A stretch of 42,693 nt of DNA from a virus, in the IMG/VR virus record IMGVR_UViG_3300050132_000132, positions 1 to 42,693 of that record; one strand, given 5' to 3'. The notes beneath the pieces were generated by a model that did not search any database, had not been told where the DNA came from, and saw nothing but the letters and a program-made list of their open reading frames with translations. The position numbers were made by a program, and so were the translations under genes. This document shows positions 1 to 42,693 of the stretch, in pieces (the stretch's first letter is position 1; the number at the start of each line of letters is the position of its first letter).

Positions 1-146
1 GATGTTAATTTCATATCACTAAGCGTGCGATTACCCATTTTATTACAATGGTAAACATTAAAAGCTAATTCTCTAGCGTCACTGATATTTTTAGCAGTTA
101 CTTCTATAACTCTACCGTCGAATTTAACATTATATTGTTTGTTCAT
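1..146 (-). CDS. Partial small hypothetical protein (C-terminus off the left edge)
   Basis: About 48 codons are visible, beginning MNKQYNVKFDGRVIEVTAKN; the rest lies left of the window. The start is set by a strong AAGGGGG ribosome site 7-8 bases upstream. The visible part alternates short beta-like stretches with a helix (NISDARELAFNVYH). No family is recognised. It is the most distal visible gene of the leftward operon. Confidence 0.7.
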   Translation of the reverse strand, partial: MNKQYNVKFDGRVIEVTAKNISDARELAFNVYHCNKMGNRTLSDMKLT

Positions 147-188
147 AATATAACCCCCTTAATGGTTAAATATTAGTGAATGAGCTAG

Positions 189-359
189 TTAAATTTCCCG
201 TTTAATGCCTCTGCTGACTTTAATATCAAAGTCGTACTTGTCAGAGTCTTTGATACCTGCAATTAACAGTTGTTCCATAGTCTCGCTTGTAAGGTCGAAA
301 CCGTTATCAATATGAGTCTGCTTGATGCTTATTTTGCACGTATAAGTTTTAACTTTCAT
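189..359 (-). CDS. Small hypothetical protein, 56 aa
   Basis: The 56-residue open frame begins MKVKTYTCKISIKQTHIDNG and ends GIKREI. The start is supported by AGGAGA nine bases upstream. It is soluble, with no membrane segment or cysteine motif, and its sequence looks like a small alpha/beta protein. Function unknown. It sits in line with the other small leftward genes. Confidence 0.7.
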   Translation of the reverse strand: MKVKTYTCKISIKQTHIDNGFDLTSETMEQLLIAGIKDSDKYDFDIKVSRGIKREI

Positions 360-389
360 GATGGTAGTCTCCTATAATGTGGGTAAAGG

Positions 390-905
390 TTAACGCCTAA
401 CATCTATTGATAAAAAAGGAATATTAAAAGCTTTAATCTTTTCGTGTAATTCTTCATACGCTTTATAATCGTTATCAACATTAAGCAATTGTTTTTCAAT
501 TTTTTGTAGTTCAGCTTTGCAATCTGAATATTTTGTATCAGTACCAAAGTAATAGTTATTGCCTAATGTTCCTTTGCTAGCTCTTTCCGTTATGCCGGTT
601 ATTATATCAAAGTCAAAATATTCCGTTTCACTGATATAACCACAATTTATTTGCAAAACTGTTAGATGGTAATGGTTGACGGTTTTATATACAGTTATTT
701 CATACCAGGAATATTTTTCGTTAAAGCTGACAATAAAACCCGGTAAAGCGTCACTCAATTTACTTTGAATATGTTTCCTTTGCCTAATGCTTTTACCGTT
801 CAAACTTTTCATTACAGGCGACAGCTTGTCAATAGCTTCTATCTGCAATGTGCACAGATCAATAGCAGCTGTCAATTCGGTCATATACTCTTGTTTAGTT
901 TTCAT
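390..905 (-). CDS. Hypothetical protein, 171 aa
   Basis: Soluble protein of 171 residues with helical ends (residues about 1-35 and 130-160) around a central aromatic, beta-rich segment (SWYEITVYKTVNHYHLTVLQ). It has no recognised catalytic motif. The translation start has an AAAGGAGAT ribosome site, and the surrounding string up to ATGAAA is almost identical to that of the gene at 1150-1416, which suggests a conserved translation signal or local duplication. Function unknown. Confidence 0.8.
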   Translation of the reverse strand: MKTKQEYMTELTAAIDLCTLQIEAIDKLSPVMKSLNGKSIRQRKHIQSKLSDALPGFIVSFNEKYSWYEITVYKTVNHYHLTVLQINCGYISETEYFDFDIITGITERASKGTLGNNYYFGTDTKYSDCKAELQKIEKQLLNVDNDYKAYEELHEKIKAFNIPFLSIDVRR

Positions 906-934
906 TGGTTTAATCTCCTTTAAAACAAGTTCGA

Positions 935-1078
935 TTAATTTCTTGTTTGCGTTATCGTCCGAAAATAGTTAAGATAAGAAGTATAATCTTTGTTTTCATT
1001 GTATTTAACAGGTTTAAAACCATATCCTTTCTGTTTCCAACAATAAATCAAATAAGCTTTTTCATTTTCAGTTGTCAT
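935..1078 (-). CDS. Small hypothetical protein, 47 aa
   Basis: Begins MTTENEKAYLIYCWKQKGYG and is rich in Tyr, Lys and Asn. An AAGGGGA ribosome site lies about 8 bases before the ATG. It fills the space between two larger leftward genes, which supports a real gene rather than a chance frame. No family recognised. Confidence 0.6.
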   Translation of the reverse strand: MTTENEKAYLIYCWKQKGYGFKPVKYNENKDYTSYLNYFRTITQTRN

Positions 1079-1149
1079 TGATCTATTCCCCTTTTTAACT
1101 TAGCAAGCGATTACAGTTAAGGCAACTAGCGACAGTTAACAGTTAAGGA

Positions 1150-1416
1150 TTAATATTCCGGTCCATATTCAATAGCAAATATAGGTCCAAGTGTTTTCTT
1201 TTCACAGATAACAATATTATATTGATCGTCCTCTATTACAATTTGCCGCATATCATTCGAAGTAGTAAAACCATTTTCTTTAAACCACGTGGCTATCTGT
1301 TTATCAGTTTTGAGCGTTTCAAAAACTACCTTGTCAATTTCACCGACAGTAAACCAATTGTTCCAATAATATCCGTCTTCTTTATTACCCCATGCGTCAA
1401 TAGATAATACTTTCAT
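1150..1416 (-). CDS. Hypothetical protein, 88 aa
   Basis: Begins MKVLSIDAWGNKEDGYYWNN and contains WFTVGEID, a pattern familiar from short uncharacterised phage proteins. Small alpha/beta soluble protein without a signal or membrane segment. The ribosome site is AAAGGAGAT, in the same sequence context as the gene at 390-905. Function unknown. Confidence 0.75.
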   Translation of the reverse strand: MKVLSIDAWGNKEDGYYWNNWFTVGEIDKVVFETLKTDKQIATWFKENGFTTSNDMRQIVIEDDQYNIVICEKKTLGPIFAIEYGPEY

Positions 1417-1514
1417 TGGTTTAATCTCCTTTTAATCATATTTCCTACTATCTGCTATTACGTTAACTCATGCCTACAGTTAACGTAATAACGCATAATA
1501 GCAAATGCAATCAG

Positions 1515-2036
1515 TTAACGAACCAATTTAGGACATTCACCGACGCGATGAAAAGTGTTAGCAAACTTAATTTGTTCGTCTGTGAAACGATCAATACCCA
1601 TTACTGAAATTACATGATAAAGCAATTGTGCGTTTAATCTATCGTCTGTTTTTGCTTTTAATGAACCGCACCACAAAGGCCAGCTCGCGAAATCAAGATT
1701 GGCCCCGTTCAGATTGGCCCCGTTCAGATTGGCCCCGTTCAGATCGGCCCCGGTCAGATCGGCGTCGGTCAGATCGGCCCCGTTCAGATTGGCCCTGGTC
1801 AGTTTAACCCCGGTCAGATCGGCCCCGTTCAGATCGGCGTAGGTCAGATTGGTATCGGTCAGATCGGCCCCGTTCAGATCGGCGTAGGTCAGATCGGCTT
1901 CCCGAAGATCGGCGTTCTGAAGATTGGCGTACCGAAGATCGGCTTCAGGGAAAGCATTTAATAACGATTTAATATCGTCAAATTCACCTGATACTATCAC
2001 ATTATCATTCCAGCGGTTTACGATAGTTAATAGCAT
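1515..2036 (-). CDS. Pentapeptide-repeat protein, 173 aa
   Basis: After a 31-residue N-terminal segment come about 17 tandem A(D/N)LXX pentapeptides (residues about 32-116), then a helical tail containing [18 protein letters not shown]. Pentapeptide repeats fold into a right-handed quadrilateral beta-helix; some family members mimic DNA and protect gyrase, but most phage examples have no known role. The C-terminal tail resembles the end of other phage pentapeptide proteins. The coding DNA is itself a near-perfect 15-bp tandem repeat, GC-rich for this genome, so copy number may vary easily. The ribosome site is AAGGAGAA. Family assignment is sure; function is open. Confidence 0.93.
1697..1951. 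repeat. 15-bp tandem repeats coding the pentapeptides
   Basis: Direct repeats of the type AGATCGGCCCCGTTC, with variants CGGTC, CGTAGGTC and TTGGCC, run head to tail. Each 15-bp unit codes for one pentapeptide of the minus-strand gene. The array is markedly GC-richer than its flanks and is a likely site of slippage or recombination. Confidence 0.85.
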
Positions 2037-2054
2037 TTTAACATTCTCCTTAGG

Positions 2055-2132
2055 TTAAAGTGAGAGAAACAAAACAGCAAATATGTAAAACAACGCCGAT
2101 ATGATACAGTAACCTATTAGGGTTTTAATCAT
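2055..2132 (-). CDS. Tiny single-pass membrane peptide, 25 aa
   Basis: Reads MIKTLIGYCIISALFYIFAV then LFLSL. It is almost entirely hydrophobic, so a single membrane helix is expected. A strong AAAAGGAGT ribosome site precedes the ATG by 8 bases, and its stop lies just before the ribosome site of the pentapeptide gene. Two further micro-membrane genes in this operon (3167-3274 and 3920-4006) have the same style. Function unknown. Confidence 0.6.
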   Translation of the reverse strand: MIKTLIGYCIISALFYIFAVLFLSL

Positions 2133-2295
2133 TTTTAGTTACTCCTTTTAAGTTTAATATAAACGGGTTTAAGCATCATAGTTATGGAAGTTGGCAATCT
2201 TGTCATTTAACGATAAAAGCCCGTTAAGTTATCGCCCGTTTAATATGTTCCCATATAACGCCAACAAGTTACAGTTAGCGTTATAAAGCAAAACA

Positions 2296-2679
2296 TTAAG
2301 CTATTAAAATCGAACCATAAAGTTTATCCGTATTAAACCAATAATGCCCACATTTCTTACCGGACATATTGTAATCAGGTAAGGTATCCCATCTTGCCTT
2401 GGTAGCTGTTTTATCGTGCGTAGTTGTGTAAAGAATGCCGTCAACCTCATAACAAAATTCCATTTCATTTTGTAATTGAAAGTATAAACAATCAGCAAAA
2501 CCTCTAATGTATTCTCTTGTAGCTATTGTGGCTTTTGCTAAATCTCTGTTTAAAATTTGTTCAATATATTCCTTTGTTATTGCTTCACTTGTCATGTGAA
2601 AAATTCTAGCTTTGCTGTAAAGATCACGTAAATGCAATAATGCGCGTTTCTTCCGATTGTATTCTGTATTTGATCCCAT
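2296..2679 (-). CDS. Hypothetical protein, 127 aa
   Basis: Begins MGSNTEYNRKKRALLHLRDL, with a basic helical N-terminal half (residues 1-70) and a C-terminal part rich in Trp, Tyr and His (GKKCGHYWFNTDKLYG). The ribosome site is TAGGAGA. No family recognised. It could bind nucleic acid through the basic N-terminus, but that is only inference. Confidence 0.75.
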   Translation of the reverse strand: MGSNTEYNRKKRALLHLRDLYSKARIFHMTSEAITKEYIEQILNRDLAKATIATREYIRGFADCLYFQLQNEMEFCYEVDGILYTTTHDKTATKARWDTLPDYNMSGKKCGHYWFNTDKLYGSILIA

Positions 2680-2707
2680 GGGTTTATTCTCCTATAGTTA
2701 TCGGTTA

Positions 2708-2911
2708 TTAATCAGTAAATGGAATAGTGATAGCCGTTACCATTTCGCTTATTTCGTTATTTCTCACTCCAGAAACGGCTAATAATGCCATTTCCAACGC
2801 TATTAACTGGCCTTTGTAGTATTCAGTTCGATTACCTTCGGATGCATGTTTATAAGCAAATTTTGCCTGCTCAATCAAATACGCTATTTGTTGTTTTTTA
2901 GTTAGTTTCAT
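2708..2911 (-). CDS. Small helical hypothetical protein, 67 aa
   Basis: Begins MKLTKKQQIAYLIEQAKFAY; residues 5-50 should form two amphipathic helices. The ribosome site is AAAAGGG, about 8 bases upstream. No cysteines and no membrane segment. Function unknown. Confidence 0.7.
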   Translation of the reverse strand: MKLTKKQQIAYLIEQAKFAYKHASEGNRTEYYKGQLIALEMALLAVSGVRNNEISEMVTAITIPFTD

Positions 2912-2950
2912 GTAAAAACCCTTTTTGTGGATTTAATACCAGATAACAGT

Positions 2951-3148
2951 TTAATTTGTGCCGTATTTACCGTTTTTATAATGTGGTGTATCGTCGCCGA
3001 TGCTAAATGTAAATTTATCTTTACCAAAAACATGGTTATAATAAGCTTGATATTCTTTTATCAAAAGTTGCGTATTATCACCAGTATGGATTAATCTTTT
3101 AACCCTAATTTCCTTAGTTAAATTATCAGTAAACAATAAAGCTAACAT
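2951..3148 (-). CDS. Hypothetical protein, 65 aa
   Basis: Begins MLALLFTDNLTKEIRVKRLI and ends with a polar segment, DDTPHYKNGKYGTN. The ribosome site AAAAGGAGAA is strong. The beta-helix-beta pattern suggests a compact soluble fold. Function unknown. Confidence 0.7.
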   Translation of the reverse strand: MLALLFTDNLTKEIRVKRLIHTGDNTQLLIKEYQAYYNHVFGKDKFTFSIGDDTPHYKNGKYGTN

Positions 3149-3166
3149 TTCAATTCTCCTTTTAGA

Positions 3167-3274
3167 TTAAATGTTAGTCACAAGAAATAGGATGCTAAAA
3201 ATCCAGCCTATAGCGATTGCGAGCACGCTTACAACTCCAATGATGCAAATATCGGTTATTGTTTCAATTGTCAT
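3167..3274 (-). CDS. Tiny membrane protein, 35 aa
   Basis: Begins MTIETITDICIIGVVSVLAI; residues 8-33 form one long hydrophobic helix. Its ATG overlaps the stop of the upstream zinc-ribbon gene as ATGA, the usual sign of translational coupling, which explains its weak ribosome site. Function unknown. Confidence 0.6.
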   Translation of the reverse strand: MTIETITDICIIGVVSVLAIAIGWIFSILFLVTNI

Positions 3275-3750
3275 TTCTTTACACTCTTTTTGCGCGGATA
3301 CATTGCACAAAGTTCTTTATAAGTATAGTTTTCCGGATTTCCATCGAGGTTTTCAAAACCATAGTATTGACCTACCATTTCATATACAAAAGCTCTTTCG
3401 GATATATCTTTACTTGTGGCAAGCTCTTTATAATTTTGCATATCCGCAAAGTTTGCTATAGCTTGCCAATCTTCGCTTTCTATCCATGTTAAATCGGCAA
3501 TAACGTCACTTTCTACCGTGAAACGATAGCAAGGTAATGTAGGATATATGTTTTTATTTCCGCATACCTTACAGCGAGTTTTTAGCGTTATTTTAGCTTT
3601 GCATTCGGGACATTTAGTCAATGGTTCAGTAACATCGGGCATATCATAATCAGGTTCACGCCAGAAAATAGCCTCCCCTTTTCTATCGACAAGGAAACCG
3701 CCGTAAACAACTTTTGAAACATCGCCCATGTTATACGTGTATTTTTTCAT
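3271..3750 (-). CDS. Zinc-ribbon hypothetical protein, 159 aa
   Basis: Contains a clear zinc ribbon in the middle, CPEC then CKVC separated by nine residues (residues about 47-63), flanked by an N-terminal beta segment and a helical acidic C-terminus (TWIESEDWQAIANFADMQNY). It ends in a basic tail, RKKSVKK. AAAGGAAA precedes the chosen ATG. Zinc ribbons of this kind bind nucleic acid or protein partners; the partner is unknown. It is coupled to the tiny membrane gene downstream. Confidence 0.8.
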   Translation of the reverse strand: MKKYTYNMGDVSKVVYGGFLVDRKGEAIFWREPDYDMPDVTEPLTKCPECKAKITLKTRCKVCGNKNIYPTLPCYRFTVESDVIADLTWIESEDWQAIANFADMQNYKELATSKDISERAFVYEMVGQYYGFENLDGNPENYTYKELCAMYPRKKSVKK

Positions 3751-3762
3751 TTTGTATTTCCT

Positions 3763-3909
3763 TTAGAGTGTATTTAATTCCCTGTTAGCCGTTTCAATAT
3801 CAACTGTGTTAGCATCGCCGAAAAACACAAAATAAGCAAGTTCACAATCGTGCTCATCTAATCCAGTGATATTTGCAATTTCAATTAGCAGCTCATTTTT
3901 AGTGTACAC
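3763..3909 (-). CDS. Small hypothetical protein, 48 aa, GTG start
   Basis: Starts at GTG with AAAGGAG seven bases upstream and reads MYTKNELLIEIANITGLDEH, ending RELNTL. Acidic and helical. The stop overlaps the ribosome-site region of the zinc-ribbon gene that follows. No family recognised. Confidence 0.6.
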   Translation of the reverse strand: MYTKNELLIEIANITGLDEHDCELAYFVFFGDANTVDIETANRELNTL

Positions 3910-3919
3910 GTTGGCTCCT

Positions 3920-4006
3920 TTAATTGAATATCGACAGATTAGAAATAAGTGAGATTACCAGTAAAGTCATTAGCGTATAAAAGATGTAATCGGATTTATT
4001 AGACAT
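3920..4006 (-). CDS. Tiny membrane peptide, 28 aa
   Basis: Begins MSNKSDYIFYTLMTLLVISL; residues 9-25 form a hydrophobic helix. The ATG lies inside the end of the preceding gene and has GAAAGGTG as ribosome site. It is the third micro-membrane protein of this operon. Function unknown. Confidence 0.55.
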   Translation of the reverse strand: MSNKSDYIFYTLMTLLVISLISNLSIFN

Positions 4007-4181
4007 TGGTTTCACCTTTCTTGATTATAGCTATTGCCTTATATAATCCGTCAAGCTCATTAAACGGAAACAAGACAATAATATTTGCAAGGTTTACGCT
4101 ATCGATATGTTCTATGCCATTTGCCATTAATGTTAAAACCATATCATTTGTGCTAAGATGGATACCATTTTTTCTAGACAT
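3999..4181 (-). CDS. First gene of leftward operon, 60 aa hypothetical
   Basis: Reads MSRKNGIHLSTNDMVLTLMA and continues with an alpha/beta pattern. A GTG nine bases further upstream is open too, but the ATG is preferred because AGAGGTG lies 8 bases before it. The gene is promoter-proximal, 45-75 bases downstream of the TTGCTG/TATATA promoter. Function unknown. Confidence 0.65.
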   Translation of the reverse strand: MSRKNGIHLSTNDMVLTLMANGIEHIDSVNLANIIVLFPFNELDGLYKAIAIIKKGETNV

Positions 4182-4226
4182 TAAAATCACCTCTTAAAGT
4201 TATTTAGCATCAAAACCATAACTATT

Positions 4227-4255
4227 TATATACAGGATTGCATTTACAACAGCAA
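4227..4255 (-). promoter_or_regulatory. Leftward sigma70-like promoter
   Basis: On the minus strand, TTGCTG (4255-4250) and TATATA (4232-4227) are separated by exactly 17 bases. This is placed correctly to drive the whole leftward operon starting at 4181. No competing leftward promoter of similar quality was seen nearby. Confidence 0.5.
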
Positions 4256-4540
4256 GCATTTATTTTGACATTTTTAAAATATTTCAAAATTTTTATTTTA
4301 TCAAACATACAACTTTCAATATGTTTGAATGACGGCAAACCGGAAGCTGCTCAGCCCGCTTTGTCCCGCTCATGTTTTGCTATTATATAACGCGTTACAA
4401 TTATCATGCCAAACGTCGTCATTTAGCATAAATTTACTCATTCTTTACACATTTAATAGATATAGGCATTTCAAATAGCTAATTATCACAATTTGACAGC
4501 ATCTTCGATTTAAGCCGTCTAAAATCACTTGTCAACAGGT

Positions 4541-4603
4541 TTATCAACAAATAGCAATTAGCTTTATTATTTACATATTTAACTTAGTTTTAGCTGTTGA
4601 TAA
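4541..4603. repeat. Inverted pair of DnaA-box-like sites
   Basis: TTATCAACA occurs at 4541-4549 and, inverted, at 4595-4603. Each differs by one base from the classic DnaA box TTATCCACA. A nearby GTCAACAGG is a weaker relative. The spacing and opposed orientation suit a host initiator or a phage repressor. Confidence 0.35.
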
Positions 4604-4909
4604 CTCATTTACATTACACAGGTCAAGGCCGCTATGAGCACTAACAAGGTAAACCGATTTAAACGGCAAATTTGGAGCTTATACGATATAATACAGTAAA
4701 TCATATGTATTACTTTTACATGCTCATTTTAGCGGTATTTATTGCCTAATATTTAAGCATAAATTGTTTATAGCTTTACTTGTTTATTGTACAATACAAG
4801 TTTAATAGACTACTTTGTTTACAAGTTTACTATGCAATTAATTGAAGCATTGCAAAGCTCACAAGTAAAGTTTATCGATGTAACTCCAGACCGACAAACA
4901 TATTGATTG

Positions 4910-5031
4910 TTGAATATAGTGAATTATCTATATGTGGGGAAGTGAATATACTAAATCTTGAATATAGCAGAAAGTGCATATAGCAGAACAACTATATACT
5001 AGAAACTACATATATAGAAACTTGAATATAA
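4910..5031 (+). repeat. TTGAATATAG iteron-like repeats
   Basis: TTGAATATAG is found at 4910-4919 and 4958-4967, TTGAATATAA at 5022-5031, with relatives GTGAATATAC (4942-4951) and GTGCATATAG (4974-4983). That makes five same-strand copies in about 120 bases, spaced irregularly. Clustering suggests protein binding sites. Confidence 0.5.
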
Positions 5032-5142
5032 TCGGTGCGTCGTCTCGCTCATCGTCAAGGCCAGGACGTTTACCCGGTCGAGACGCTAGCGCCGTCTCAA
5101 GGGCAAATATGAGCGATAGATTGACGGATATTTGAGGGAAGC

Positions 5143-5301
5143 ATGACCGGCAGAACGTCAATCGTTGACGGTCGAAATCTCAAGGCAACTCCAGTGCAAT
5201 CGCTAGCATCGTCGTTAGCATCGTCGTTAGCATCGCAATTAATGCAAACCATCCGGCGTTTCTATTCTCCAGACCGATGCAATCTACACATGATCTACTA
5301 G
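5143..5301 (+). CDS. Doubtful 52-aa ORF with LASS repeats
   Basis: An open frame reads MTGRTSIVDGRNLKATPVQS, then three four-residue repeats (LASS, LASS, LASQ) coded by 12-bp DNA repeats, and ends RCNLHMIY. GAGGG lies four bases before the ATG. It falls in a GC-rich island whose composition differs from the flanks. It may be a real small gene or simply an iteron array that happens to stay open. No family recognised. Confidence 0.25.
   Translation: MTGRTSIVDGRNLKATPVQSLASSLASSLASQLMQTIRRFYSPDRCNLHMIY
5209..5246 (+). repeat. 12-bp tandem iterons
   Basis: Three units of about 12 bp with core TTAGCATCGTCG (first copy CTAGCATCGTCG, last truncated to TTAGCATCG) lie head to tail. Arrays like this are typical initiator or partition-protein binding sites. 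They also fit within an open frame, so a coding explanation is possible. Confidence 0.6.
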
Positions 5302-5475
5302 CATCAATTCATACAGCCAAACTATGCCGGATAACATTAATGCACGAATATACCATTACAAGTTTACAGATTAACATATATCCAATGTGTACCTTTACTT
5401 ATTTATTACCGTTAATAATTTATAACTACCTGAATTTATTAGAGTCGATTATATAATTCTATTAAATTAAATGAT

Positions 5476-6549
5476 GCAACTATTTAGTTTCATTGATATA
5501 ATCCCGCCAACCACATTATATTGATTGATTATCACATGCTAACATTGCTTATTACACATGTGTATCAACTAACAATCTAATCCTTTCCAGTACTTACAAC
5601 AAGACTATTCTAGTCCTATTCTCCATCTATTTAGTATTGCTACGTTTAATCAGCCAAACGATATAAGAGTACACATATATAAAGCCGCATGTCTATCTAA
5701 GTATGTGATAATACTGGAGTGCTTTGTATATCGTTGCATCATTACAGGATACAACTATTTAGAGTTGCGAGACTTTCCACTATATCGTCATTTTAAGACA
5801 CATTAACTTACGATAAGAAAGTTAATTACAGGTCAGCAGTACCTAACATCCATACCCACATTGTAACAATTTTACCTACTTAGATAATGAGATCATTCTT
5901 GTCTTGTTGCAACTATTTAGTATTGTTAGCTTCTTTACTAGACAAGTCTAAGTGCTCGGTTTGATTGATCTTATCGCTAACATACTAGAATTGTTGCATT
6001 GCAGCCAACTGAGCAATATTCCGCCATTTAACGTAGTTGTGCCAAGCATGGCACATGTGAGCCATCTGTGACACACTTAGACTATGTAATCATTTCGCAT
6101 ACTTAGCTCACATGATAGCGATAACCTTTCGGTATCATTGCGCTTTGTGTCGTTTTAGTGTGCCAAACGCGCTAAGTACCTGATATTGCGTAGGCGTGTA
6201 ATTGGTAATACCAATTTTATTCAATGATACCGGGGGAGTAGGAAAATGTGTCAGAAGGTCAGACCTCAAGACCGTTCGAGCTCCCTCACACGCGCGAGTC
6301 CACTTTTGAACGCAATCCATCCATATATGCGAATATATGCATGTCTAGTAAGCCTGAATTTCAACTATCTAGTATCACAGGTCTTTTCACAATTAATGCT
6401 TACAAGTAGTTGATTTAACTACAGAACGGTATCTGAATAGGCGGTCTTTAGATACCAAGTAGCTAGTTTATCGAATGTAATTTAGCTAGCCTATCATATA
6501 CCTTTTTTTTCTTGAGATATGCTTTCTGGCATCTAACTAGAATCATTGA
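5476..6549. repeat. Dispersed palindromic repeat family, core ACTATTTAGT
   Basis: The palindrome ACTA-TT-TAGT and close variants recur: GCAACTATTTAGT (5476-5488), CATCTATTTAGTATTG (5624-5639), GACTA-TTC-TAGTC (5602-5614), CAACTATTTAGAGTTG (5752-5767), GCAACTATTTAGTATTG (5909-5925), CAACTATCTAGTATCAC (6362-6378) and CATCTAACTAGAATC (6530-6544). The copies share a left flank GCAA or CATC and lie 40-440 bases apart. Each is a short dyad suited to a dimeric DNA-binding protein. Confidence 0.55.
6131..6231. repeat. 10-bp perfect inverted repeat enclosing a hairpin
   Basis: GGTATCATTG (6131-6140) is matched by its exact reverse complement at 6222-6231. Between them lies AATTGGT-AAT-ACCAATT (6200-6216), a tight 7-bp hairpin. 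The block is GC-richer than its surroundings. It could be a folded RNA, a nicking or resolution site, or an operator. Confidence 0.5.
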
Positions 6550-6680
6550 TGTAATTTTAAAAAACGATGATGGCGATGCTTAAACGGGTGGAGAACTTTA
6601 ACCAGCCGTATATCAATATATCATTTCAAGTTTTAATATATTTCTATACGAATATGTTACGAAAATTTGGGTCGCCTAGG

Positions 6681-6725
6681 GATTATCTTTATTATATATT
6701 ATATTATTATATTATATTATTTAAA
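6681..6725. other. A/T-rich tract, possible DNA unwinding element
   Basis: After GGGATTATC comes a run of about 40 bases made only of A and T with irregular TTATAT/ATTAT units. Such tracts melt easily and accompany replication origins, but they also arise by slippage. Confidence 0.4.
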
Positions 6726-6933
6726 AACAGACATTTAGAAAATTTCCGTATCTCAAGTGTTCTATCTCGTGTCTAAGAAAACTATGCTTACATGCCTAGT
6801 TATAAGCACATACAAGCTCGGAGCAATCATCGAGTATCATCGTATGCTGGCATTTGGTTATTACGATAACAATTCTAAATATTTGGAGAAGAGGTCACTA
6901 ATGTAATAATTGTGGGCATATACGAAATAAATC

Positions 6934-6962
6934 TTGACATATCTTAAACCGACTGATAAGGT
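6934..6962 (+). promoter_or_regulatory. Rightward promoter of the early operon
   Basis: TTGACA (6934-6939), 17-base spacer, then TAAGGT (6957-6962) preceded by TGA, giving an extended -10 TGATAAGGT. It lies about 70 bases before the first rightward gene. Similar TGATA-type -10 elements recur before later gene blocks. Confidence 0.6.
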
Positions 6963-7034
6963 GTGCCAACGCTGAAAGTTGGTAACATTAATACATATTA
7001 AAATTTTGATTGTGAATTAAAGGAGACTGAAACA

Positions 7035-7649
7035 ATGCAATTTACCGAGTATGAAATTTCCCCTGAGCTTAAATTGGAAGTTAAAAAGAAAGCTTTAAAG
7101 TATCCGTTCAAAACGCTCAAACCAGGTAAGAGTTTTTATGTTGATTGTAGTGAGGTAAACGAGCTTAGTTTTAGAGCGTTGGTTAGTGCTGCTAATGGCA
7201 AACTTGAAGATAATCTAAAATGTTTTAAACATAAGAAACTAAATAAAGATGGAACCATAAAAGCTGAATTTTTAGAGGTTGGTAATATAGGAAGCAAGAA
7301 ACTAGGAAAAACCGAAGCTGTTTATGATTGTGAAATTTTTGAACTATCTCCTTTGATGAAAGAATATCTTGAAACTGGTAGCATTAAATATACTTACCCA
7401 TTTGAAAAATTAACAGAAGGCATGTGCTTTACCGTTCCGCTTGGGCAGACTACTGAAGGATCATTGCGAGTAACATGCATTGCTAAATCTAAAATTTACG
7501 GTAAGAAATTTATAGTTTTAAAGCATGACGAACCGTATAACTGTTTTGAGGTTGCTTGCATTAAATTTAAAGAAAAGGTTGCTTACCCTGTAACAGAAAT
7601 GTCAAATAACGCAATTGTGCGTGAAGCGGGTTACGCAAATGAGGCGTAA
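7035..7649 (+). CDS. Duplicated YPF-module protein, 204 aa
   Basis: Two related halves are visible. The first begins LKYPFKTLKPGKSFYV (residues about 21-36); the second carries YTYPFEKLTEGMCFTV (about 118-133). The pattern YPFxxLxxGxxFxV also occurs in the highly expressed protein at 13909-14535 (FKYPFDSLEVGASFFV). Phages of many hosts carry uncharacterised proteins with this signature; no function is known to me. It is the first gene of the rightward operon, with AAAGGAGAC as ribosome site. Two tandem modules in one chain suggest a binding scaffold rather than an enzyme, but this is inference. Confidence 0.8.
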   Translation: MQFTEYEISPELKLEVKKKALKYPFKTLKPGKSFYVDCSEVNELSFRALVSAANGKLEDNLKCFKHKKLNKDGTIKAEFLEVGNIGSKKLGKTEAVYDCEIFELSPLMKEYLETGSIKYTYPFEKLTEGMCFTVPLGQTTEGSLRVTCIAKSKIYGKKFIVLKHDEPYNCFEVACIKFKEKVAYPVTEMSNNAIVREAGYANEA

Positions 7650-7839
7650 ACAACTTGAAGAGAAATTGCTAGCATTGAACAGTGGCAAATGTGTTTACAT
7701 TAAATTTACTGGTGCTGAAGGTGCTGTGCGAAGTTTGCTGCATAGAATTAACATGAAATTAAAAACTAATTTTAGTTGTCATGCTACTAATCGAATGGGT
7801 GTGTTTGAAATTATGAACAAAGGAGTTGCTAATGACTAA
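7639..7839 (+). CDS. Small hypothetical protein, 66 aa
   Basis: Reads MRRKQLEEKLLALNSGKCVY and continues IKFTGAEGAVRSLLHRINMK. An upstream in-frame GTG at 7615 exists, but the ATG at 7639 is preferred; it overlaps the end of the previous gene by 11 bases and is probably coupled to it. The basic C-terminal half (SCHATNRMGVFEI) has a beta strand pattern. Function unknown. Confidence 0.6.
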   Translation: MRRKQLEEKLLALNSGKCVYIKFTGAEGAVRSLLHRINMKLKTNFSCHATNRMGVFEIMNKGVAND

Positions 7840-8113
7840 ACTTAAACACGAACAGGTTAAAGAATTGCGTGCTCAAGGTTTAAAGTTTAGAGAAATTGAA
7901 GAAAAGCTAAATATGAGCACAGGTACTGCAATAAGTTTGTTTAGATACGTAGCAAGGACTAGGATAGAAGGTATGCCAAAAAGAGGTCCACTCAGAGATG
8001 ATAAAAAGATAAATAAAGCTAAGTGGCTAAGAAGCACTGGTTTAACATTTGTTGCAATAGGTAAGGAAATGGGTATTAGTAAACAAGCTGCGTTTGAATT
8101 GGTGAATAAATGA
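7832..8113 (+). CDS. Tandem helix-turn-helix protein, 93 aa
   Basis: Two HTH-like units: HEQVKELRAQGLKFREIEEK with NMSTGTAISLFRYV (residues about 5-40), and WLRSTGLTFVAIGKEMGISK with QAAFELV (about 66-92). The layout resembles resolvase- or sigma-region-4-like tandem HTH proteins that bind DNA. AAAGGAG with 6-base spacing fixes the ATG at 7832, overlapping the previous stop by 8 bases. As an early-operon DNA binder it may regulate phage transcription; target unknown. Confidence 0.8.
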   Translation: MTKLKHEQVKELRAQGLKFREIEEKLNMSTGTAISLFRYVARTRIEGMPKRGPLRDDKKINKAKWLRSTGLTFVAIGKEMGISKQAAFELVNK

Positions 8114-8241
8114 TTTATATAACTAAAAGAAAAGAGTACTTTGGTTATCATTATGAGGTAGAAGAGTATAGATGTTCTTGCTGCGGTAATATTATGCAGC
8201 ACAGACCTTCTAACAATAAATGTTCTAGTTGTAAAAGATGA
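8110..8241 (+). CDS. Zinc-ribbon micro-protein, 43 aa
   Basis: Begins MIYITKRKEYFGYHYEVEEY and carries CSCC ... CSSC, a zinc ribbon of about 20 residues. The ATG overlaps the previous stop as ATGA. Likely a nucleic-acid or protein binding knuckle. Function unknown. Confidence 0.65.
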   Translation: MIYITKRKEYFGYHYEVEEYRCSCCGNIMQHRPSNNKCSSCKR

Positions 8242-8253
8242 TAGGAGGATAAA

Positions 8254-8409
8254 ATGAAATTTAAATGGTGTAGAATATTTCCTTGGAAACATAAAGTAAT
8301 TGAAATAATTACAAGAGTTCGTGGTGATAAGTTTTATCTTAATTACTTTCATTGTAAACATTGCGGTAAGGATTATGAGCCTCGAATACGTTTTAACCAA
8401 CCTATATGA
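8254..8409 (+). CDS. Small zinc-knuckle protein, 51 aa
   Basis: Begins MKFKWCRIFPWKHKVIEIIT and has HCKHCGKDYEPRIRF near the C-terminus, with Cys6 possibly helping metal binding. TAGGAGGAT gives an excellent ribosome site. It ends in ATGA overlap with the SLOG gene. Function unknown. Confidence 0.65.
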   Translation: MKFKWCRIFPWKHKVIEIITRVRGDKFYLNYFHCKHCGKDYEPRIRFNQPI

Positions 8410-8909
8410 AAGTTCCTTTCTCAGTAACTGGTCATAGACCGAGTAAACTCGCAAATGCTTATCCTGAAACTAAAGCTTATAGCGTGTTAGTTGAGTTAGC
8501 TATGTATCAAATTAACAAGCTTAATTGTACCCACATTCTTACAGGAATGGCTATAGGCTGGGATTTGGCTGTTGCTCAGGCTTGTGTTAATGTGGGCATA
8601 TCATTCACTGCTTGCGTTCCATTGCAAGATCAAGAATTGCAATGGCCTGCTGAAACTAAACGATATTATTTTGAATTGTGTTCTAAAGCTGCTGATGTTT
8701 ATTTTGTTTGCGATCCTGGCTATGCTGCTTGTAAGATACAAATGCGAAATCAGTACATGGTTGACAATTCTGAAAAGGTTCTCGCTCTTTGGGATGGTAG
8801 CAGTGGAGGCACTGCAAATTGTGTTGAATATGCTAAAACTAAAAATATAGAAATAATTAATTGTTGGACTGAATATTTGTCTTGCTTTAAATATTACGGT
8901 TTGATATAA
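8406..8909 (+). CDS. YpsA/DUF1273-like SLOG-fold protein, 167 aa
   Basis: Opens VPFSVTGHRPSKL, the glycine-rich nucleotide-binding loop of the YpsA (DUF1273) branch of SLOG proteins. It continues with HILTGMAIGWDLAVAQAC and the late motif MVDNSEKVLALWDGSSGGTA, all typical. SLOG proteins bind nucleotides or nucleotide-derived signals (relatives include TIR-linked and LOG enzymes), and phage copies are common but their job is uncertain. Start coupled by ATGA to the previous gene. Full length for the family (about 170-180 residues). Confidence 0.85.
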   Translation: MKVPFSVTGHRPSKLANAYPETKAYSVLVELAMYQINKLNCTHILTGMAIGWDLAVAQACVNVGISFTACVPLQDQELQWPAETKRYYFELCSKAADVYFVCDPGYAACKIQMRNQYMVDNSEKVLALWDGSSGGTANCVEYAKTKNIEIINCWTEYLSCFKYYGLI

Positions 8910-8935
8910 AGGTTAAAATTTTAAAGGAGGTTTGA

Positions 8936-9214
8936 ATGAAAAGTCCAGCTAACTTTGTTGATTTGGTAGGTAAGCGTTTTGGTTGTTGTTTGGTAGAAGA
9001 ACGAGTTGAAAATGCCAAAGCAGGTGGTAGTAGATGGCTATGTTTGTGTGGTTGCGGAAAACGCTTTATAACAAATGGTAGTGATTTGAAAAGAGGAAAC
9101 ACTAAATCATGCGGTCACATGATTAAAAATCCTGCTTTTAGCAGAATAAAGATAATCGGTAAGGCTGATTACGAAGAAAATCTTTCTGAGTTAAATGACT
9201 TTCTGAATAGTTAA
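8936..9214 (+). CDS. Zinc-binding AP2/HNH-associated N-domain protein, 92 aa
   Basis: Has the pattern LVGKRFGCCLVEERV, then WLCLCGCGKRF and GSDLKRGNTKSCGH, the zinc-binding N-terminal module found in phage AP2/HNH homing endonucleases. Here no nuclease domain follows; the protein ends after a short helical tail. It may be a stand-alone DNA-binding domain or the remnant of a homing endonuclease. Ribosome site AAAGGAGG. Confidence 0.75.
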   Translation: MKSPANFVDLVGKRFGCCLVEERVENAKAGGSRWLCLCGCGKRFITNGSDLKRGNTKSCGHMIKNPAFSRIKIIGKADYEENLSELNDFLNS

Positions 9215-9225
9215 ATTGAAATTAG

Positions 9226-9332
9226 CCAAACACAGACGGCTCAGCGTCAAAACCGGCTTGCGAGGCTGCCCCGTAGACGGACTTTAGGGTAAGGTCAAGG
9301 CTTCGGTATAGGCCGACTAGGTGAACCGCTCA
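9226..9332 (+). ncRNA. Candidate structured RNA element A
   Basis: A GC-rich insert in AT-rich sequence between two genes, with small hairpins such as GACG-GCTCAG-CGTC and TCGG-TATAGG-CCGA. Its 3' end, GGCCGACTAGGTGAACCGCT (9311-9330), closely matches 14652-14673 just before the tRNA, and earlier pieces (GGCTTGC, GGAC, AAGG) occur in the same order in both. The pair suggests a shared RNA family. Which RNA it is I cannot tell. Confidence 0.45.
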
Positions 9333-9390
9333 GAATTGAAATTTGGAGCTTAGGTTTTAATTTTAAAATTTACTAATTTAAGGAGGTTGC

Positions 9391-9768
9391 TTGAACATTC
9401 ATGGTTGTTTAGAGTTAGCAAGACAAGCCTCTTTAAAAAGTGAATTTAAAGTTAAAGTCGGAGTTGTTATTGTAAAAGGTAACAGAGTGTTGTCTTTTGG
9501 TTATAATCAAATAAGACATTTGAGTAGAGGCGTTGTTAAGTACTCAGCTTTTAGTCATAGTGCTCACGCTGAACGAATCGCCTGTTCTAAAGTAGAAAGG
9601 AATAAACTTAAAGGTGCTACTATCTTTATTAGTAGAAGTTTTAAAGACGGAATGCCTGCCTTAGCAGCACCTTGTAATGATTGCTTAAATCTAATAAAAG
9701 ATATGAAGATAGCTAAAGTTGTTTATACTATCGCTGACTTTCCGTTTTATGAAATAGTTAAATTATAA
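9391..9768 (+). CDS. dCMP/cytidine-deaminase-like protein, 125 aa
   Basis: Zinc deaminase signature: HAERIACSK (HAE motif, catalytic Glu, residues about 61-69) and PCNDC (about 92-96), with the central sheet in between. Family members deaminate dCMP, cytidine or a modified base. At 125 residues it is short for classical phage dCMP deaminases and lacks their extra zinc site. The start is TTG at 9391 after AAGGAGG with a tight 4-base spacing. A nucleotide-metabolism role is likely; the exact substrate is open. Confidence 0.8.
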   Translation: MNIHGCLELARQASLKSEFKVKVGVVIVKGNRVLSFGYNQIRHLSRGVVKYSAFSHSAHAERIACSKVERNKLKGATIFISRSFKDGMPALAAPCNDCLNLIKDMKIAKVVYTIADFPFYEIVKL

Positions 9769-9780
9769 GGAGACTAATTT

Positions 9781-9978
9781 ATGTTAAATACGAATAAAGA
9801 ATGGCCTGATTGGTGTGATGTTGGAAAACACATAAATATAGTGTTTGAAGACGGTACTAAAATAAGCGGTGAACTCACGGCTGATAATTGGTACGACATT
9901 CCTATGTTTGCTGTCAAAAACGGAAACGGTGAAGTTAATGTTTGTTTTGAAGATGTTAAAACTTGGGAGACACAATGA
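9781..9978 (+). CDS. Small beta-rich hypothetical protein, 65 aa
   Basis: Begins MLNTNKEWPDWCDVGKHINI and continues VFEDGTKISGELTADNW, a strand-turn-strand pattern like SH3 or Sm-type small barrels. AAGGAGAC precedes the ATG. Ends in ATGA overlap with the next gene. Function unknown. Confidence 0.7.
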   Translation: MLNTNKEWPDWCDVGKHINIVFEDGTKISGELTADNWYDIPMFAVKNGNGEVNVCFEDVKTWETQ

Positions 9979-10304
9979 AAGAGTTTAGTGCTGAGCGCGA
10001 ACTTGCCGATGAGAATAAAGAAATGATACAGAAGGAAGAACGTGATTTATTCTTAACTGAGTTGCTTGGCTTTAAAGTACACCACGATCCTGTTGATTAC
10101 GATAGGAACGAACCTAGACGGCTAGCGCCTATTGACTTTTCAACTTGGGAAAATTTCGGTAGGTTGTTTGAGTTTGCTGAAAAGCAAACTTGGTGGATTG
10201 ATTTTGTATTATTTTGCACAGACTGCGATAGTTTTTATTGTTCTATAAAACCTAACGAGCGAGCTGATGCTATTTATAAATTTTTAAAAAGGAGAGTACA
10301 GTGA
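9975..10304 (+). CDS. Hypothetical protein, 109 aa
   Basis: Begins MKEFSAERELADENKEMIQK; acidic helical N-terminus, then a globular part with DFSTWENFGRLFEFAEKQTW and CTDCDSFYC. The ATG at 9975 overlaps the previous stop and has GGGAGA in front; a GTG-type start 12 bases upstream is less likely. Coupled by GTGA overlap to rtcB. The tight coupling suggests co-production with the RNA ligase, function unknown. Confidence 0.7.
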   Translation: MKEFSAERELADENKEMIQKEERDLFLTELLGFKVHHDPVDYDRNEPRRLAPIDFSTWENFGRLFEFAEKQTWWIDFVLFCTDCDSFYCSIKPNERADAIYKFLKRRVQ

Positions 10305-11416
10305 AAGAGACTCACATATTCGCTGAACATGTTGAACAAGAAGCGGTAAGCCAGTTTGAATTGGCTATGCAACAGTCTTATGTTGTTAAAGGCGCATTAA
10401 TGGCCGATGCTCATACTGGCTATGTATTACCCATCGGTGCTGTTGTTGCTTGCAAAGATGTTATAGTTCCTGCTTACATTGGCTACGATGTAGGATGCGG
10501 AGTTTGTGCTGTTCCCACTACTTTCAAACGTAAAGATGTTGAAGCTAATGCTAAAGTTATTTTTGAAGCTATTTATAAAGCCGTTCCTACAGGATTTGCC
10601 CATAATCAGCACGATCTAATTTGGGATGCAAGTACTGAGCATGAAATGAGTGATAAATTGTGTGAAATATTTAGCAAAAATGGTTTAAAACAATTAGGTT
10701 CGCTCGGTTCTGGTAATCATTTTATAGAGATAGGATATGATGAAAACGATGTAGTTTGGATTATTGTTCATTCCGGTTCAAGAGGAATTGGCCATGCTGT
10801 TGCGTCTCATTATATGAAAATTGCTTCTGGAAGCAATAAGGCTAAGGAAGGACATTTTGGTCTTGATGTTAATTCAGTAGAAGGTAAAAATTATATTACT
10901 GACATGAATTTTTGCCTTGAGTTTGCGTTGGAAAATAGGAAACGCATTGTCCAAAAAGTTGCTGGCGTTATTAATAGAACAATTAATATGATATACTATT
11001 TAGTTAAAATTGATAAAATTGATAAAATTATTAACAGAAACCATAATCACGCAGAACTTAAAGATGGACTTTGGATTCATCGTAAAGGCGCGACTCACGC
11101 CGAAGATGGAATGCTAGGTGTGATCCCTGGTAATATGCGTGATGGATCATTTATCGTAGCAGGTAAAGGTAATCCTCATTCGCTCTATTCCAGTTCGCAT
11201 GGAGCAGGGCGTGTTTTAGGGCGTAAAGCAGCACAACTTATTTTGAACGTTGAAAATTTTACTGAGCAAATGAAAGGAATTACTGCTAAGGTTTGCGATA
11301 AGACGTTAGACGAATCTCCCAGTGCTTATAAAAATATATTTGAAGTAATGGAATTGCAAAAGGAATTAGTTACCGTGATACATCATATTAAACCCATTAT
11401 CAACATAAAAGCATAA
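10301..11416 (+). CDS. rtcB: RtcB-type RNA ligase, 371 aa
   Basis: Carries all hallmark motifs of the tRNA-splicing/RNA-repair ligase RtcB: MADAHTGYVLPIGAVVA (residues about 34-50), GYDVGCGV with the metal-binding Asp63/Cys66, GSLGSGNHFIEI, VHSGSRGIGH, HRKGATHA, IPGNMRDGSFIVAGKGN and the SSHGAGR box containing the His that is guanylylated. RtcB joins 3'-phosphate or 2',3'-cyclic phosphate ends to 5'-OH RNA ends using GTP and manganese. At 371 residues it is a compact version (E. coli RtcB is about 408). GTG start in GTGA overlap with the preceding gene. A phage copy probably repairs tRNAs cut by host defence nucleases; that role is inferred. Confidence 0.95.
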   Translation: MKETHIFAEHVEQEAVSQFELAMQQSYVVKGALMADAHTGYVLPIGAVVACKDVIVPAYIGYDVGCGVCAVPTTFKRKDVEANAKVIFEAIYKAVPTGFAHNQHDLIWDASTEHEMSDKLCEIFSKNGLKQLGSLGSGNHFIEIGYDENDVVWIIVHSGSRGIGHAVASHYMKIASGSNKAKEGHFGLDVNSVEGKNYITDMNFCLEFALENRKRIVQKVAGVINRTINMIYYLVKIDKIDKIINRNHNHAELKDGLWIHRKGATHAEDGMLGVIPGNMRDGSFIVAGKGNPHSLYSSSHGAGRVLGRKAAQLILNVENFTEQMKGITAKVCDKTLDESPSAYKNIFEVMELQKELVTVIHHIKPIINIKA

Positions 11417-11420
11417 TAGC

Positions 11421-11666
11421 ATGACTGTGCAACGACGTTGGGAGCGAGAACAATTGCATGAAGAATGCGTTGCTAAAGAAAATGCTAAGAACGCTTCGCT
11501 GAAAAGAATGTCAACACAGTTGTTTGAAGCTGCTGCTAAAAGTAAAATAGGTGTTAGTGAATGGGAACGTAATTTTATTAATTCTGTTTACTTGCAAATA
11601 TCTAAAGGTAATGCTTTAAGTGTTAGGCAGGAAGAAATGCTAACTAAACTTTTTGAGAAATATTAA
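11421..11666 (+). CDS. Small helical hypothetical protein, 81 aa
   Basis: Begins MTVQRRWEREQLHEECVAKE; nearly all helix, with a C-terminal half ERNFINSVYLQISKGNALSV of a type seen in many short phage proteins. No good ribosome site is visible, so translation may depend on the closely preceding rtcB stop. Function unknown. Confidence 0.65.
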   Translation: MTVQRRWEREQLHEECVAKENAKNASLKRMSTQLFEAAAKSKIGVSEWERNFINSVYLQISKGNALSVRQEEMLTKLFEKY

Positions 11667-11675
11667 AGGAGATTT

Positions 11676-11789
11676 ATGCCGTATAAAGGATATATTTGTA
11701 TTGTAAGTTTATCTATTGCTGCTTATTTGTCATATAAAGACAAAGAAGGTTGGGGTTGGTTTATATTTATAGCTTTTTTATGTCTATAA
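11676..11789 (+). CDS. Tiny membrane protein, 37 aa
   Basis: Reads MPYKGYICIVSLSIAAYLSY, then a KDKEGWGW loop and a second hydrophobic stretch FIFIAFLCL. Two short membrane segments joined by a charged turn. AAAGGAGAT is the ribosome site. Function unknown. Confidence 0.6.
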   Translation: MPYKGYICIVSLSIAAYLSYKDKEGWGWFIFIAFLCL

Positions 11790-11799
11790 AGGAGGTTTT

Positions 11800-12288
11800 G
11801 TGAATTATTGGATTATTACAGATACCCATTTAGGTCATAATAAACTTGTTGATGAAGGTTATCGGCCTAAAGGATTTGAAGAATTAATTTTTAAACATTT
11901 GTATATGGTTAAACCCACAGATGTGCTTATTTGCTTAGGAGATGTTTGTATAGGCAGCGATGCTTATTGGCATAATCGTATAATGCAACATTGGGTTGGT
12001 AATAAATGTTGGCTTGTTAAAGGCAATCACGATAATAAATCCAATAGTTGGTATTTAAATGCAGGTTGGGATTGTGTGAGTGAATCTTTAACCTTGAACA
12101 TTTATGGTAAAGATATTTTGTTTTCTCATTGTCCTGTAACTAAACATGATAATTTTGATCTAAACATTCATGGTCATTTGCATAATACTTTGCATCATGA
12201 AATTGAAGGTCTTGCAGCTAAGCACAAGTTATTGTTTATTGAACATACTTATGCTCCGGTTAGTTTACGAAAATTTATAGGAGCATAA
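11800..12288 (+). CDS. Metallophosphoesterase, 162 aa
   Basis: Calcineurin-like phosphoesterase motifs in order: DTHLGH (residues 8-13), GDV (about 47), KGNHD (about 70-74), FSHCP (about 108) and NIHGHLH (about 121-127). GTG start after AAAGGAGG. Short single-domain form, typical of phage phosphoesterases. It lies beside rtcB and a nuclease, so a role in processing RNA ends (for example removing phosphates) is possible; substrate not predictable. Confidence 0.9.
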   Translation: MNYWIITDTHLGHNKLVDEGYRPKGFEELIFKHLYMVKPTDVLICLGDVCIGSDAYWHNRIMQHWVGNKCWLVKGNHDNKSNSWYLNAGWDCVSESLTLNIYGKDILFSHCPVTKHDNFDLNIHGHLHNTLHHEIEGLAAKHKLLFIEHTYAPVSLRKFIGA

Positions 12289-12290
12289 GT

Positions 12291-12911
12291 ATGGCTATAA
12301 GTTGGAGTAAAATAGAACCTCGCAAACCTAAGTTGCTAGAACCTAAAATAGCTAAGCCTAGAGGACGGCCTAAAATGACCAAGCCTGTTATTGAAGAACC
12401 TGAAATTGAATATGTTCCGTTTGTGCCGCAACTTAAAGTTAGCACAAAGCCTGAAACAGTAACAAAGGAAGTTAAGCCTAAAGGTATGACTCCTGAACGT
12501 TTAGCAATCGGAGGAACTGAGTCTGCTGAGCAGAAGGCTCTATTTTGTCAATGTGCTCGTAATGTGGGCAAATATCCTGAATTGAAATGGTTCTTTGCTA
12601 TACCAAACGGCGGTACTCGCGGCGATACTCCTGAACTAAGGGCTATTCGCGGTGGTCAACTGGTTGCAGAAGGTGTGCGTTCTGGAGTTGCTGATACTTG
12701 TTTGCCTGTAAAGCGTGCTTGCTATTCTGGTTTGTATATTGAAATGAAAAAAAAGTCAGCTAAACCTAAAAAAGAAACTTCTAAAGGCGGCTTGTCGGAT
12801 GAACAAATTGAGTTTGGTGAATTTGTAAAAAAACAAGACTATGCTTGGTATTGTTGTTATGGTTGGCAAGAGGCATGGGCCTGTGTCGAGTGGTATATCA
12901 ATTTAACTTGA
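12291..12911 (+). CDS. VRR-NUC domain nuclease, 206 aa
   Basis: A Pro/Lys-rich N-terminal tail (residues 1-70) is followed by a VRR-NUC PD-(D/E)XK nuclease core: SAEQKALFCQCA, PNGG, then EGVRSGVADTCLP with the catalytic Asp, YIEMKKK with the Glu and Lys, and a C-terminal LSDEQIEFGEFV helix. Such nucleases are common stand-alone phage enzymes, often Holliday-junction or structure-specific. The long basic N-terminal extension is unusual. Confidence 0.88.
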   Translation: MAISWSKIEPRKPKLLEPKIAKPRGRPKMTKPVIEEPEIEYVPFVPQLKVSTKPETVTKEVKPKGMTPERLAIGGTESAEQKALFCQCARNVGKYPELKWFFAIPNGGTRGDTPELRAIRGGQLVAEGVRSGVADTCLPVKRACYSGLYIEMKKKSAKPKKETSKGGLSDEQIEFGEFVKKQDYAWYCCYGWQEAWACVEWYINLT

Positions 12912-12936
12912 CATTTTAACAAAATATGTTTACTGT
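12908..12936 (+). promoter_or_regulatory. Rightward promoter
   Basis: TTGACA (12908-12913), 17-base spacer and TACTGT (12931-12936), ending 35 bases before the start of the next gene. It overlaps the stop of the nuclease gene. Confidence 0.5.
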
Positions 12937-12971
12937 GCAACCATCTTTTATTTAATTTGAAAGGAGGTTGT

Positions 12972-13262
12972 ATGGGAGTTTTGCAGACAAAGTGCATGTA
13001 TTGTAGCGTACATGTGAGTGAGAAGCCTGATGAAAGACCGGGCAATGAAGTCAGTTTGAACGGAGGTATTTGTGAAGCATGTTTAACGGAAAAGCATCCT
13101 GACATTGCTCCGAGATTGAAGATTTATCGCACTTGTAAGACTTGTGAAAGTAAAAGTTTGAAGTGCGAATTTGTTGCTTGTGACGAATTGAGTAAGAGAC
13201 TTGATAATGCAGATATTGAAATTAGACAAAACAGGAGGTTGAATGAGATGCCCACATTGTAA
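12972..13262 (+). CDS. Zinc-finger hypothetical protein, 96 aa
   Basis: Cysteine pairs are arranged as CMYC ... CEAC (residues about 8-33) and CKTC ... C (about 52-65), giving one or two zinc sites. The ATG at 12972 follows AAAGGAGG by four bases; an upstream in-frame TTG is not used. Ends overlapping the next gene by 20 bases. Function unknown, probably binds nucleic acid or a polymerase. Confidence 0.7.
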   Translation: MGVLQTKCMYCSVHVSEKPDERPGNEVSLNGGICEACLTEKHPDIAPRLKIYRTCKTCESKSLKCEFVACDELSKRLDNADIEIRQNRRLNEMPTL

Positions 13263-13833
13263 CGAACTTATTGTTACTCCGCTTAAATATCATGTTTGCA
13301 ATTTCTTTCGCGTAAAACGTACCAAAAGACAAATGCTATTGATAACGTTATTGATTGTTGCTTTGGTTGTAGTTGTTCACAGTCTAGCCAGCAGAATTGA
13401 TAAAGCTCCGCTTCAAATGCAAAAGTGTCATACAAGTTTGGCTATTCAGGTTTGCAAACCACCCAGGCTTTCCAGAATGATTAATTATTTTAAATCTAAA
13501 GGCATAGCTTATCCTGAGCAAATGGCTACAGCTGTATTAGAAACCAATAAGCCAAAACTCATGGCGGCAGTGGCTGTGAAGGAAGCAACGCCTTACACGG
13601 TAAAGCACGGTGGCTATAAAAAACGTCATGTTGGTGCTTGGCAAGTAAACGAAAAGCTACATGGGCACGCAGGCAATTTGCCAATAGATCAAGCACTTAA
13701 AGCTGAGCGTATTCTTGACGAATTATTGAAAGAGTCTAATGGTGATATGCGAGTTGCTTTAAATTCATATGGCGGCGACACGCATAACAAGTACGCTAAA
13801 AATATTTTGAAAGATTTATGTGAAATTCCTTGA
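13243..13833 (+). CDS. Zinc-ribbon / TM / lytic transglycosylase-like protein, 196 aa
   Basis: Domain order: a Cys motif CPHC ... C at residues 3-19, a basic stretch RVKRTKRQ, one membrane helix MLLITLLIVALVVVVHSLA (about 31-49), then an SLT-type muramidase-like domain: AAVAVKEATPY with the candidate catalytic Glu (about 113), GAWQV, a helix around the ALKAERILDELL stretch, and ALNSYGGDTHNKY which matches the AYN-G motif. The topology N-in/C-out would place the enzyme in the periplasm to cut peptidoglycan. AGGAGG lies 4-5 bases before the ATG. A cytoplasmic zinc ribbon on a membrane-bound transglycosylase is unusual. Confidence 0.75.
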   Translation: MRCPHCNELIVTPLKYHVCNFFRVKRTKRQMLLITLLIVALVVVVHSLASRIDKAPLQMQKCHTSLAIQVCKPPRLSRMINYFKSKGIAYPEQMATAVLETNKPKLMAAVAVKEATPYTVKHGGYKKRHVGAWQVNEKLHGHAGNLPIDQALKAERILDELLKESNGDMRVALNSYGGDTHNKYAKNILKDLCEIP

Positions 13834-13857
13834 CATAAAAAATAAATTTGATATAGT
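13830..13857 (+). promoter_or_regulatory. Strong rightward promoter before the 13909 gene
   Basis: TTGACA (13830-13835), 16-base spacer and TATAGT (13852-13857) in the extended form TGATATAGT. It nearly repeats the sequence TTTGATACAGTC found at 15453. This is the best match to sigma70 consensus seen in the window. Confidence 0.65.
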
Positions 13858-13908
13858 CGCTTCAACGCTAACGAAACACGGTTGACAACTTAACAAGGAG
13901 GAACGAAA

Positions 13909-14535
13909 GTGGCACTGGAAAACAAAGCTCAGAAGGCAAAGCGTGAAGCTCTCGCAGCACTACCTGAAATCAATGCAGCTATGGCAGTTGAACCGTTTTA
14001 CGCAATGTGTTCTGTTGAGGTTCTTGCTTACTTGGTAAAGAATGAACTTGCAGTTGGAAACGAAACTATCACTAACGAGCAGGGTTGCATTGCAACTCGC
14101 CTAACCGAAAAAGGAGTTGAAAAAGTCATGAGTGAAACTGCTACTGAAGCTGTTGTTGAAACTGTTGCTGCAAAGCCTACGTTCCAGATCCTGAATGTTG
14201 CTATCCCGGTTTCTACCAAGAAGCGCGCAGGTCGCGTCGGTGGTTTTAAATACCCGTTCGATAGTCTTGAAGTTGGTGCTTCGTTCTTTGTGCCGGTTTC
14301 GGCTGAAGTTCCTAACCCGCTGAAGACGATGGCTAGCACTGTTGTGAATGCTAACGCTCGTTACTCCGTGCCGGTTTTTGAAGAAGATGGTACTACTCCG
14401 AAAATGCGTACCATTGTTAACAAGAAGAATAACACCAGCCGTGAAGATCAGCTTACTCAGAATACCAAAGTGTTCGCTGCTGTTGAGTACACGCTTGACG
14501 GTGTTCAGGGCGCTCTGGTTCACCGGAAAGCCTAA
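13909..14535 (+). CDS. Probably highly expressed YPF-module protein, 208 aa
   Basis: N-terminal helical part (residues 1-75), a low-complexity Thr/Val/Ala linker, then FKYPFDSLEVGASFFVPVSA (about 114-133), the same module that is duplicated in the protein at 7035-7649, and a C-terminal polar region. GTG start with AGGAGGA. Codons are clearly different from the neighbours: CGC/CGT, CTG and CCG instead of AGA, TTA and CCT, as in the capsid gene, which suggests heavy expression. It has its own strong promoter and is followed directly by the tRNA/RNA region. Function unknown; it could be a DNA- or RNA-associated abundant protein. Confidence 0.8.
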   Translation: MALENKAQKAKREALAALPEINAAMAVEPFYAMCSVEVLAYLVKNELAVGNETITNEQGCIATRLTEKGVEKVMSETATEAVVETVAAKPTFQILNVAIPVSTKKRAGRVGGFKYPFDSLEVGASFFVPVSAEVPNPLKTMASTVVNANARYSVPVFEEDGTTPKMRTIVNKKNNTSREDQLTQNTKVFAAVEYTLDGVQGALVHRKA

Positions 14536-14564
14536 TTAGTATTGTAGTTATCCTACAGTGCTAA

Positions 14565-14593
14565 AAGCAAGCCGCTCAAAAGGTGGCTTGCTT
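14565..14593 (+). terminator. Strong hairpin after the 13909 gene
   Basis: AAGCAAGCC (14565-14573) pairs perfectly with GGCTTGCTT (14585-14593) around an 11-base loop. Only two T residues follow, so it may act as a weak terminator, a processing or stability element, or the first stem of the structured RNA that follows. Confidence 0.5.
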
Positions 14594-14676
14594 AACCTGA
14601 GACTTACAGGACAAACTAGGAAGGCTCTTGACACCTTGCGGTGTAACTTGCGGCCGAAGCTAGGTTAACCGCTTGA
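14568..14676 (+). ncRNA. Candidate structured RNA element B, 5' of the tRNA
   Basis: Contains TTAACCT (14592-14598) complementary to AGGTTAA (14662-14668), enclosing ACACC-TTGC-GGTGT. Its end, GGCCGA..CTAGGT.AACCGCT (14652-14673), matches the end of element A at 9311-9330 and shares further short blocks in the same order. It is directly joined to the tRNA. Confidence 0.45.
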
Positions 14677-14679
14677 TTT

Positions 14680-14756
14680 CGGTGTGTAGCTCAGTCTGAT
14701 AGAGTTCTCGCCTTGGACGCGAGATGTCGCAGGTTTAAATCCTGCCGCACCGACCA
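14680..14756 (+). tRNA. tRNA-Pro(UGG)
   Basis: A full cloverleaf of 77 nt with encoded CCA. Acceptor CGGTGTG/CGCACCG (one G-U), D-stem GCTC/GAGT, anticodon stem CTCGC/GCGAG around CTTGGAC, so the anticodon is UGG, and T-stem GCAGG/CCTGC. C1-G72 and A73 are proline identity elements. Odd features: position 37 is A rather than the usual G, and the D-loop has G18-A19 with T-loop TTTAAAT (U56 instead of C56), so the normal G19-C56 pair appears replaced by A19-U56. It is flanked by CTTGA/TCAAG, which could pair and place the tRNA inside a larger RNA. Confidence 0.88.
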
Positions 14757-15386
14757 GTTTCAAGTTAGCAGCAAGGCAGTTCTTAGTTAATAAGAGCCAT
14801 AAATTGCGAAGTGAAGGAAGCCTAATCAACCTTCCGGCGTAAGCAACAAGTCAATTTATGATGGGTGATCCATTAGCCTTGCTGCTAGATAGATCGGAAC
14901 GCTAGGAGAGTCTGGAGCTAGCGTTTAAAAGCAACACCTAAATCTTGTGTTGCATCCAAATGATAAGGCAGGTTTGATTCCTGATCGCTAACCGAGGGCA
15001 GATGCGAAGGAAGTACGGTTCGATTCCGTATGATTGTTCTTGAAGCTACTGAATGTTACAAAACAGCTTCTGAAAAATATCATTCTGATTTTGGTAGAAC
15101 TGCAATATCAAATGTTCAAGTTGGCGCGGATGCTATTAAAGGATATACAGATCAGTTTATCGCTTGAGTAGTTGCAAAGCTGTTGAAGTGATTGCGGAAA
15201 CAGATTATTGTAACAAACGCCTTTGTTCTCTTGAACACTTTAGTAAAACGCCTAACCTTCGGGAACATGCTCTATAGCTAAAGTGGTAAGAACTGTTGAG
15301 GCGAACAAGCAACGCCAAAAACCCTGAATCCGGCAGGAATGCGTAAGTTGGTAACTAACTAAATGAGTCCGGTGAATAGTTACTTT
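14757..15386 (+). ncRNA. Candidate large structured RNA (GOLLD/ROOL-like), downstream of tRNA
   Basis: About 630 nt dense in base-paired elements. 14766-14777 pairs over 12 bp with 14876-14887, enclosing hairpin GTTCTTA/TAAGAGC (14779-14797), stem CATAAATTG/CAATTTATG (14798-14806 with 14852-14860) and inner GGAAG/CTTCC. Next come AACGCTAG/CTAGCGTT (14898-14925), GCAACAC/GTGTTGC (14931-14953), two T-loop-like hairpins (14968-14984, 15014-15030), CGCCTAAC/GTTGAGGCG (15249-15303) and GTAACTA/TAGTTAC (15351-15383). A terminator follows. GOLLD and ROOL are giant phage RNAs often found beside tRNAs; size and setting fit, but the match to either is not proven. One 45-codon frame (15030-15167) lies inside. 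Confidence 0.5.
15030..15167 (+). CDS. Doubtful 45-aa ORF inside the structured region
   Basis: Reads MIVLEATECYKTASEKYHSD and ends GYTDQFIA. Codon choice looks like that of the surrounding genes, but the only ribosome-site-like sequence (AAGGAAG) is 16 bases upstream, with a hairpin TACGG/CCGTA lying between it and the ATG. If that hairpin folds, the distance shrinks. Could be a real small gene, a gene remnant or chance. Confidence 0.3.
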   Translation: MIVLEATECYKTASEKYHSDFGRTAISNVQVGADAIKGYTDQFIA

Positions 15387-15421
15387 AAAGTCCTAATGAT
15401 TAAGTTCATTAGGACTTTTTA
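15387..15421 (+). terminator. Rho-independent terminator
   Basis: AAAGTCCTAATG (15387-15398) pairs over 12 bp with CATTAGGACTTT (15407-15418) around an 8-base loop, followed by a T-rich stretch. It ends the tRNA/ncRNA transcript before the next promoter. Confidence 0.85.
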
Positions 15422-15433
15422 TATTTTTATTTC

Positions 15434-15463
15434 TTGACATTGCTCATTAGTTTTTGATACAGT
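15434..15463 (+). promoter_or_regulatory. Promoter of the lysis module
   Basis: TTGACA (15434-15439), 18-base spacer and TACAGT (15458-15463) in the extended form TGATACAGT. It sits directly after the terminator, so lysis genes get a fresh start. Confidence 0.6.
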
Positions 15464-15505
15464 CACGCCGCAAGGTTCTTAATATCTGTATATTAGGTTT
15501 ATTAT

Positions 15506-15601
15506 ATGAAATGTCAACGAATTCGCAGAACATGCTCGGTGCTTAGAATTTACGGTCACTGTTTCAGAAGTGAATCTTGCAAGGGTTGCAATCCTGAATA
15601 A
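15506..15601 (+). CDS. Small Cys-rich peptide, 31 aa (uncertain)
   Basis: Reads MKCQRIRRTCSVLRIYGHCF and ends CKGCNPE; five cysteines in 31 residues hint at metal binding. The ribosome site is weak (AGG eight bases upstream). It is the first frame behind the promoter at 15434. Function unknown. Confidence 0.4.
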   Translation: MKCQRIRRTCSVLRIYGHCFRSESCKGCNPE

Positions 15602-15610
15602 AGGTCGCTC

Positions 15611-15790
15611 ATGAATCTCTCAGACAGAACTAAAGTAGTTGAGTTGATTATTCCTGCTTTAAATGTTTTAAGGGCTGTTGAGGTTGAGATGTTAGGTTGT
15701 GAGTGTAAGTTTAAATATGTTGCTGGTTCAGCCGCTGACGATCTACTCAATTTAATGATGTTGCTAGGAGTGAATAGAAATGAAGTTTAG
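15611..15790 (+). CDS. Small helical protein, 59 aa, overlapping endolysin start
   Basis: Begins MNLSDRTKVVELIIPALNVL and ends MMLLGVNRNEV, with two amphipathic helices. AAGG lies six bases upstream. It overlaps the endolysin start by 11 bases, so translation of the two is probably coupled. No family recognised. Confidence 0.55.
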   Translation: MNLSDRTKVVELIIPALNVLRAVEVEMLGCECKFKYVAGSAADDLLNLMMLLGVNRNEV

Positions 15791-16268
15791 TCAAAATGGT
15801 TTGAAGCTGCTAGCTAGTAATTCTTATGAGGGTGATATTCTTAGAATTTACAAAGACGCGGCAGGTAAGCCAACGATTGGTGTTGGACACTTGTTAACAA
15901 GTGCTGAAAATGCAAATGGTAAAATTGACATTGCTGGTAAACAGGTGTTAATAGGCTCAGGTATCACTGAACAACAATCGTTAGACTTACTAGCTCAAGA
16001 TGTTAAACCCGCCGAAGATGCTGTTAATTACCACGTTAAAGTTGCTCTAAATCAGAATCAATTTGACGCTTTGGTTATTTTCACTTTCAATGTTGGCACT
16101 GGTGGTTTTGAAAGCTCCTCTCTGCTTACAGCAATAAATGAAAAAGATATTGCCGATATTCCCGAAGACTTTATGAAGTGGGATAAGATAACTAAAAATG
16201 GTGTTCATGTGGTATGCGATGGACTTGTTACGCGCCGGAAACTGGAGATAAAACTATACGATAGCTAA
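15780..16268 (+). CDS. Endolysin, GH24 lysozyme, 162 aa
   Basis: T4/lambdoid lysozyme fold with the canonical triad spacing: Glu17 (YEGD), Asp26 (YKDAAGKPT) and Thr32 (TIGVGH). C-terminal motifs QFDALVIFTFNVG and VCDGLVTRRKLEIKLY agree with the family, which is about 150-170 residues. It cleaves the N-acetylmuramic acid to N-acetylglucosamine bond of the host wall. No signal sequence is visible, so it needs a holin for release. Ribosome site AGGAG nine bases upstream. Confidence 0.95.
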   Translation: MKFSQNGLKLLASNSYEGDILRIYKDAAGKPTIGVGHLLTSAENANGKIDIAGKQVLIGSGITEQQSLDLLAQDVKPAEDAVNYHVKVALNQNQFDALVIFTFNVGTGGFESSSLLTAINEKDIADIPEDFMKWDKITKNGVHVVCDGLVTRRKLEIKLYDS

Positions 16269-16312
16269 TTGTGGGTAATCAATTGTATTATTTAACTATA
16301 TGGAGGTTTGAA

Positions 16313-16567
16313 TTGAAGAATTTGTGTTTAATCGCTGTTATGTTTGCGTTAACTGCTTGTTCTGCTGGCACTTTAACTGTGACTGATAATAACGGAGTAT
16401 CTAAGTTCTACAGAGTACTTGATTGCGAAATGACTAACAAAGGTGAAGTTAAATATAAAGATATGTTAGGTCAAACTAAATTTGTCAGTGAACCTTTTAA
16501 GCGAGCTTTGTATGAAAATAGTTTCAATGTTAAACATTATGAAAATTGCGACACTTGCAACAATTAG
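16313..16567 (+). CDS. Small lipoprotein, 84 aa
   Basis: Begins KNLCLIAVMFALTACSAGTL after a TTG start with GGAGG six bases upstream; a farther upstream GTG is unlikely. The lipobox LTAC marks cleavage and lipidation at Cys16, so the mature protein is anchored in the outer (or inner) membrane. The mature part is small, beta-rich, ending CDTCNN. It lies right after the endolysin, a place where spanin genes often occur, but it lacks the Pro-rich pattern of Rz1. Confidence 0.75.
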   Translation: MKNLCLIAVMFALTACSAGTLTVTDNNGVSKFYRVLDCEMTNKGEVKYKDMLGQTKFVSEPFKRALYENSFNVKHYENCDTCNN

Positions 16568-16721
16568 TCTGATGAATGGTTGTGTTAGGCCTTATGAGTT
16601 GAAAGGTTATGATGTTGGACTTTCTACTGGAAAGAACATTTACAATAATTATGACTTAGGTGTTTCTTCAAATGCTTATACCAGTGCAACTATAAACACA
16701 GTTTTTCATTTCAGTAAGTAA
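16539..16721 (+). CDS. Second small lipoprotein overlapping the first, 60 aa
   Basis: Begins MKIATLATISLMNGCVRPYE; LMNGC is a plausible lipobox with Cys15. A start 27 bases upstream (16512) would give a longer signal region and is the alternative. The mature chain (YDLGVSSNAYTSATINTVFH) reads like a beta hairpin. It starts inside the 3' end of the previous lipoprotein gene in another frame, as spanin pairs often do, though here both partners look like lipoproteins. Confidence 0.6.
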   Translation: MKIATLATISLMNGCVRPYELKGYDVGLSTGKNIYNNYDLGVSSNAYTSATINTVFHFSK

Positions 16722-16732
16722 GTATTGTTTAA

Positions 16733-16858
16733 ATGATGGCTATCAGGAAGTGTGTTTATAATAAGCATGTTGAGTGTAACGATTGTCAACTATGTGACAA
16801 AGATCAGAAAGGAGAGGTTGTTATGACTACGCTTAACGATCTTACGGAGTCCGAATGA
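16733..16858 (+). CDS. Small Cys-rich protein, 41 aa (uncertain)
   Basis: Begins MMAIRKCVYNKHVECNDCQL; four cysteines (C, C-x2-C, C) in the first 25 residues suggest zinc binding. The ribosome site is weak. Inside it AAAGGAGAGG precedes an in-frame ATG of only 11 codons (MTTLNDLTESE), which may instead be a leader for the lipase gene, whose ATG overlaps the stop. Confidence 0.4.
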   Translation: MMAIRKCVYNKHVECNDCQLCDKDQKGEVVMTTLNDLTESE

Positions 16859-17415
16859 GGGCTAGTATTCTGAAAGCAGCTATGTTATGTAAACACGCTT
16901 ATGACGGTACTAAAATAGGAGATCATTCATACACTGTTGATTACGACGGGGATAGAACAGTAATTGCTATTGCTGGAACAGCCAATGTTGAGAATGTGAT
17001 TGAAGACGCTTCGTGCTGGCCTAGTCGAACACCGACAGAAGCTTTGGCTCATAATGGTGTGGTTCACGCATTTGAAGAAATGGAAGAAGAGGTTTCCAAA
17101 CATGCAATAAAACCCGGTCCTGTTGTTTTTGCAGGTCATTCTTTAGGTGGTGGTATTGCTCAATTGTTTGCTGAGAAGTTTAAGTGCGAAGTAATTACAT
17201 TTGGTAGTATTAAAACTTATTGGCGCTTTTCAGACATACCTAAGTTACAACATACAATGGTTGTGTGTGAAGATGATCCTGTTCCAATGCTATTAGGTTT
17301 TATGTATACTAATAAAGTAATACCTTTAGTGCTTAAAAAAGATGGAGATTTGCCTGTTGAAGTAGAAGACCATTTCATCGAAGAATACATTAAACGATTG
17401 GAGGTAACAACGTGA
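16855..17415 (+). CDS. Class 3 lipase-like alpha/beta hydrolase, 186 aa
   Basis: Alpha/beta hydrolase with nucleophile elbow GHSLGG (Ser about residue 97), an early GTANVEN strand forming the oxyanion region, acid CEDDPVP (Asp about 142-143) and a C-terminal EDHFIEEY His. It belongs to the fungal-type lipase/DUF2974-like group. No signal peptide. ATG coupled to the stop of the preceding frame. Set between endolysin and holin-like genes, it may attack membrane lipid during lysis, which is inference. Confidence 0.85.
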   Translation: MRASILKAAMLCKHAYDGTKIGDHSYTVDYDGDRTVIAIAGTANVENVIEDASCWPSRTPTEALAHNGVVHAFEEMEEEVSKHAIKPGPVVFAGHSLGGGIAQLFAEKFKCEVITFGSIKTYWRFSDIPKLQHTMVVCEDDPVPMLLGFMYTNKVIPLVLKKDGDLPVEVEDHFIEEYIKRLEVTT

Positions 17416-17684
17416 AACTGACTTATGCTCAAATAGCACAGGCTGTAACTTTTGTTGTAGTAATTATTGAATTTTTGGCTTTTTCTTTTGGTTTGGTTCA
17501 TGTTCCTGTAAATGTTGAAGACGCTAAGTTTTTCTATTTGCTGTTTGGCGCAATAAACACAATTCTTTGCGTTCCCACATTGGTTCAAGCAATTCAGAAA
17601 GACGACGGCTTTGTTCAGCAGTCTGCTCCAGTTGTAACACCAGAAGTTGAGCCTGAAGTTAAACCTGACGAAGCTGCCGTATAA
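17412..17684 (+). CDS. Holin-like two-TM protein, 90 aa
   Basis: Two membrane segments (residues about 8-30 and 41-63) and a Pro/Glu/Val-rich C-terminal tail. Size and topology fit a class II or III holin that makes holes for the endolysin. GTG start in GTGA overlap with the lipase gene. No family-level signature, so the role rests on position and topology. Confidence 0.6.
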   Translation: MKLTYAQIAQAVTFVVVIIEFLAFSFGLVHVPVNVEDAKFFYLLFGAINTILCVPTLVQAIQKDDGFVQQSAPVVTPEVEPEVKPDEAAV

Positions 17685-17712
17685 CCTAAAACTAAGTTTA
17701 AAGGAGAAATTA

Positions 17713-18159
17713 ATGAAAACGATTATGTTGATGTTGTGCGCTTTGATTGTGCTCGTTTGCGGAACCGCTTTTGCCGATACGGTGGCCGTAACGGTGCCTT
17801 CCGCGCCCGTCGCTGCCGCTCCGGTGATCACAGGCTGGGGTCCGGCTGTTGTCGGCTCTGTAGGGGCATTTTACCTTAAAGGCGATTACCGCTTGCTGAG
17901 TGCCGGGGCCAACTTTGGCGCTGCGTACACCTTCGATCAGGGTGCCAATGTATCTAGTGTGGGTATCTATGCAGGTCCGTCGTCTAGTCAGGTTAATGGT
18001 GTGACTACCACTAATATTAACCTGATGGTTTATCTGGATCTGTTTAAAACCTCTGCTGGTAACTTTGGTGTCGGTCTTGGTACTAACATGTGGCAGTCGG
18101 GAGAAGGTGTAAAACCTTCTGTTGATAAAACGTTTCTTGCTCTAGGCTATCACTTTTAA
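17713..18159 (+). CDS. Secreted outer-membrane-barrel-like protein, 148 aa
   Basis: Signal peptide MKTIMLMLCALIVLVCGTAFA (about 21 residues) is cleaved before DTVAV. The mature protein has alternating strands rich in Gly, Tyr and aromatic residues and ends in ALGYHF, a terminal Phe typical of outer-membrane barrels. Codons are GC-richer than neighbours (GCC, CCG, GGC), like the capsid gene. Ribosome site AAAGGAGA. A phage gene for an exported barrel protein may alter the cell surface, for example to block superinfection, but no homologue is recognised. Confidence 0.7.
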   Translation: MKTIMLMLCALIVLVCGTAFADTVAVTVPSAPVAAAPVITGWGPAVVGSVGAFYLKGDYRLLSAGANFGAAYTFDQGANVSSVGIYAGPSSSQVNGVTTTNINLMVYLDLFKTSAGNFGVGLGTNMWQSGEGVKPSVDKTFLALGYHF

Positions 18160-18177
18160 TTTAAAGTGAGTTTGCTA

Positions 18178-18207
18178 GTTGCAATTAGCTGAAAGGTTAA
18201 TTGCAAC
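18178..18207 (+). terminator. Hairpin behind the barrel-like gene
   Basis: GTTGCAATTA (18178-18187) pairs over 10 bp with TAATTGCAAC (18198-18207). No T-run follows, so it is better seen as an mRNA stability or partial termination element. The left arm with its flanks, AGTTGCAATTAGCTG, recurs at 29435-29449 behind the capsid gene. Confidence 0.45.
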
Positions 18208-18236
18208 TGTCATACGTTCGCTTTAAAGGAGAAATT

Positions 18237-18641
18237 GTGGAAGGCAGAAATAAAGCACCTAGAAGACCTTGCAAAAAACCTGGATGCGGAGTTTTGTCAA
18301 ATAGTACTTATTGCGAAAAGCATACTAAAGTTGTTGAAGAAATTAAAAAAGTAGAAAGGCGAGATTACGATCAGTATAGAGGTAGTGCTAGCAGTCGAGG
18401 CTATTCTTACCGTTGGTCGAAATATGCTAAACAATTTTTACAAGAGTTTCCTCTTTGTGCTGCTTGTTTAAAAGTTGGAATAGTTGAGCTTGCTCAGTGT
18501 GTTGACCATATTAAAGCTGTAAGTGGCGCTGATGATCCGTTATTTTGGGATAAAAAAAATCATCAAAGTTTATCGAATAAATGTCATAGTTCCAAAACTG
18601 CATTAGAAAATGGTGGTCTTGGGAACGTAAAGAAAGTTTAA
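18237..18641 (+). CDS. HNH endonuclease, 134 aa
   Basis: N-terminal CKKPGCGVLSNSTYCEKH zinc site, a basic middle, then the HNH core with CAAC, QCVDHIKAVSGADDPLFWD and NHQSLSNKCHSSKT. This is the HNH type placed just ahead of terminase genes in many HK97-like phages, where it aids DNA cleavage at packaging. GTG start at 18237 with AAAGGAG. Confidence 0.92.
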   Translation: MEGRNKAPRRPCKKPGCGVLSNSTYCEKHTKVVEEIKKVERRDYDQYRGSASSRGYSYRWSKYAKQFLQEFPLCAACLKVGIVELAQCVDHIKAVSGADDPLFWDKKNHQSLSNKCHSSKTALENGGLGNVKKV

Positions 18642-18652
18642 AGGAGAAAGTT

Positions 18653-19111
18653 GTGACCGGACCTAGACCTAAACCCACACACTTAGCCGTTGTTGATAAA
18701 GGACATGCTAGTAGACATAGAGGTCAGGCTATGCCTAGTTCAGTATTACCAGTTGCACCTGAACGTTTGTCACCAGAAGCTAAATTTTATTTTGATGAAT
18801 TGGTTAAAACAATTCAAGAATTATATCCTTGTTCAGCTTCCCATACTGAGATGATTACTTTGTTTGCTGAAGCTAAAGAACGTGCTTTGTTTCTTGAATG
18901 TTTGCTTAAAACTGAAGGATTAACTCAAGAGATAGTTACAGCAAGAAGTTCAAGTATTAAAGCTAGACCTGAAGTTGCTATGTATGATAAAGCAAGAGCT
19001 GAGATGAAGGGTATCCTAATCGAGTTTGGTTTGAGTCCTTCAGCTAGTCGTAACGTTAAAATAGCTCCTGCTAAAACTAAAGCAAATTCGTTTGCTGACT
19101 TAGATGATTAA
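18653..19111 (+). CDS. terS: Terminase small subunit, P27 family, 152 aa
   Basis: Begins MTGPRPKPTHLAVVDKGHAS, the P27-type N-terminus (G-P-K-PTHL), then a helical central part (LSPEAKFYFDELVKTIQELY) and a C-terminal oligomerisation region. It recognises phage DNA at packaging start. GTG start, AAAGGAGA upstream. The family is usually 140-170 residues. Confidence 0.88.
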   Translation: MTGPRPKPTHLAVVDKGHASRHRGQAMPSSVLPVAPERLSPEAKFYFDELVKTIQELYPCSASHTEMITLFAEAKERALFLECLLKTEGLTQEIVTARSSSIKARPEVAMYDKARAEMKGILIEFGLSPSASRNVKIAPAKTKANSFADLDD

Positions 19112-19277
19112 GACAGAACTTGTACTTAAAATTAAACTCAAGTGGTGGTTAAAACTTTATCTTAAAGGTTTGACTTTGTTTTGTAAATTAACCGGTGAAG
19201 TGCCAGATTGGGATAAAGTCGAATCTGTTTGCAAGAACGGTTTTATTATTTTACATAATGATAGGAGATTAAAGTGA
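19104..19277 (+). CDS. Conserved small phage protein, 57 aa
   Basis: Begins MIKTELVLKIKLKWWLKLYL and contains CKLTGEVPDWDKVESVCKNG, a pattern shared by short uncharacterised phage proteins. The N-terminal half is an amphipathic helix rich in Lys/Leu/Trp. It overlaps the terminase gene by 8 bases and the next gene by GTGA. Function unknown. Confidence 0.65.
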   Translation: MIKTELVLKIKLKWWLKLYLKGLTLFCKLTGEVPDWDKVESVCKNGFIILHNDRRLK

Positions 19278-19630
19278 AAGTCGAAGACGTTGCTCGGGTT
19301 TGTCATGAAGCGAATAAGGCTTTGTGTATTACTTTGAAAGATTTTAGTCAGCTTCCTTGGAACCTCGCTGAAGAGTGGCAACGTCAAAGTGCAATAAACG
19401 GTGTACTGTTTGCATTAGATAATCCCGAAGCACCTGCAAGTGCTCAGCACGATAGTTGGCTTGCTGATAAAGAACGCGACGGCTGGAAGTACGGCGAAGT
19501 AAAAGATGCTGAGAAGAAAGAGCATCCTTGTATTGTAGCTTATGAAGAACTTCCTGAAGAACAGAAAGCTAAAGACTACTTGTTTAAGGCTATAGTTAAT
19601 TCTTTGTATATGTTAATTGAAAGGAGCTAA
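19274..19630 (+). CDS. RyR-domain protein, 118 aa
   Basis: Matches the RyR domain: VARVCHEANKALCITL, then W..RQSAINGVLFAL, HDSWLADKERDGWKYGEVKD, KEHPCIVAYEELPEEQKAKD. In ryanodine receptors this repeat binds nucleotides; in bacteria and phages, single RyR-domain proteins occur in defence and counter-defence settings. GTG start coupled to the preceding gene. Next to an Acb2-type gene, a nucleotide-signal-binding role is plausible. Confidence 0.9.
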   Translation: MKVEDVARVCHEANKALCITLKDFSQLPWNLAEEWQRQSAINGVLFALDNPEAPASAQHDSWLADKERDGWKYGEVKDAEKKEHPCIVAYEELPEEQKAKDYLFKAIVNSLYMLIERS

Positions 19631-19632
19631 CA

Positions 19633-19845
19633 ATGATACCTCAAGAACAAATAGATAATAACTTTGTATATCATGCGCCTAAACCTGGGCAAAATGAGAA
19701 GTACGAAACACTAAGAAGAACATCTAAAGTGTTGGCTGAACTGATAAATGAATCTTGTCCTGATAGTCGTGAAAAGTCACTTGCTATTAATAACCTAGAG
19801 CTAAGTTTATTTTGGGCGAATACTAGTATTGCGAGGAACGAATAA
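19633..19845 (+). CDS. acb2: Acb2/Tad1-hairpin anti-CBASS protein, 70 aa
   Basis: Matches the family of short helical-hairpin proteins with pattern FVYHAPKPGQNEKYE, then LAELINESCPDSREKSLAIN and SLFWANTSIARNE at the C-terminus. Acb2 sponges cyclic di- and trinucleotides made by CBASS (and gcADPR of Thoeris in some versions), blocking the host alarm. Length about 70-95 residues in the family. AAAGGAGC ribosome site. Identification rests on these motifs, so confident for the family, not proven for activity. Confidence 0.85.
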   Translation: MIPQEQIDNNFVYHAPKPGQNEKYETLRRTSKVLAELINESCPDSREKSLAINNLELSLFWANTSIARNE

Positions 19846-20052
19846 ATGATAACTATTGAAAATGAATTGCTGAGAAGTGCTTATGAAATAGCAAAGCGTA
19901 AAGGTGTTAATACTAACTGGGAAGCTTTTGAACAAAATTTGCAAGATGAATTGTTGAAACAAGTTGGACGTTTTAATTGCAATGATAGTGAAATTATAGC
20001 AAGAGCCACTTGTACAGCCAAAACATACAGGTTGATAAATGCTAGTTCCTAA
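19846..20052 (+). CDS. Small helical protein, 68 aa
   Basis: Begins MITIENELLRSAYEIAKRKG; two helices around DSEIIARATCTAKTYR. The ATG directly follows the Acb2 stop (GAATAAATG) with GCGAGGAAC in front as ribosome site. It is therefore co-translated with Acb2. Function unknown; may be an accessory of the counter-defence pair. Confidence 0.65.
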   Translation: MITIENELLRSAYEIAKRKGVNTNWEAFEQNLQDELLKQVGRFNCNDSEIIARATCTAKTYRLINASS

Positions 20053-20230
20053 ACTAAATACTGAAGAATGGTATTTGCAGCGTGATATGTTTGAGGCTTA
20101 TATTGAAGATGAAGTAAACCCTGCTAGATTAGCTGAAGGTTTATCTCTTATTCGTAAGCATGAAGCGCGTGAGTGTTATCGCATTCTGTATGAGTTTTGG
20201 TCTAAATTTAATAACAGCAGGTTAAAATAA
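20039..20230 (+). CDS. Small hypothetical protein, 63 aa
   Basis: Begins MLVPKLNTEEWYLQRDMFEA; an acidic helical chain with several Trp/Tyr residues. Overlaps the previous gene by 14 bases; ACAGG is the only ribosome-site-like sequence. No family recognised. Confidence 0.6.
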   Translation: MLVPKLNTEEWYLQRDMFEAYIEDEVNPARLAEGLSLIRKHEARECYRILYEFWSKFNNSRLK

Positions 20231-20268
20231 TTACAATTTAATGCATTTATACCTAAACCGGAGGCTTA

Positions 20269-21228
20269 ATGAGTGCTATTGAGAGGATGCAAAATGCATT
20301 AAAAGAAAATTCTAAAATTGGAAGAGTGAGTTTATCAGAAATAGCAGGTGTCTCAAAAAGTGTAGCTAGAACATTTTTAAAACATAATAAAATTGTAGAA
20401 CCTGTTAAAAGTAAAGAACCTGAAGTAAATCCTTACAGTTTTTTGGACAATCTTCCTAAAATAGAAATAGACCGCTTAAAGCAATCGATTCTTTCAACTC
20501 CCACTAAACATATTACTAAAATTCAAAGTTGGTCAAATTCTTCATTTAAGTTTGCTGCTATGGGCGATACGCATATCGGTCACATATTGTCTAATCGTGA
20601 TTGGTGGGATAAAGCGTGTTCTTTTATTGCTGAAGAAAAATGTGACTTTGTTTTACATGCTGGAGATATTACAGAAGGTATGAGTGGACGGCCCGGTCAT
20701 TATTATGAACTGGCTCAAGTTGGAATGGATGCCCAAGTTAAAGAAGCTGTTGAACGAATATCTCAATTGCCGGTGAAGATGAAAGCTATAACAGGCAATC
20801 ATGACGGGTGGGCGTTCAAAAGTGTAGGTTTTGATCCAGGCGTAAAGATAGCTGAAGTTATTCCAGACAAGTTTGAATATTTAGGAATGGATGAAGCTGA
20901 TTTAGATATTGGTGGTGTAAAGATAAAGTTGTGGCATGGTGGTGACGGAAGTTCGTATGCATTGAGCTATAGGACGCAGAAATTCATAGAAGGATTAACA
21001 GGAGGTGAGAAACCGCATGTACTTTTGAGTGGTCATGCCCACAAGTCAATATGCTTTGAGTGTCGCAATGTAATGGTATTTGAAGTAGGTACTTTATGCG
21101 GGCAAACCAGTTGGATGCGTGGTAAGAAGTTAGCGGCTCATTGTGGCTTTTGGATTATTGAAATTTGGCCTGATCCTGCTGGTGGTATTCAGCGTATTAA
21201 GCAAGAATGGATACCGTTTTTTGTTTAA
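20269..21228 (+). CDS. HTH + metallophosphoesterase protein, 319 aa
   Basis: Residues 1-45 contain an HTH-like unit (SLSEIAGVSKSVARTFLKHN). The rest is a calcineurin-like phosphoesterase: GDTHIGH (about 97-103), HAGDITEG, ITGNHDGW, LWHGGDG and SGHAH (about 258-262). It resembles phage and Mre11-like phosphoesterases. The link of DNA-binding and phosphatase domains suggests action on DNA or RNA ends near packaging or repair. Ribosome site CGGAGG. Confidence 0.85.
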   Translation: MSAIERMQNALKENSKIGRVSLSEIAGVSKSVARTFLKHNKIVEPVKSKEPEVNPYSFLDNLPKIEIDRLKQSILSTPTKHITKIQSWSNSSFKFAAMGDTHIGHILSNRDWWDKACSFIAEEKCDFVLHAGDITEGMSGRPGHYYELAQVGMDAQVKEAVERISQLPVKMKAITGNHDGWAFKSVGFDPGVKIAEVIPDKFEYLGMDEADLDIGGVKIKLWHGGDGSSYALSYRTQKFIEGLTGGEKPHVLLSGHAHKSICFECRNVMVFEVGTLCGQTSWMRGKKLAAHCGFWIIEIWPDPAGGIQRIKQEWIPFFV

Positions 21229-21239
21229 AGGAATTACTA

Positions 21240-21293
21240 ATGTGGCTCTTAATCCTAAATCAGTACCTTATTTATTCATCCGTTGAAAGATAG
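21240..21293 (+). CDS. Possible 17-aa hydrophobic peptide
   Basis: Reads MWLLILNQYLIYSSVER behind AAAGGA seven bases upstream, right after the phosphoesterase stop. Very short; may be a leader peptide or chance. Confidence 0.25.
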   Translation: MWLLILNQYLIYSSVER

Positions 21294-21354
21294 GTTTGAT
21301 TTAATATTAACTGAAACTTATCTTGAGTCTGAGACATATTCTTAATGATAAAAC

Positions 21355-21384
21355 TTGACTTGGCTATGTGTTCGATGATAGTTT
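21355..21384 (+). promoter_or_regulatory. Promoter of a short transcript
   Basis: TTGACT (21355-21360), 18-base spacer and TAGTTT (21379-21384) in the extended form TGATAGTTT. A strong terminator begins only about 65 bases after the expected start. Confidence 0.45.
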
Positions 21385-21390
21385 GCCGAC

Positions 21391-21500
21391 AACATGAATA
21401 ACAGCACTGGCAGGTGCTTCACAGATAGGTTTCGGGATTGATTCTCGGACCCTTAAAGCCTCTTACTCAACTGCCATTGAGTAAGAGGCTTTCTTTATTT
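21391..21500 (+). ncRNA. Candidate small RNA ending at the 21455 terminator
   Basis: From the predicted start near 21391 the transcript would be about 105 nt. It would hold AGCAC/GTGCT (21403-21418) and a T-loop-like hairpin with loop ATTGATT (about 21434-21448), and end in a 16-bp terminator stem. No open frame with ribosome site lies inside. Confidence 0.45.
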
Positions 21501-21501
21501 T
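21455..21501 (+). terminator. Very strong Rho-independent terminator
   Basis: A perfect 16-bp stem, AAAGCCTCTTACTCAA (21455-21470) with TTGAGTAAGAGGCTTT (21477-21492), six-base loop CTGCCA and a T-rich tail. It isolates the homing endonuclease and terminase from upstream transcription. Confidence 0.9.
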
Positions 21502-21519
21502 GATAGTGTCGGAGGTTAT

Positions 21520-22479
21520 ATGTATGAAATTTTAAATGTGCCTATTCCAGAAGTTAAAGTGAATGTACTTAGTTTTGATGAATTTTACGAATCTATGCAA
21601 AATCAGAAGTATCGTAAACATTACGAAAAGCTTGTGACTAGATCGCAAAATAGAATAGTTGAAGGTTATACTGAAAAACATCATATTATCCCTAAATGTT
21701 TATGTGGTACTAACGATAAAGCTAATTTAGTTAGGCTTACTCCGTCTGAACATTATGTTGCACATCAATTTTTGCTAAAGTGCTTTAAAGGTAATAGAAA
21801 GTTAGTTCATGCTGCTAAAATGATGACTACTAACAAATGGGGTCGCCGTAGCAATAAATTATACGGCTGGTTGAGAAATGAATTGTCAGTAGTTATGAAG
21901 AAAAGAATTGTTTCTGATGAAACTAGGGCTAAAAATAGAGCATATGGCAATAGTGCTGAAGCTAAGGCTAATTTTGCCAAAATTCACGCAGCTCAAATAG
22001 GAACACCTTTTTCGGAAGAGCGTTTGCTTAAAATGTCAATTGCTTCTAAGAAAAGAGGTATTTCTGCTGAAACAAGAGATAAAATGATAATTAGTAGAAA
22101 GGCAGGTGATTACGTCATGTCTGAAGAACAAAAAGATATTTTAAGGCTTGCTCATTTAGGTACTAAGCATTCAAAAGAAACTCTTTTGAAAATGTCAATT
22201 TCTCAAAAAGCAAGACCGCCTAGATCAGCTGAAACTTGTGCTAAAATAAGCGAAAATAATAGGAACAGACCTTCACCTTCTGCTGAAACTAGAGCTAAAA
22301 CATCGGCTAGCTTAATTGGTACAAAGCAATCGCCCGAAACAATAGCTAAAAGAATTGCAACTTTAACAGGCAAAAAACGAGGTAGCTATAAAGAAGGTTC
22401 TATTGAGAACATGTTAGAAGGTAAGAGAAAGGCAAAAGTACTTAGAGAAATTCTAGCAGCGTGGAGTTGCGCGTTATGA
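21520..22479 (+). CDS. HNH homing endonuclease with NUMOD3 repeats, 319 aa
   Basis: HNH-type core EKHHIIPKCLCGTNDKANLV with RLTPSEHYVAHQFLLK (residues about 52-90), followed by repeated NUMOD3-type motifs such as SEERLLKMSIASKKRG, SAETRDKM, SKETLLKMSISQKAR, SAETRAKT and SPETIAKR, which bind DNA in the minor groove. It is a free-standing homing endonuclease, likely inserted between the phosphoesterase and large terminase genes. Codon use is AT-rich like its neighbours. Ribosome site CGGAGG. Confidence 0.93.
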   Translation: MYEILNVPIPEVKVNVLSFDEFYESMQNQKYRKHYEKLVTRSQNRIVEGYTEKHHIIPKCLCGTNDKANLVRLTPSEHYVAHQFLLKCFKGNRKLVHAAKMMTTNKWGRRSNKLYGWLRNELSVVMKKRIVSDETRAKNRAYGNSAEAKANFAKIHAAQIGTPFSEERLLKMSIASKKRGISAETRDKMIISRKAGDYVMSEEQKDILRLAHLGTKHSKETLLKMSISQKARPPRSAETCAKISENNRNRPSPSAETRAKTSASLIGTKQSPETIAKRIATLTGKKRGSYKEGSIENMLEGKRKAKVLREILAAWSCAL

Positions 22480-22513
22480 TATTATTAAACCTTAGTAAAA
22501 TGTTGGTGATAAA

Positions 22514-24361
22514 ATGAAAAGTTATGCTGAAATAGCTCTTGAATATTGTCATGCTGTTATTAACGACACACTAGGTAATCGCAAGGCTTGTAAACTAGAG
22601 AAATTGGCTTGTCAGAGGCATCTGAATGACTTAGTTCGTCAGGATGATGAAGATTGGCCGTATTATTGTGACGAAACTGCTGGGAATAGACATGTTAAAT
22701 TTTTGTCTAAGTTGCGTCATTCTAAAGGAAAATGGCGAGGTCAATTGTTCGTGCCAGAGCCTCATCAAATTTTTCAACATTTTAGCTTGTTTGCTTGGAA
22801 ACGTAAAGAAGATGGATTTAGAAGATTTAATAAGGCTTTTCTAAAAATTCCTCGAAAAAATGGAAAATCTTTTAGTTCCGCAGGGATAGGGCTGTATATG
22901 GCCTTTGCTGACGGAGAGCAAGGTGCTGAATGCTACTGTGCAGCAACGACAGAAGCACAAGCAGGCATGGTATTTGCGCCTGCCTGGAACATGGTTCATA
23001 TGGACGAAGAACTCAAGGAGGCATTCGGGTTGACCCTAGCGGGAACGGTGCGTAACCCTACAAGTATATATCGTGCCGAAGATATGAGTCGTATGGAACC
23101 TATTATAGGTGTTCCAAAAGATGGAAGTTCTCCAAATTTCGGCTGCTGTGATGAATTTCATGAGCACAAAACATCGGCATTGTACGATAGTTTAGATACA
23201 GGTATGGGCGCTAGAGATCAGCCGTTGCTTTTAGTGATAACAACTGCTGGTGTAGATTTATCGTCTCCTTGCTATGAACTTGAATTAAAAGCGATTAAAG
23301 TTTTAGAAGGTACTGAAGAAAATGAAAATTTATTTGTGATGATTTTCGGAATTGATCCTGAAGATTCATTTGAAGATTTTGAAGTATGGAAAAAAGCTAA
23401 TCCTAATTTAGGTGTTAGTATTAATGTGAGTTATTTGGAGGGCAAATATAAAGACGCAATGTCTAATTTGCAACAGAGAGCTATATTGCTTACAAAACAC
23501 TGCAACGTTTGGGCTAACAGCGGCTCTATGTGGTGTGATATGCTAAAGTTTAAAGCTAATGCTAAACCTGAATTAAAGCTTGAAGATTTCAAAGGTAAAA
23601 GATGTTTTATTTCAATTGACTTAGCTTCAAAAATAGATATATGTGCGATGGTAATAATGTTTGAATTGGATGAGGTTCAATATAAAATATGTCCTAGATG
23701 TGGGGATAAAGTTTTATTTGAAAATGAAAAATATATTTGTATTAAAAATAAAAATGAAGAAGGTTGTAGTTGGGAACGAAAAAGTACTAAGCAAACTATG
23801 GTGTTTAGCAAGTTTTATCTACCCGAAGAGACAGTCCTAAAAAAGGAAAATCAACATTATAGGCTTTGGGCTGCTGAAGGATTACTTACTTGTTCAGAAG
23901 GTTCAAGAACTGATTTACAAAAAGTTGAAGACGATTTGAAAGAGTTGGCTGCTAATTTTTTAATACAGGAATTAATTTTTGACCCTGCTGGAGCATCCTA
24001 TTTTATTCAAAATATTGAAAAATGGGCTTCTTTTGAAGTTGTAGAATTTACGCAGAGTGCCGCGATGGTTTCAGAACCCATGAAAGAAGCTGAAGCTATG
24101 ATAGTCGATGGTTGTTTTCATCATGATGGAAATAAAGTGTTAACGTGGATGTTTGGAAATGTTGTTAGAAAACAATCAAAAACTGGTGGTAATATTAAAA
24201 ATTATTATCCTACTAAACAATCTAATGAGCTTAAAATAGATGGTCCGGTTGCTTGCTTAATGGCGTTAGCTAGATTGATTACTTACGATAGTGACGCTGG
24301 AACTGATCCTTATAACTCAAGAACTAAAAAAGGTCAAACTGACATACTGCGAGTACTATAA
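22514..24361 (+). CDS. terL: Terminase large subunit with zinc insert, 615 aa
   Basis: HK97-type (Terminase_1) ATPase-nuclease. Walker A is KIPRKNGKS (about residues 111-119), Walker B FGCCDEFHEH (about 213-222), coupling motif VITTAG (about 242-247). The nuclease domain starts SIDLASKIDI (about 369-378) and ends near FDPAGASYF and later TKQSNELKIDGPVA. Between the first nuclease strands lies an inserted CPRC ... C ... C zinc-ribbon-like piece (about 395-425). It packages DNA into the prohead through the portal. Complete in length. Confidence 0.96.
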   Translation: MKSYAEIALEYCHAVINDTLGNRKACKLEKLACQRHLNDLVRQDDEDWPYYCDETAGNRHVKFLSKLRHSKGKWRGQLFVPEPHQIFQHFSLFAWKRKEDGFRRFNKAFLKIPRKNGKSFSSAGIGLYMAFADGEQGAECYCAATTEAQAGMVFAPAWNMVHMDEELKEAFGLTLAGTVRNPTSIYRAEDMSRMEPIIGVPKDGSSPNFGCCDEFHEHKTSALYDSLDTGMGARDQPLLLVITTAGVDLSSPCYELELKAIKVLEGTEENENLFVMIFGIDPEDSFEDFEVWKKANPNLGVSINVSYLEGKYKDAMSNLQQRAILLTKHCNVWANSGSMWCDMLKFKANAKPELKLEDFKGKRCFISIDLASKIDICAMVIMFELDEVQYKICPRCGDKVLFENEKYICIKNKNEEGCSWERKSTKQTMVFSKFYLPEETVLKKENQHYRLWAAEGLLTCSEGSRTDLQKVEDDLKELAANFLIQELIFDPAGASYFIQNIEKWASFEVVEFTQSAAMVSEPMKEAEAMIVDGCFHHDGNKVLTWMFGNVVRKQSKTGGNIKNYYPTKQSNELKIDGPVACLMALARLITYDSDAGTDPYNSRTKKGQTDILRVL

Positions 24362-24372
24362 AGGAGTTTAAA

Positions 24373-24417
24373 ATGGAAATGGAATTCTTAACACTACAAC
24401 GCAATGGTCAAAGCTGA
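24373..24417 (+). CDS. Possible 14-aa leader or gene remnant
   Basis: AAGGAGTTTAAA is followed by ATGGAAATGGAATTC and a stop after 14 codons. In another frame the same DNA stays open for about 20 hydrophobic/basic codons (QWSKLKALWLALKLLLTS), so a frameshifted remnant is possible. Confidence 0.25.
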   Translation: MEMEFLTLQRNGQS

Positions 24418-24501
24418 AAGCATTATGGTTGGCGTTAAAGCTCCTTTTAACATCATAACAACTTAACTTATGTAATTACTAAAGTTCAAGACGGAGCAAA
24501 T

Positions 24502-24687
24502 ATGAACAAGCATGGAGGCGCTAGACCGGGTGCTGGTGGGCCTGAAGGGCAACGACCCGGCACAGCCTGCAAAGTGCTTCAGATCCGCGTTACGGCTCAC
24601 GAACGACAGGTTTTCAAGGAGCGAGCAACCGCAGCAGGCTTAACTGTCAGCGAGTATGTTAAAATGATGTGCATTTCTGGTAAATAA
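24502..24687 (+). CDS. Ribbon-helix-helix-like protein, 61 aa
   Basis: Begins MNKHGGARPGAGGPEGQRPG, a Gly/Arg/Pro-rich DNA-binding lead found in many phage proteins (GGxRPGAGRP), then a strand LQIRVTAHER and helices QVFKERATAAGLTVSEYVKM, as in Arc/MetJ/MobC-type folds. Probably binds DNA as a dimer and may act as a small regulator. Base composition is GC-richer than neighbours, suggesting acquisition. Confidence 0.75.
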   Translation: MNKHGGARPGAGGPEGQRPGTACKVLQIRVTAHERQVFKERATAAGLTVSEYVKMMCISGK

Positions 24688-24698
24688 AGGAGACTTTA

Positions 24699-24827
24699 AT
24701 GACAGTAACTGACAGCGGTGTTGTGATTGGTACTGAAACAGGTGATGTTGAAATAAGTTTTGAGTTGCTTAAAATGATGAACGGTGCTGTTGCTAAATAC
24801 ACTCGCAACAAAAGGATGAATAAATGA
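24699..24827 (+). CDS. Small hypothetical protein, 42 aa
   Basis: Begins MTVTDSGVVIGTETGDVEIS and ends KYTRNKRMNK. AAAGGAG stands seven bases before the ATG. Its stop overlaps the next ATG (ATGA). No family recognised. Confidence 0.55.
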   Translation: MTVTDSGVVIGTETGDVEISFELLKMMNGAVAKYTRNKRMNK

Positions 24828-24904
24828 AATGGACTAAAGAATTACCTACTGAAGATGGCTATTATTGGGTCAAACATTTGGATTGCACAATATTTACGGT
24901 TTAA
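24824..24904 (+). pseudogene. Truncated phage protein remnant, 26 aa
   Basis: Reads MKWTKELPTEDGYYWVKHLD and stops soon after. The opening W-T-K-x-LP-x-x-x-G-YYW is the typical start of a family of longer phage proteins (about 80-100 residues), so the rest seems to have been lost or frameshifted. It could still make a short peptide. Confidence 0.5.
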
Positions 24905-24945
24905 GTTTATACCAGTTTTTGTATTAAGTATATTAGACAGTTCGG

Positions 24946-24951
24946 TATAAT
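24946..24951 (+). promoter_or_regulatory. Perfect -10 box directly ahead of a gene start
   Basis: TATAAT at 24946-24951 lies 7 bases before the ATG at 24959; the -35 region is poor. Transcription would begin at or next to the ATG. Confidence 0.35.
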
Positions 24952-24958
24952 AACTGAA

Positions 24959-25270
24959 ATGACTGTTTCTGATTTATATGAGCACATATCTGAATGGTAT
25001 GGTCCTTTAACTAAACCTGTTATAAAACTAGCAGAACAAAAATTTACAAATCCTATTAGTAAAGTCGAACAGACTTATAAATTTGAAGTTAACGATGAAA
25101 CAAGTTTTGAAAAGTTACTAAATAAAATTCAACAAGCTGCTGAAACAGCTAAAGAAGAAATAAGCAATGCTAAAGGCAATAAAGCTGTTAGTTTTGCTAG
25201 TAAAGAAGAGTTAGCTGAATTTATCATCGAAACTTTGCGTAAAGCACAGAGTACCGGCAGAATACGTTAG
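24959..25270 (+). CDS. Hypothetical helical protein, 103 aa
   Basis: Begins MTVSDLYEHISEWYGPLTKP; the central part has a coiled-coil tendency (FEKLLNKIQQAAETAKEEIS). No ribosome site precedes the ATG, in contrast to nearly all other genes here, and a TATAAT box lies just upstream, so it may be translated from a leaderless message. Function unknown; it lies between terminase and portal genes. Confidence 0.7.
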   Translation: MTVSDLYEHISEWYGPLTKPVIKLAEQKFTNPISKVEQTYKFEVNDETSFEKLLNKIQQAAETAKEEISNAKGNKAVSFASKEELAEFIIETLRKAQSTGRIR

Positions 25271-25304
25271 AAAAAACTTATTTAACGCTCCATTAAAATA
25301 TTTA

Positions 25305-25334
25305 TTGACAAACATTCACGTATGATGATATTCA
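25305..25334 (+). promoter_or_regulatory. Promoter of the head module
   Basis: TTGACA (25305-25310), 18-base spacer and TATTCA (25329-25334) in the extended form TGATATTCA. It is placed to drive the portal and following head genes. Confidence 0.5.
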
Positions 25335-25353
25335 GATAACCAACTGCAACAAC

Positions 25354-25376
25354 TGTTTCAACAAAGGGTTGAAACA
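25354..25376 (+). other. Leader hairpin before the portal operon
   Basis: TGTTTCAAC (25354-25362) pairs with GTTGAAACA (25368-25376) around AAAGG. It lies about 15 bases after the predicted start of the head transcript and may stabilise the message or serve as an operator. Just after it, CAAGCCGCTCA and AAAAGGTG repeat pieces of the hairpin at 14569-14585. Confidence 0.45.
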
Positions 25377-25412
25377 TCAAGCCGCTCACTCCAAAAGGTG
25401 TCAGGAGCGCAC

Positions 25413-25586
25413 ATGCTTAAAAGACTTCTCCGCACTGCGCCGGATGAAGGCGATTTATTCCTTTGCTTTGGAGTAGAGAGCCTTTTTTACGGCACCTTTC
25501 AAGCTTACCCTCCAGCGGCTTATATCCTGCTCGGCGTTATATTTACAGCTTTGTCTTACCTCTCTGATCTCGGAGGTGCTGCGTAA
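25413..25586 (+). CDS. Small membrane protein beside portal, 57 aa
   Basis: Begins MLKRLLRTAPDEGDLFLCFG; two hydrophobic stretches (about 15-28 and 36-52). Start chosen at the ATG after AGGAG; an in-frame GTG 15 bases upstream is less likely. Similar short membrane proteins stand before the portal gene in other HK97-like phages. The stop overlaps the portal start (TAATG). Confidence 0.7.
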   Translation: MLKRLLRTAPDEGDLFLCFGVESLFYGTFQAYPPAAYILLGVIFTALSYLSDLGGAA

Positions 25587-26899
25587 TGGGGCGTTTTACG
25601 CCGCTCATTGAGCGTAGAACATCCGTTCAGCCGTCTATCCTTGCGGGTGATCCTGCTTTGGCTAGCTACTTCGGCGGTGGTAACAACTCAAGGTCCAATC
25701 AGAACGTAAATGCCGATTCATGTCTTGCAGTATCTACTGTTTATGCTTGTGTGAACAGAATAGGCAAATGCTTAGCGATGATACCTTTAGAGTCAATGCG
25801 AAGACTTCCTAAAGATGGTCATGAAATAGCTACTGATTTCAGATTGTATCGACAATTAAATTCAAAGCCTAATCGTTGGCAGACAAGCTATGAATGGCGT
25901 TTGATGGGAATGTTGCATGTTCAACTTCGTGGAAACTTCTACTGTGCAAAAATAGGTGTTCCAGGCAGAGGTTTAAACGAGCTTGTTCCGCTTGATCCTG
26001 ATAGAGTTTATCCATTTGTAATAACTCCGTCTGGTGTTCTTTATTATATGTATGACAATTCACCTGTGCCTCCGCAAGGTTCAATTTTATACTACCAGTA
26101 TTACCCGATTAACGGTGATCCTATAGTATTTAATGCGGGTGAAGTTCTGCATATCAGAGGTGTTACCAGCAATGGTATTGTGGGCAAGAATGTAGTCAAA
26201 TTGTTTCGTGAGAGCGTTGGTCTGTCTTTGGCAACTGAAGAACAAGGCGCGAGACTGTTTAGTAACGGTGCTCAAATTTCTAAACTGTTTACACATCCTG
26301 GAAAAATTGACGACGAAGCTTTCGATAGACTGCGTGAACAGATAAGTGAATATTCTGGTGTTCATAATTCGCATAGAACTATGATACTAGAAGGTGGAAT
26401 GGATATAAAGCAACTTAACATGACAATGGAAGATAGCCAATTCTTGGAAACGCGTAAATTTCAAGTTGAAGACTTATGTAGCTTTCTTGATGTGCCTATG
26501 ATGCTAATTCATAGAAGTGGCGATAAGAACCAAACGTTTGCCAGTGCTGAAATTATTAATCAGATGTTCATTACCCACAATATGCAGCCTCATTTTGTGA
26601 ATTGGGAGCAAAGGCTGAATGAAGATTTACTTTATGATTCTGAAAGAAGTAAATACTATTTCAACTTTAACATTGATGAAATCATGCGTGGTGATTCAGT
26701 AGCTAGAGCTGCTTATTACAACTCAAGGTTTCAGACAGCTTCGCTTACTCCGAATGATATTAAACGTAAGGAAGGTGAAACGCCTTACGATAATAATGAA
26801 TCCGATGCTACTTATCTTCAGTCAGGAATGTTGCCTGCTAAGTTAGCTGGACAACAAGCGCAACCTGTTAAACCTATTACTAAAGTGGAAGGTGACTAG
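25586..26899 (+). CDS. Portal protein, HK97 gp3 family, 437 aa
   Basis: Matches HK97-type portals: ADSCLAVSTVYACVNRIGKC (residues about 41-60), LYRQLNSKPNRWQTSYEWRL, FNAGEVLHIRG, GARLFSNGAQISKLFTHPGK, and QVEDLCSFLDVPMMLIHRSG late in the chain. It forms the 12-subunit ring through which the terminase loads DNA and to which connectors bind. Full length for the family (about 400-440). Confidence 0.96.
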   Translation: MGRFTPLIERRTSVQPSILAGDPALASYFGGGNNSRSNQNVNADSCLAVSTVYACVNRIGKCLAMIPLESMRRLPKDGHEIATDFRLYRQLNSKPNRWQTSYEWRLMGMLHVQLRGNFYCAKIGVPGRGLNELVPLDPDRVYPFVITPSGVLYYMYDNSPVPPQGSILYYQYYPINGDPIVFNAGEVLHIRGVTSNGIVGKNVVKLFRESVGLSLATEEQGARLFSNGAQISKLFTHPGKIDDEAFDRLREQISEYSGVHNSHRTMILEGGMDIKQLNMTMEDSQFLETRKFQVEDLCSFLDVPMMLIHRSGDKNQTFASAEIINQMFITHNMQPHFVNWEQRLNEDLLYDSERSKYYFNFNIDEIMRGDSVARAAYYNSRFQTASLTPNDIKRKEGETPYDNNESDATYLQSGMLPAKLAGQQAQPVKPITKVEGD

Positions 26900-27370
26900 A
26901 TGAAAGGTTCACAGGCTGTAATTGATATGTTGAATGATCGTCTTGCTGCTGAACACGCAGGAATAGTCCAGTATGTTACGCATAGTGCGATGTGCGAAAA
27001 TTGGGGCTATGAAAAACTTGCTAAGTATATTCTGAATAGAGCTAAAGAAGAAATGAAGCACGCTGGAATGGTGCTTGATAGAATATTGTTTCTTGAAGGT
27101 GTTCCTACTTTAATAAATGTAGGTGTTATCGAAATAGCTGAAGATGTTACTCAGATGTTTACTTTCGATCAGATGCAGGAAATGAGTGCTATTGCTGGTT
27201 ACACTGAAGCGATTGAAATTGCAGTTGAGTATAAAGATTTTGCTACACGTAAACTGATGGAACTTATTCTTGATGATGAAAATGAACATGAAAATATTAT
27301 TGAGAGTAATTTGAGCCAAATTTCTCAAATGGGTATTCAGAATTATTTGCCGGTGAATATAGAGGTATAA
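26900..27370 (+). CDS. bfr: Bacterioferritin, 156 aa
   Basis: Full-length bacterioferritin with every known site in canonical register: ferroxidase ligands Glu18, Glu51, His54, Glu94, Glu127 and His130, Tyr25, and Met52, the haem ligand that distinguishes Bfr from plain ferritin. Motifs AEHAGIVQY, EEMKHAGM, LFLEGVP and DDENEHEN match. Bfr forms a 24-subunit cage that oxidises and stores iron. Here it starts one base after the portal stop and is followed 3 bases later by the protease gene, so it is expressed with head proteins. No signal or fusion is visible. Confidence 0.95.
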   Translation: MKGSQAVIDMLNDRLAAEHAGIVQYVTHSAMCENWGYEKLAKYILNRAKEEMKHAGMVLDRILFLEGVPTLINVGVIEIAEDVTQMFTFDQMQEMSAIAGYTEAIEIAVEYKDFATRKLMELILDDENEHENIIESNLSQISQMGIQNYLPVNIEV

Positions 27371-27373
27371 CTT

Positions 27374-28171
27374 ATGAAAGGTAATATTGAAAAAAGAACT
27401 TTCGATACTGAGTTTAAAGTTGAACTAAGAGCTTCTGGTGCATTGGCTAAAACACCTATGTTGAATGGGTATGCCGCTAAGTTTAATACCCTTAGTCAGC
27501 CTATGCCTATTATGCAGGACGGTGAAAAGATTGGTATGTTTCGTGAACAACTGTTACCGAAGTGTTTTGCAGCTGCAATTCCTACTTCTGACGCGAAAGC
27601 TCTTATTAACCACGATCCTAACCTAATCCTCGGACGTACTAAGTCAGGCACTCTTAGGCTTAGTGAAGATTCGGTAGGTCTTCTTTTTGAAAATGACATG
27701 CCTGATACTTCTTATGCAAGGGACTTGCAAATTTCTTGTGCAAGAGGCGATATTAGCCAATGTTCGTTTGGCTTTAGTGTTGCTGCTGGTGGTGATTCTT
27801 ACTCTAAAGACAGTGATAACCCAGGTTGGTACATTCGCTCTATAGCCAATGTCGATCAGTTGTTTGATGTTTCAGCTGTTACCTATCCGGCTTATGTTGA
27901 TACTGACTGCGCTGTACGCTGCTTAGTTGATCTTATCAAAACTGAAAACATGGATGTTGAGCAGCGTGTTCAGCAGAGGCTTGAAGAGGAAAGAGTTGCT
28001 GCTGAACTTGTTGAAACTGAAAGAGTTGAAGCAGAAAGACTTGCTGAAGAAACTAGAACTGCTGAAGAAGTTGAAGAGAATAGGTTGAAAGAAGAACAAG
28101 CTGAGGAACAACGCAACGCTCAGCTTGAAATTGAACATTATAGATTGCAACTGTTGGAATTGGATGTTTAA
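27374..28171 (+). CDS. Prohead maturation protease with coiled-coil tail, 265 aa
   Basis: HK97-family serine protease (U35/S78 type): MLNGYAAKFNTLSQPM near the N-terminus, ALINHDPNLILGRTKSG with the catalytic His, QCSFGF with the Ser, LFDVSAVTYPAY closing the domain (about residue 175). Residues about 185-265 are an almost uninterrupted Glu/Arg/Ala coiled coil that could serve as scaffold before self-cleavage. It trims the capsid N-terminal domain during maturation. Confidence 0.93.
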   Translation: MKGNIEKRTFDTEFKVELRASGALAKTPMLNGYAAKFNTLSQPMPIMQDGEKIGMFREQLLPKCFAAAIPTSDAKALINHDPNLILGRTKSGTLRLSEDSVGLLFENDMPDTSYARDLQISCARGDISQCSFGFSVAAGGDSYSKDSDNPGWYIRSIANVDQLFDVSAVTYPAYVDTDCAVRCLVDLIKTENMDVEQRVQQRLEEERVAAELVETERVEAERLAEETRTAEEVEENRLKEEQAEEQRNAQLEIEHYRLQLLELDV

Positions 28172-28214
28172 CCCTAACTCTGCCAAAGGCAAATAAACTG
28201 AAGGAGAAACACAC

Positions 28215-29435
28215 ATGACTGTTAGCGAACTTAAAGACAAACGGGGTAAAGCAATTTCGGATGGTCGCGCTATTCTCGATTTTGCTGCTGGCGAAAAGCG
28301 TTCTATCAATGCTGAAGAAAAAGTTCAGTACGAAGCTTTTCTTGCTGATGCTGTTCGGATCGGCGAAGATATTGCTATCGAGGAACGTCAGATTAGCCTT
28401 GAGCGCGATCTTGTTGCTGAGAAACTGAAGAATCTGGATAACAAAGAGCATCGCCAGCAGAAACCCGGCGAGGAACAGCGTATGGCCGCTTTCCGCAAGC
28501 TGATTCTGGAAGGGCAAGCTAACCTGACTGGCGAGGAAGTACGCGCCCTGACGGCTGGACAGGACACCCAGGGCGGTTTCTTGGTTACTCCGCAGGAATT
28601 CGTTCAGGAACTGATTGTTGCTGTGAAGAATCAGGTCTTCATGCGCGGTCTTGCTAAGGTCATTCCTCTGAACGGTCCTACCTCTTGTGGTGTTCCTACT
28701 CTGGATAGCGATGTTGGCGATGCTGATTGGACTCCTGAAGTAAAGATTGTGACTGAAGACACCAATCTTGCTTTTGGCAAGCGTGAACTGATGCCTCACC
28801 CGCTGAGCAAGCTGGTGAAGATTTCTAACAAACTACTTCGCTCCGCTGCACTTAATCCTGAGTCGATTGTTATGGATCGTATGGCTTACAAGTTCGGTGT
28901 GTCGATGGAAAAGGGTTATCTTTCCGGCGATGGCGTTCAGAAACCGCTTGGTGTGTTTACTGCGTCTACTGATGGCATTTCTACTGCACGCGACGTTGCA
29001 CAGGCTGCTGGTAACACTACCACCATTACTGCCGACGGCTTGATTGCTGCTAAGTATGCGCTGAAAGCACAGTACCTTCAGAAATCGCAGTGGATTTTCC
29101 ATCGTGATATGCTGAAGCAGGTTGCTTCGCTCAAAACCGGCGATGGTTACTACCTGTTTGAACTGTCCGATAAGGCTGATGTACCTGATACACTGCTTGG
29201 CCGTCCGCTGCTCATGTCTGAGTTTGCTCCTAATACTCTTGCTGCAAGTGCATATGTGGGTATTCTTGGTGACTTCTCTTACTACTGGATTGCCGATAGT
29301 CTTGCACTTCAGTTCATGCGTCTGAACGAACTGTTCAGCTTGAATAATCAAGTTGGTTTTATAGGCAGAATGGAAAGCGATGGTGCGCCCGTATTAGGGG
29401 AGGCTTTCAGCCGTGTGCAATTGTCTGCTAACTAA
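28215..29435 (+). CDS. Major capsid protein, HK97 gp5 family, 406 aa
   Basis: An N-terminal helical delta domain (residues about 1-110, rich in Glu/Lys) precedes the HK97 fold starting QDTQGGFLVTPQEFVQELIV. Later motifs are SKLVKISNKLLRSAALNPES, GDGVQKPLGVF, WIFHRDMLKQVASLK and GDFSYYWIADS. The delta domain is presumably cut off by the upstream protease. Codons favour CTG, CGC and CCG, marking high expression. Ribosome site AAGGAGAA. Confidence 0.97.
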   Translation: MTVSELKDKRGKAISDGRAILDFAAGEKRSINAEEKVQYEAFLADAVRIGEDIAIEERQISLERDLVAEKLKNLDNKEHRQQKPGEEQRMAAFRKLILEGQANLTGEEVRALTAGQDTQGGFLVTPQEFVQELIVAVKNQVFMRGLAKVIPLNGPTSCGVPTLDSDVGDADWTPEVKIVTEDTNLAFGKRELMPHPLSKLVKISNKLLRSAALNPESIVMDRMAYKFGVSMEKGYLSGDGVQKPLGVFTASTDGISTARDVAQAAGNTTTITADGLIAAKYALKAQYLQKSQWIFHRDMLKQVASLKTGDGYYLFELSDKADVPDTLLGRPLLMSEFAPNTLAASAYVGILGDFSYYWIADSLALQFMRLNELFSLNNQVGFIGRMESDGAPVLGEAFSRVQLSAN

Positions 29436-29465
29436 GTTGCAATTAACTGTAAATTAAACTTGAAT

Positions 29466-29483
29466 AGCCCTCTTCGGAGGGCT
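29466..29483 (+). terminator. UUCG hairpin after capsid gene
   Basis: AGCCCTC-TTCG-GAGGGCT is a 7-bp stem with a stable UUCG tetraloop. It lacks a long T-run, so partial termination or mRNA stabilisation of the capsid message is likely. Confidence 0.7.
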
Positions 29484-29498
29484 TAAAGGAGAAATAAA

Positions 29499-29948
29499 AT
29501 GAATCTTAGTAAACAGGCTAAATGGACCCGCGTTTCTAACGCAGTGGCTGCTGGTACTAGCGAAATTGATAGTGCTGTAATTAATATGTCTGACTTTGAA
29601 GGTGTTGTGTTTGCAGTAGCTTTCGGCACTATTACTTCTGGTGCTGCTACTACCGTAAAACTTCAGCAGAGTCTTGTTGGCGATGGTACTGGTATGTCTG
29701 ACATTGCTGGTAGCCATATCACTGTTGCTGACACCGCTGACAATACTCTTGTTCTGAGTGATTTGTTTCAGGTTGATTCGACTGCCGGTGGGTATCTGCG
29801 CTGCGTGGTTACTCGCGCTACTCAGAATGCAGTGGTTGACTCCATTACGGCTATTCAGTATCAGCCGCGTAACAAGCCGCCTGTTCAGGATGCTACTACT
29901 GTCAGCAGCACTCTGTTCCTTCAGTCTCCTGCTCTTGGCACTGCGTAA
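29499..29948 (+). CDS. Probable head decoration protein, 149 aa
   Basis: Begins MNLSKQAKWTRVSNAVAAGT; beta-rich, Thr/Ser/Ala/Gly-rich throughout. Its place directly after the capsid gene and capsid-like codon choice suggest an abundant capsid decoration or accessory protein. No specific family motif is recognised. Ribosome site AAAGGAGA. Confidence 0.65.
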   Translation: MNLSKQAKWTRVSNAVAAGTSEIDSAVINMSDFEGVVFAVAFGTITSGAATTVKLQQSLVGDGTGMSDIAGSHITVADTADNTLVLSDLFQVDSTAGGYLRCVVTRATQNAVVDSITAIQYQPRNKPPVQDATTVSSTLFLQSPALGTA

Positions 29949-29960
29949 TAAATTGAAATA

Positions 29961-29982
29961 GGGACGGTGTAAAAGCCGTCCC
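29961..29982 (+). terminator. GGGACGG hairpin
   Basis: GGGACGG (29961-29967) pairs with CCGTCCC (29976-29982), followed by TTAAC. A sister hairpin with the same outer sequence lies at 34507-34525. Weak terminator or processing stem. Confidence 0.6.
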
Positions 29983-30000
29983 TTAACTAAAGGAGTTTTT

Positions 30001-30420
30001 ATGTCTGAAACTGGTCACAACACTCTTATTTTTTTGCAACAGGGTGGTGCTATTCAAACCGTTGCTGCTGGTGGGCTAATTGACGTTAAAGCGTCTGGCG
30101 GTCTGAAGGTTAACGGCGCTGTTGTAGATCCTGCAAACACTCCTGTTGCTAATTCACTCGCTTCCACTTCTACTAACAAAATAATGGCAGCTGGCACTCA
30201 CTCTACCACAGCACCAGAAGGTATTGCTAACACTCTTACTATTGCTACTGGGCTAACTACAATTACCTCTGCAATTGTTCAGGTGCTGACAGCCAGCAAT
30301 GCTGTTGCTACTACGGATGCTGTTGTTACTTGGTCCGGTGGTAATCTAACTGTAGCCGATGGTTCTACTTATAATACCGTGTCGGGGCAAATTATTAATT
30401 GGTTTGCTTTTGGAGCGTAA
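30001..30420 (+). CDS. Probable second decoration/head fibre protein, 139 aa
   Basis: Begins MSETGHNTLIFLQQGGAIQT and is very rich in Ala, Thr, Gly, Ser and Val with beta character (ASGGLKVNGAVVDPAN). Such sequences are typical of capsid surface or fibre proteins beside the capsid gene. Ribosome site AAAGGAG. Function inferred from position. Confidence 0.6.
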   Translation: MSETGHNTLIFLQQGGAIQTVAAGGLIDVKASGGLKVNGAVVDPANTPVANSLASTSTNKIMAAGTHSTTAPEGIANTLTIATGLTTITSAIVQVLTASNAVATTDAVVTWSGGNLTVADGSTYNTVSGQIINWFAFGA

Positions 30421-30422
30421 TC

Positions 30423-30719
30423 ATGACGCGCAAAATTGAGCTTAAAACCGTTTGGGCCGGTCCTGAAGGGGTTAGGCAGGCCGGGTTTCACACCCTCCCC
30501 GAATCGGTAGCTAAGGGGCTTGTCGATAGCAAACAGGCCGAGTATGCTGACGGTCTGCCGCCTGAATTGGCTATTGCAGCAGCTCCTGTACAAACGGCTG
30601 CTGTGAAACCTCCTGAAGTTGCTAAAGCTATTCCTGCTGCAAAAGTTGTAACTGAACCTGCACAGGCTGAAGTTAAAATTAACCTAGCACCTCCTGCTGG
30701 TTGGGGTAAAGGAGCTTAA
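30423..30719 (+). CDS. Hypothetical protein with Pro/Ala-rich tail, 98 aa
   Basis: Begins MTRKIELKTVWAGPEGVRQA; a short folded N-terminal part (residues 1-50) is followed by an Ala/Pro/Val/Lys-rich tail ending APPAGWGKGA. TTGGAGC is the ribosome site; the upstream in-frame start at 30399 lies inside the previous gene and is less likely. Similar short proteins occur beside capsid genes. Function unknown. Confidence 0.65.
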   Translation: MTRKIELKTVWAGPEGVRQAGFHTLPESVAKGLVDSKQAEYADGLPPELAIAAAPVQTAAVKPPEVAKAIPAAKVVTEPAQAEVKINLAPPAGWGKGA

Positions 30720-30721
30720 AC

Positions 30722-31099
30722 ATGAAAAAGATAGCTCTTGTAGTGCTGCTGGCTTTGTGCCTAGCAATTCCCGCTTATGCAGGAGTGCTCATGTATACAG
30801 TTAGCGTGGATCAAGCAACAAAACTGTATTTTGGTTCTGATCTGGTTAATTATACTCTTATTCCTGCAAACACTTTCAGAACTGTGTACGCAGCCGGTGC
30901 TGGTGTTTCTCAGATTACTTTCGGGCAAGCGTCGTCTGCCAAAACAGCAGCACCTAACGTGAGAGTTGAATACATGGGTACTACTGGTATTGTGCCTGTG
31001 TTGTCTAAAGATAGAGAAGGCCAAAAATTGCAGACAATTAGACCTGACGCGGTTGGCAACTATTTTCTGACTAAATCAACTACGGTTGTATTCAACTAA
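30722..31099 (+). CDS. Exported protein in head module, 125 aa
   Basis: Classical signal peptide MKKIALVVLLALCLAIPAYA (20 residues) with AYA cleavage motif, then a beta-rich mature part (MYTVSVDQATKLYFGSDLVN). The start follows the previous stop by 2 bases with AAAGGAGC. A Sec signal on a gene between head genes is unexpected: the product should leave the cytoplasm and cannot easily be a head part. Function unknown. Confidence 0.7.
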   Translation: MKKIALVVLLALCLAIPAYAGVLMYTVSVDQATKLYFGSDLVNYTLIPANTFRTVYAAGAGVSQITFGQASSAKTAAPNVRVEYMGTTGIVPVLSKDREGQKLQTIRPDAVGNYFLTKSTTVVFN

Positions 31100-31101
31100 A
31101 C

Positions 31102-31147
31102 AATTGGCTTTGAATAAAATGTGTAATTGTTCAAAGCCAATTCTTTA
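31102..31147 (+). terminator. Rho-independent terminator ending the head block
   Basis: AATTGGCTTTGAA (31102-31114) pairs over 13 bp with TTCAAAGCCAATT (31130-31142), then CTTTAATT. It closes the head module before the promoter at 31200. Confidence 0.8.
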
Positions 31148-31199
31148 ATTCAAAACAACTTGTTATTAGTAACCTTAACATTTGCTAATGATAATAAAA

Positions 31200-31228
31200 T
31201 TGACTTCTTCAAATCTAAATGTTATGTG
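31200..31228 (+). promoter_or_regulatory. Promoter of connector/tail block
   Basis: TTGACT (31200-31205), 17-base spacer and TATGTG (31223-31228), with TGT in front as extended -10. It is 28 bases before the connector gene. Confidence 0.45.
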
Positions 31229-31255
31229 TGATTTGTCTGTGAGACAGGAGCTAAT

Positions 31256-32014
31256 GTGATTTTACAGTTAATTACACCGCCTACAACAGAACCAGTTACA
31301 CAGACTGACGTATTTAACCAAATTAGGCAAGACGCTGACACATTTCAAGATTCAACTACTCTTGTAGATATGTTAATTATAGCAGTACGTGAGAGAGCTG
31401 AGTCAGTAACTAATCGTGCCTTACTTACGCAAACATGGGAGCTAACCTTAGATCGTTTTCCTAATTTCAGTTGGAACTATGGTCAAGAAGGCGGCTCTCA
31501 TGGAAATAGAATCAGAATTCCTAAGCCTCCGCTTGTCAGTATTAATTCAATTATATATATAGACATAGATGGTAATGAACAGACTTTAGATCCGTCGCTT
31601 TACAAAGTAGTGAGCAAAGCTGAGCCTGCTTATGTGCAGCCTGCTTACGGTACAGTTTGGCCTGCTACTTTGAACGATTCAGCTGTCATAACTATCAATT
31701 TTACTTGCGGCTATATTTATAACATTCCTTTTAACCCAACTGCTATTTATACAGTTGGTGAAGTTGTTGATTACAACGGAACTGGTTATACTTGCACGGC
31801 ATTAACAACAGCAGGTATACTGCCAACTGTAACAGCGCATTGGGCAGTTAGTAATAATGTTCCAAAAAGTATTAAACAATGGATGCTGCTTAACATAGCA
31901 AACTTGATTGAAAACAGAGAGTCTATAGGTGTTGCGTACCGTGAAACTAAGTATGACATTACAGAATCTCTAGCAGATGTACTTATCGAAAACTTTAGGA
32001 TATATCGACTATGA
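31256..32014 (+). CDS. Head-tail connector (gp6-like) with sugar-binding-like insert, 252 aa
   Basis: N-terminal helices TQTDVFNQIRQDADTFQDST and AVRERAESVTNRALLTQTWE (residues about 16-65) and PPLVSINSIIYIDIDGNEQT are typical of HK97 gp6-like connectors. An inserted segment, IYTVGEVVDYNGTGYTCTAL up to AHWAV (about 163-198), has the W/Y pattern of CBM5/12-type modules, which makes the protein longer than the usual 180-200. GTG start after AGGAG. Confidence 0.85.
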   Translation: MILQLITPPTTEPVTQTDVFNQIRQDADTFQDSTTLVDMLIIAVRERAESVTNRALLTQTWELTLDRFPNFSWNYGQEGGSHGNRIRIPKPPLVSINSIIYIDIDGNEQTLDPSLYKVVSKAEPAYVQPAYGTVWPATLNDSAVITINFTCGYIYNIPFNPTAIYTVGEVVDYNGTGYTCTALTTAGILPTVTAHWAVSNNVPKSIKQWMLLNIANLIENRESIGVAYRETKYDITESLADVLIENFRIYRL

Positions 32015-32340
32015 GAATAGGCGAGCGCAGACAGAAAGTAACAATTCAAGTTCCTGTGCAGACTAAGGATAAGTTTTCAGCAGTAACTGTAGTCTGGAAT
32101 ACTTTTGCTGTAATGTGGGTAGCTATTGAGACTCTTAAAGGCTTTGATAAGTCAAATGCAGCGGCAAACTATCCCGGTGCCGATGTTAAAATAACAATGA
32201 AGTATTTTCCCGGTGTTTTGCCCACAATGCGAATTGTTTATTTGAATCAGATTTATTCGATACTCGGTCAACCTGAGAACGTCGATATGCGGAATAGAGA
32301 TTTGATTTTCACTTGTCAGACAGGCGTAAAAGCTTCTTAA
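32011..32340 (+). CDS. Head-closure / head-tail joining protein, 109 aa
   Basis: Begins MRIGERRQKVTIQVPVQTKD and continues FAVMWVAIETLKGFD and YPGADVKITMKYF, typical of Phage_H_T_join (SPP1 gp16-like) proteins of about 110 residues. ATGA overlap with the connector gene. It seals the connector after DNA packaging. Confidence 0.88.
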   Translation: MRIGERRQKVTIQVPVQTKDKFSAVTVVWNTFAVMWVAIETLKGFDKSNAAANYPGADVKITMKYFPGVLPTMRIVYLNQIYSILGQPENVDMRNRDLIFTCQTGVKAS

Positions 32341-32351
32341 AGGATTAAACA

Positions 32352-32861
32352 ATGACTGATGTTGCTGAACATACTGAAACTATTAATTTGAAAGATGTTG
32401 AAATTGTTCACGGTCATGCACCTAGAGGTGCTGAAAGTGCTGAGTTCAATAAGAACGTCGCTCGGTTGAAAGCTGATGGTTTTGGATATTGTTTTGCAAA
32501 CAAGTTCATGGGTAAAATTGTAACTACTGATCTTCAGGTGCATCATTTCCTTGCTGAGTGGAGTGAGGCTGATCTTGTAGACTTCACTAAATTGAAAGCA
32601 CTAGCTGAACTGTTTGATGTTTATGGCTATGCTGCAAAGATGAAAGATGTTCCTATGACTTCAGTGGATGATATAAGGAACTTAATGGTACTGTCACAAA
32701 TTTGGCATACGGGTGTTAATGCTACTGCTGGTAATCCTACTGGTATTCATAACCTTGTTTTTCCTTTCTGGATAGCTCAACTAAATAGTTTGAATGGCAA
32801 AGATCCAGTTCCGCAAGCCGGTGAATCTTTAGCACAGGCTGAAGCTAGGATTAACCTGTAA
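32352..32861 (+). CDS. Hypothetical protein in connector block, 169 aa
   Basis: Begins MTDVAEHTETINLKDVEIVH; helical, acidic, with HHFLAEWSEADLVDFTKLKA in the centre. AAGGATT precedes the start, and it overlaps the tail-terminator gene by one base. Position between head-closure and tail-terminator genes suggests a structural or assembly function, but no family is recognised. Confidence 0.7.
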   Translation: MTDVAEHTETINLKDVEIVHGHAPRGAESAEFNKNVARLKADGFGYCFANKFMGKIVTTDLQVHHFLAEWSEADLVDFTKLKALAELFDVYGYAAKMKDVPMTSVDDIRNLMVLSQIWHTGVNATAGNPTGIHNLVFPFWIAQLNSLNGKDPVPQAGESLAQAEARINL

Positions 32862-33292
32862 TGAACCTTACTGTTGAAGAACAGTTAAGCACTGTTTTAA
32901 CTCCTGTTTTTGGAACAGAACTTTATCCTATTGTTCATCCTGATCCTGATGGAACAGCGTCTACTGTAGCTAACTTATATGCTGTATTTACTAAGATTGG
33001 TGGTCAATCGATAAACAAACTCAGTGGTGACGATCCTGTAAGTAGAGCTAGAATGCAAATTTCTGCTTTTTCTATTGATTATGGTTCTTTGAATGCTGCT
33101 GAACAAAGTATGAATGCTGCAATGTTAGCGGCTAACGTTGCAGCCAATACAGCAATAAGCAATCAGCAAAATGTTTTTAGTATAGCTGGTGCATTAGCTA
33201 ATATATCTTCTAGTGTACCTACGTATGGTTTTGAAGACGAAACTAGACGTTATTTTTTTCATGCTGATTATTACATCTGGACAAGCAACTAA
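32861..33292 (+). CDS. Tail terminator-like (DUF3168-type) protein, 143 aa
   Basis: Begins MNLTVEEQLSTVLTPVFGTE; the pattern YPIVHPDPDGTASTVANLYA and RARMQISAFSIDYG with a C-terminal FEDETRRYFFHADYYIWT fits DUF3168 tail-completion proteins, which cap the tail tube. TAATG overlap with the preceding gene. Length as expected (about 120-145). Confidence 0.8.
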   Translation: MNLTVEEQLSTVLTPVFGTELYPIVHPDPDGTASTVANLYAVFTKIGGQSINKLSGDDPVSRARMQISAFSIDYGSLNAAEQSMNAAMLAANVAANTAISNQQNVFSIAGALANISSSVPTYGFEDETRRYFFHADYYIWTSN

Positions 33293-33309
33293 ACTAAAAG
33301 GAGTATCCT

Positions 33310-33780
33310 ATGCCACTTGAGCATACCTTAGTAGATTGTCCTCAGAATCCCACATTAGGCCACATTTTAGAGTCCTTGAAACGGCTTGACGCTCATGGTG
33401 AACGTACTGCGTTGGCAATGGAAAAGATGGCTTCCAATTCAGCTACGTTAGACGCTCATTCTGATAAGTTGAAGCAACATGACGCTGCCTTTATTGAATT
33501 GTTTAATTGGCGTAGAGAGTTTGTCGATAAACAGGACAAAGATTACAGAAAGAATTTGGAAAAAATCAGCGAACTTGAAAAAGTCAAAGCAATAAATGAT
33601 GCTGTTGAACAAGTAGTTGAAGATGGCGAAGAAAAGAAGTTTAAGTTTTGGACTGTCGCTGAAGCTAAACTTAAAATAGCTACTCCGTTTGTCATGGTTG
33701 CGTTTTTTGCTATATGGTTAATAGATAGAACTGGATTTGCTTTAGCAGTGCTTAAATTAGTTAAAGAGTTTTCTAAATAA
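33310..33780 (+). CDS. Coiled-coil protein with C-terminal membrane segment, 156 aa
   Basis: Residues 15-105 are coiled coil (LESLKRLDAHGERTALAMEK and later KNLEKISELEKVKAINDAVE); residues about 128-150 form a membrane helix (FVMVAFFAIWLIDRTGFALA). The layout resembles XhlA-type phage membrane proteins but without clear homology. AAAGGAG upstream. Its place in the tail block is odd; it may serve lysis or tail assembly. Confidence 0.7.
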   Translation: MPLEHTLVDCPQNPTLGHILESLKRLDAHGERTALAMEKMASNSATLDAHSDKLKQHDAAFIELFNWRREFVDKQDKDYRKNLEKISELEKVKAINDAVEQVVEDGEEKKFKFWTVAEAKLKIATPFVMVAFFAIWLIDRTGFALAVLKLVKEFSK

Positions 33781-33826
33781 GCTTAAACAAAGGGTTTAGG
33801 CTCACAATTCAAACAGGAGAATTATT

Positions 33827-34486
33827 ATGTCTATCGCTGCTCAGCTAGCTCAAAACACGACGATTTATATTGCAGGTAGCACCGGAAGTGCCGCTACTCT
33901 AACTGCTGTTACGGTAGGTAATCCTACTATTCTAGCTATTACAGGACACACAGGTGTAATGCCGGGTGATGTTGTTGTTCTTGCTGGTTTTACTGGCGCT
34001 GACGCAGCTTCGCTCAATGGTCTTAGCGTAGTTGTTACGCATTATACTACCGGAGCAACTAACGACACGTTTGCTGTTGACATTAACACGCTAGGTAAAA
34101 CGATTACGATTGGTGCCGGAACTGCAACTCCAGCTGCATGGGTACCTGTTCGACAGGTTAAAACGATAAAACCAGGGGGAGCTAGTGCTACTAAGTTGGA
34201 TGTGACTGATCTAAATAGTACTGGTAAAGAATACCGCTCTGGATTGATTGACAACGGAACTTGTGCTTGCGAAATATTCATTCTTGAAAGCGATCCCGGT
34301 CAGGCTGCTTGCCTCTCTGCTTTCACCACTTCTACTGTTGTTAACATGAAACACGTTACTTCAGCTAAGACTAGAACGTTCAGCGCAACTATTCTGAAGT
34401 TCCCTACTGTACCGGATGGTGCTGTCGATTCGGTACAGACCGGATCATTCGAGTTCCAGATTAACGGTTCTGTAACTGTAGCCTAA
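33827..34486 (+). CDS. Major tail tube protein, 219 aa
   Basis: Residues about 119-150 (KTIKPGGASATKLDVTDLNS and GLIDNGTCACEI) match siphophage tail tube proteins; beta-rich with an N-terminal Thr/Val/Gly extension (1-110) containing an Ig-like region PTILAITGHTGVMPGDVVVL. Codons shift toward high expression. It forms the hexameric rings of the tail tube. Ribosome site CAGGAGAA. Confidence 0.9.
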   Translation: MSIAAQLAQNTTIYIAGSTGSAATLTAVTVGNPTILAITGHTGVMPGDVVVLAGFTGADAASLNGLSVVVTHYTTGATNDTFAVDINTLGKTITIGAGTATPAAWVPVRQVKTIKPGGASATKLDVTDLNSTGKEYRSGLIDNGTCACEIFILESDPGQAACLSAFTTSTVVNMKHVTSAKTRTFSATILKFPTVPDGAVDSVQTGSFEFQINGSVTVA

Positions 34487-34506
34487 TTGTGGGCATATCT
34501 CTAACA

Positions 34507-34525
34507 GGGACGTTAATAGCGTCCC
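34507..34525 (+). terminator. GGGACG hairpin after tail tube gene
   Basis: GGGACG-TTAATAG-CGTCCC followed by TTAACC, a sister of the hairpin at 29961-29982 with the same outer stem. Both follow genes of abundant structural proteins. Confidence 0.6.
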
Positions 34526-34557
34526 TTAACCTCTAACCAAAGAAAGGGTTAAACAAA

Positions 34558-34725
34558 ATGGAATACAAAATCGTGCTTGGCAGAAAGCTGCATGAGATAG
34601 TTGAAAATGTAAATGCTGCTATCAAGGAAGGTTGGAAATTGCAAGGCGGTACTTCGGTCGGTCAAGCTAAAGGTGAAGATGGTGTTTACGTTTTTGATTT
34701 CGTTCAAGCGATGATTAAGGAATAA
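34558..34725 (+). CDS. DUF1737-like small protein, 55 aa
   Basis: Begins MEYKIVLGRKLHEIVENVNA and has IKEGWKLQGGTSV with a final VQAMIKE, which is the DUF1737 pattern (VN..i.eGW.p.Gg). A small two-strand, one-helix fold. Function unknown in all phages carrying it. AAAGGG upstream, followed by a UUCG hairpin at 34726-34737. Confidence 0.8.
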   Translation: MEYKIVLGRKLHEIVENVNAAIKEGWKLQGGTSVGQAKGEDGVYVFDFVQAMIKE

Positions 34726-34737
34726 AGGCTTCGGCCT
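34726..34737 (+). other. Small UUCG hairpin
   Basis: AGGC-TTCG-GCCT lies between the DUF1737 gene and the tail chaperone gene. Too short to terminate; likely a message-stabilising element. Confidence 0.45.
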
Positions 34738-34766
34738 CAAACTCAAGCATGAAAGGAAATATTAAA

Positions 34767-35141
34767 ATGGCATTCGATAGGTCTAGTCTTCTTGCTGCAA
34801 TGAAACTGAAAACTGAGGTTGTTGTTGTTGAAGGCGGGGAAGTAATTGTTTCTGAAATTGGTGCTGCTGACTACATTAAACTTTGGAGTGATCCGAAGAA
34901 TCAGAAAGACACTGGCGAGAAAGTCATAAAAGATGGTGTTGAAGAGGCTGTTATGGTCATTGATATGACTAAGTTCACACCCGCTCTTGTAGCATACAGT
35001 GTTGTCGATGAAGCTGGTGAAAGGCTGTTTACTGACGAAGACGTAACTCTGCTTGCTAGGTCTTCGCAGGCTATCTTTCTGAAGTTGGCTGCTGTTGCCC
35101 GTAAGATTAACGGGCTGAGTGGTGAAGAGATAAAAAACTAA
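34767..35141 (+). CDS. Tail assembly chaperone gpG-type, 124 aa
   Basis: Begins MAFDRSSLLAAMKLKTEVVV, with EIGAADYIKLWSD and TPALVAYSVVDEAGERLFTD as in lambda gpG-type chaperones. The ATG at 34767 is chosen because AAAGGAA lies 9 bases in front; an ATG 18 bases upstream overlaps that site. Near the stop, reading GAG ATA AAA AAC TAA contains the slippery heptamer A-AAA-AAC (35132-35138). It guides tape measure and tube assembly. Confidence 0.9.
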   Translation: MAFDRSSLLAAMKLKTEVVVVEGGEVIVSEIGAADYIKLWSDPKNQKDTGEKVIKDGVEEAVMVIDMTKFTPALVAYSVVDEAGERLFTDEDVTLLARSSQAIFLKLAAVARKINGLSGEEIKN

Positions 35142-35554
35142 AGAGGCAACCTGAACGTAGATTCTTGTTTAGACTCTGTGTTGAACTAGGTTGCCCACAT
35201 CCAGACGAACTTATCCTAGGAACACCTCCCACAACCGCCAAAATCGGCCTCGGGAGGTGGTTTGGCAAAGATAGGTATCTTAGTGTCACTTTGCCGGGTA
35301 AGCCCGGTATGACCGCTTTACAGCTGAATGAATGGTTTGCATTTTCTTCTTTAGAGCCAGTTGGAAGAGAGTTTCGTGCTGAACTGCGTCACGGTCAATC
35401 ACAAGCAATGGTTGCTAACCTTAACCGTGATACCAAGAATAGACACGAACCTTTTACAGCAGCTGAGTTTATGAACTTTACTGAGAAACCACCTGTTAAG
35501 GTTTATAGCGAAGCTGAACTAGAAGCGTATACTGCGAAGATGTTTGGAGGATAA
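34767..35554 (+). CDS. Frameshifted tail chaperone gpGT, about 262 aa
   Basis: At the canonical heptamer A-AAA-AAC (35132-35138) a -1 shift continues as CTA AAG AGG and fuses 124 gpG residues to 138 more (ending YTAKMFGG at 35554). The downstream part has no good start of its own and holds LEPVGREFRAELRHGQSQAM and AAEFMNFTE, the DUF4035/gpT signature. The G to GT ratio regulates tail assembly in lambda-like phages. A stem CACCTCCC/GGGAGGTG lies about 85 bases downstream of the shift site. Confidence 0.9.
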
Positions 35555-35557
35555 ACT

Positions 35558-35595
35558 AAGCCGGTAGAAGCTAAATGCTCTTACCGGCTTTTACT
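35558..35595 (+). terminator. Rho-independent terminator after gpGT
   Basis: AAGCCGGTA (35558-35566) pairs with TACCGGCTT (35582-35590) and is followed by TTACTATTTAATTT. It separates the chaperone genes from the minus-strand gene and the tape measure block. Confidence 0.8.
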
Positions 35596-35617
35596 ATTTA
35601 ATTTCCTCGCTCATAAA

Positions 35618-35749
35618 TCACTCTTCAGTTTTAGTAAGTTTAATTACGTCACCGTTAGTATCGTAACGCAATCTATACTTACAAGACGGACATTCTTTAG
35701 GCTTTTCTTTTCTAGGTTCCCATTCGTATTCACATTTAGGACATTTCAT
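35618..35749 (-). CDS. Minus-strand zinc-ribbon micro-gene, 43 aa
   Basis: Reads MKCPKCEYEWEPRKEKPKEC then PSC, so CPKC and CPSC make a rubredoxin-like zinc ribbon. AAAGGAGC lies about 9 bases upstream. It runs against the late operon, is enclosed by two rightward terminators and is a typical moron. Zinc ribbons of this kind occur in transcription factor-like proteins. Function unknown. Confidence 0.75.
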   Translation of the reverse strand: MKCPKCEYEWEPRKEKPKECPSCKYRLRYDTNGDVIKLTKTEE

Positions 35750-35836
35750 TCTTTAGCTCCTTTGTTTAAGATGAACGAACCTTACATGTTTATGATTATG
35801 AATGCAAGGCTAAATATATTATTTAATTTTAACATA

Positions 35837-35865
35837 TTGACTTCATTAGAGCTTTGTGATAAGGC
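35837..35865 (+). promoter_or_regulatory. Promoter of a short transcript before the gp10 gene
   Basis: TTGACT (35837-35842), 17-base spacer and TAAGGC (35860-35865) in the extended form TGATAAGGC. A strong terminator follows 35 bases later. Confidence 0.5.
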
Positions 35866-35871
35866 TATTTG

Positions 35872-35948
35872 CAAACATCTACGTTTATGCATCTTGGAGG
35901 CTGACTATTAATGATACTGAAGTAGTTCATTGATAGTCAGCCTTTTGT
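35872..35948 (+). ncRNA. Candidate small RNA of about 75 nt
   Basis: Between the predicted start near 35872 and the terminator at 35899-35948 no open frame with a ribosome site is seen. The product would be a short leader plus one long hairpin. Alternatively it is an attenuator of the tape-measure operon. Confidence 0.4.
35899..35948 (+). terminator. Rho-independent terminator ahead of the gp10 gene
   Basis: GGCTGACTAT (35899-35908) pairs with ATAGTCAGCC (35933-35942), extended inside by AATGA/TCATT, followed by TTTT. It stands only 14 bases before the next start codon. Confidence 0.8.
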
Positions 35949-35961
35949 ATTTGGAGTTTAT

Positions 35962-36453
35962 ATGGCACCTTATGGAAACGAATATTCAAATTACGGCTAT
36001 AGTGATTCAGTAAACATCACTGGTTTGTCTGAATTGCAAACAATGTTGAGTGCTTTTGGAGAAAAAGTTTTAAATGAAACTACACAACTGGGTTTAGACG
36101 ATGGTGCTAAAATATTTCAAGCAGAAGCAATACAAAACGCTAAAAATATAGGAAATGATAAAGACCATAATTTAAAAGTTGGTGGTGTTTATATTAGGCT
36201 TAAAGCAGGCAACTTGTCTCGCAATATAAAAAGACGAAGAATTAAAGTTGACGATAGCACTAAAGGTGCTCAAGTTTATGTGTACGGAAAGTTAGGTTGG
36301 TACGCGAAGTTCGTGGAAGGGCAGGAAAACGGTAACTCAAGACAAGCGCCTAAACCATTTATGCGGCCTGCTTTTGAAACTAAACAAGACGAAGCTATAC
36401 AAGCATTTGAAGAACGAATAACTGAAGCACTTAAAGACGGAGGATTGATATAA
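35962..36453 (+). CDS. HK97 gp10-family tail/neck protein, 163 aa
   Basis: Contains VNITGLSELQTMLSAFGEKV (residues about 17-36) and APKPFMRPAFETKQDEAIQA (about 129-148), the HK97-gp10 pattern. The usual place of this gene is between head-closure and tail-terminator genes, but here it sits after the chaperones. It overlaps the tape measure start by one base. Ribosome site TTGGAG. Confidence 0.88.
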   Translation: MAPYGNEYSNYGYSDSVNITGLSELQTMLSAFGEKVLNETTQLGLDDGAKIFQAEAIQNAKNIGNDKDHNLKVGGVYIRLKAGNLSRNIKRRRIKVDDSTKGAQVYVYGKLGWYAKFVEGQENGNSRQAPKPFMRPAFETKQDEAIQAFEERITEALKDGGLI

Positions 36454-39400
36454 TGGCAAATAATGTAGAAATTAATCTTAAAGCTAAAACTACCGATTTT
36501 GAGACAGGTCTTGCTAAAGCAGGAGCTGTTATAGACAACTTTGCTAAAAAAGGTGGCGACTTAAACAAAGCTATAACGGGTTCTTTTAGCGAAATTAACA
36601 AAGCCGCTAAACAGAATTTGGATACAATGCAGCAAGAAATGGCAAAGTTTAATGTCAAATCTGATTTGAAGATAAACTTTGAAATGAAGAATGTGGAACA
36701 AACTAAGACTGCAATAACTGCTGTGTTTAACAAAATAGCAGAAGGTTCAGTCAGCGTAGATGAAGCAACAGCTGCTATTAATAGATTGAACATGTCTCTT
36801 GCAAATGTTGACGCTAATAGGTCAAGAGGTCAGTTTAAAGATTTAGGTATAATGTCAGAAGCTTCGATTGAAGCTATGAAGGCTAAAACTATAAGTGCTT
36901 ATGAAGAAATTAAACGTATAGGTACTTCTACACCTAATGACATAATTCGCGCTGAAGAAGCAATGTATGCAAAACTCGCTGAACTAGATGCTTTGAAGAT
37001 AACTGGTGCTGAAAAAGTTGCTGCTGAAAAGTACGAAATTGCTTTCAAAGAACTTCAAGCCGAAGAAAAGATGTTGGAACAGGCGTTTTTACTTAATCAG
37101 AAGTTTGATTACGATAAGATTAGAAGTGACCTGAAGTCTCAAATGGAAGCACAAGCAGCAGCACAGGCCGGTTATGCCGCTTCTGCTATGCAAGGTGAGC
37201 AGGCTGCTGCTAGATTAGCAGGGCAGGTTCACGCAGGATCTGATTTTACAGCACAGATGAAATTGCAGATGGAAGGTGTTAATGAGGTTGCTGGAAAAGT
37301 TCATGAAGGTATAAGTGGTTGGTCATTGGCTTCCGTTGTTGCAATTGCTAAAATTCAGGTGCTATATTCTATAATCAATACCGTTATGAGTGCTGTATCT
37401 GAATTGCCCACAATGTTAATGACTTCCGTTGAAAGTTACAGATCAGCTATCATTCAAAATGCAGCTACTATAACATCAATGGAAGAAGGTGTTAAAGACG
37501 TAGGACTGGCCTATTTGCAAAATAAAGAATATGCTCACGCTGTTCAGGATGAACTTGTCAAAATGTCGTCTACTACTATAGCTTCAGCTACTCAGTTGCA
37601 GATGCTAAATAATGAGTTTATTAGACAAGGAGTTTACTTAGATACTAATAACGCAAAGGCAGTTCAAGGATTTAAAAACGTAGCAAACGCCGTATCTGTA
37701 ATATCAGCGGGTATGGAAAATAAAAATATTCAATTTTCTGAACAGATCAGGCAGGTGTATGAAGGCGTTGCGAGACCTAATGCACAATTGCTTCGCACTT
37801 TAATGGCTATTGATCCTATGATAAGGGAACATATTCAATTATGGCGCGAAGAAGGCACTACGATTGGACAAATGGGAGGTTTGCTAACAGGTTTTGCAGC
37901 AGCAACAGGAGATATAGGCTCATTGTGGGAAACTGTAAAAACTACAATGGTTAGTATTCGTGACCAAATTTTGCGCGGTGGTTTTGCTGACGGATTTAAA
38001 GATATAGTAAATGCTTCTAAAGAATTAAATAAATATCTTGAAGAAAATAAAGATAAAATTCAGCAAATGATGAAGGGTGCTTTTAAAGACATGGAGTTTG
38101 CTGTTAAAACAATATGGAATTTTAGAGATGAAATAAAAATGTTAGGTGAAGTTGCTTTATGGTCAGGTATTGTTTTAGGCATAGCTTCTGTTGAAAAAGC
38201 ATTCGTTGCACTAAATAATGTTGTTAAAACAAGTGCTTTGTTGAAATTAATAAGCAATCCGTTTTCTTTGGCTATAGTTGGAGCAGTTTTAGGAGGTGCT
38301 GCTGTAGTTTCCAAAGCTCATGATAATCAAGATTTAAATGCAGAAGCAGCTGATGTTAAAAATTTAATATCTTCTAACAAAAATTTAAGTTTGATTCAAA
38401 AAGCCAATCTGCTACAGTCCACAGCTTCTTTGAATGGAACTAACATGGAGGCTTTTCACGCTGCTTATCCTAACAAAGATAACAAGTGGCTAGCTGATAT
38501 GTTTGCTAATAACGCTGTCAGCATGACAGGTGGTGATGCTGCGGGTGGCGCTACAGCAATGGCTTTAAAATTTAACACAAATAAAATTAAATGGATTCAA
38601 GATACTCAAGGTGCTGGTATACTAGCGCCTAAAGATAAAGCAGGTATTCAAGAACCTGATAAAGAAGATCATACTGCTTATAACAATGCTTATGTTTCTT
38701 ACAGTCATGCATTTGATGAACGTGTTGCTCACGATCATATTTTGGCTAATAATAATTTATTAGAGGCTAATCAGTTAGCTTACGACAAAGGGCTTGTTGA
38801 CTTAAAAGATTATCTTTCTAAAAGAAATGCTTTAATGGAAGCTAATTTAATTACAGAATTAAAAGCTAAAAAGAGTGAACTTGCTGAAATAACTAAAAAT
38901 TTAAATCATCCTGAACGCATTGAAAAGACTGACAAGAATGGAATTGTTAGTGAAGATATGGAAAGAGAAGCTTCAGTTCGTTATGAATTAATGGCTAAGC
39001 AACAAAAAGCTTTAATTGCTGTTACGGAAGCTCAAGATAAGTATAACAAGGCTGTTGCTGCCGAACCCAAGTTTGCTTCTGATGAAGCACGTAAGAATGC
39101 AGACTTTATGTTAAAAGCTCAGTCTATGGTTGACAAGATTGATAAAAGTATTGCTAGTGAAGCAATGAATAAAGTAGCTGAACTTCAAAATAGTGTTGAT
39201 TATAATAAATTATCTCCAGGACAAAGAAATACTTTTGATAATAACTTAGTCGGTAACGTGCAAGGTGCTATTGATAAAGAAGATGCTCAAAAAGCAATAA
39301 CTGCTAGAAACTTAAAGTTAGAAGAGATTCAAAACGATTTAATGATTATAGATATGCAAGAAAAGATGAATGAAATGACTGGGCCGGATGCTTTACAAAA

Positions 39401-40253
39401 AAGATTAACTTTGGAACAACAGCTTACTGAAAATCAGAAAAATTATTTAGATAGTCTTGACAAAAATAAAGACGCTGGAACATGGTTCAAGCAAAACATG
39501 ATTTACATGCAAGCAATGGCTAAATCAGCTGCTGATATGAAAAAAGTATTCGATGCAACACCAATGGGTGGTTTTACAGATGCTCTTAAAAAGTATGCTG
39601 AAGGTGCTACTAACTTAGGTGCTCAGGTTAGTAGCATAACAACTCAAATATTTAAAGGTATGGAAGATGCTCTTGTTAAATTTGTTGAAACTGGAAAATT
39701 AAACTTCAAAAGTTTAGCTGATTCTATCATACAAGATATGATTCGTATGATGATTCAGCAAGGTATTACTGGGCCTTTAGCCGCTGCATTTGGTACTCCC
39801 GGTGCAGCCGGTGCAGCCGGTATTGGATGGTTAGGCTCGTTGTTTAACAATTCAGGTGGTTCTAGTGCTGTTAGTTCCGGTGCCGGTCCTTTAGCTAGTG
39901 GATACAGTGGCGATACAGGTGGCTCTGTAGCAGCTAGTTTCATGGGTACTCTAATATCAGGTGCGTTTGCTGGTGGTGGAACTGCATTAGGCGGTAATAC
40001 ATATTTAGTCGGTGAAAAAGGACCGGAGTTGTTTACCCCTGGTGCTACTGGTGTTGTCACTCCTAACTCAGCTTTAGGTGGGAGCAATGACATGCACATG
40101 AACGTAAGCATAGACGCAAGGGGTGCTGATGCTGGTGTAGAGGCTCGCATTAACTCAGCCATGAATCAGGCTGTTCAGCAGGCTCAGGCCGCCGTATTGA
40201 GCAATATGCGCCGTGGTGGGACTATGGCAAGAGCAACCGGAGTGAGAAGCTAA
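36453..40253 (+). CDS. Tape measure protein, 1266 aa
   Basis: Very long, helical and Ala/Lys/Gln-rich. Residues about 1-300 are coiled coil; membrane-like stretches lie around residue 290-325 and 560-620. The C-terminal region contains FKSLADSIIQDMIRMMIQQG (lambda gpH type) and GGTALGGNTYLVGEKGPELF with TPGATGVVTPNSAL, a motif found at the end of many tape measures. Its length sets the tail length; at about 0.15 nm per residue this means roughly 190 nm. Confidence 0.96.
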   Translation: MANNVEINLKAKTTDFETGLAKAGAVIDNFAKKGGDLNKAITGSFSEINKAAKQNLDTMQQEMAKFNVKSDLKINFEMKNVEQTKTAITAVFNKIAEGSVSVDEATAAINRLNMSLANVDANRSRGQFKDLGIMSEASIEAMKAKTISAYEEIKRIGTSTPNDIIRAEEAMYAKLAELDALKITGAEKVAAEKYEIAFKELQAEEKMLEQAFLLNQKFDYDKIRSDLKSQMEAQAAAQAGYAASAMQGEQAAARLAGQVHAGSDFTAQMKLQMEGVNEVAGKVHEGISGWSLASVVAIAKIQVLYSIINTVMSAVSELPTMLMTSVESYRSAIIQNAATITSMEEGVKDVGLAYLQNKEYAHAVQDELVKMSSTTIASATQLQMLNNEFIRQGVYLDTNNAKAVQGFKNVANAVSVISAGMENKNIQFSEQIRQVYEGVARPNAQLLRTLMAIDPMIREHIQLWREEGTTIGQMGGLLTGFAAATGDIGSLWETVKTTMVSIRDQILRGGFADGFKDIVNASKELNKYLEENKDKIQQMMKGAFKDMEFAVKTIWNFRDEIKMLGEVALWSGIVLGIASVEKAFVALNNVVKTSALLKLISNPFSLAIVGAVLGGAAVVSKAHDNQDLNAEAADVKNLISSNKNLSLIQKANLLQSTASLNGTNMEAFHAAYPNKDNKWLADMFANNAVSMTGGDAAGGATAMALKFNTNKIKWIQDTQGAGILAPKDKAGIQEPDKEDHTAYNNAYVSYSHAFDERVAHDHILANNNLLEANQLAYDKGLVDLKDYLSKRNALMEANLITELKAKKSELAEITKNLNHPERIEKTDKNGIVSEDMEREASVRYELMAKQQKALIAVTEAQDKYNKAVAAEPKFASDEARKNADFMLKAQSMVDKIDKSIASEAMNKVAELQNSVDYNKLSPGQRNTFDNNLVGNVQGAIDKEDAQKAITARNLKLEEIQNDLMIIDMQEKMNEMTGPDALQKRLTLEQQLTENQKNYLDSLDKNKDAGTWFKQNMIYMQAMAKSAADMKKVFDATPMGGFTDALKKYAEGATNLGAQVSSITTQIFKGMEDALVKFVETGKLNFKSLADSIIQDMIRMMIQQGITGPLAAAFGTPGAAGAAGIGWLGSLFNNSGGSSAVSSGAGPLASGYSGDTGGSVAASFMGTLISGAFAGGGTALGGNTYLVGEKGPELFTPGATGVVTPNSALGGSNDMHMNVSIDARGADAGVEARINSAMNQAVQQAQAAVLSNMRRGGTMARATGVRS

Positions 40254-40259
40254 TAAATC

Positions 40260-40288
40260 TTGACTTATTCTTGAATTTTTAATAGTAT
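40260..40288 (+). promoter_or_regulatory. Promoter before tail-tip genes
   Basis: TTGACT (40260-40265), 17-base spacer and TAGTAT (40283-40288), in the gap directly after the tape measure gene. Confidence 0.45.
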
Positions 40289-40310
40289 CTTCGTAATTTT
40301 GGAGTCTTTA

Positions 40311-40919
40311 ATGACTGTTTATAACTTTCCCACATTATCAAAACGTTCACTAGACTCTTTCGAGTTCAATTTACAATCCAATACACAAACTTTTGTTTCA
40401 CCTTTAAACGGACAAACTCAAACATTGGAACTTCCCGGTGCAAAGTGGATTTGCACTATGTCAATGCAAAATGTAAATGAGTTTGACGGTCGTATTATAA
40501 AAGCATTTTTAAGTTCATTACGCGGTGCTTCTGGACGGCTTAACTTAGGTGACTTATCACATCCTACTCCTAGTGGAACGGCTTTAGGCACAGGTACTGT
40601 CAACGGTACTAATCAAACAGGAAATACTCTAATTACACACGGATGGACAGGTGCTCAAAGTAAGCTGTTTTTACCCGGTGATTATTTTTCAGTAAACAAT
40701 GAACTTAAAATGATAACTGTTTTATCCACTTCTGATTCTTATGGAAATTCAACACTTACTTTTGAACCGCCTCTTAGAACTTCTCCTACAGACGGAGGTA
40801 GCATTGGTGTAAGTAACCCTACCTGTGTAATGATGCTTATTGATGATAAACAAGTTAATCTTCCAATGAAAGCAGGTCGTATCTTTGCTCCAGTGATTAG
40901 TTTTACTGAGGTATTTTAA
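40311..40919 (+). CDS. Distal tail protein, 202 aa
   Basis: Begins MTVYNFPTLSKRSLDSFEFN, then TLELPGAKWICTMSMQNVNE and FLSSLRGASGRLNLGDLSHP, which is the pattern of tail-tip proteins lying between tape measure and DUF2163 genes. TTGGAGTC precedes the ATG; the in-frame start at 40299 lies before it and is not used. Beta-rich. Confidence 0.8.
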   Translation: MTVYNFPTLSKRSLDSFEFNLQSNTQTFVSPLNGQTQTLELPGAKWICTMSMQNVNEFDGRIIKAFLSSLRGASGRLNLGDLSHPTPSGTALGTGTVNGTNQTGNTLITHGWTGAQSKLFLPGDYFSVNNELKMITVLSTSDSYGNSTLTFEPPLRTSPTDGGSIGVSNPTCVMMLIDDKQVNLPMKAGRIFAPVISFTEVF

Positions 40920-40920
40920 T

Positions 40921-41472
40921 ATGCGTACAGACAGTGCTAACACAACAGCTATTACCAATAACAACATACCTATTTTAATTTTAGTAGAAATGCATTTTAG
41001 TTCAGGAATTGCTTACTATTGTAATGCTGGTTATAGTTTTACTTGGAATGGAAACTTGTATTTAGGTTTAGGTAATCTAGGCAGTATTGATACTATTGAA
41101 GAAGGCTCTGCTATTCAATCGTACGGTGTCGGTTTCAAGCTTACGGGAATTGACCCTGCTAAAATTGAAATAGCAATGAACGAAGATTATCAAAATAAAC
41201 CTGTGTTCGTAAGACTAGCATTGCTTGACGAAAGTTATAATATTGTGGGTACGCCTACTTTGGTGTTCTCAGGTTTAATGGATACGATGCCTATAACTTT
41301 GGGCACAACCGCTACTATAACGGTTACTGCTGAAAGTAGGTTGGCTGATTGGGATAGAGTTAGAATTAGAAATTATACTGACGCTGACCAGCAATCATTT
41401 TTCCCTGGTGATTTGGGTTTTAAATATGTGAATCAAGCTGCTGACCGCGAAATTTACTGGGGTTTAGCCTAA
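40921..41472 (+). CDS. DUF2163-like tail tip protein, 183 aa
   Basis: ILILVEMHFSSGIAYYCNAG, then FTWNGNLYLGLGNLGSIDTI and a late DWDRVRIRNYTDADQQSFFP match tail proteins related to DUF2163 (tail hub of the gene-transfer-agent/lambda-like type). It starts 1 base after the previous stop. Likely part of the baseplate hub. Confidence 0.85.
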   Translation: MRTDSANTTAITNNNIPILILVEMHFSSGIAYYCNAGYSFTWNGNLYLGLGNLGSIDTIEEGSAIQSYGVGFKLTGIDPAKIEIAMNEDYQNKPVFVRLALLDESYNIVGTPTLVFSGLMDTMPITLGTTATITVTAESRLADWDRVRIRNYTDADQQSFFPGDLGFKYVNQAADREIYWGLA

Positions 41473-41473
41473 T

Positions 41474-41875
41474 ATGAGATACCATAATTGGCCTGAACGT
41501 TTACACGTAATAGTTGCTGAAAGAAAAGACGTTCCGTTTGCTAGAGGAACACAAGATTGTTGTATGTTTGCTGCTGACGTTGTGCTAGAAATAACAGGCG
41601 TTGATTTTGCTGAAGGTTTCAGAGGAACGTATGCTGACGATAAAGGTGCTTTACGTCTTTCGGCTCAATTAGGTGGTGTGCGTAAACTAGCTGGATCAAA
41701 ATTAGGTGCTGAGATTCATGCGTTGCAAGCTCAACGTGGTGACGTTGCTCTTATTGATGGTGAACATGGCGAATCGTTGACTGTATGCATGGGTTCTTAT
41801 GTTGTCGGAACAGGCACAAACGGACTTATTCGATTTCCTCTATCTTCTGCTATATGTGCTTGGAGAGTTAAATAA
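41474..41875 (+). CDS. Tail-tip peptidase-like protein, DUF6950/NlpC-P60 type, 133 aa
   Basis: FARGTQDCCMFAADVVLEITGVD (with the candidate catalytic Cys) and GVDFAEGFRGTYADDKGALR match phage tail-tip proteins related to NlpC/P60 peptidases; QRGDVALID forms the next strand. A clear catalytic His is not evident, so activity is uncertain. In the same tail-tip position, homologues help to cross the cell wall. The TAATG overlap couples it to the next gene. Confidence 0.8.
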   Translation: MRYHNWPERLHVIVAERKDVPFARGTQDCCMFAADVVLEITGVDFAEGFRGTYADDKGALRLSAQLGGVRKLAGSKLGAEIHALQAQRGDVALIDGEHGESLTVCMGSYVVGTGTNGLIRFPLSSAICAWRVK

Positions 41876-42693
41876 TGCCAGATTTAGGAATAGGTGAATA
41901 TGTAGGTGCTTTTCTCATAGAAGGTATGACAGATGTTGAAGCTGGTTCTGCTATATTTTCAGGAGTAACTGCTATTGTAAATGGTGCTATATATGCAGGC
42001 GCTATGTATGGATTAGGTGCTGCGTATCAAGCGTTGAATAAACAGTCTGCTCCTGCAATGACTAACAGAATAGCACTTGTTAAATCTTCAACTGCTACTA
42101 GAAAAATTATATATGGGGAAGTTAGAGCTTCAGGAGCTTTAGTATTCGTAAATTCAACTGGAGCTAACAATGCATATCTTCACATGGTTGTTGCTTTGGC
42201 TGGACATTCTTGTGAAGAAATAGGAACTATCTATTTCAATGAAACACCGATGCCTTCCGACACTTCGATTTTTTCATCGCCTGTGTTTGATCCTAATAAA
42301 ACTGACTACGAAGTTGGCAACATTGTATACGCTGATTCTTGTGTAATAAAAGGGGCTTATACTAATAATGTCAATAATACTAGTTTAGGTTCTGGTGCTG
42401 CTTATCAACGAACTGATGTAATTTGGTCTGCTATAGGAAATCCACCTATTACTGACCAAAATTCATGGCGTATAGTTGGTGCTGAAAAATATTTTTCAGC
42501 TAGCTTACCCGATTCGTCCACTTGGACTGTTGTTCAATCGGGAACTACACTTTCATATCCAACAGATTCTAATGGAAATTATATAGCTCCTGCTGGAATA
42601 TACATAGTTGCTTATTCTGGCAATAGTGATTCTGATCCAGGCACTACTTACACTGCTTATCAAGTACCGTCACCTGTCAACACACCTGTTGTT
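41875..42693 (+). CDS. Tail tip attachment protein (central hub, gpJ-like), partial
   Basis: 273 codons are visible without a stop. Begins MPDLGIGEYVGAFLIEGMTD, then a membrane-like Ala/Gly/Ile segment and NRIALVKSSTATRKIIYGEV with RASGALVFVNS and YLHMVVALAGHSCEEIGTIY, the classical start of gpJ-like host-recognition proteins. The C-terminus, which usually carries receptor binding, lies outside the window. Confidence 0.9.
   Translation, partial: MPDLGIGEYVGAFLIEGMTDVEAGSAIFSGVTAIVNGAIYAGAMYGLGAAYQALNKQSAPAMTNRIALVKSSTATRKIIYGEVRASGALVFVNSTGANNAYLHMVVALAGHSCEEIGTIYFNETPMPSDTSIFSSPVFDPNKTDYEVGNIVYADSCVIKGAYTNNVNNTSLGSGAAYQRTDVIWSAIGNPPITDQNSWRIVGAEKYFSASLPDSSTWTVVQSGTTLSYPTDSNGNYIAPAGIYIVAYSGNSDSDPGTTYTAYQVPSPVNTPVV

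Follow-up and report, generated by a model that had tools for sequence, protein, structure and literature searches.

Primases are usually said to require no more than two or three template bases, and sites so short leave no mark on a genome. The gp4 primase of T7 uses GTC-based template sites for lagging-strand primers, and Chi, an over-represented, asymmetric, G-rich, octamer-like word, is a property of host genomes tied to RecBCD or AddAB. Among the archaeo-eukaryotic primases (AEPs), the NrS-1 polymerase recognises TTTGGTTA, and more efficiently GTGG or GTGA, with most primers starting at the base immediately 5' of the site (PMC8718748). The primase of pRN1 requires GTG, and its first dinucleotide is formed opposite the two bases that lie on the 5' side of GTG (PMC8076596). 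In RSF1010, ssiA and ssiB are specific priming sites of the RepB' primase, each of which is used on its own (PMC4538821).

The word AWTGTGGGYA, with the core TGTGGG, was analysed in a 42.7-kb stretch of viral DNA (hereafter the window) and in related phages, and is very probably the template recognition (priming) site of the phage's own NrS-1-type AEP primase. The sequence-only reading of the window named no known word that matched; this was mistaken, as the core GTGG is, among the published recognition sequences of the NrS-1 primase, the one used most efficiently. The 8-nt NrS-1 site TTTGGTTA and the Seuratvirus form of the word, TGTGGTTA, are identical at 7/8 positions. The likeness to NrS-1 lies in a homologous primase and in the GTGG core, the best in vitro site of the NrS-1 enzyme; however, the known sites of NrS-1 are not a genome-wide, evenly spaced set, whereas in the present phages the word is longer, is kept by selection and occurs on both strands throughout. 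The ORF904 primase of pRN1 is likewise an AEP with a helix-bundle domain (HBD) that reads GTG on the template and starts its primer just 5' of it, but its 3-nt site needs no enrichment, whereas the site described here spans 6-8 nt and is 15- to 36-fold enriched in pooled genomes. RSF1010 also carries specific priming sites of an AEP primase, but one plasmid has only two of them, whereas a phage genome has roughly 10-30 on each strand. T7 gp4 is a phage primase with template-specific sites too, but it is of the DnaG type, an unrelated family, and its trinucleotide site is frequent by chance. No previous description of the word, or of genome-wide, evenly spaced primase sites in phages, was found in the open-licence literature.

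Over-representation and core of the motif

All 16 exact copies of AWTGTGGGYA named in the sequence-only reading of the 42.7-kb window (9 plus, 7 minus) were recovered at the same coordinates and strands (Table 1). The expectation was 0.17-0.63 copies under Markov models of orders 1-4, in agreement with the earlier estimate of less than one copy by chance and far below the observed count at orders 3 and 4 as well, and 3.4 copies under order 5; the reversed word, employed as a control, occurs once. Ranking of 6-mers placed TGTGGG as the most over-represented in the window, with 29 occurrences against 5-6 expected, 20 of the 29 being TGTGGGYA. The true core is TGTGGG, shorter than the 10-mer: the word first proposed is real, but only TGTGGG is strict, the following YA being preferred and the preceding AW common but weaker. 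The seven near-copies of the earlier list were all found again, and six more TGTGGG sites absent from it (4931, 11912, 18672, 23697, 35226 and 37922) were added. The finding is real and stronger than first stated.

Twelve exact copies are located in genes, whereas 300 synonymous-codon shuffles of the window gave a mean of 0.6 and a maximum of 4; for the relative G001, described below, the observed count and the shuffled mean are 20 and 0.8. Coding constraint, which the earlier reading had raised as a possible explanation, therefore does not account for the motif, as the in-gene copies far exceed those in the shuffled sequences. Eleven of the 16 exact sites lie wholly in coding sequence, and the in-gene sites (6 along the gene and 6 against it) occur in mixed reading frames and orientations. 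L5-type stoperators are intergenic, with an orientation tied to transcription, and T5-type nicks are confined to one strand. A promoter, operator or stoperator of the L5 repressor type was rejected on the in-gene, both-strand placement, which bears out the earlier view that the copies are not promoters or operators, and a T5-type nick site was rejected on the use of both strands (9 plus/7 minus in the window and 16/13 in G001).

Table 1. TGTGGG sites in the window, with their strand and surroundings
Class	Sequence	Position	Strand	Context
exact	AATGTGGGTA	376..385	+	intergenic
exact	AATGTGGGCA	2345..2354	-	in ORF 2296-2679 (-)
exact	AATGTGGGTA	5853..5862	-	intergenic
exact	ATTGTGGGCA	6909..6918	+	intergenic
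exact	AATGTGGGTA	8528..8537	-	in YpsA/SLOG-like gene
exact	AATGTGGGCA	8589..8598	+	in YpsA/SLOG-like gene
exact	AATGTGGGCA	12561..12570	+	exact copy, TA form, at homologous place in G001
exact	AATGTGGGCA	13249..13258	-	where two ORFs overlap
exact	ATTGTGGGTA	16268..16277	+	end of endolysin gene
exact	ATTGTGGGCA	26177..26186	+	portal gene; homologous place kept in G001, G002 and G003
exact	ATTGTGGGTA	26572..26581	-	portal gene; kept in G003 only
exact	AATGTGGGTA	32112..32121	+	kept in G002; one-off form AGTGTGGGCA in G001
exact	ATTGTGGGCA	32219..32228	-	kept in G001 and G002
exact	ATTGTGGGCA	34486..34495	+	end of ORF 33827-34486
exact	ATTGTGGGCA	37405..37414	-	tape measure gene
exact	ATTGTGGGTA	41242..41251	+	
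core-only	TATGTGGGGA	4931..4940	+	
core-only	TCTGTGGGTT	11912..11921	-	
core-only	AATGTGGGAA	17572..17581	-	
TGTGGGYA	AGTGTGGGTA	17956..17965	+	
core-only	TGTGTGGGTT	18672..18681	-	
TGTGGGYA	CTTGTGGGCA	21036..21045	-	
core-only	GATGTGGGGA	23697..23706	+	
TGTGGGYA	TATGTGGGTA	29253..29262	+	
core-only	AATGTGGGAT	33347..33356	-	
TGTGGGYA	GATGTGGGCA	35192..35201	-	
core-only	GTTGTGGGAG	35226..35235	-	
core-only	ATTGTGGGAA	37922..37931	+	
core-only	AATGTGGGAA	40327..40336	-	exact AATGTGGGCA at homologous place in G001

The genome of the window and its relatives

The window, a linear IMG/VR virus record, has the genes of a siphovirus-like phage, comprising terminase, portal, head protease, major head protein, tape measure, distal tail protein and endolysin genes, together with HNH and homing endonucleases, an RtcB ligase, a dCMP deaminase and one tRNA-Pro. 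No replication-module genes, the primase included, were found within it using tblastn. Its genes have counterparts at 89-92 kb and 1-36 kb of G001, a syntenic relative 94.9 kb long, with proteins roughly 30-70% identical and, judged from these matches, the window is a fragment, apparently about half of a G001-like genome with the replication half missing. The motif is present in this relative, as 29 exact copies of AWTGTGGGYA (16 plus, 13 minus) with no copy of the reversed word, and TGTGGGCA is its top 8-mer with 33 occurrences against 1.1 expected. A 35.5-kb contig (G020) that matches G001 mainly at 48-85 kb, and has one homing endonuclease and nothing else in common with the window, carries 16 exact copies and encodes a primase 77-78% identical to that of G001. 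Two further records of the same group as the window, G002 and G003, carry 4 and 3 copies respectively. Nine window sites could be aligned to G001, of which 3 keep the exact word, 1 keeps TGTGGGYA and the rest are lost, against a background of 1.7% for an unchanged 10-mer between the two genomes. By this comparison, the word appears to be maintained while most single sites turn over.

An NrS-1-type primase in G001

The replication half of G001 encodes a DNA polymerase, a processivity factor, an SF2 helicase, a Cas4 exonuclease, a DUF669-type ssDNA-binding protein, Sak4, a ligase, MazG and a primase of 863 aa. The primase belongs to the PHROG DNA primase family phrog_3022 (E=1.8e-207) and was matched by phmmer to the solved structures 7OLA (8.4e-28) and 6A9W of NrS-1 (1.5e-11), matches that identify it, at the level of sequence, as an AEP of the NrS-1 polymerase type. 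The catalytic motifs A (DxD), B (SxSG..xH) and C were all present in the alignment, in which D94/D96, S133/S135/H140 and E157 of the G001 protein correspond to D78/D80, S108/S110/H115 and E139 of NrS-1. Y287 aligns with Y261 of the NrS-1 HBD, and the Y261A exchange cripples priming by NrSPol (PMC8718748). The HBD profile PF22763 matched residues 244-274 (E=5e-5) with 23.4 bits, under the curated cut-off of 27.9, and the match to 7OLA extends to residue 270. An AlphaFold (AF2) model of the N-terminus calculated from two input sequences reached a pLDDT of 37, too poor to assign a fold, and the HBD fold therefore rests on sequence alignment. We infer that the genome of the window encodes such a primase in its missing part.

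Restriction usually selects against its sites. A gene for an N6/N4 methyltransferase adjoins the primase gene in G001, as would suit a word recognised by a DNA methyltransferase or a restriction system; however, KL1, Halfdan and Kakheti25 all carry the word and have no annotated methyltransferase, and such a site would leave the even per-strand spacing described below unexplained, so that this reading is very improbable.

The word in cultured phages with a homologous primase

As G001 encodes an NrS-1-type AEP, cultured phages with a homologous primase were examined. Approximately 400 phage records carry a relative of the G001 primase, and analysis was carried out on a diverse subset with hosts from eleven genera. 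In nearly all examined carriers the top over-represented word was TGTGG[G/T/C][C/T]A or another word with a TGTGG core. TGTGGG or TGTGGGCA was at or near the top in the G-type phages, with TGTGGGCA copy numbers of 18 in KL1, 20 in Halfdan, 19 in Kakheti25, 18 in PSV3, 12 in Kmi2C, 24 in AB_SZL7, 26 in R3, 17 in RcThunderbird and 12 in shaaii (0.2-1.1 expected across the G-type set), and 19 against 0.26 expected in DLP_1, which is close to Kakheti25. The T-type phages NP1, SLUR25, JenP1, HD01 and Siara carry TGTGGTCA, its TTA form or TGTGGTTA, with up to 36 copies against 2.1 expected. Vib1.207 carries TGTGGTCA together with TGTGGCCA (the CCA form), RHEph04 carries CTGTGG[A/T], and S0112 displays an only moderate excess of TGTGGA. 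When genomes were pooled, TGTGGGCA occurred 221 times against 6.2 expected in 12 G-type genomes, and the T-type count was 140 against 9.6. Any one-base change in positions 1-6 abolished the enrichment in the pooled counts, and the DnaA box TGTGGATAA, obtained by G to A at position 6, was rejected as it was not enriched in the G-type set (2 against 3.5 expected) and little enriched in the T-type set (13 against 7.4). No enrichment was seen in 152 control viral loci without the primase (55 against 48.9 expected), and no clear TGTGG word was found in 9NA and B025, which are distant PrimPol carriers. The NrS-1 genome itself is enriched in GTGGTT (31 against 11), unevenly spaced, and not in TTTGGTTA (1 copy against 1.1 expected). 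A compositional or coding artefact is excluded by the Markov models of orders 1-4, the synonymous-codon shuffles, the control loci and the one-base variants, and is next to inconceivable.

Which word a phage carries goes with the lineage of its primase, not with its host. In the primase tree the phages with the G-type word form one clade (84/84) and those with the T-type word a neighbouring group; phages of E. coli, P. aeruginosa and Acinetobacter include both word types within each host, according to the primase, and the same word is common to phages of many unrelated bacteria. A word derived from the host and picked up by the phage, such as a DNA uptake, nucleoid or segregation signal, would be scattered on both strands as this one is, but would hardly be shared across unrelated hosts and differ within one host; a 50-kb slice of the E. 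coli chromosome, the one host sampled, was also not enriched, and a host origin is scarcely credible. Among the functions put forward in the sequence-only reading, primase sites, which it listed first, are supported, whereas T5-type nick sites, host Chi sites and host uptake words are not, the latter two because the word differs within a host, is shared between hosts and is not enriched in the E. coli slice.

The same distribution bears on a Chi-like site for a recombination nuclease-helicase, either RecBCD or AddAB of the host or the phage's own Cas4/RecB-like exonuclease with the SF2 helicase. The word is asymmetric and G-rich, as Chi is, and the module includes a RecB/Cas4-like exonuclease and an SF2 helicase; unlike Chi, however, it follows the phage primase, is independent of the host and is even on each strand, which to our knowledge is no property of Chi. 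The words differ among phages of one host and are shared across unrelated hosts, the E. coli slice lacks enrichment, and shaaii keeps the word (TGTGGGC, 26 against 3 expected) although five queries found no Cas4 homologue in it. A Chi-like role is accordingly quite improbable, and the Cas4 nuclease as the reader of the word was rejected on the example of shaaii. The record of DLP_1 contains an exonuclease gene and does not provide a second Cas4-less case.

Neither Cas4 nor a KL1-like polymerase is required for the word, as shaaii is without the former and R3 and Vib1.207 are without the latter (none by tblastn). The SF2 helicase and Sak4, by contrast, are found alongside the primase in the motif phages, which means that the primase cannot be singled out by co-inheritance alone. 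A loading or binding site of one of these two proteins, Sak4 being an annealing protein, or of the DUF669 ssDNA-binding protein was therefore weighed, and sites on both strands would also suit an ssDNA-binding factor. It is, however, the NrS-1 and pRN1 primases that have been shown to read GTG(G), we know of no SF2 helicase, Sak4 or DUF669 protein that reads a word of 6-8 nt, and a KL1-like DUF669 protein was not detected in several motif phages. We consider a site for another ssDNA-acting protein of the module unlikely; among the module proteins, only the primase appears to have a precedent for reading such a word.

Proposed mode of priming

We infer that the NrS-1-type primase would bind and prime at these sites as follows. 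The HBD would bind GTGG(G/T) on the single-stranded template and the catalytic domain would place the first bases of the primer opposite the W-T that directly precedes GTG on its 5' side; as a constant T lies just 5' of GTGG, primers would start with A, and the replication polymerases would then extend them. Selection would keep at least one site every few kb per strand while individual sites come and go, and either strand would thus be primable wherever it is unwound. It is likely, on a broader view, that in a widespread phage replication system a primase with a word of 6-8 nt has shaped whole genomes, the word and the primase having co-diverged (TGTGGG, TGTGGT, TGTGGA/C), with selection preserving a site every few kb independently on each strand and sites turning over. 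If so, knowing the word would be enough to predict the specificity of the primase and the positions of the primers in whole groups of phages, among them Septimatrevirus, Lokivirus and Queuovirinae. The longer site appears to be kept up across whole genomes, evenly on the two strands, and it allows likely priming positions to be read off in hundreds of sequenced phages, lab-tractable ones of E. coli and Pseudomonas among them. It also offers a route to predicting primase specificity from sequence alone and provides material for how the HBD reads DNA (G versus T at one position). The proposal is of high interest, as standard laboratory phages allow it to be tested.

Even spacing on each strand

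The words or patterns for the spacing test were picked for each phage group after enrichment was known and with spacing not yet seen. Sites on each strand were more even than random in 19/19 genomes, with coefficients of variation (CV), averaged over the two strands, of 0.33-0.58 against 0.85-0.96 for random points, and a mean per-strand spacing of 1.7-5.6 kb. Single strands falling short of p=0.05 were the minus strands of PSV3, RcThunderbird and shaaii. Among control words of similar frequency (4-603 per genome), 0-1 per genome were equally even. In the window, the 29 TGTGGG sites are evenly distributed along either strand (p=0.0009 for the plus strand and 0.012 for the minus strand), and the earlier description of the copies as spread out was an understatement; the 16 exact 10-mers alone give p of about 0.15 per strand, being too few to show evenness.

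Plus and minus sites alternated at 443 of 608 neighbours against 301 expected, and rotating the minus set against the plus set left the alternation unchanged in 18/19 genomes, in which pairing was not significant. Each strand is therefore spaced on its own, and pairing of plus and minus sites was rejected, the alternation being a by-product of per-strand evenness. Such even provision on each strand fits the requirement of a primase working on single-stranded templates. The presence of sites on both strands throughout points to discontinuous copying of both strands at some stage of the life cycle, as may occur through forks in both directions or strand displacement. When words were ranked by evenness alone, GTGGG/TGTGGG came first in Kakheti25 and TGTGGA came first in S0112.

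Origin candidate and repeats

The stretch of the window between 4200 and 6500, which contains few genes and near which the GC skew switches sign, is a candidate for either an origin or an early control region, and three degenerate copies of CAACTATTTAGTATTG were located within it, at 5752, 5910 and 6362. Over-represented long words of the window other than AWTGTGGGYA were accounted for by a tandem array of the 15-bp unit GGCCCCGTTCAGATC and its variants at 1666-1958, inside 1515-2036 on the minus strand, where the array encodes a pentapeptide-repeat protein.

Relatives of the window

In G001, the syntenic 94.9-kb relative, the RtcB-type ligase is retained and a tRNA-Thr is found in place of the tRNA-Pro of the window. 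The 35.5-kb contig G020 (L186 and L187) has its counterpart in that half of G001 which the window is missing, and possibly represents the remaining half of a phage that is a close relative. Phage 9NA (L198) encodes a distant member of the G001 primase class (AEP, NrS-1 polymerase type); the word CCCGTGG, which includes GTGG, is over-represented in its genome (27 vs 5.8), with a spacing that is not clearly even.

Additional features of the window and of G001
Feature	Location	Strand	Details
Two long hairpins, between genes	Window 1440-1506 and 31085-31159		Arms 29-33 nt, loops 9 nt
RtcB-type RNA ligase	Window 10301-11416
tRNA-Pro (TGG)	Window 14680-14756
N6/N4 DNA methyltransferase gene	G001, L174:15758-16606	+	Adjoins primase

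Follow-up and report, generated by a model that had tools for sequence, protein, structure and literature searches.

The locus

The window, by which we mean the whole stretch of 42,693 nucleotides of viral DNA that was analysed, comes, to judge from its gene content, from a siphophage that is distantly akin to the D3-like and Septimatrevirus/Lokivirus-like phages. The region of interest follows a gene of the phrog_7597 family, which in related phages stands just ahead of the lysis genes, some of them with a tRNA at that place. Its features are listed here in order.

13830-13857, + strand: promoter-like site (TTGACA-16-TATAGT with an extended -10) ahead of the gene upstream of the RNA, 11/12 in a consensus scan alone
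13909-14535, + strand: upstream gene, phrog_7597, function unknown
14536-14593, + strand: two consecutive 12-pair hairpins directly after the stop codon (fold of 14536-14680, z -3.9; a perfect 9-bp arm pair)
14680-14756, + strand: tRNA-Pro (UGG), by ARAGORN and Rfam (60.9 bits)
14766-14887, + strand: multibranch domain closed by a perfect stem of 12 bp (fold of 14757-14900, z -4.3)
14898-14953, + strand: two hairpins of 8 bp and 7 bp, between the multibranch domain and the T-arm module (fold and stem check)
14963-15036, + strand: 5' half of the twin T-arm RNA motif (covariance model R1)
15030-15167, + strand: 45-aa ORF, probably a small gene (codon score and fold z)
15164-15277, + strand: possible second small ORF of 37 aa, its TTG start overlapping the preceding stop (codon score 0.18, borderline)
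15387-15421, + strand: intrinsic terminator closing the transcription unit (perfect 13-bp stem and T run)
15780-16268, + strand: endolysin (phrog_7), the first recognisable lysis gene downstream

Elsewhere in the window there are genes for an RtcB RNA ligase (10301-11416) and a calcineurin-like phosphoesterase (11800-12288), and a homing endonuclease gene (phrog_655, 21520-22479) immediately upstream of the gene for the large terminase subunit. The products of 7035-7649 and 13909-14535 fall into the related phage families phrog_10287 and phrog_7597 and are probably paralogues.

The first-pass annotation had taken 14565-15421 to be a single structured RNA of about 860 nt with an embedded tRNA, possibly a giant RNA of the GOLLD/ROOL type. 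Much of the detail behind that proposal is borne out, and each of the named stems that was checked is in place:

14766-14777/14876-14887: perfect stem, 12 bp
14798-14806/14852-14860: perfect stem, 9 bp
14898-14905/14918-14925: stem, 8 bp
15236-15243/15278-15285: stem, 8 bp
15351-15357/15377-15383: stem, 7 bp

The region holds 9 stems of at least 8 bp, against a mean of 1.8 and a maximum of 4 in 30 dinucleotide shuffles. The tRNA-Pro is confirmed by both programs, the strong terminator at the end of the region has its 13-bp stem at 15387-15418, and the two T-loop-like hairpins are true ones, both exact to the tRNA T-arm consensus GGTTYRANTCC (at 14971 and 15017). That consensus occurs at four sites in the whole window (one of them the tRNA-Pro's own), where 0.2 would be expected; the two hairpins are 46 nt apart, a spacing too small for two tRNAs. 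The CTTGA/TCAAG flanks that had suggested insertion of the tRNA into a larger fold are also present, but at just 5 bp they carry no evidential weight.

The single body is another matter. Beyond the two strongly folding stretches listed above, local z values are -1.1 for 14890-15036, +1.15 for 15030-15170 (that is, worse than most shuffles), -2.0 for 15170-15310 and -2.8 for 15285-15425, which includes the terminator; the whole of 14757-15400 does not stand out (z -0.65, 20 shuffles). Since the fold of 15030-15167 is not better than expected by chance and its codon usage resembles that of genes (the 45-aa ORF scores 0.516 bits per codon, at about the 90th percentile among the genes of this phage, the 98th percentile of noncoding sequence being 0.15), the region is probably not one continuous RNA of 860 nt. 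A three-tier stem at ~15218-15303 lies partly across the 37-aa ORF. As for the name, the GOLLD covariance model (RF02032) has no match in the window at E<=10, and the ROOL model (RF03087) gives 10.4 bits (E 0.32) elsewhere in the window, far from the region; with neither model matching here, the label of giant GOLLD/ROOL RNA is wrong. What survives of the proposal is a structured phage RNA beside a tRNA and with true T-loops, its extent being doubtful. Beneath the wrong label lies a genuinely new RNA family.

Homology searches with the region at large yielded little: blastn with the whole of it matched, in phages, the tRNA alone, a pattern scan with the P1 stem gave a single, unrelated match, and no relatives of the multibranch domain (14766-14887) were found for covariation. 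The closest relative of the window's phage (L046, with a terminase 86% identical) begins downstream of the region.

A motif with two T-arms

Scanning for pairs of T-arms with a spacing of 18-46 nt picked out many phage contigs, and a subset of these shares with the window the linker TCGYTNRYCGAG...GGTGNGAAGGGAG. BLAST with one core retrieved unannotated copies in phages OBP, KpLz-2_45, SXP01, D6, Holyagarpour and Ebordelon; the OBP core occupies 16912-17076 of NC_016571, on the minus strand. Querying with a consensus brought in FBKp24, in which the motif is likewise unannotated, Centimanus and some Vibrio plasmids of ~0.9 Mb. Nine other phage sequences, the window being excluded, went into a covariance model (R1; 166 positions, 35 pairs). 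The linker pattern without any T-arm letters independently yielded 11 more members (115-166 bits) along with two weaker ones; pattern matches in genome contigs numbered 63, mostly due to chance, and of these L278 alone was confirmed. The motif was not found in E. coli genomes. Other recurring close T-arm pairs are present in the viral contigs L129, L163, L135, L145, L158, L188 and L244, which score poorly or not at all with R1; some of them may be further tRNA-like RNAs.

The full motif, which we call the twin T-arm RNA, spans ~170 nt and occurs, for the most part complete, in many unrelated phages. It begins with a T-arm hairpin that has a true T-loop, followed by a D-arm-like mini-hairpin and a purine-rich linker that hardly varies at GGTGNGAAGGGAG. 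After the linker come another T-arm-like hairpin and one that is variable. Next are the CTC-UGGU-GAG hairpin, one of the GGCCC type whose loop pairs with GGGC of the 3' end (a pseudoknot that was first spotted by eye) and, finally, one that carries the loop CGGAAU. In the loop of T-arm 1, the equivalents of C56 and A58 are present in all 21 full-length members and that of U55 in 19; the loop of T-arm 2 is looser in sequence. The mini-hairpin after T-arm 1 reads TCG-N5-YGAGG, and in some members CTC-GTTGGTA-GAG, like a tRNA D-arm. The order of the arms, T and then D, is the reverse of that in tRNA. In a second form of the family, seen in L190, L270, L153 and others, the 5' half is retained but the end is CCGGGAAAGACCGG.

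The pairing is strongly covarying. Of the pair cells in 29 aligned members, 94.9% hold standard pairs, and 29 of the 35 modelled pairs show double compensatory changes; the covariation measure is 0.507, against 0.120 for shuffles and 0.04-0.084 when the partners are slid. Because that alignment had been fitted to the model, the count was redone on a plain MAFFT alignment of the 21 full-length members, which is not structure-fitted, with 0.565 against 0.158 for shuffles. (Shuffles ignore relatedness; the slid-partner controls, which preserve it, are far lower, at no more than 0.108.) The central pair of the pseudoknot is C-G in 15 of these 21 members, U-A in five, A-U in one and broken in none. 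The motif is a conserved, covarying RNA, and the window matches its 5' half.

These counts also dispose of the thought that the T-arms are what deletions have left of a decaying tRNA array. The T-arm sequences are, to be sure, identical to the tRNA consensus and lie near a tRNA, and chance T-arm pairs do occur in tRNA arrays; but the tRNA model has no match at the core, and the hairpins, those of the 3' half and the pseudoknot among them, covary across unrelated phages, which decay cannot yield. A tRNA pseudogene array is thus ruled out as nearly as such things can be, and we consider it wholly improbable.

Scanning the whole window with Rfam 15 returned only the tRNA, and a permissive scan of 14400-15600 added nothing credible. 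No Rfam family matches at the motif core and the motif is absent from Rfam 15; a literature search, which covered open-licence papers only, found nothing. On these two counts the motif is rated as new and without counterpart in known families; an earlier description elsewhere is possible. (An Rfam family of another kind came up in L005, where 908-1101 matches the RT-15 RNA, RF03018, at 133.7 bits, upstream of an endolysin relative.)

Genomic settings

Each of the 38 carrier records has exactly one copy, and a repeat-like or multi-copy mobile element was rejected on that account. The core often follows a phage tRNA directly: it starts at a tRNA 3' end or a few bases from it in several loci, among them L231, L181, L212, L278, L149, L194 and L180, and lies within tRNA arrays in KpLz, OBP, SXP01 and FBKp24. 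Many members have ordinary protein genes on both sides and no tRNA in the vicinity (L255, L262, L257 and L179), and no neighbour gene recurs. The plasmid copies, in ~0.9-Mb circular plasmids of Vibrio vulnificus and V. parahaemolyticus, carry the full motif at 148 bits (L342, 4993-5178; L343, 4993-5179), upstream of an ankyrin-repeat gene and with no tRNA near. Ahead of the element in L153 (minus strand, 5940-6110) lies a near-copy of the beginning of the gene behind it (atgaaccc..tctgaatataacgatcc), as if the element had been inserted with duplication.

Some settings are much larger than the motif and bear on the suggestion of a large ornate phage RNA, working like GOLLD or ROOL and possibly self-assembling around tRNAs, that has the twin T-arm module as a conserved domain. 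In L190/L345 and L346 the core sits inside a common conserved noncoding RNA of ~586-669 nt, and a two-sequence consensus fold has 13 doubly compensated pairs with none broken. The cores of KpLz, OBP, SXP01 and Holyagarpour lie in noncoding gaps of ~0.7-1.1 kb, mostly near tRNAs, and the window has more stems flanking its core on either side. Yet many members amount to just ~170 nt squeezed between protein genes, flanking domains vary from phage to phage, and in the window a probable gene interrupts the region. We regard this suggestion as unlikely. The L190/L345/L346 RNA nevertheless indicates that giant-RNA settings exist for the core, and the window's 5' domain (the 12-bp stem, 14766-14887) could be part of one. 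The conserved RNA of ~600-670 nt, which has compensatory hairpins, is at 5167-5840 of L190, in L345 and in L346 (minus strand, ~12.5-13.3 kb); the ~1.1-kb noncoding gap after the tRNA array in KpLz-2_45 (L247, 1936-3058) and in L252, with the core mid-gap and a terminator at its end, is, in these isolated Klebsiella phages, a candidate for a giant RNA.

The copy in the window

R1 matches the window, which its training set did not contain, at 14963-15097 with 54.8 bits (E 2.2e-17), and this is its sole match in the 42.7 kb. The alignment is strong up to 15039 and unreliable after that point. Within the sound part there follow, in the order of the family, T-arm 1 (stem and loop at ~14968-14984), the D-arm-like mini-hairpin TCGCTAACCGA with its TCG..GAGG, the purine linker GGGCAGATGCGAAGGAAG, T-arm 2 (~15013-15030) and TGATTG, whose TGAT is also that of the family. 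In T-arm 1 the loop reads TTTGATT, a T occupying the position equivalent to C56, and G faces A in the outer pair. For the variable hairpin, the CTC-UGGU-GAG hairpin, the pseudoknotted hairpin and the CGGAAU hairpin there is no credible alignment past 15039; this 3' half being absent, the window is filed as a carrier of the 5' module and not as a full member. It very probably carries, then, the 5' half of a motif that we found under no name.

What takes the place of the 3' half is the 45-aa ORF, which has no homologue in phages. Its ATG (15030) touches the 3' strand of T-arm 2, and GAAGGAAG of the linker is upstream of that arm, so that folding of T-arm 2 would place GAAGGAAG beside the ATG. 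We picture a recombination event that would have joined a small gene to the 5' half, the 45-aa gene replacing the 3' half and the surviving half probably doubling as its translation leader. That the half does act as a leader is quite conceivable, if somewhat short of an even chance.

One may go further and read the window's element as simply a structured translation leader, in which T-arm 2, lying between Shine-Dalgarno sequence and ATG, sets the expression of the 45-aa ORF. A GGAAG ends ~17 nt ahead of the ATG at 15030, a gap that T-arm 2 exactly fills, and the codons of the ORF are gene-like. The other members examined have no comparable ORF starting at the equivalent ATG, however, and their 3' domain is conserved RNA; a leader role cannot therefore be the function of the family, and as the whole account of the window's element it is a possibility that we entertain tentatively. 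On the preferred reading, of a conserved RNA cut in half by recombination, the window's half would still work, as leader or as RNA. Lacking the 3' half, it could also be a decaying remnant.

No relative of the window's phage with phrog_7597 as neighbour has a twin T-arm RNA (R1 on 50 records gave one weak match). Because the RNA is absent from these relatives, the window has probably gained it horizontally.

What the RNA might do

The resemblance to tRNA suggests a function. The twin T-arm RNA would be made with the phage tRNAs or with a late operon, would mimic the tRNA elbow and would thereby capture either a host factor that reads the T-arms of tRNAs or the ribosome. Transcription with the tRNAs, elbow mimicry and the target are all things that we infer, and the identification as an elbow mimic, made only from resemblance and position, is offered as a tentative one. 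Against this, a strict elbow mimic would need better conservation than the T-arm 2 loop and the two D-like loops show, and many members lie between protein genes with no tRNA nearby and without a recurring neighbour. Motif identity and proposed mechanism, taken together, are the best explanation of the window that we have, with a chance slightly better than even. The broadest version, a widespread class of phage RNA with reversed T and D modules and a pseudoknotted 3' domain that would be made along with phage tRNAs, would hijack a host tRNA-reading factor or the ribosome and would form the heart of a giant RNA in some phages, is rather doubtful.

A different function comes to mind since Y RNAs are known tRNA mimics (PMC12282133) and the window encodes RtcB: the element might be a bacterial Y RNA of the YrlA type, acting with the phage RtcB in RNA repair. 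The YrlA model (RF02553) reaches only 9.3 bits (E 2.8), and this inside the tRNA; the Ro60/TROVE (Rsr) protein is found in none of 28 records, the window included, though records may be fragments. RtcB is encoded by only three of the 27 other carriers, so that no link between RtcB and the RNA was found. Having neither model match nor co-occurrence in its favour, this proposal is already largely refuted and very improbable.

Phages have few conserved RNAs besides tRNAs (GOLLD and ROOL), and what these do is still to be settled. The twin T-arm motif is compact, strongly covarying and single-copy, and its presence in isolated laboratory phages such as OBP makes it experimentally accessible; its tRNA-like hairpins provide a concrete first hypothesis on function. 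It is also a candidate for an Rfam family, which current annotation of jumbo phages misses.

Comparison with known systems

The phage ICP1 makes an abundant noncoding RNA of ~800 nt (PMC7567579). The window resembles it in having a long noncoding region beside lysis genes, but ICP1 (L253) has neither an R1 match nor a twin T-arm, and its RNA was rejected as a relative.

GOLLD RNAs can reach several hundred nt and have, beside a conserved part, a 5' part that varies (PMC12286853). Like GOLLD, the twin T-arm RNA is a phage RNA near tRNAs. GOLLD is marked by proximity to tRNAs or by a linker that contains one, and the window has its tRNA-Pro at 14680-14756; GOLLD also assembles into a cage of 14 subunits. 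Unlike GOLLD, the core is ~170 nt long and often stands alone. ROOL is likewise a structured phage RNA, found near tRNA islands. Among the matches listed for the member loci L246-L250, L194, L190, L236 and L224 there is none to GOLLD at E<=0.5 and none to ROOL.

With YrlA and the bacterial Y RNAs the motif shares the idea of tRNA mimicry and parts that resemble T- and D-arms; it differs from them in that the model has no match at the core and its carriers lack the Ro60/TROVE protein.

The tRNA model itself (RF00005) has no match over 14757-15421, where only tRNA-Sec appears, at 19.6 bits (E 0.64). Unlike a tRNA, the motif has its T-arm before the D-like arm and has no acceptor or anticodon arm, but it shares with tRNA the T-arm stem, a T-loop with invariant equivalents of C56 and A58 and, in many members, a D-arm-like CTC..GAG.
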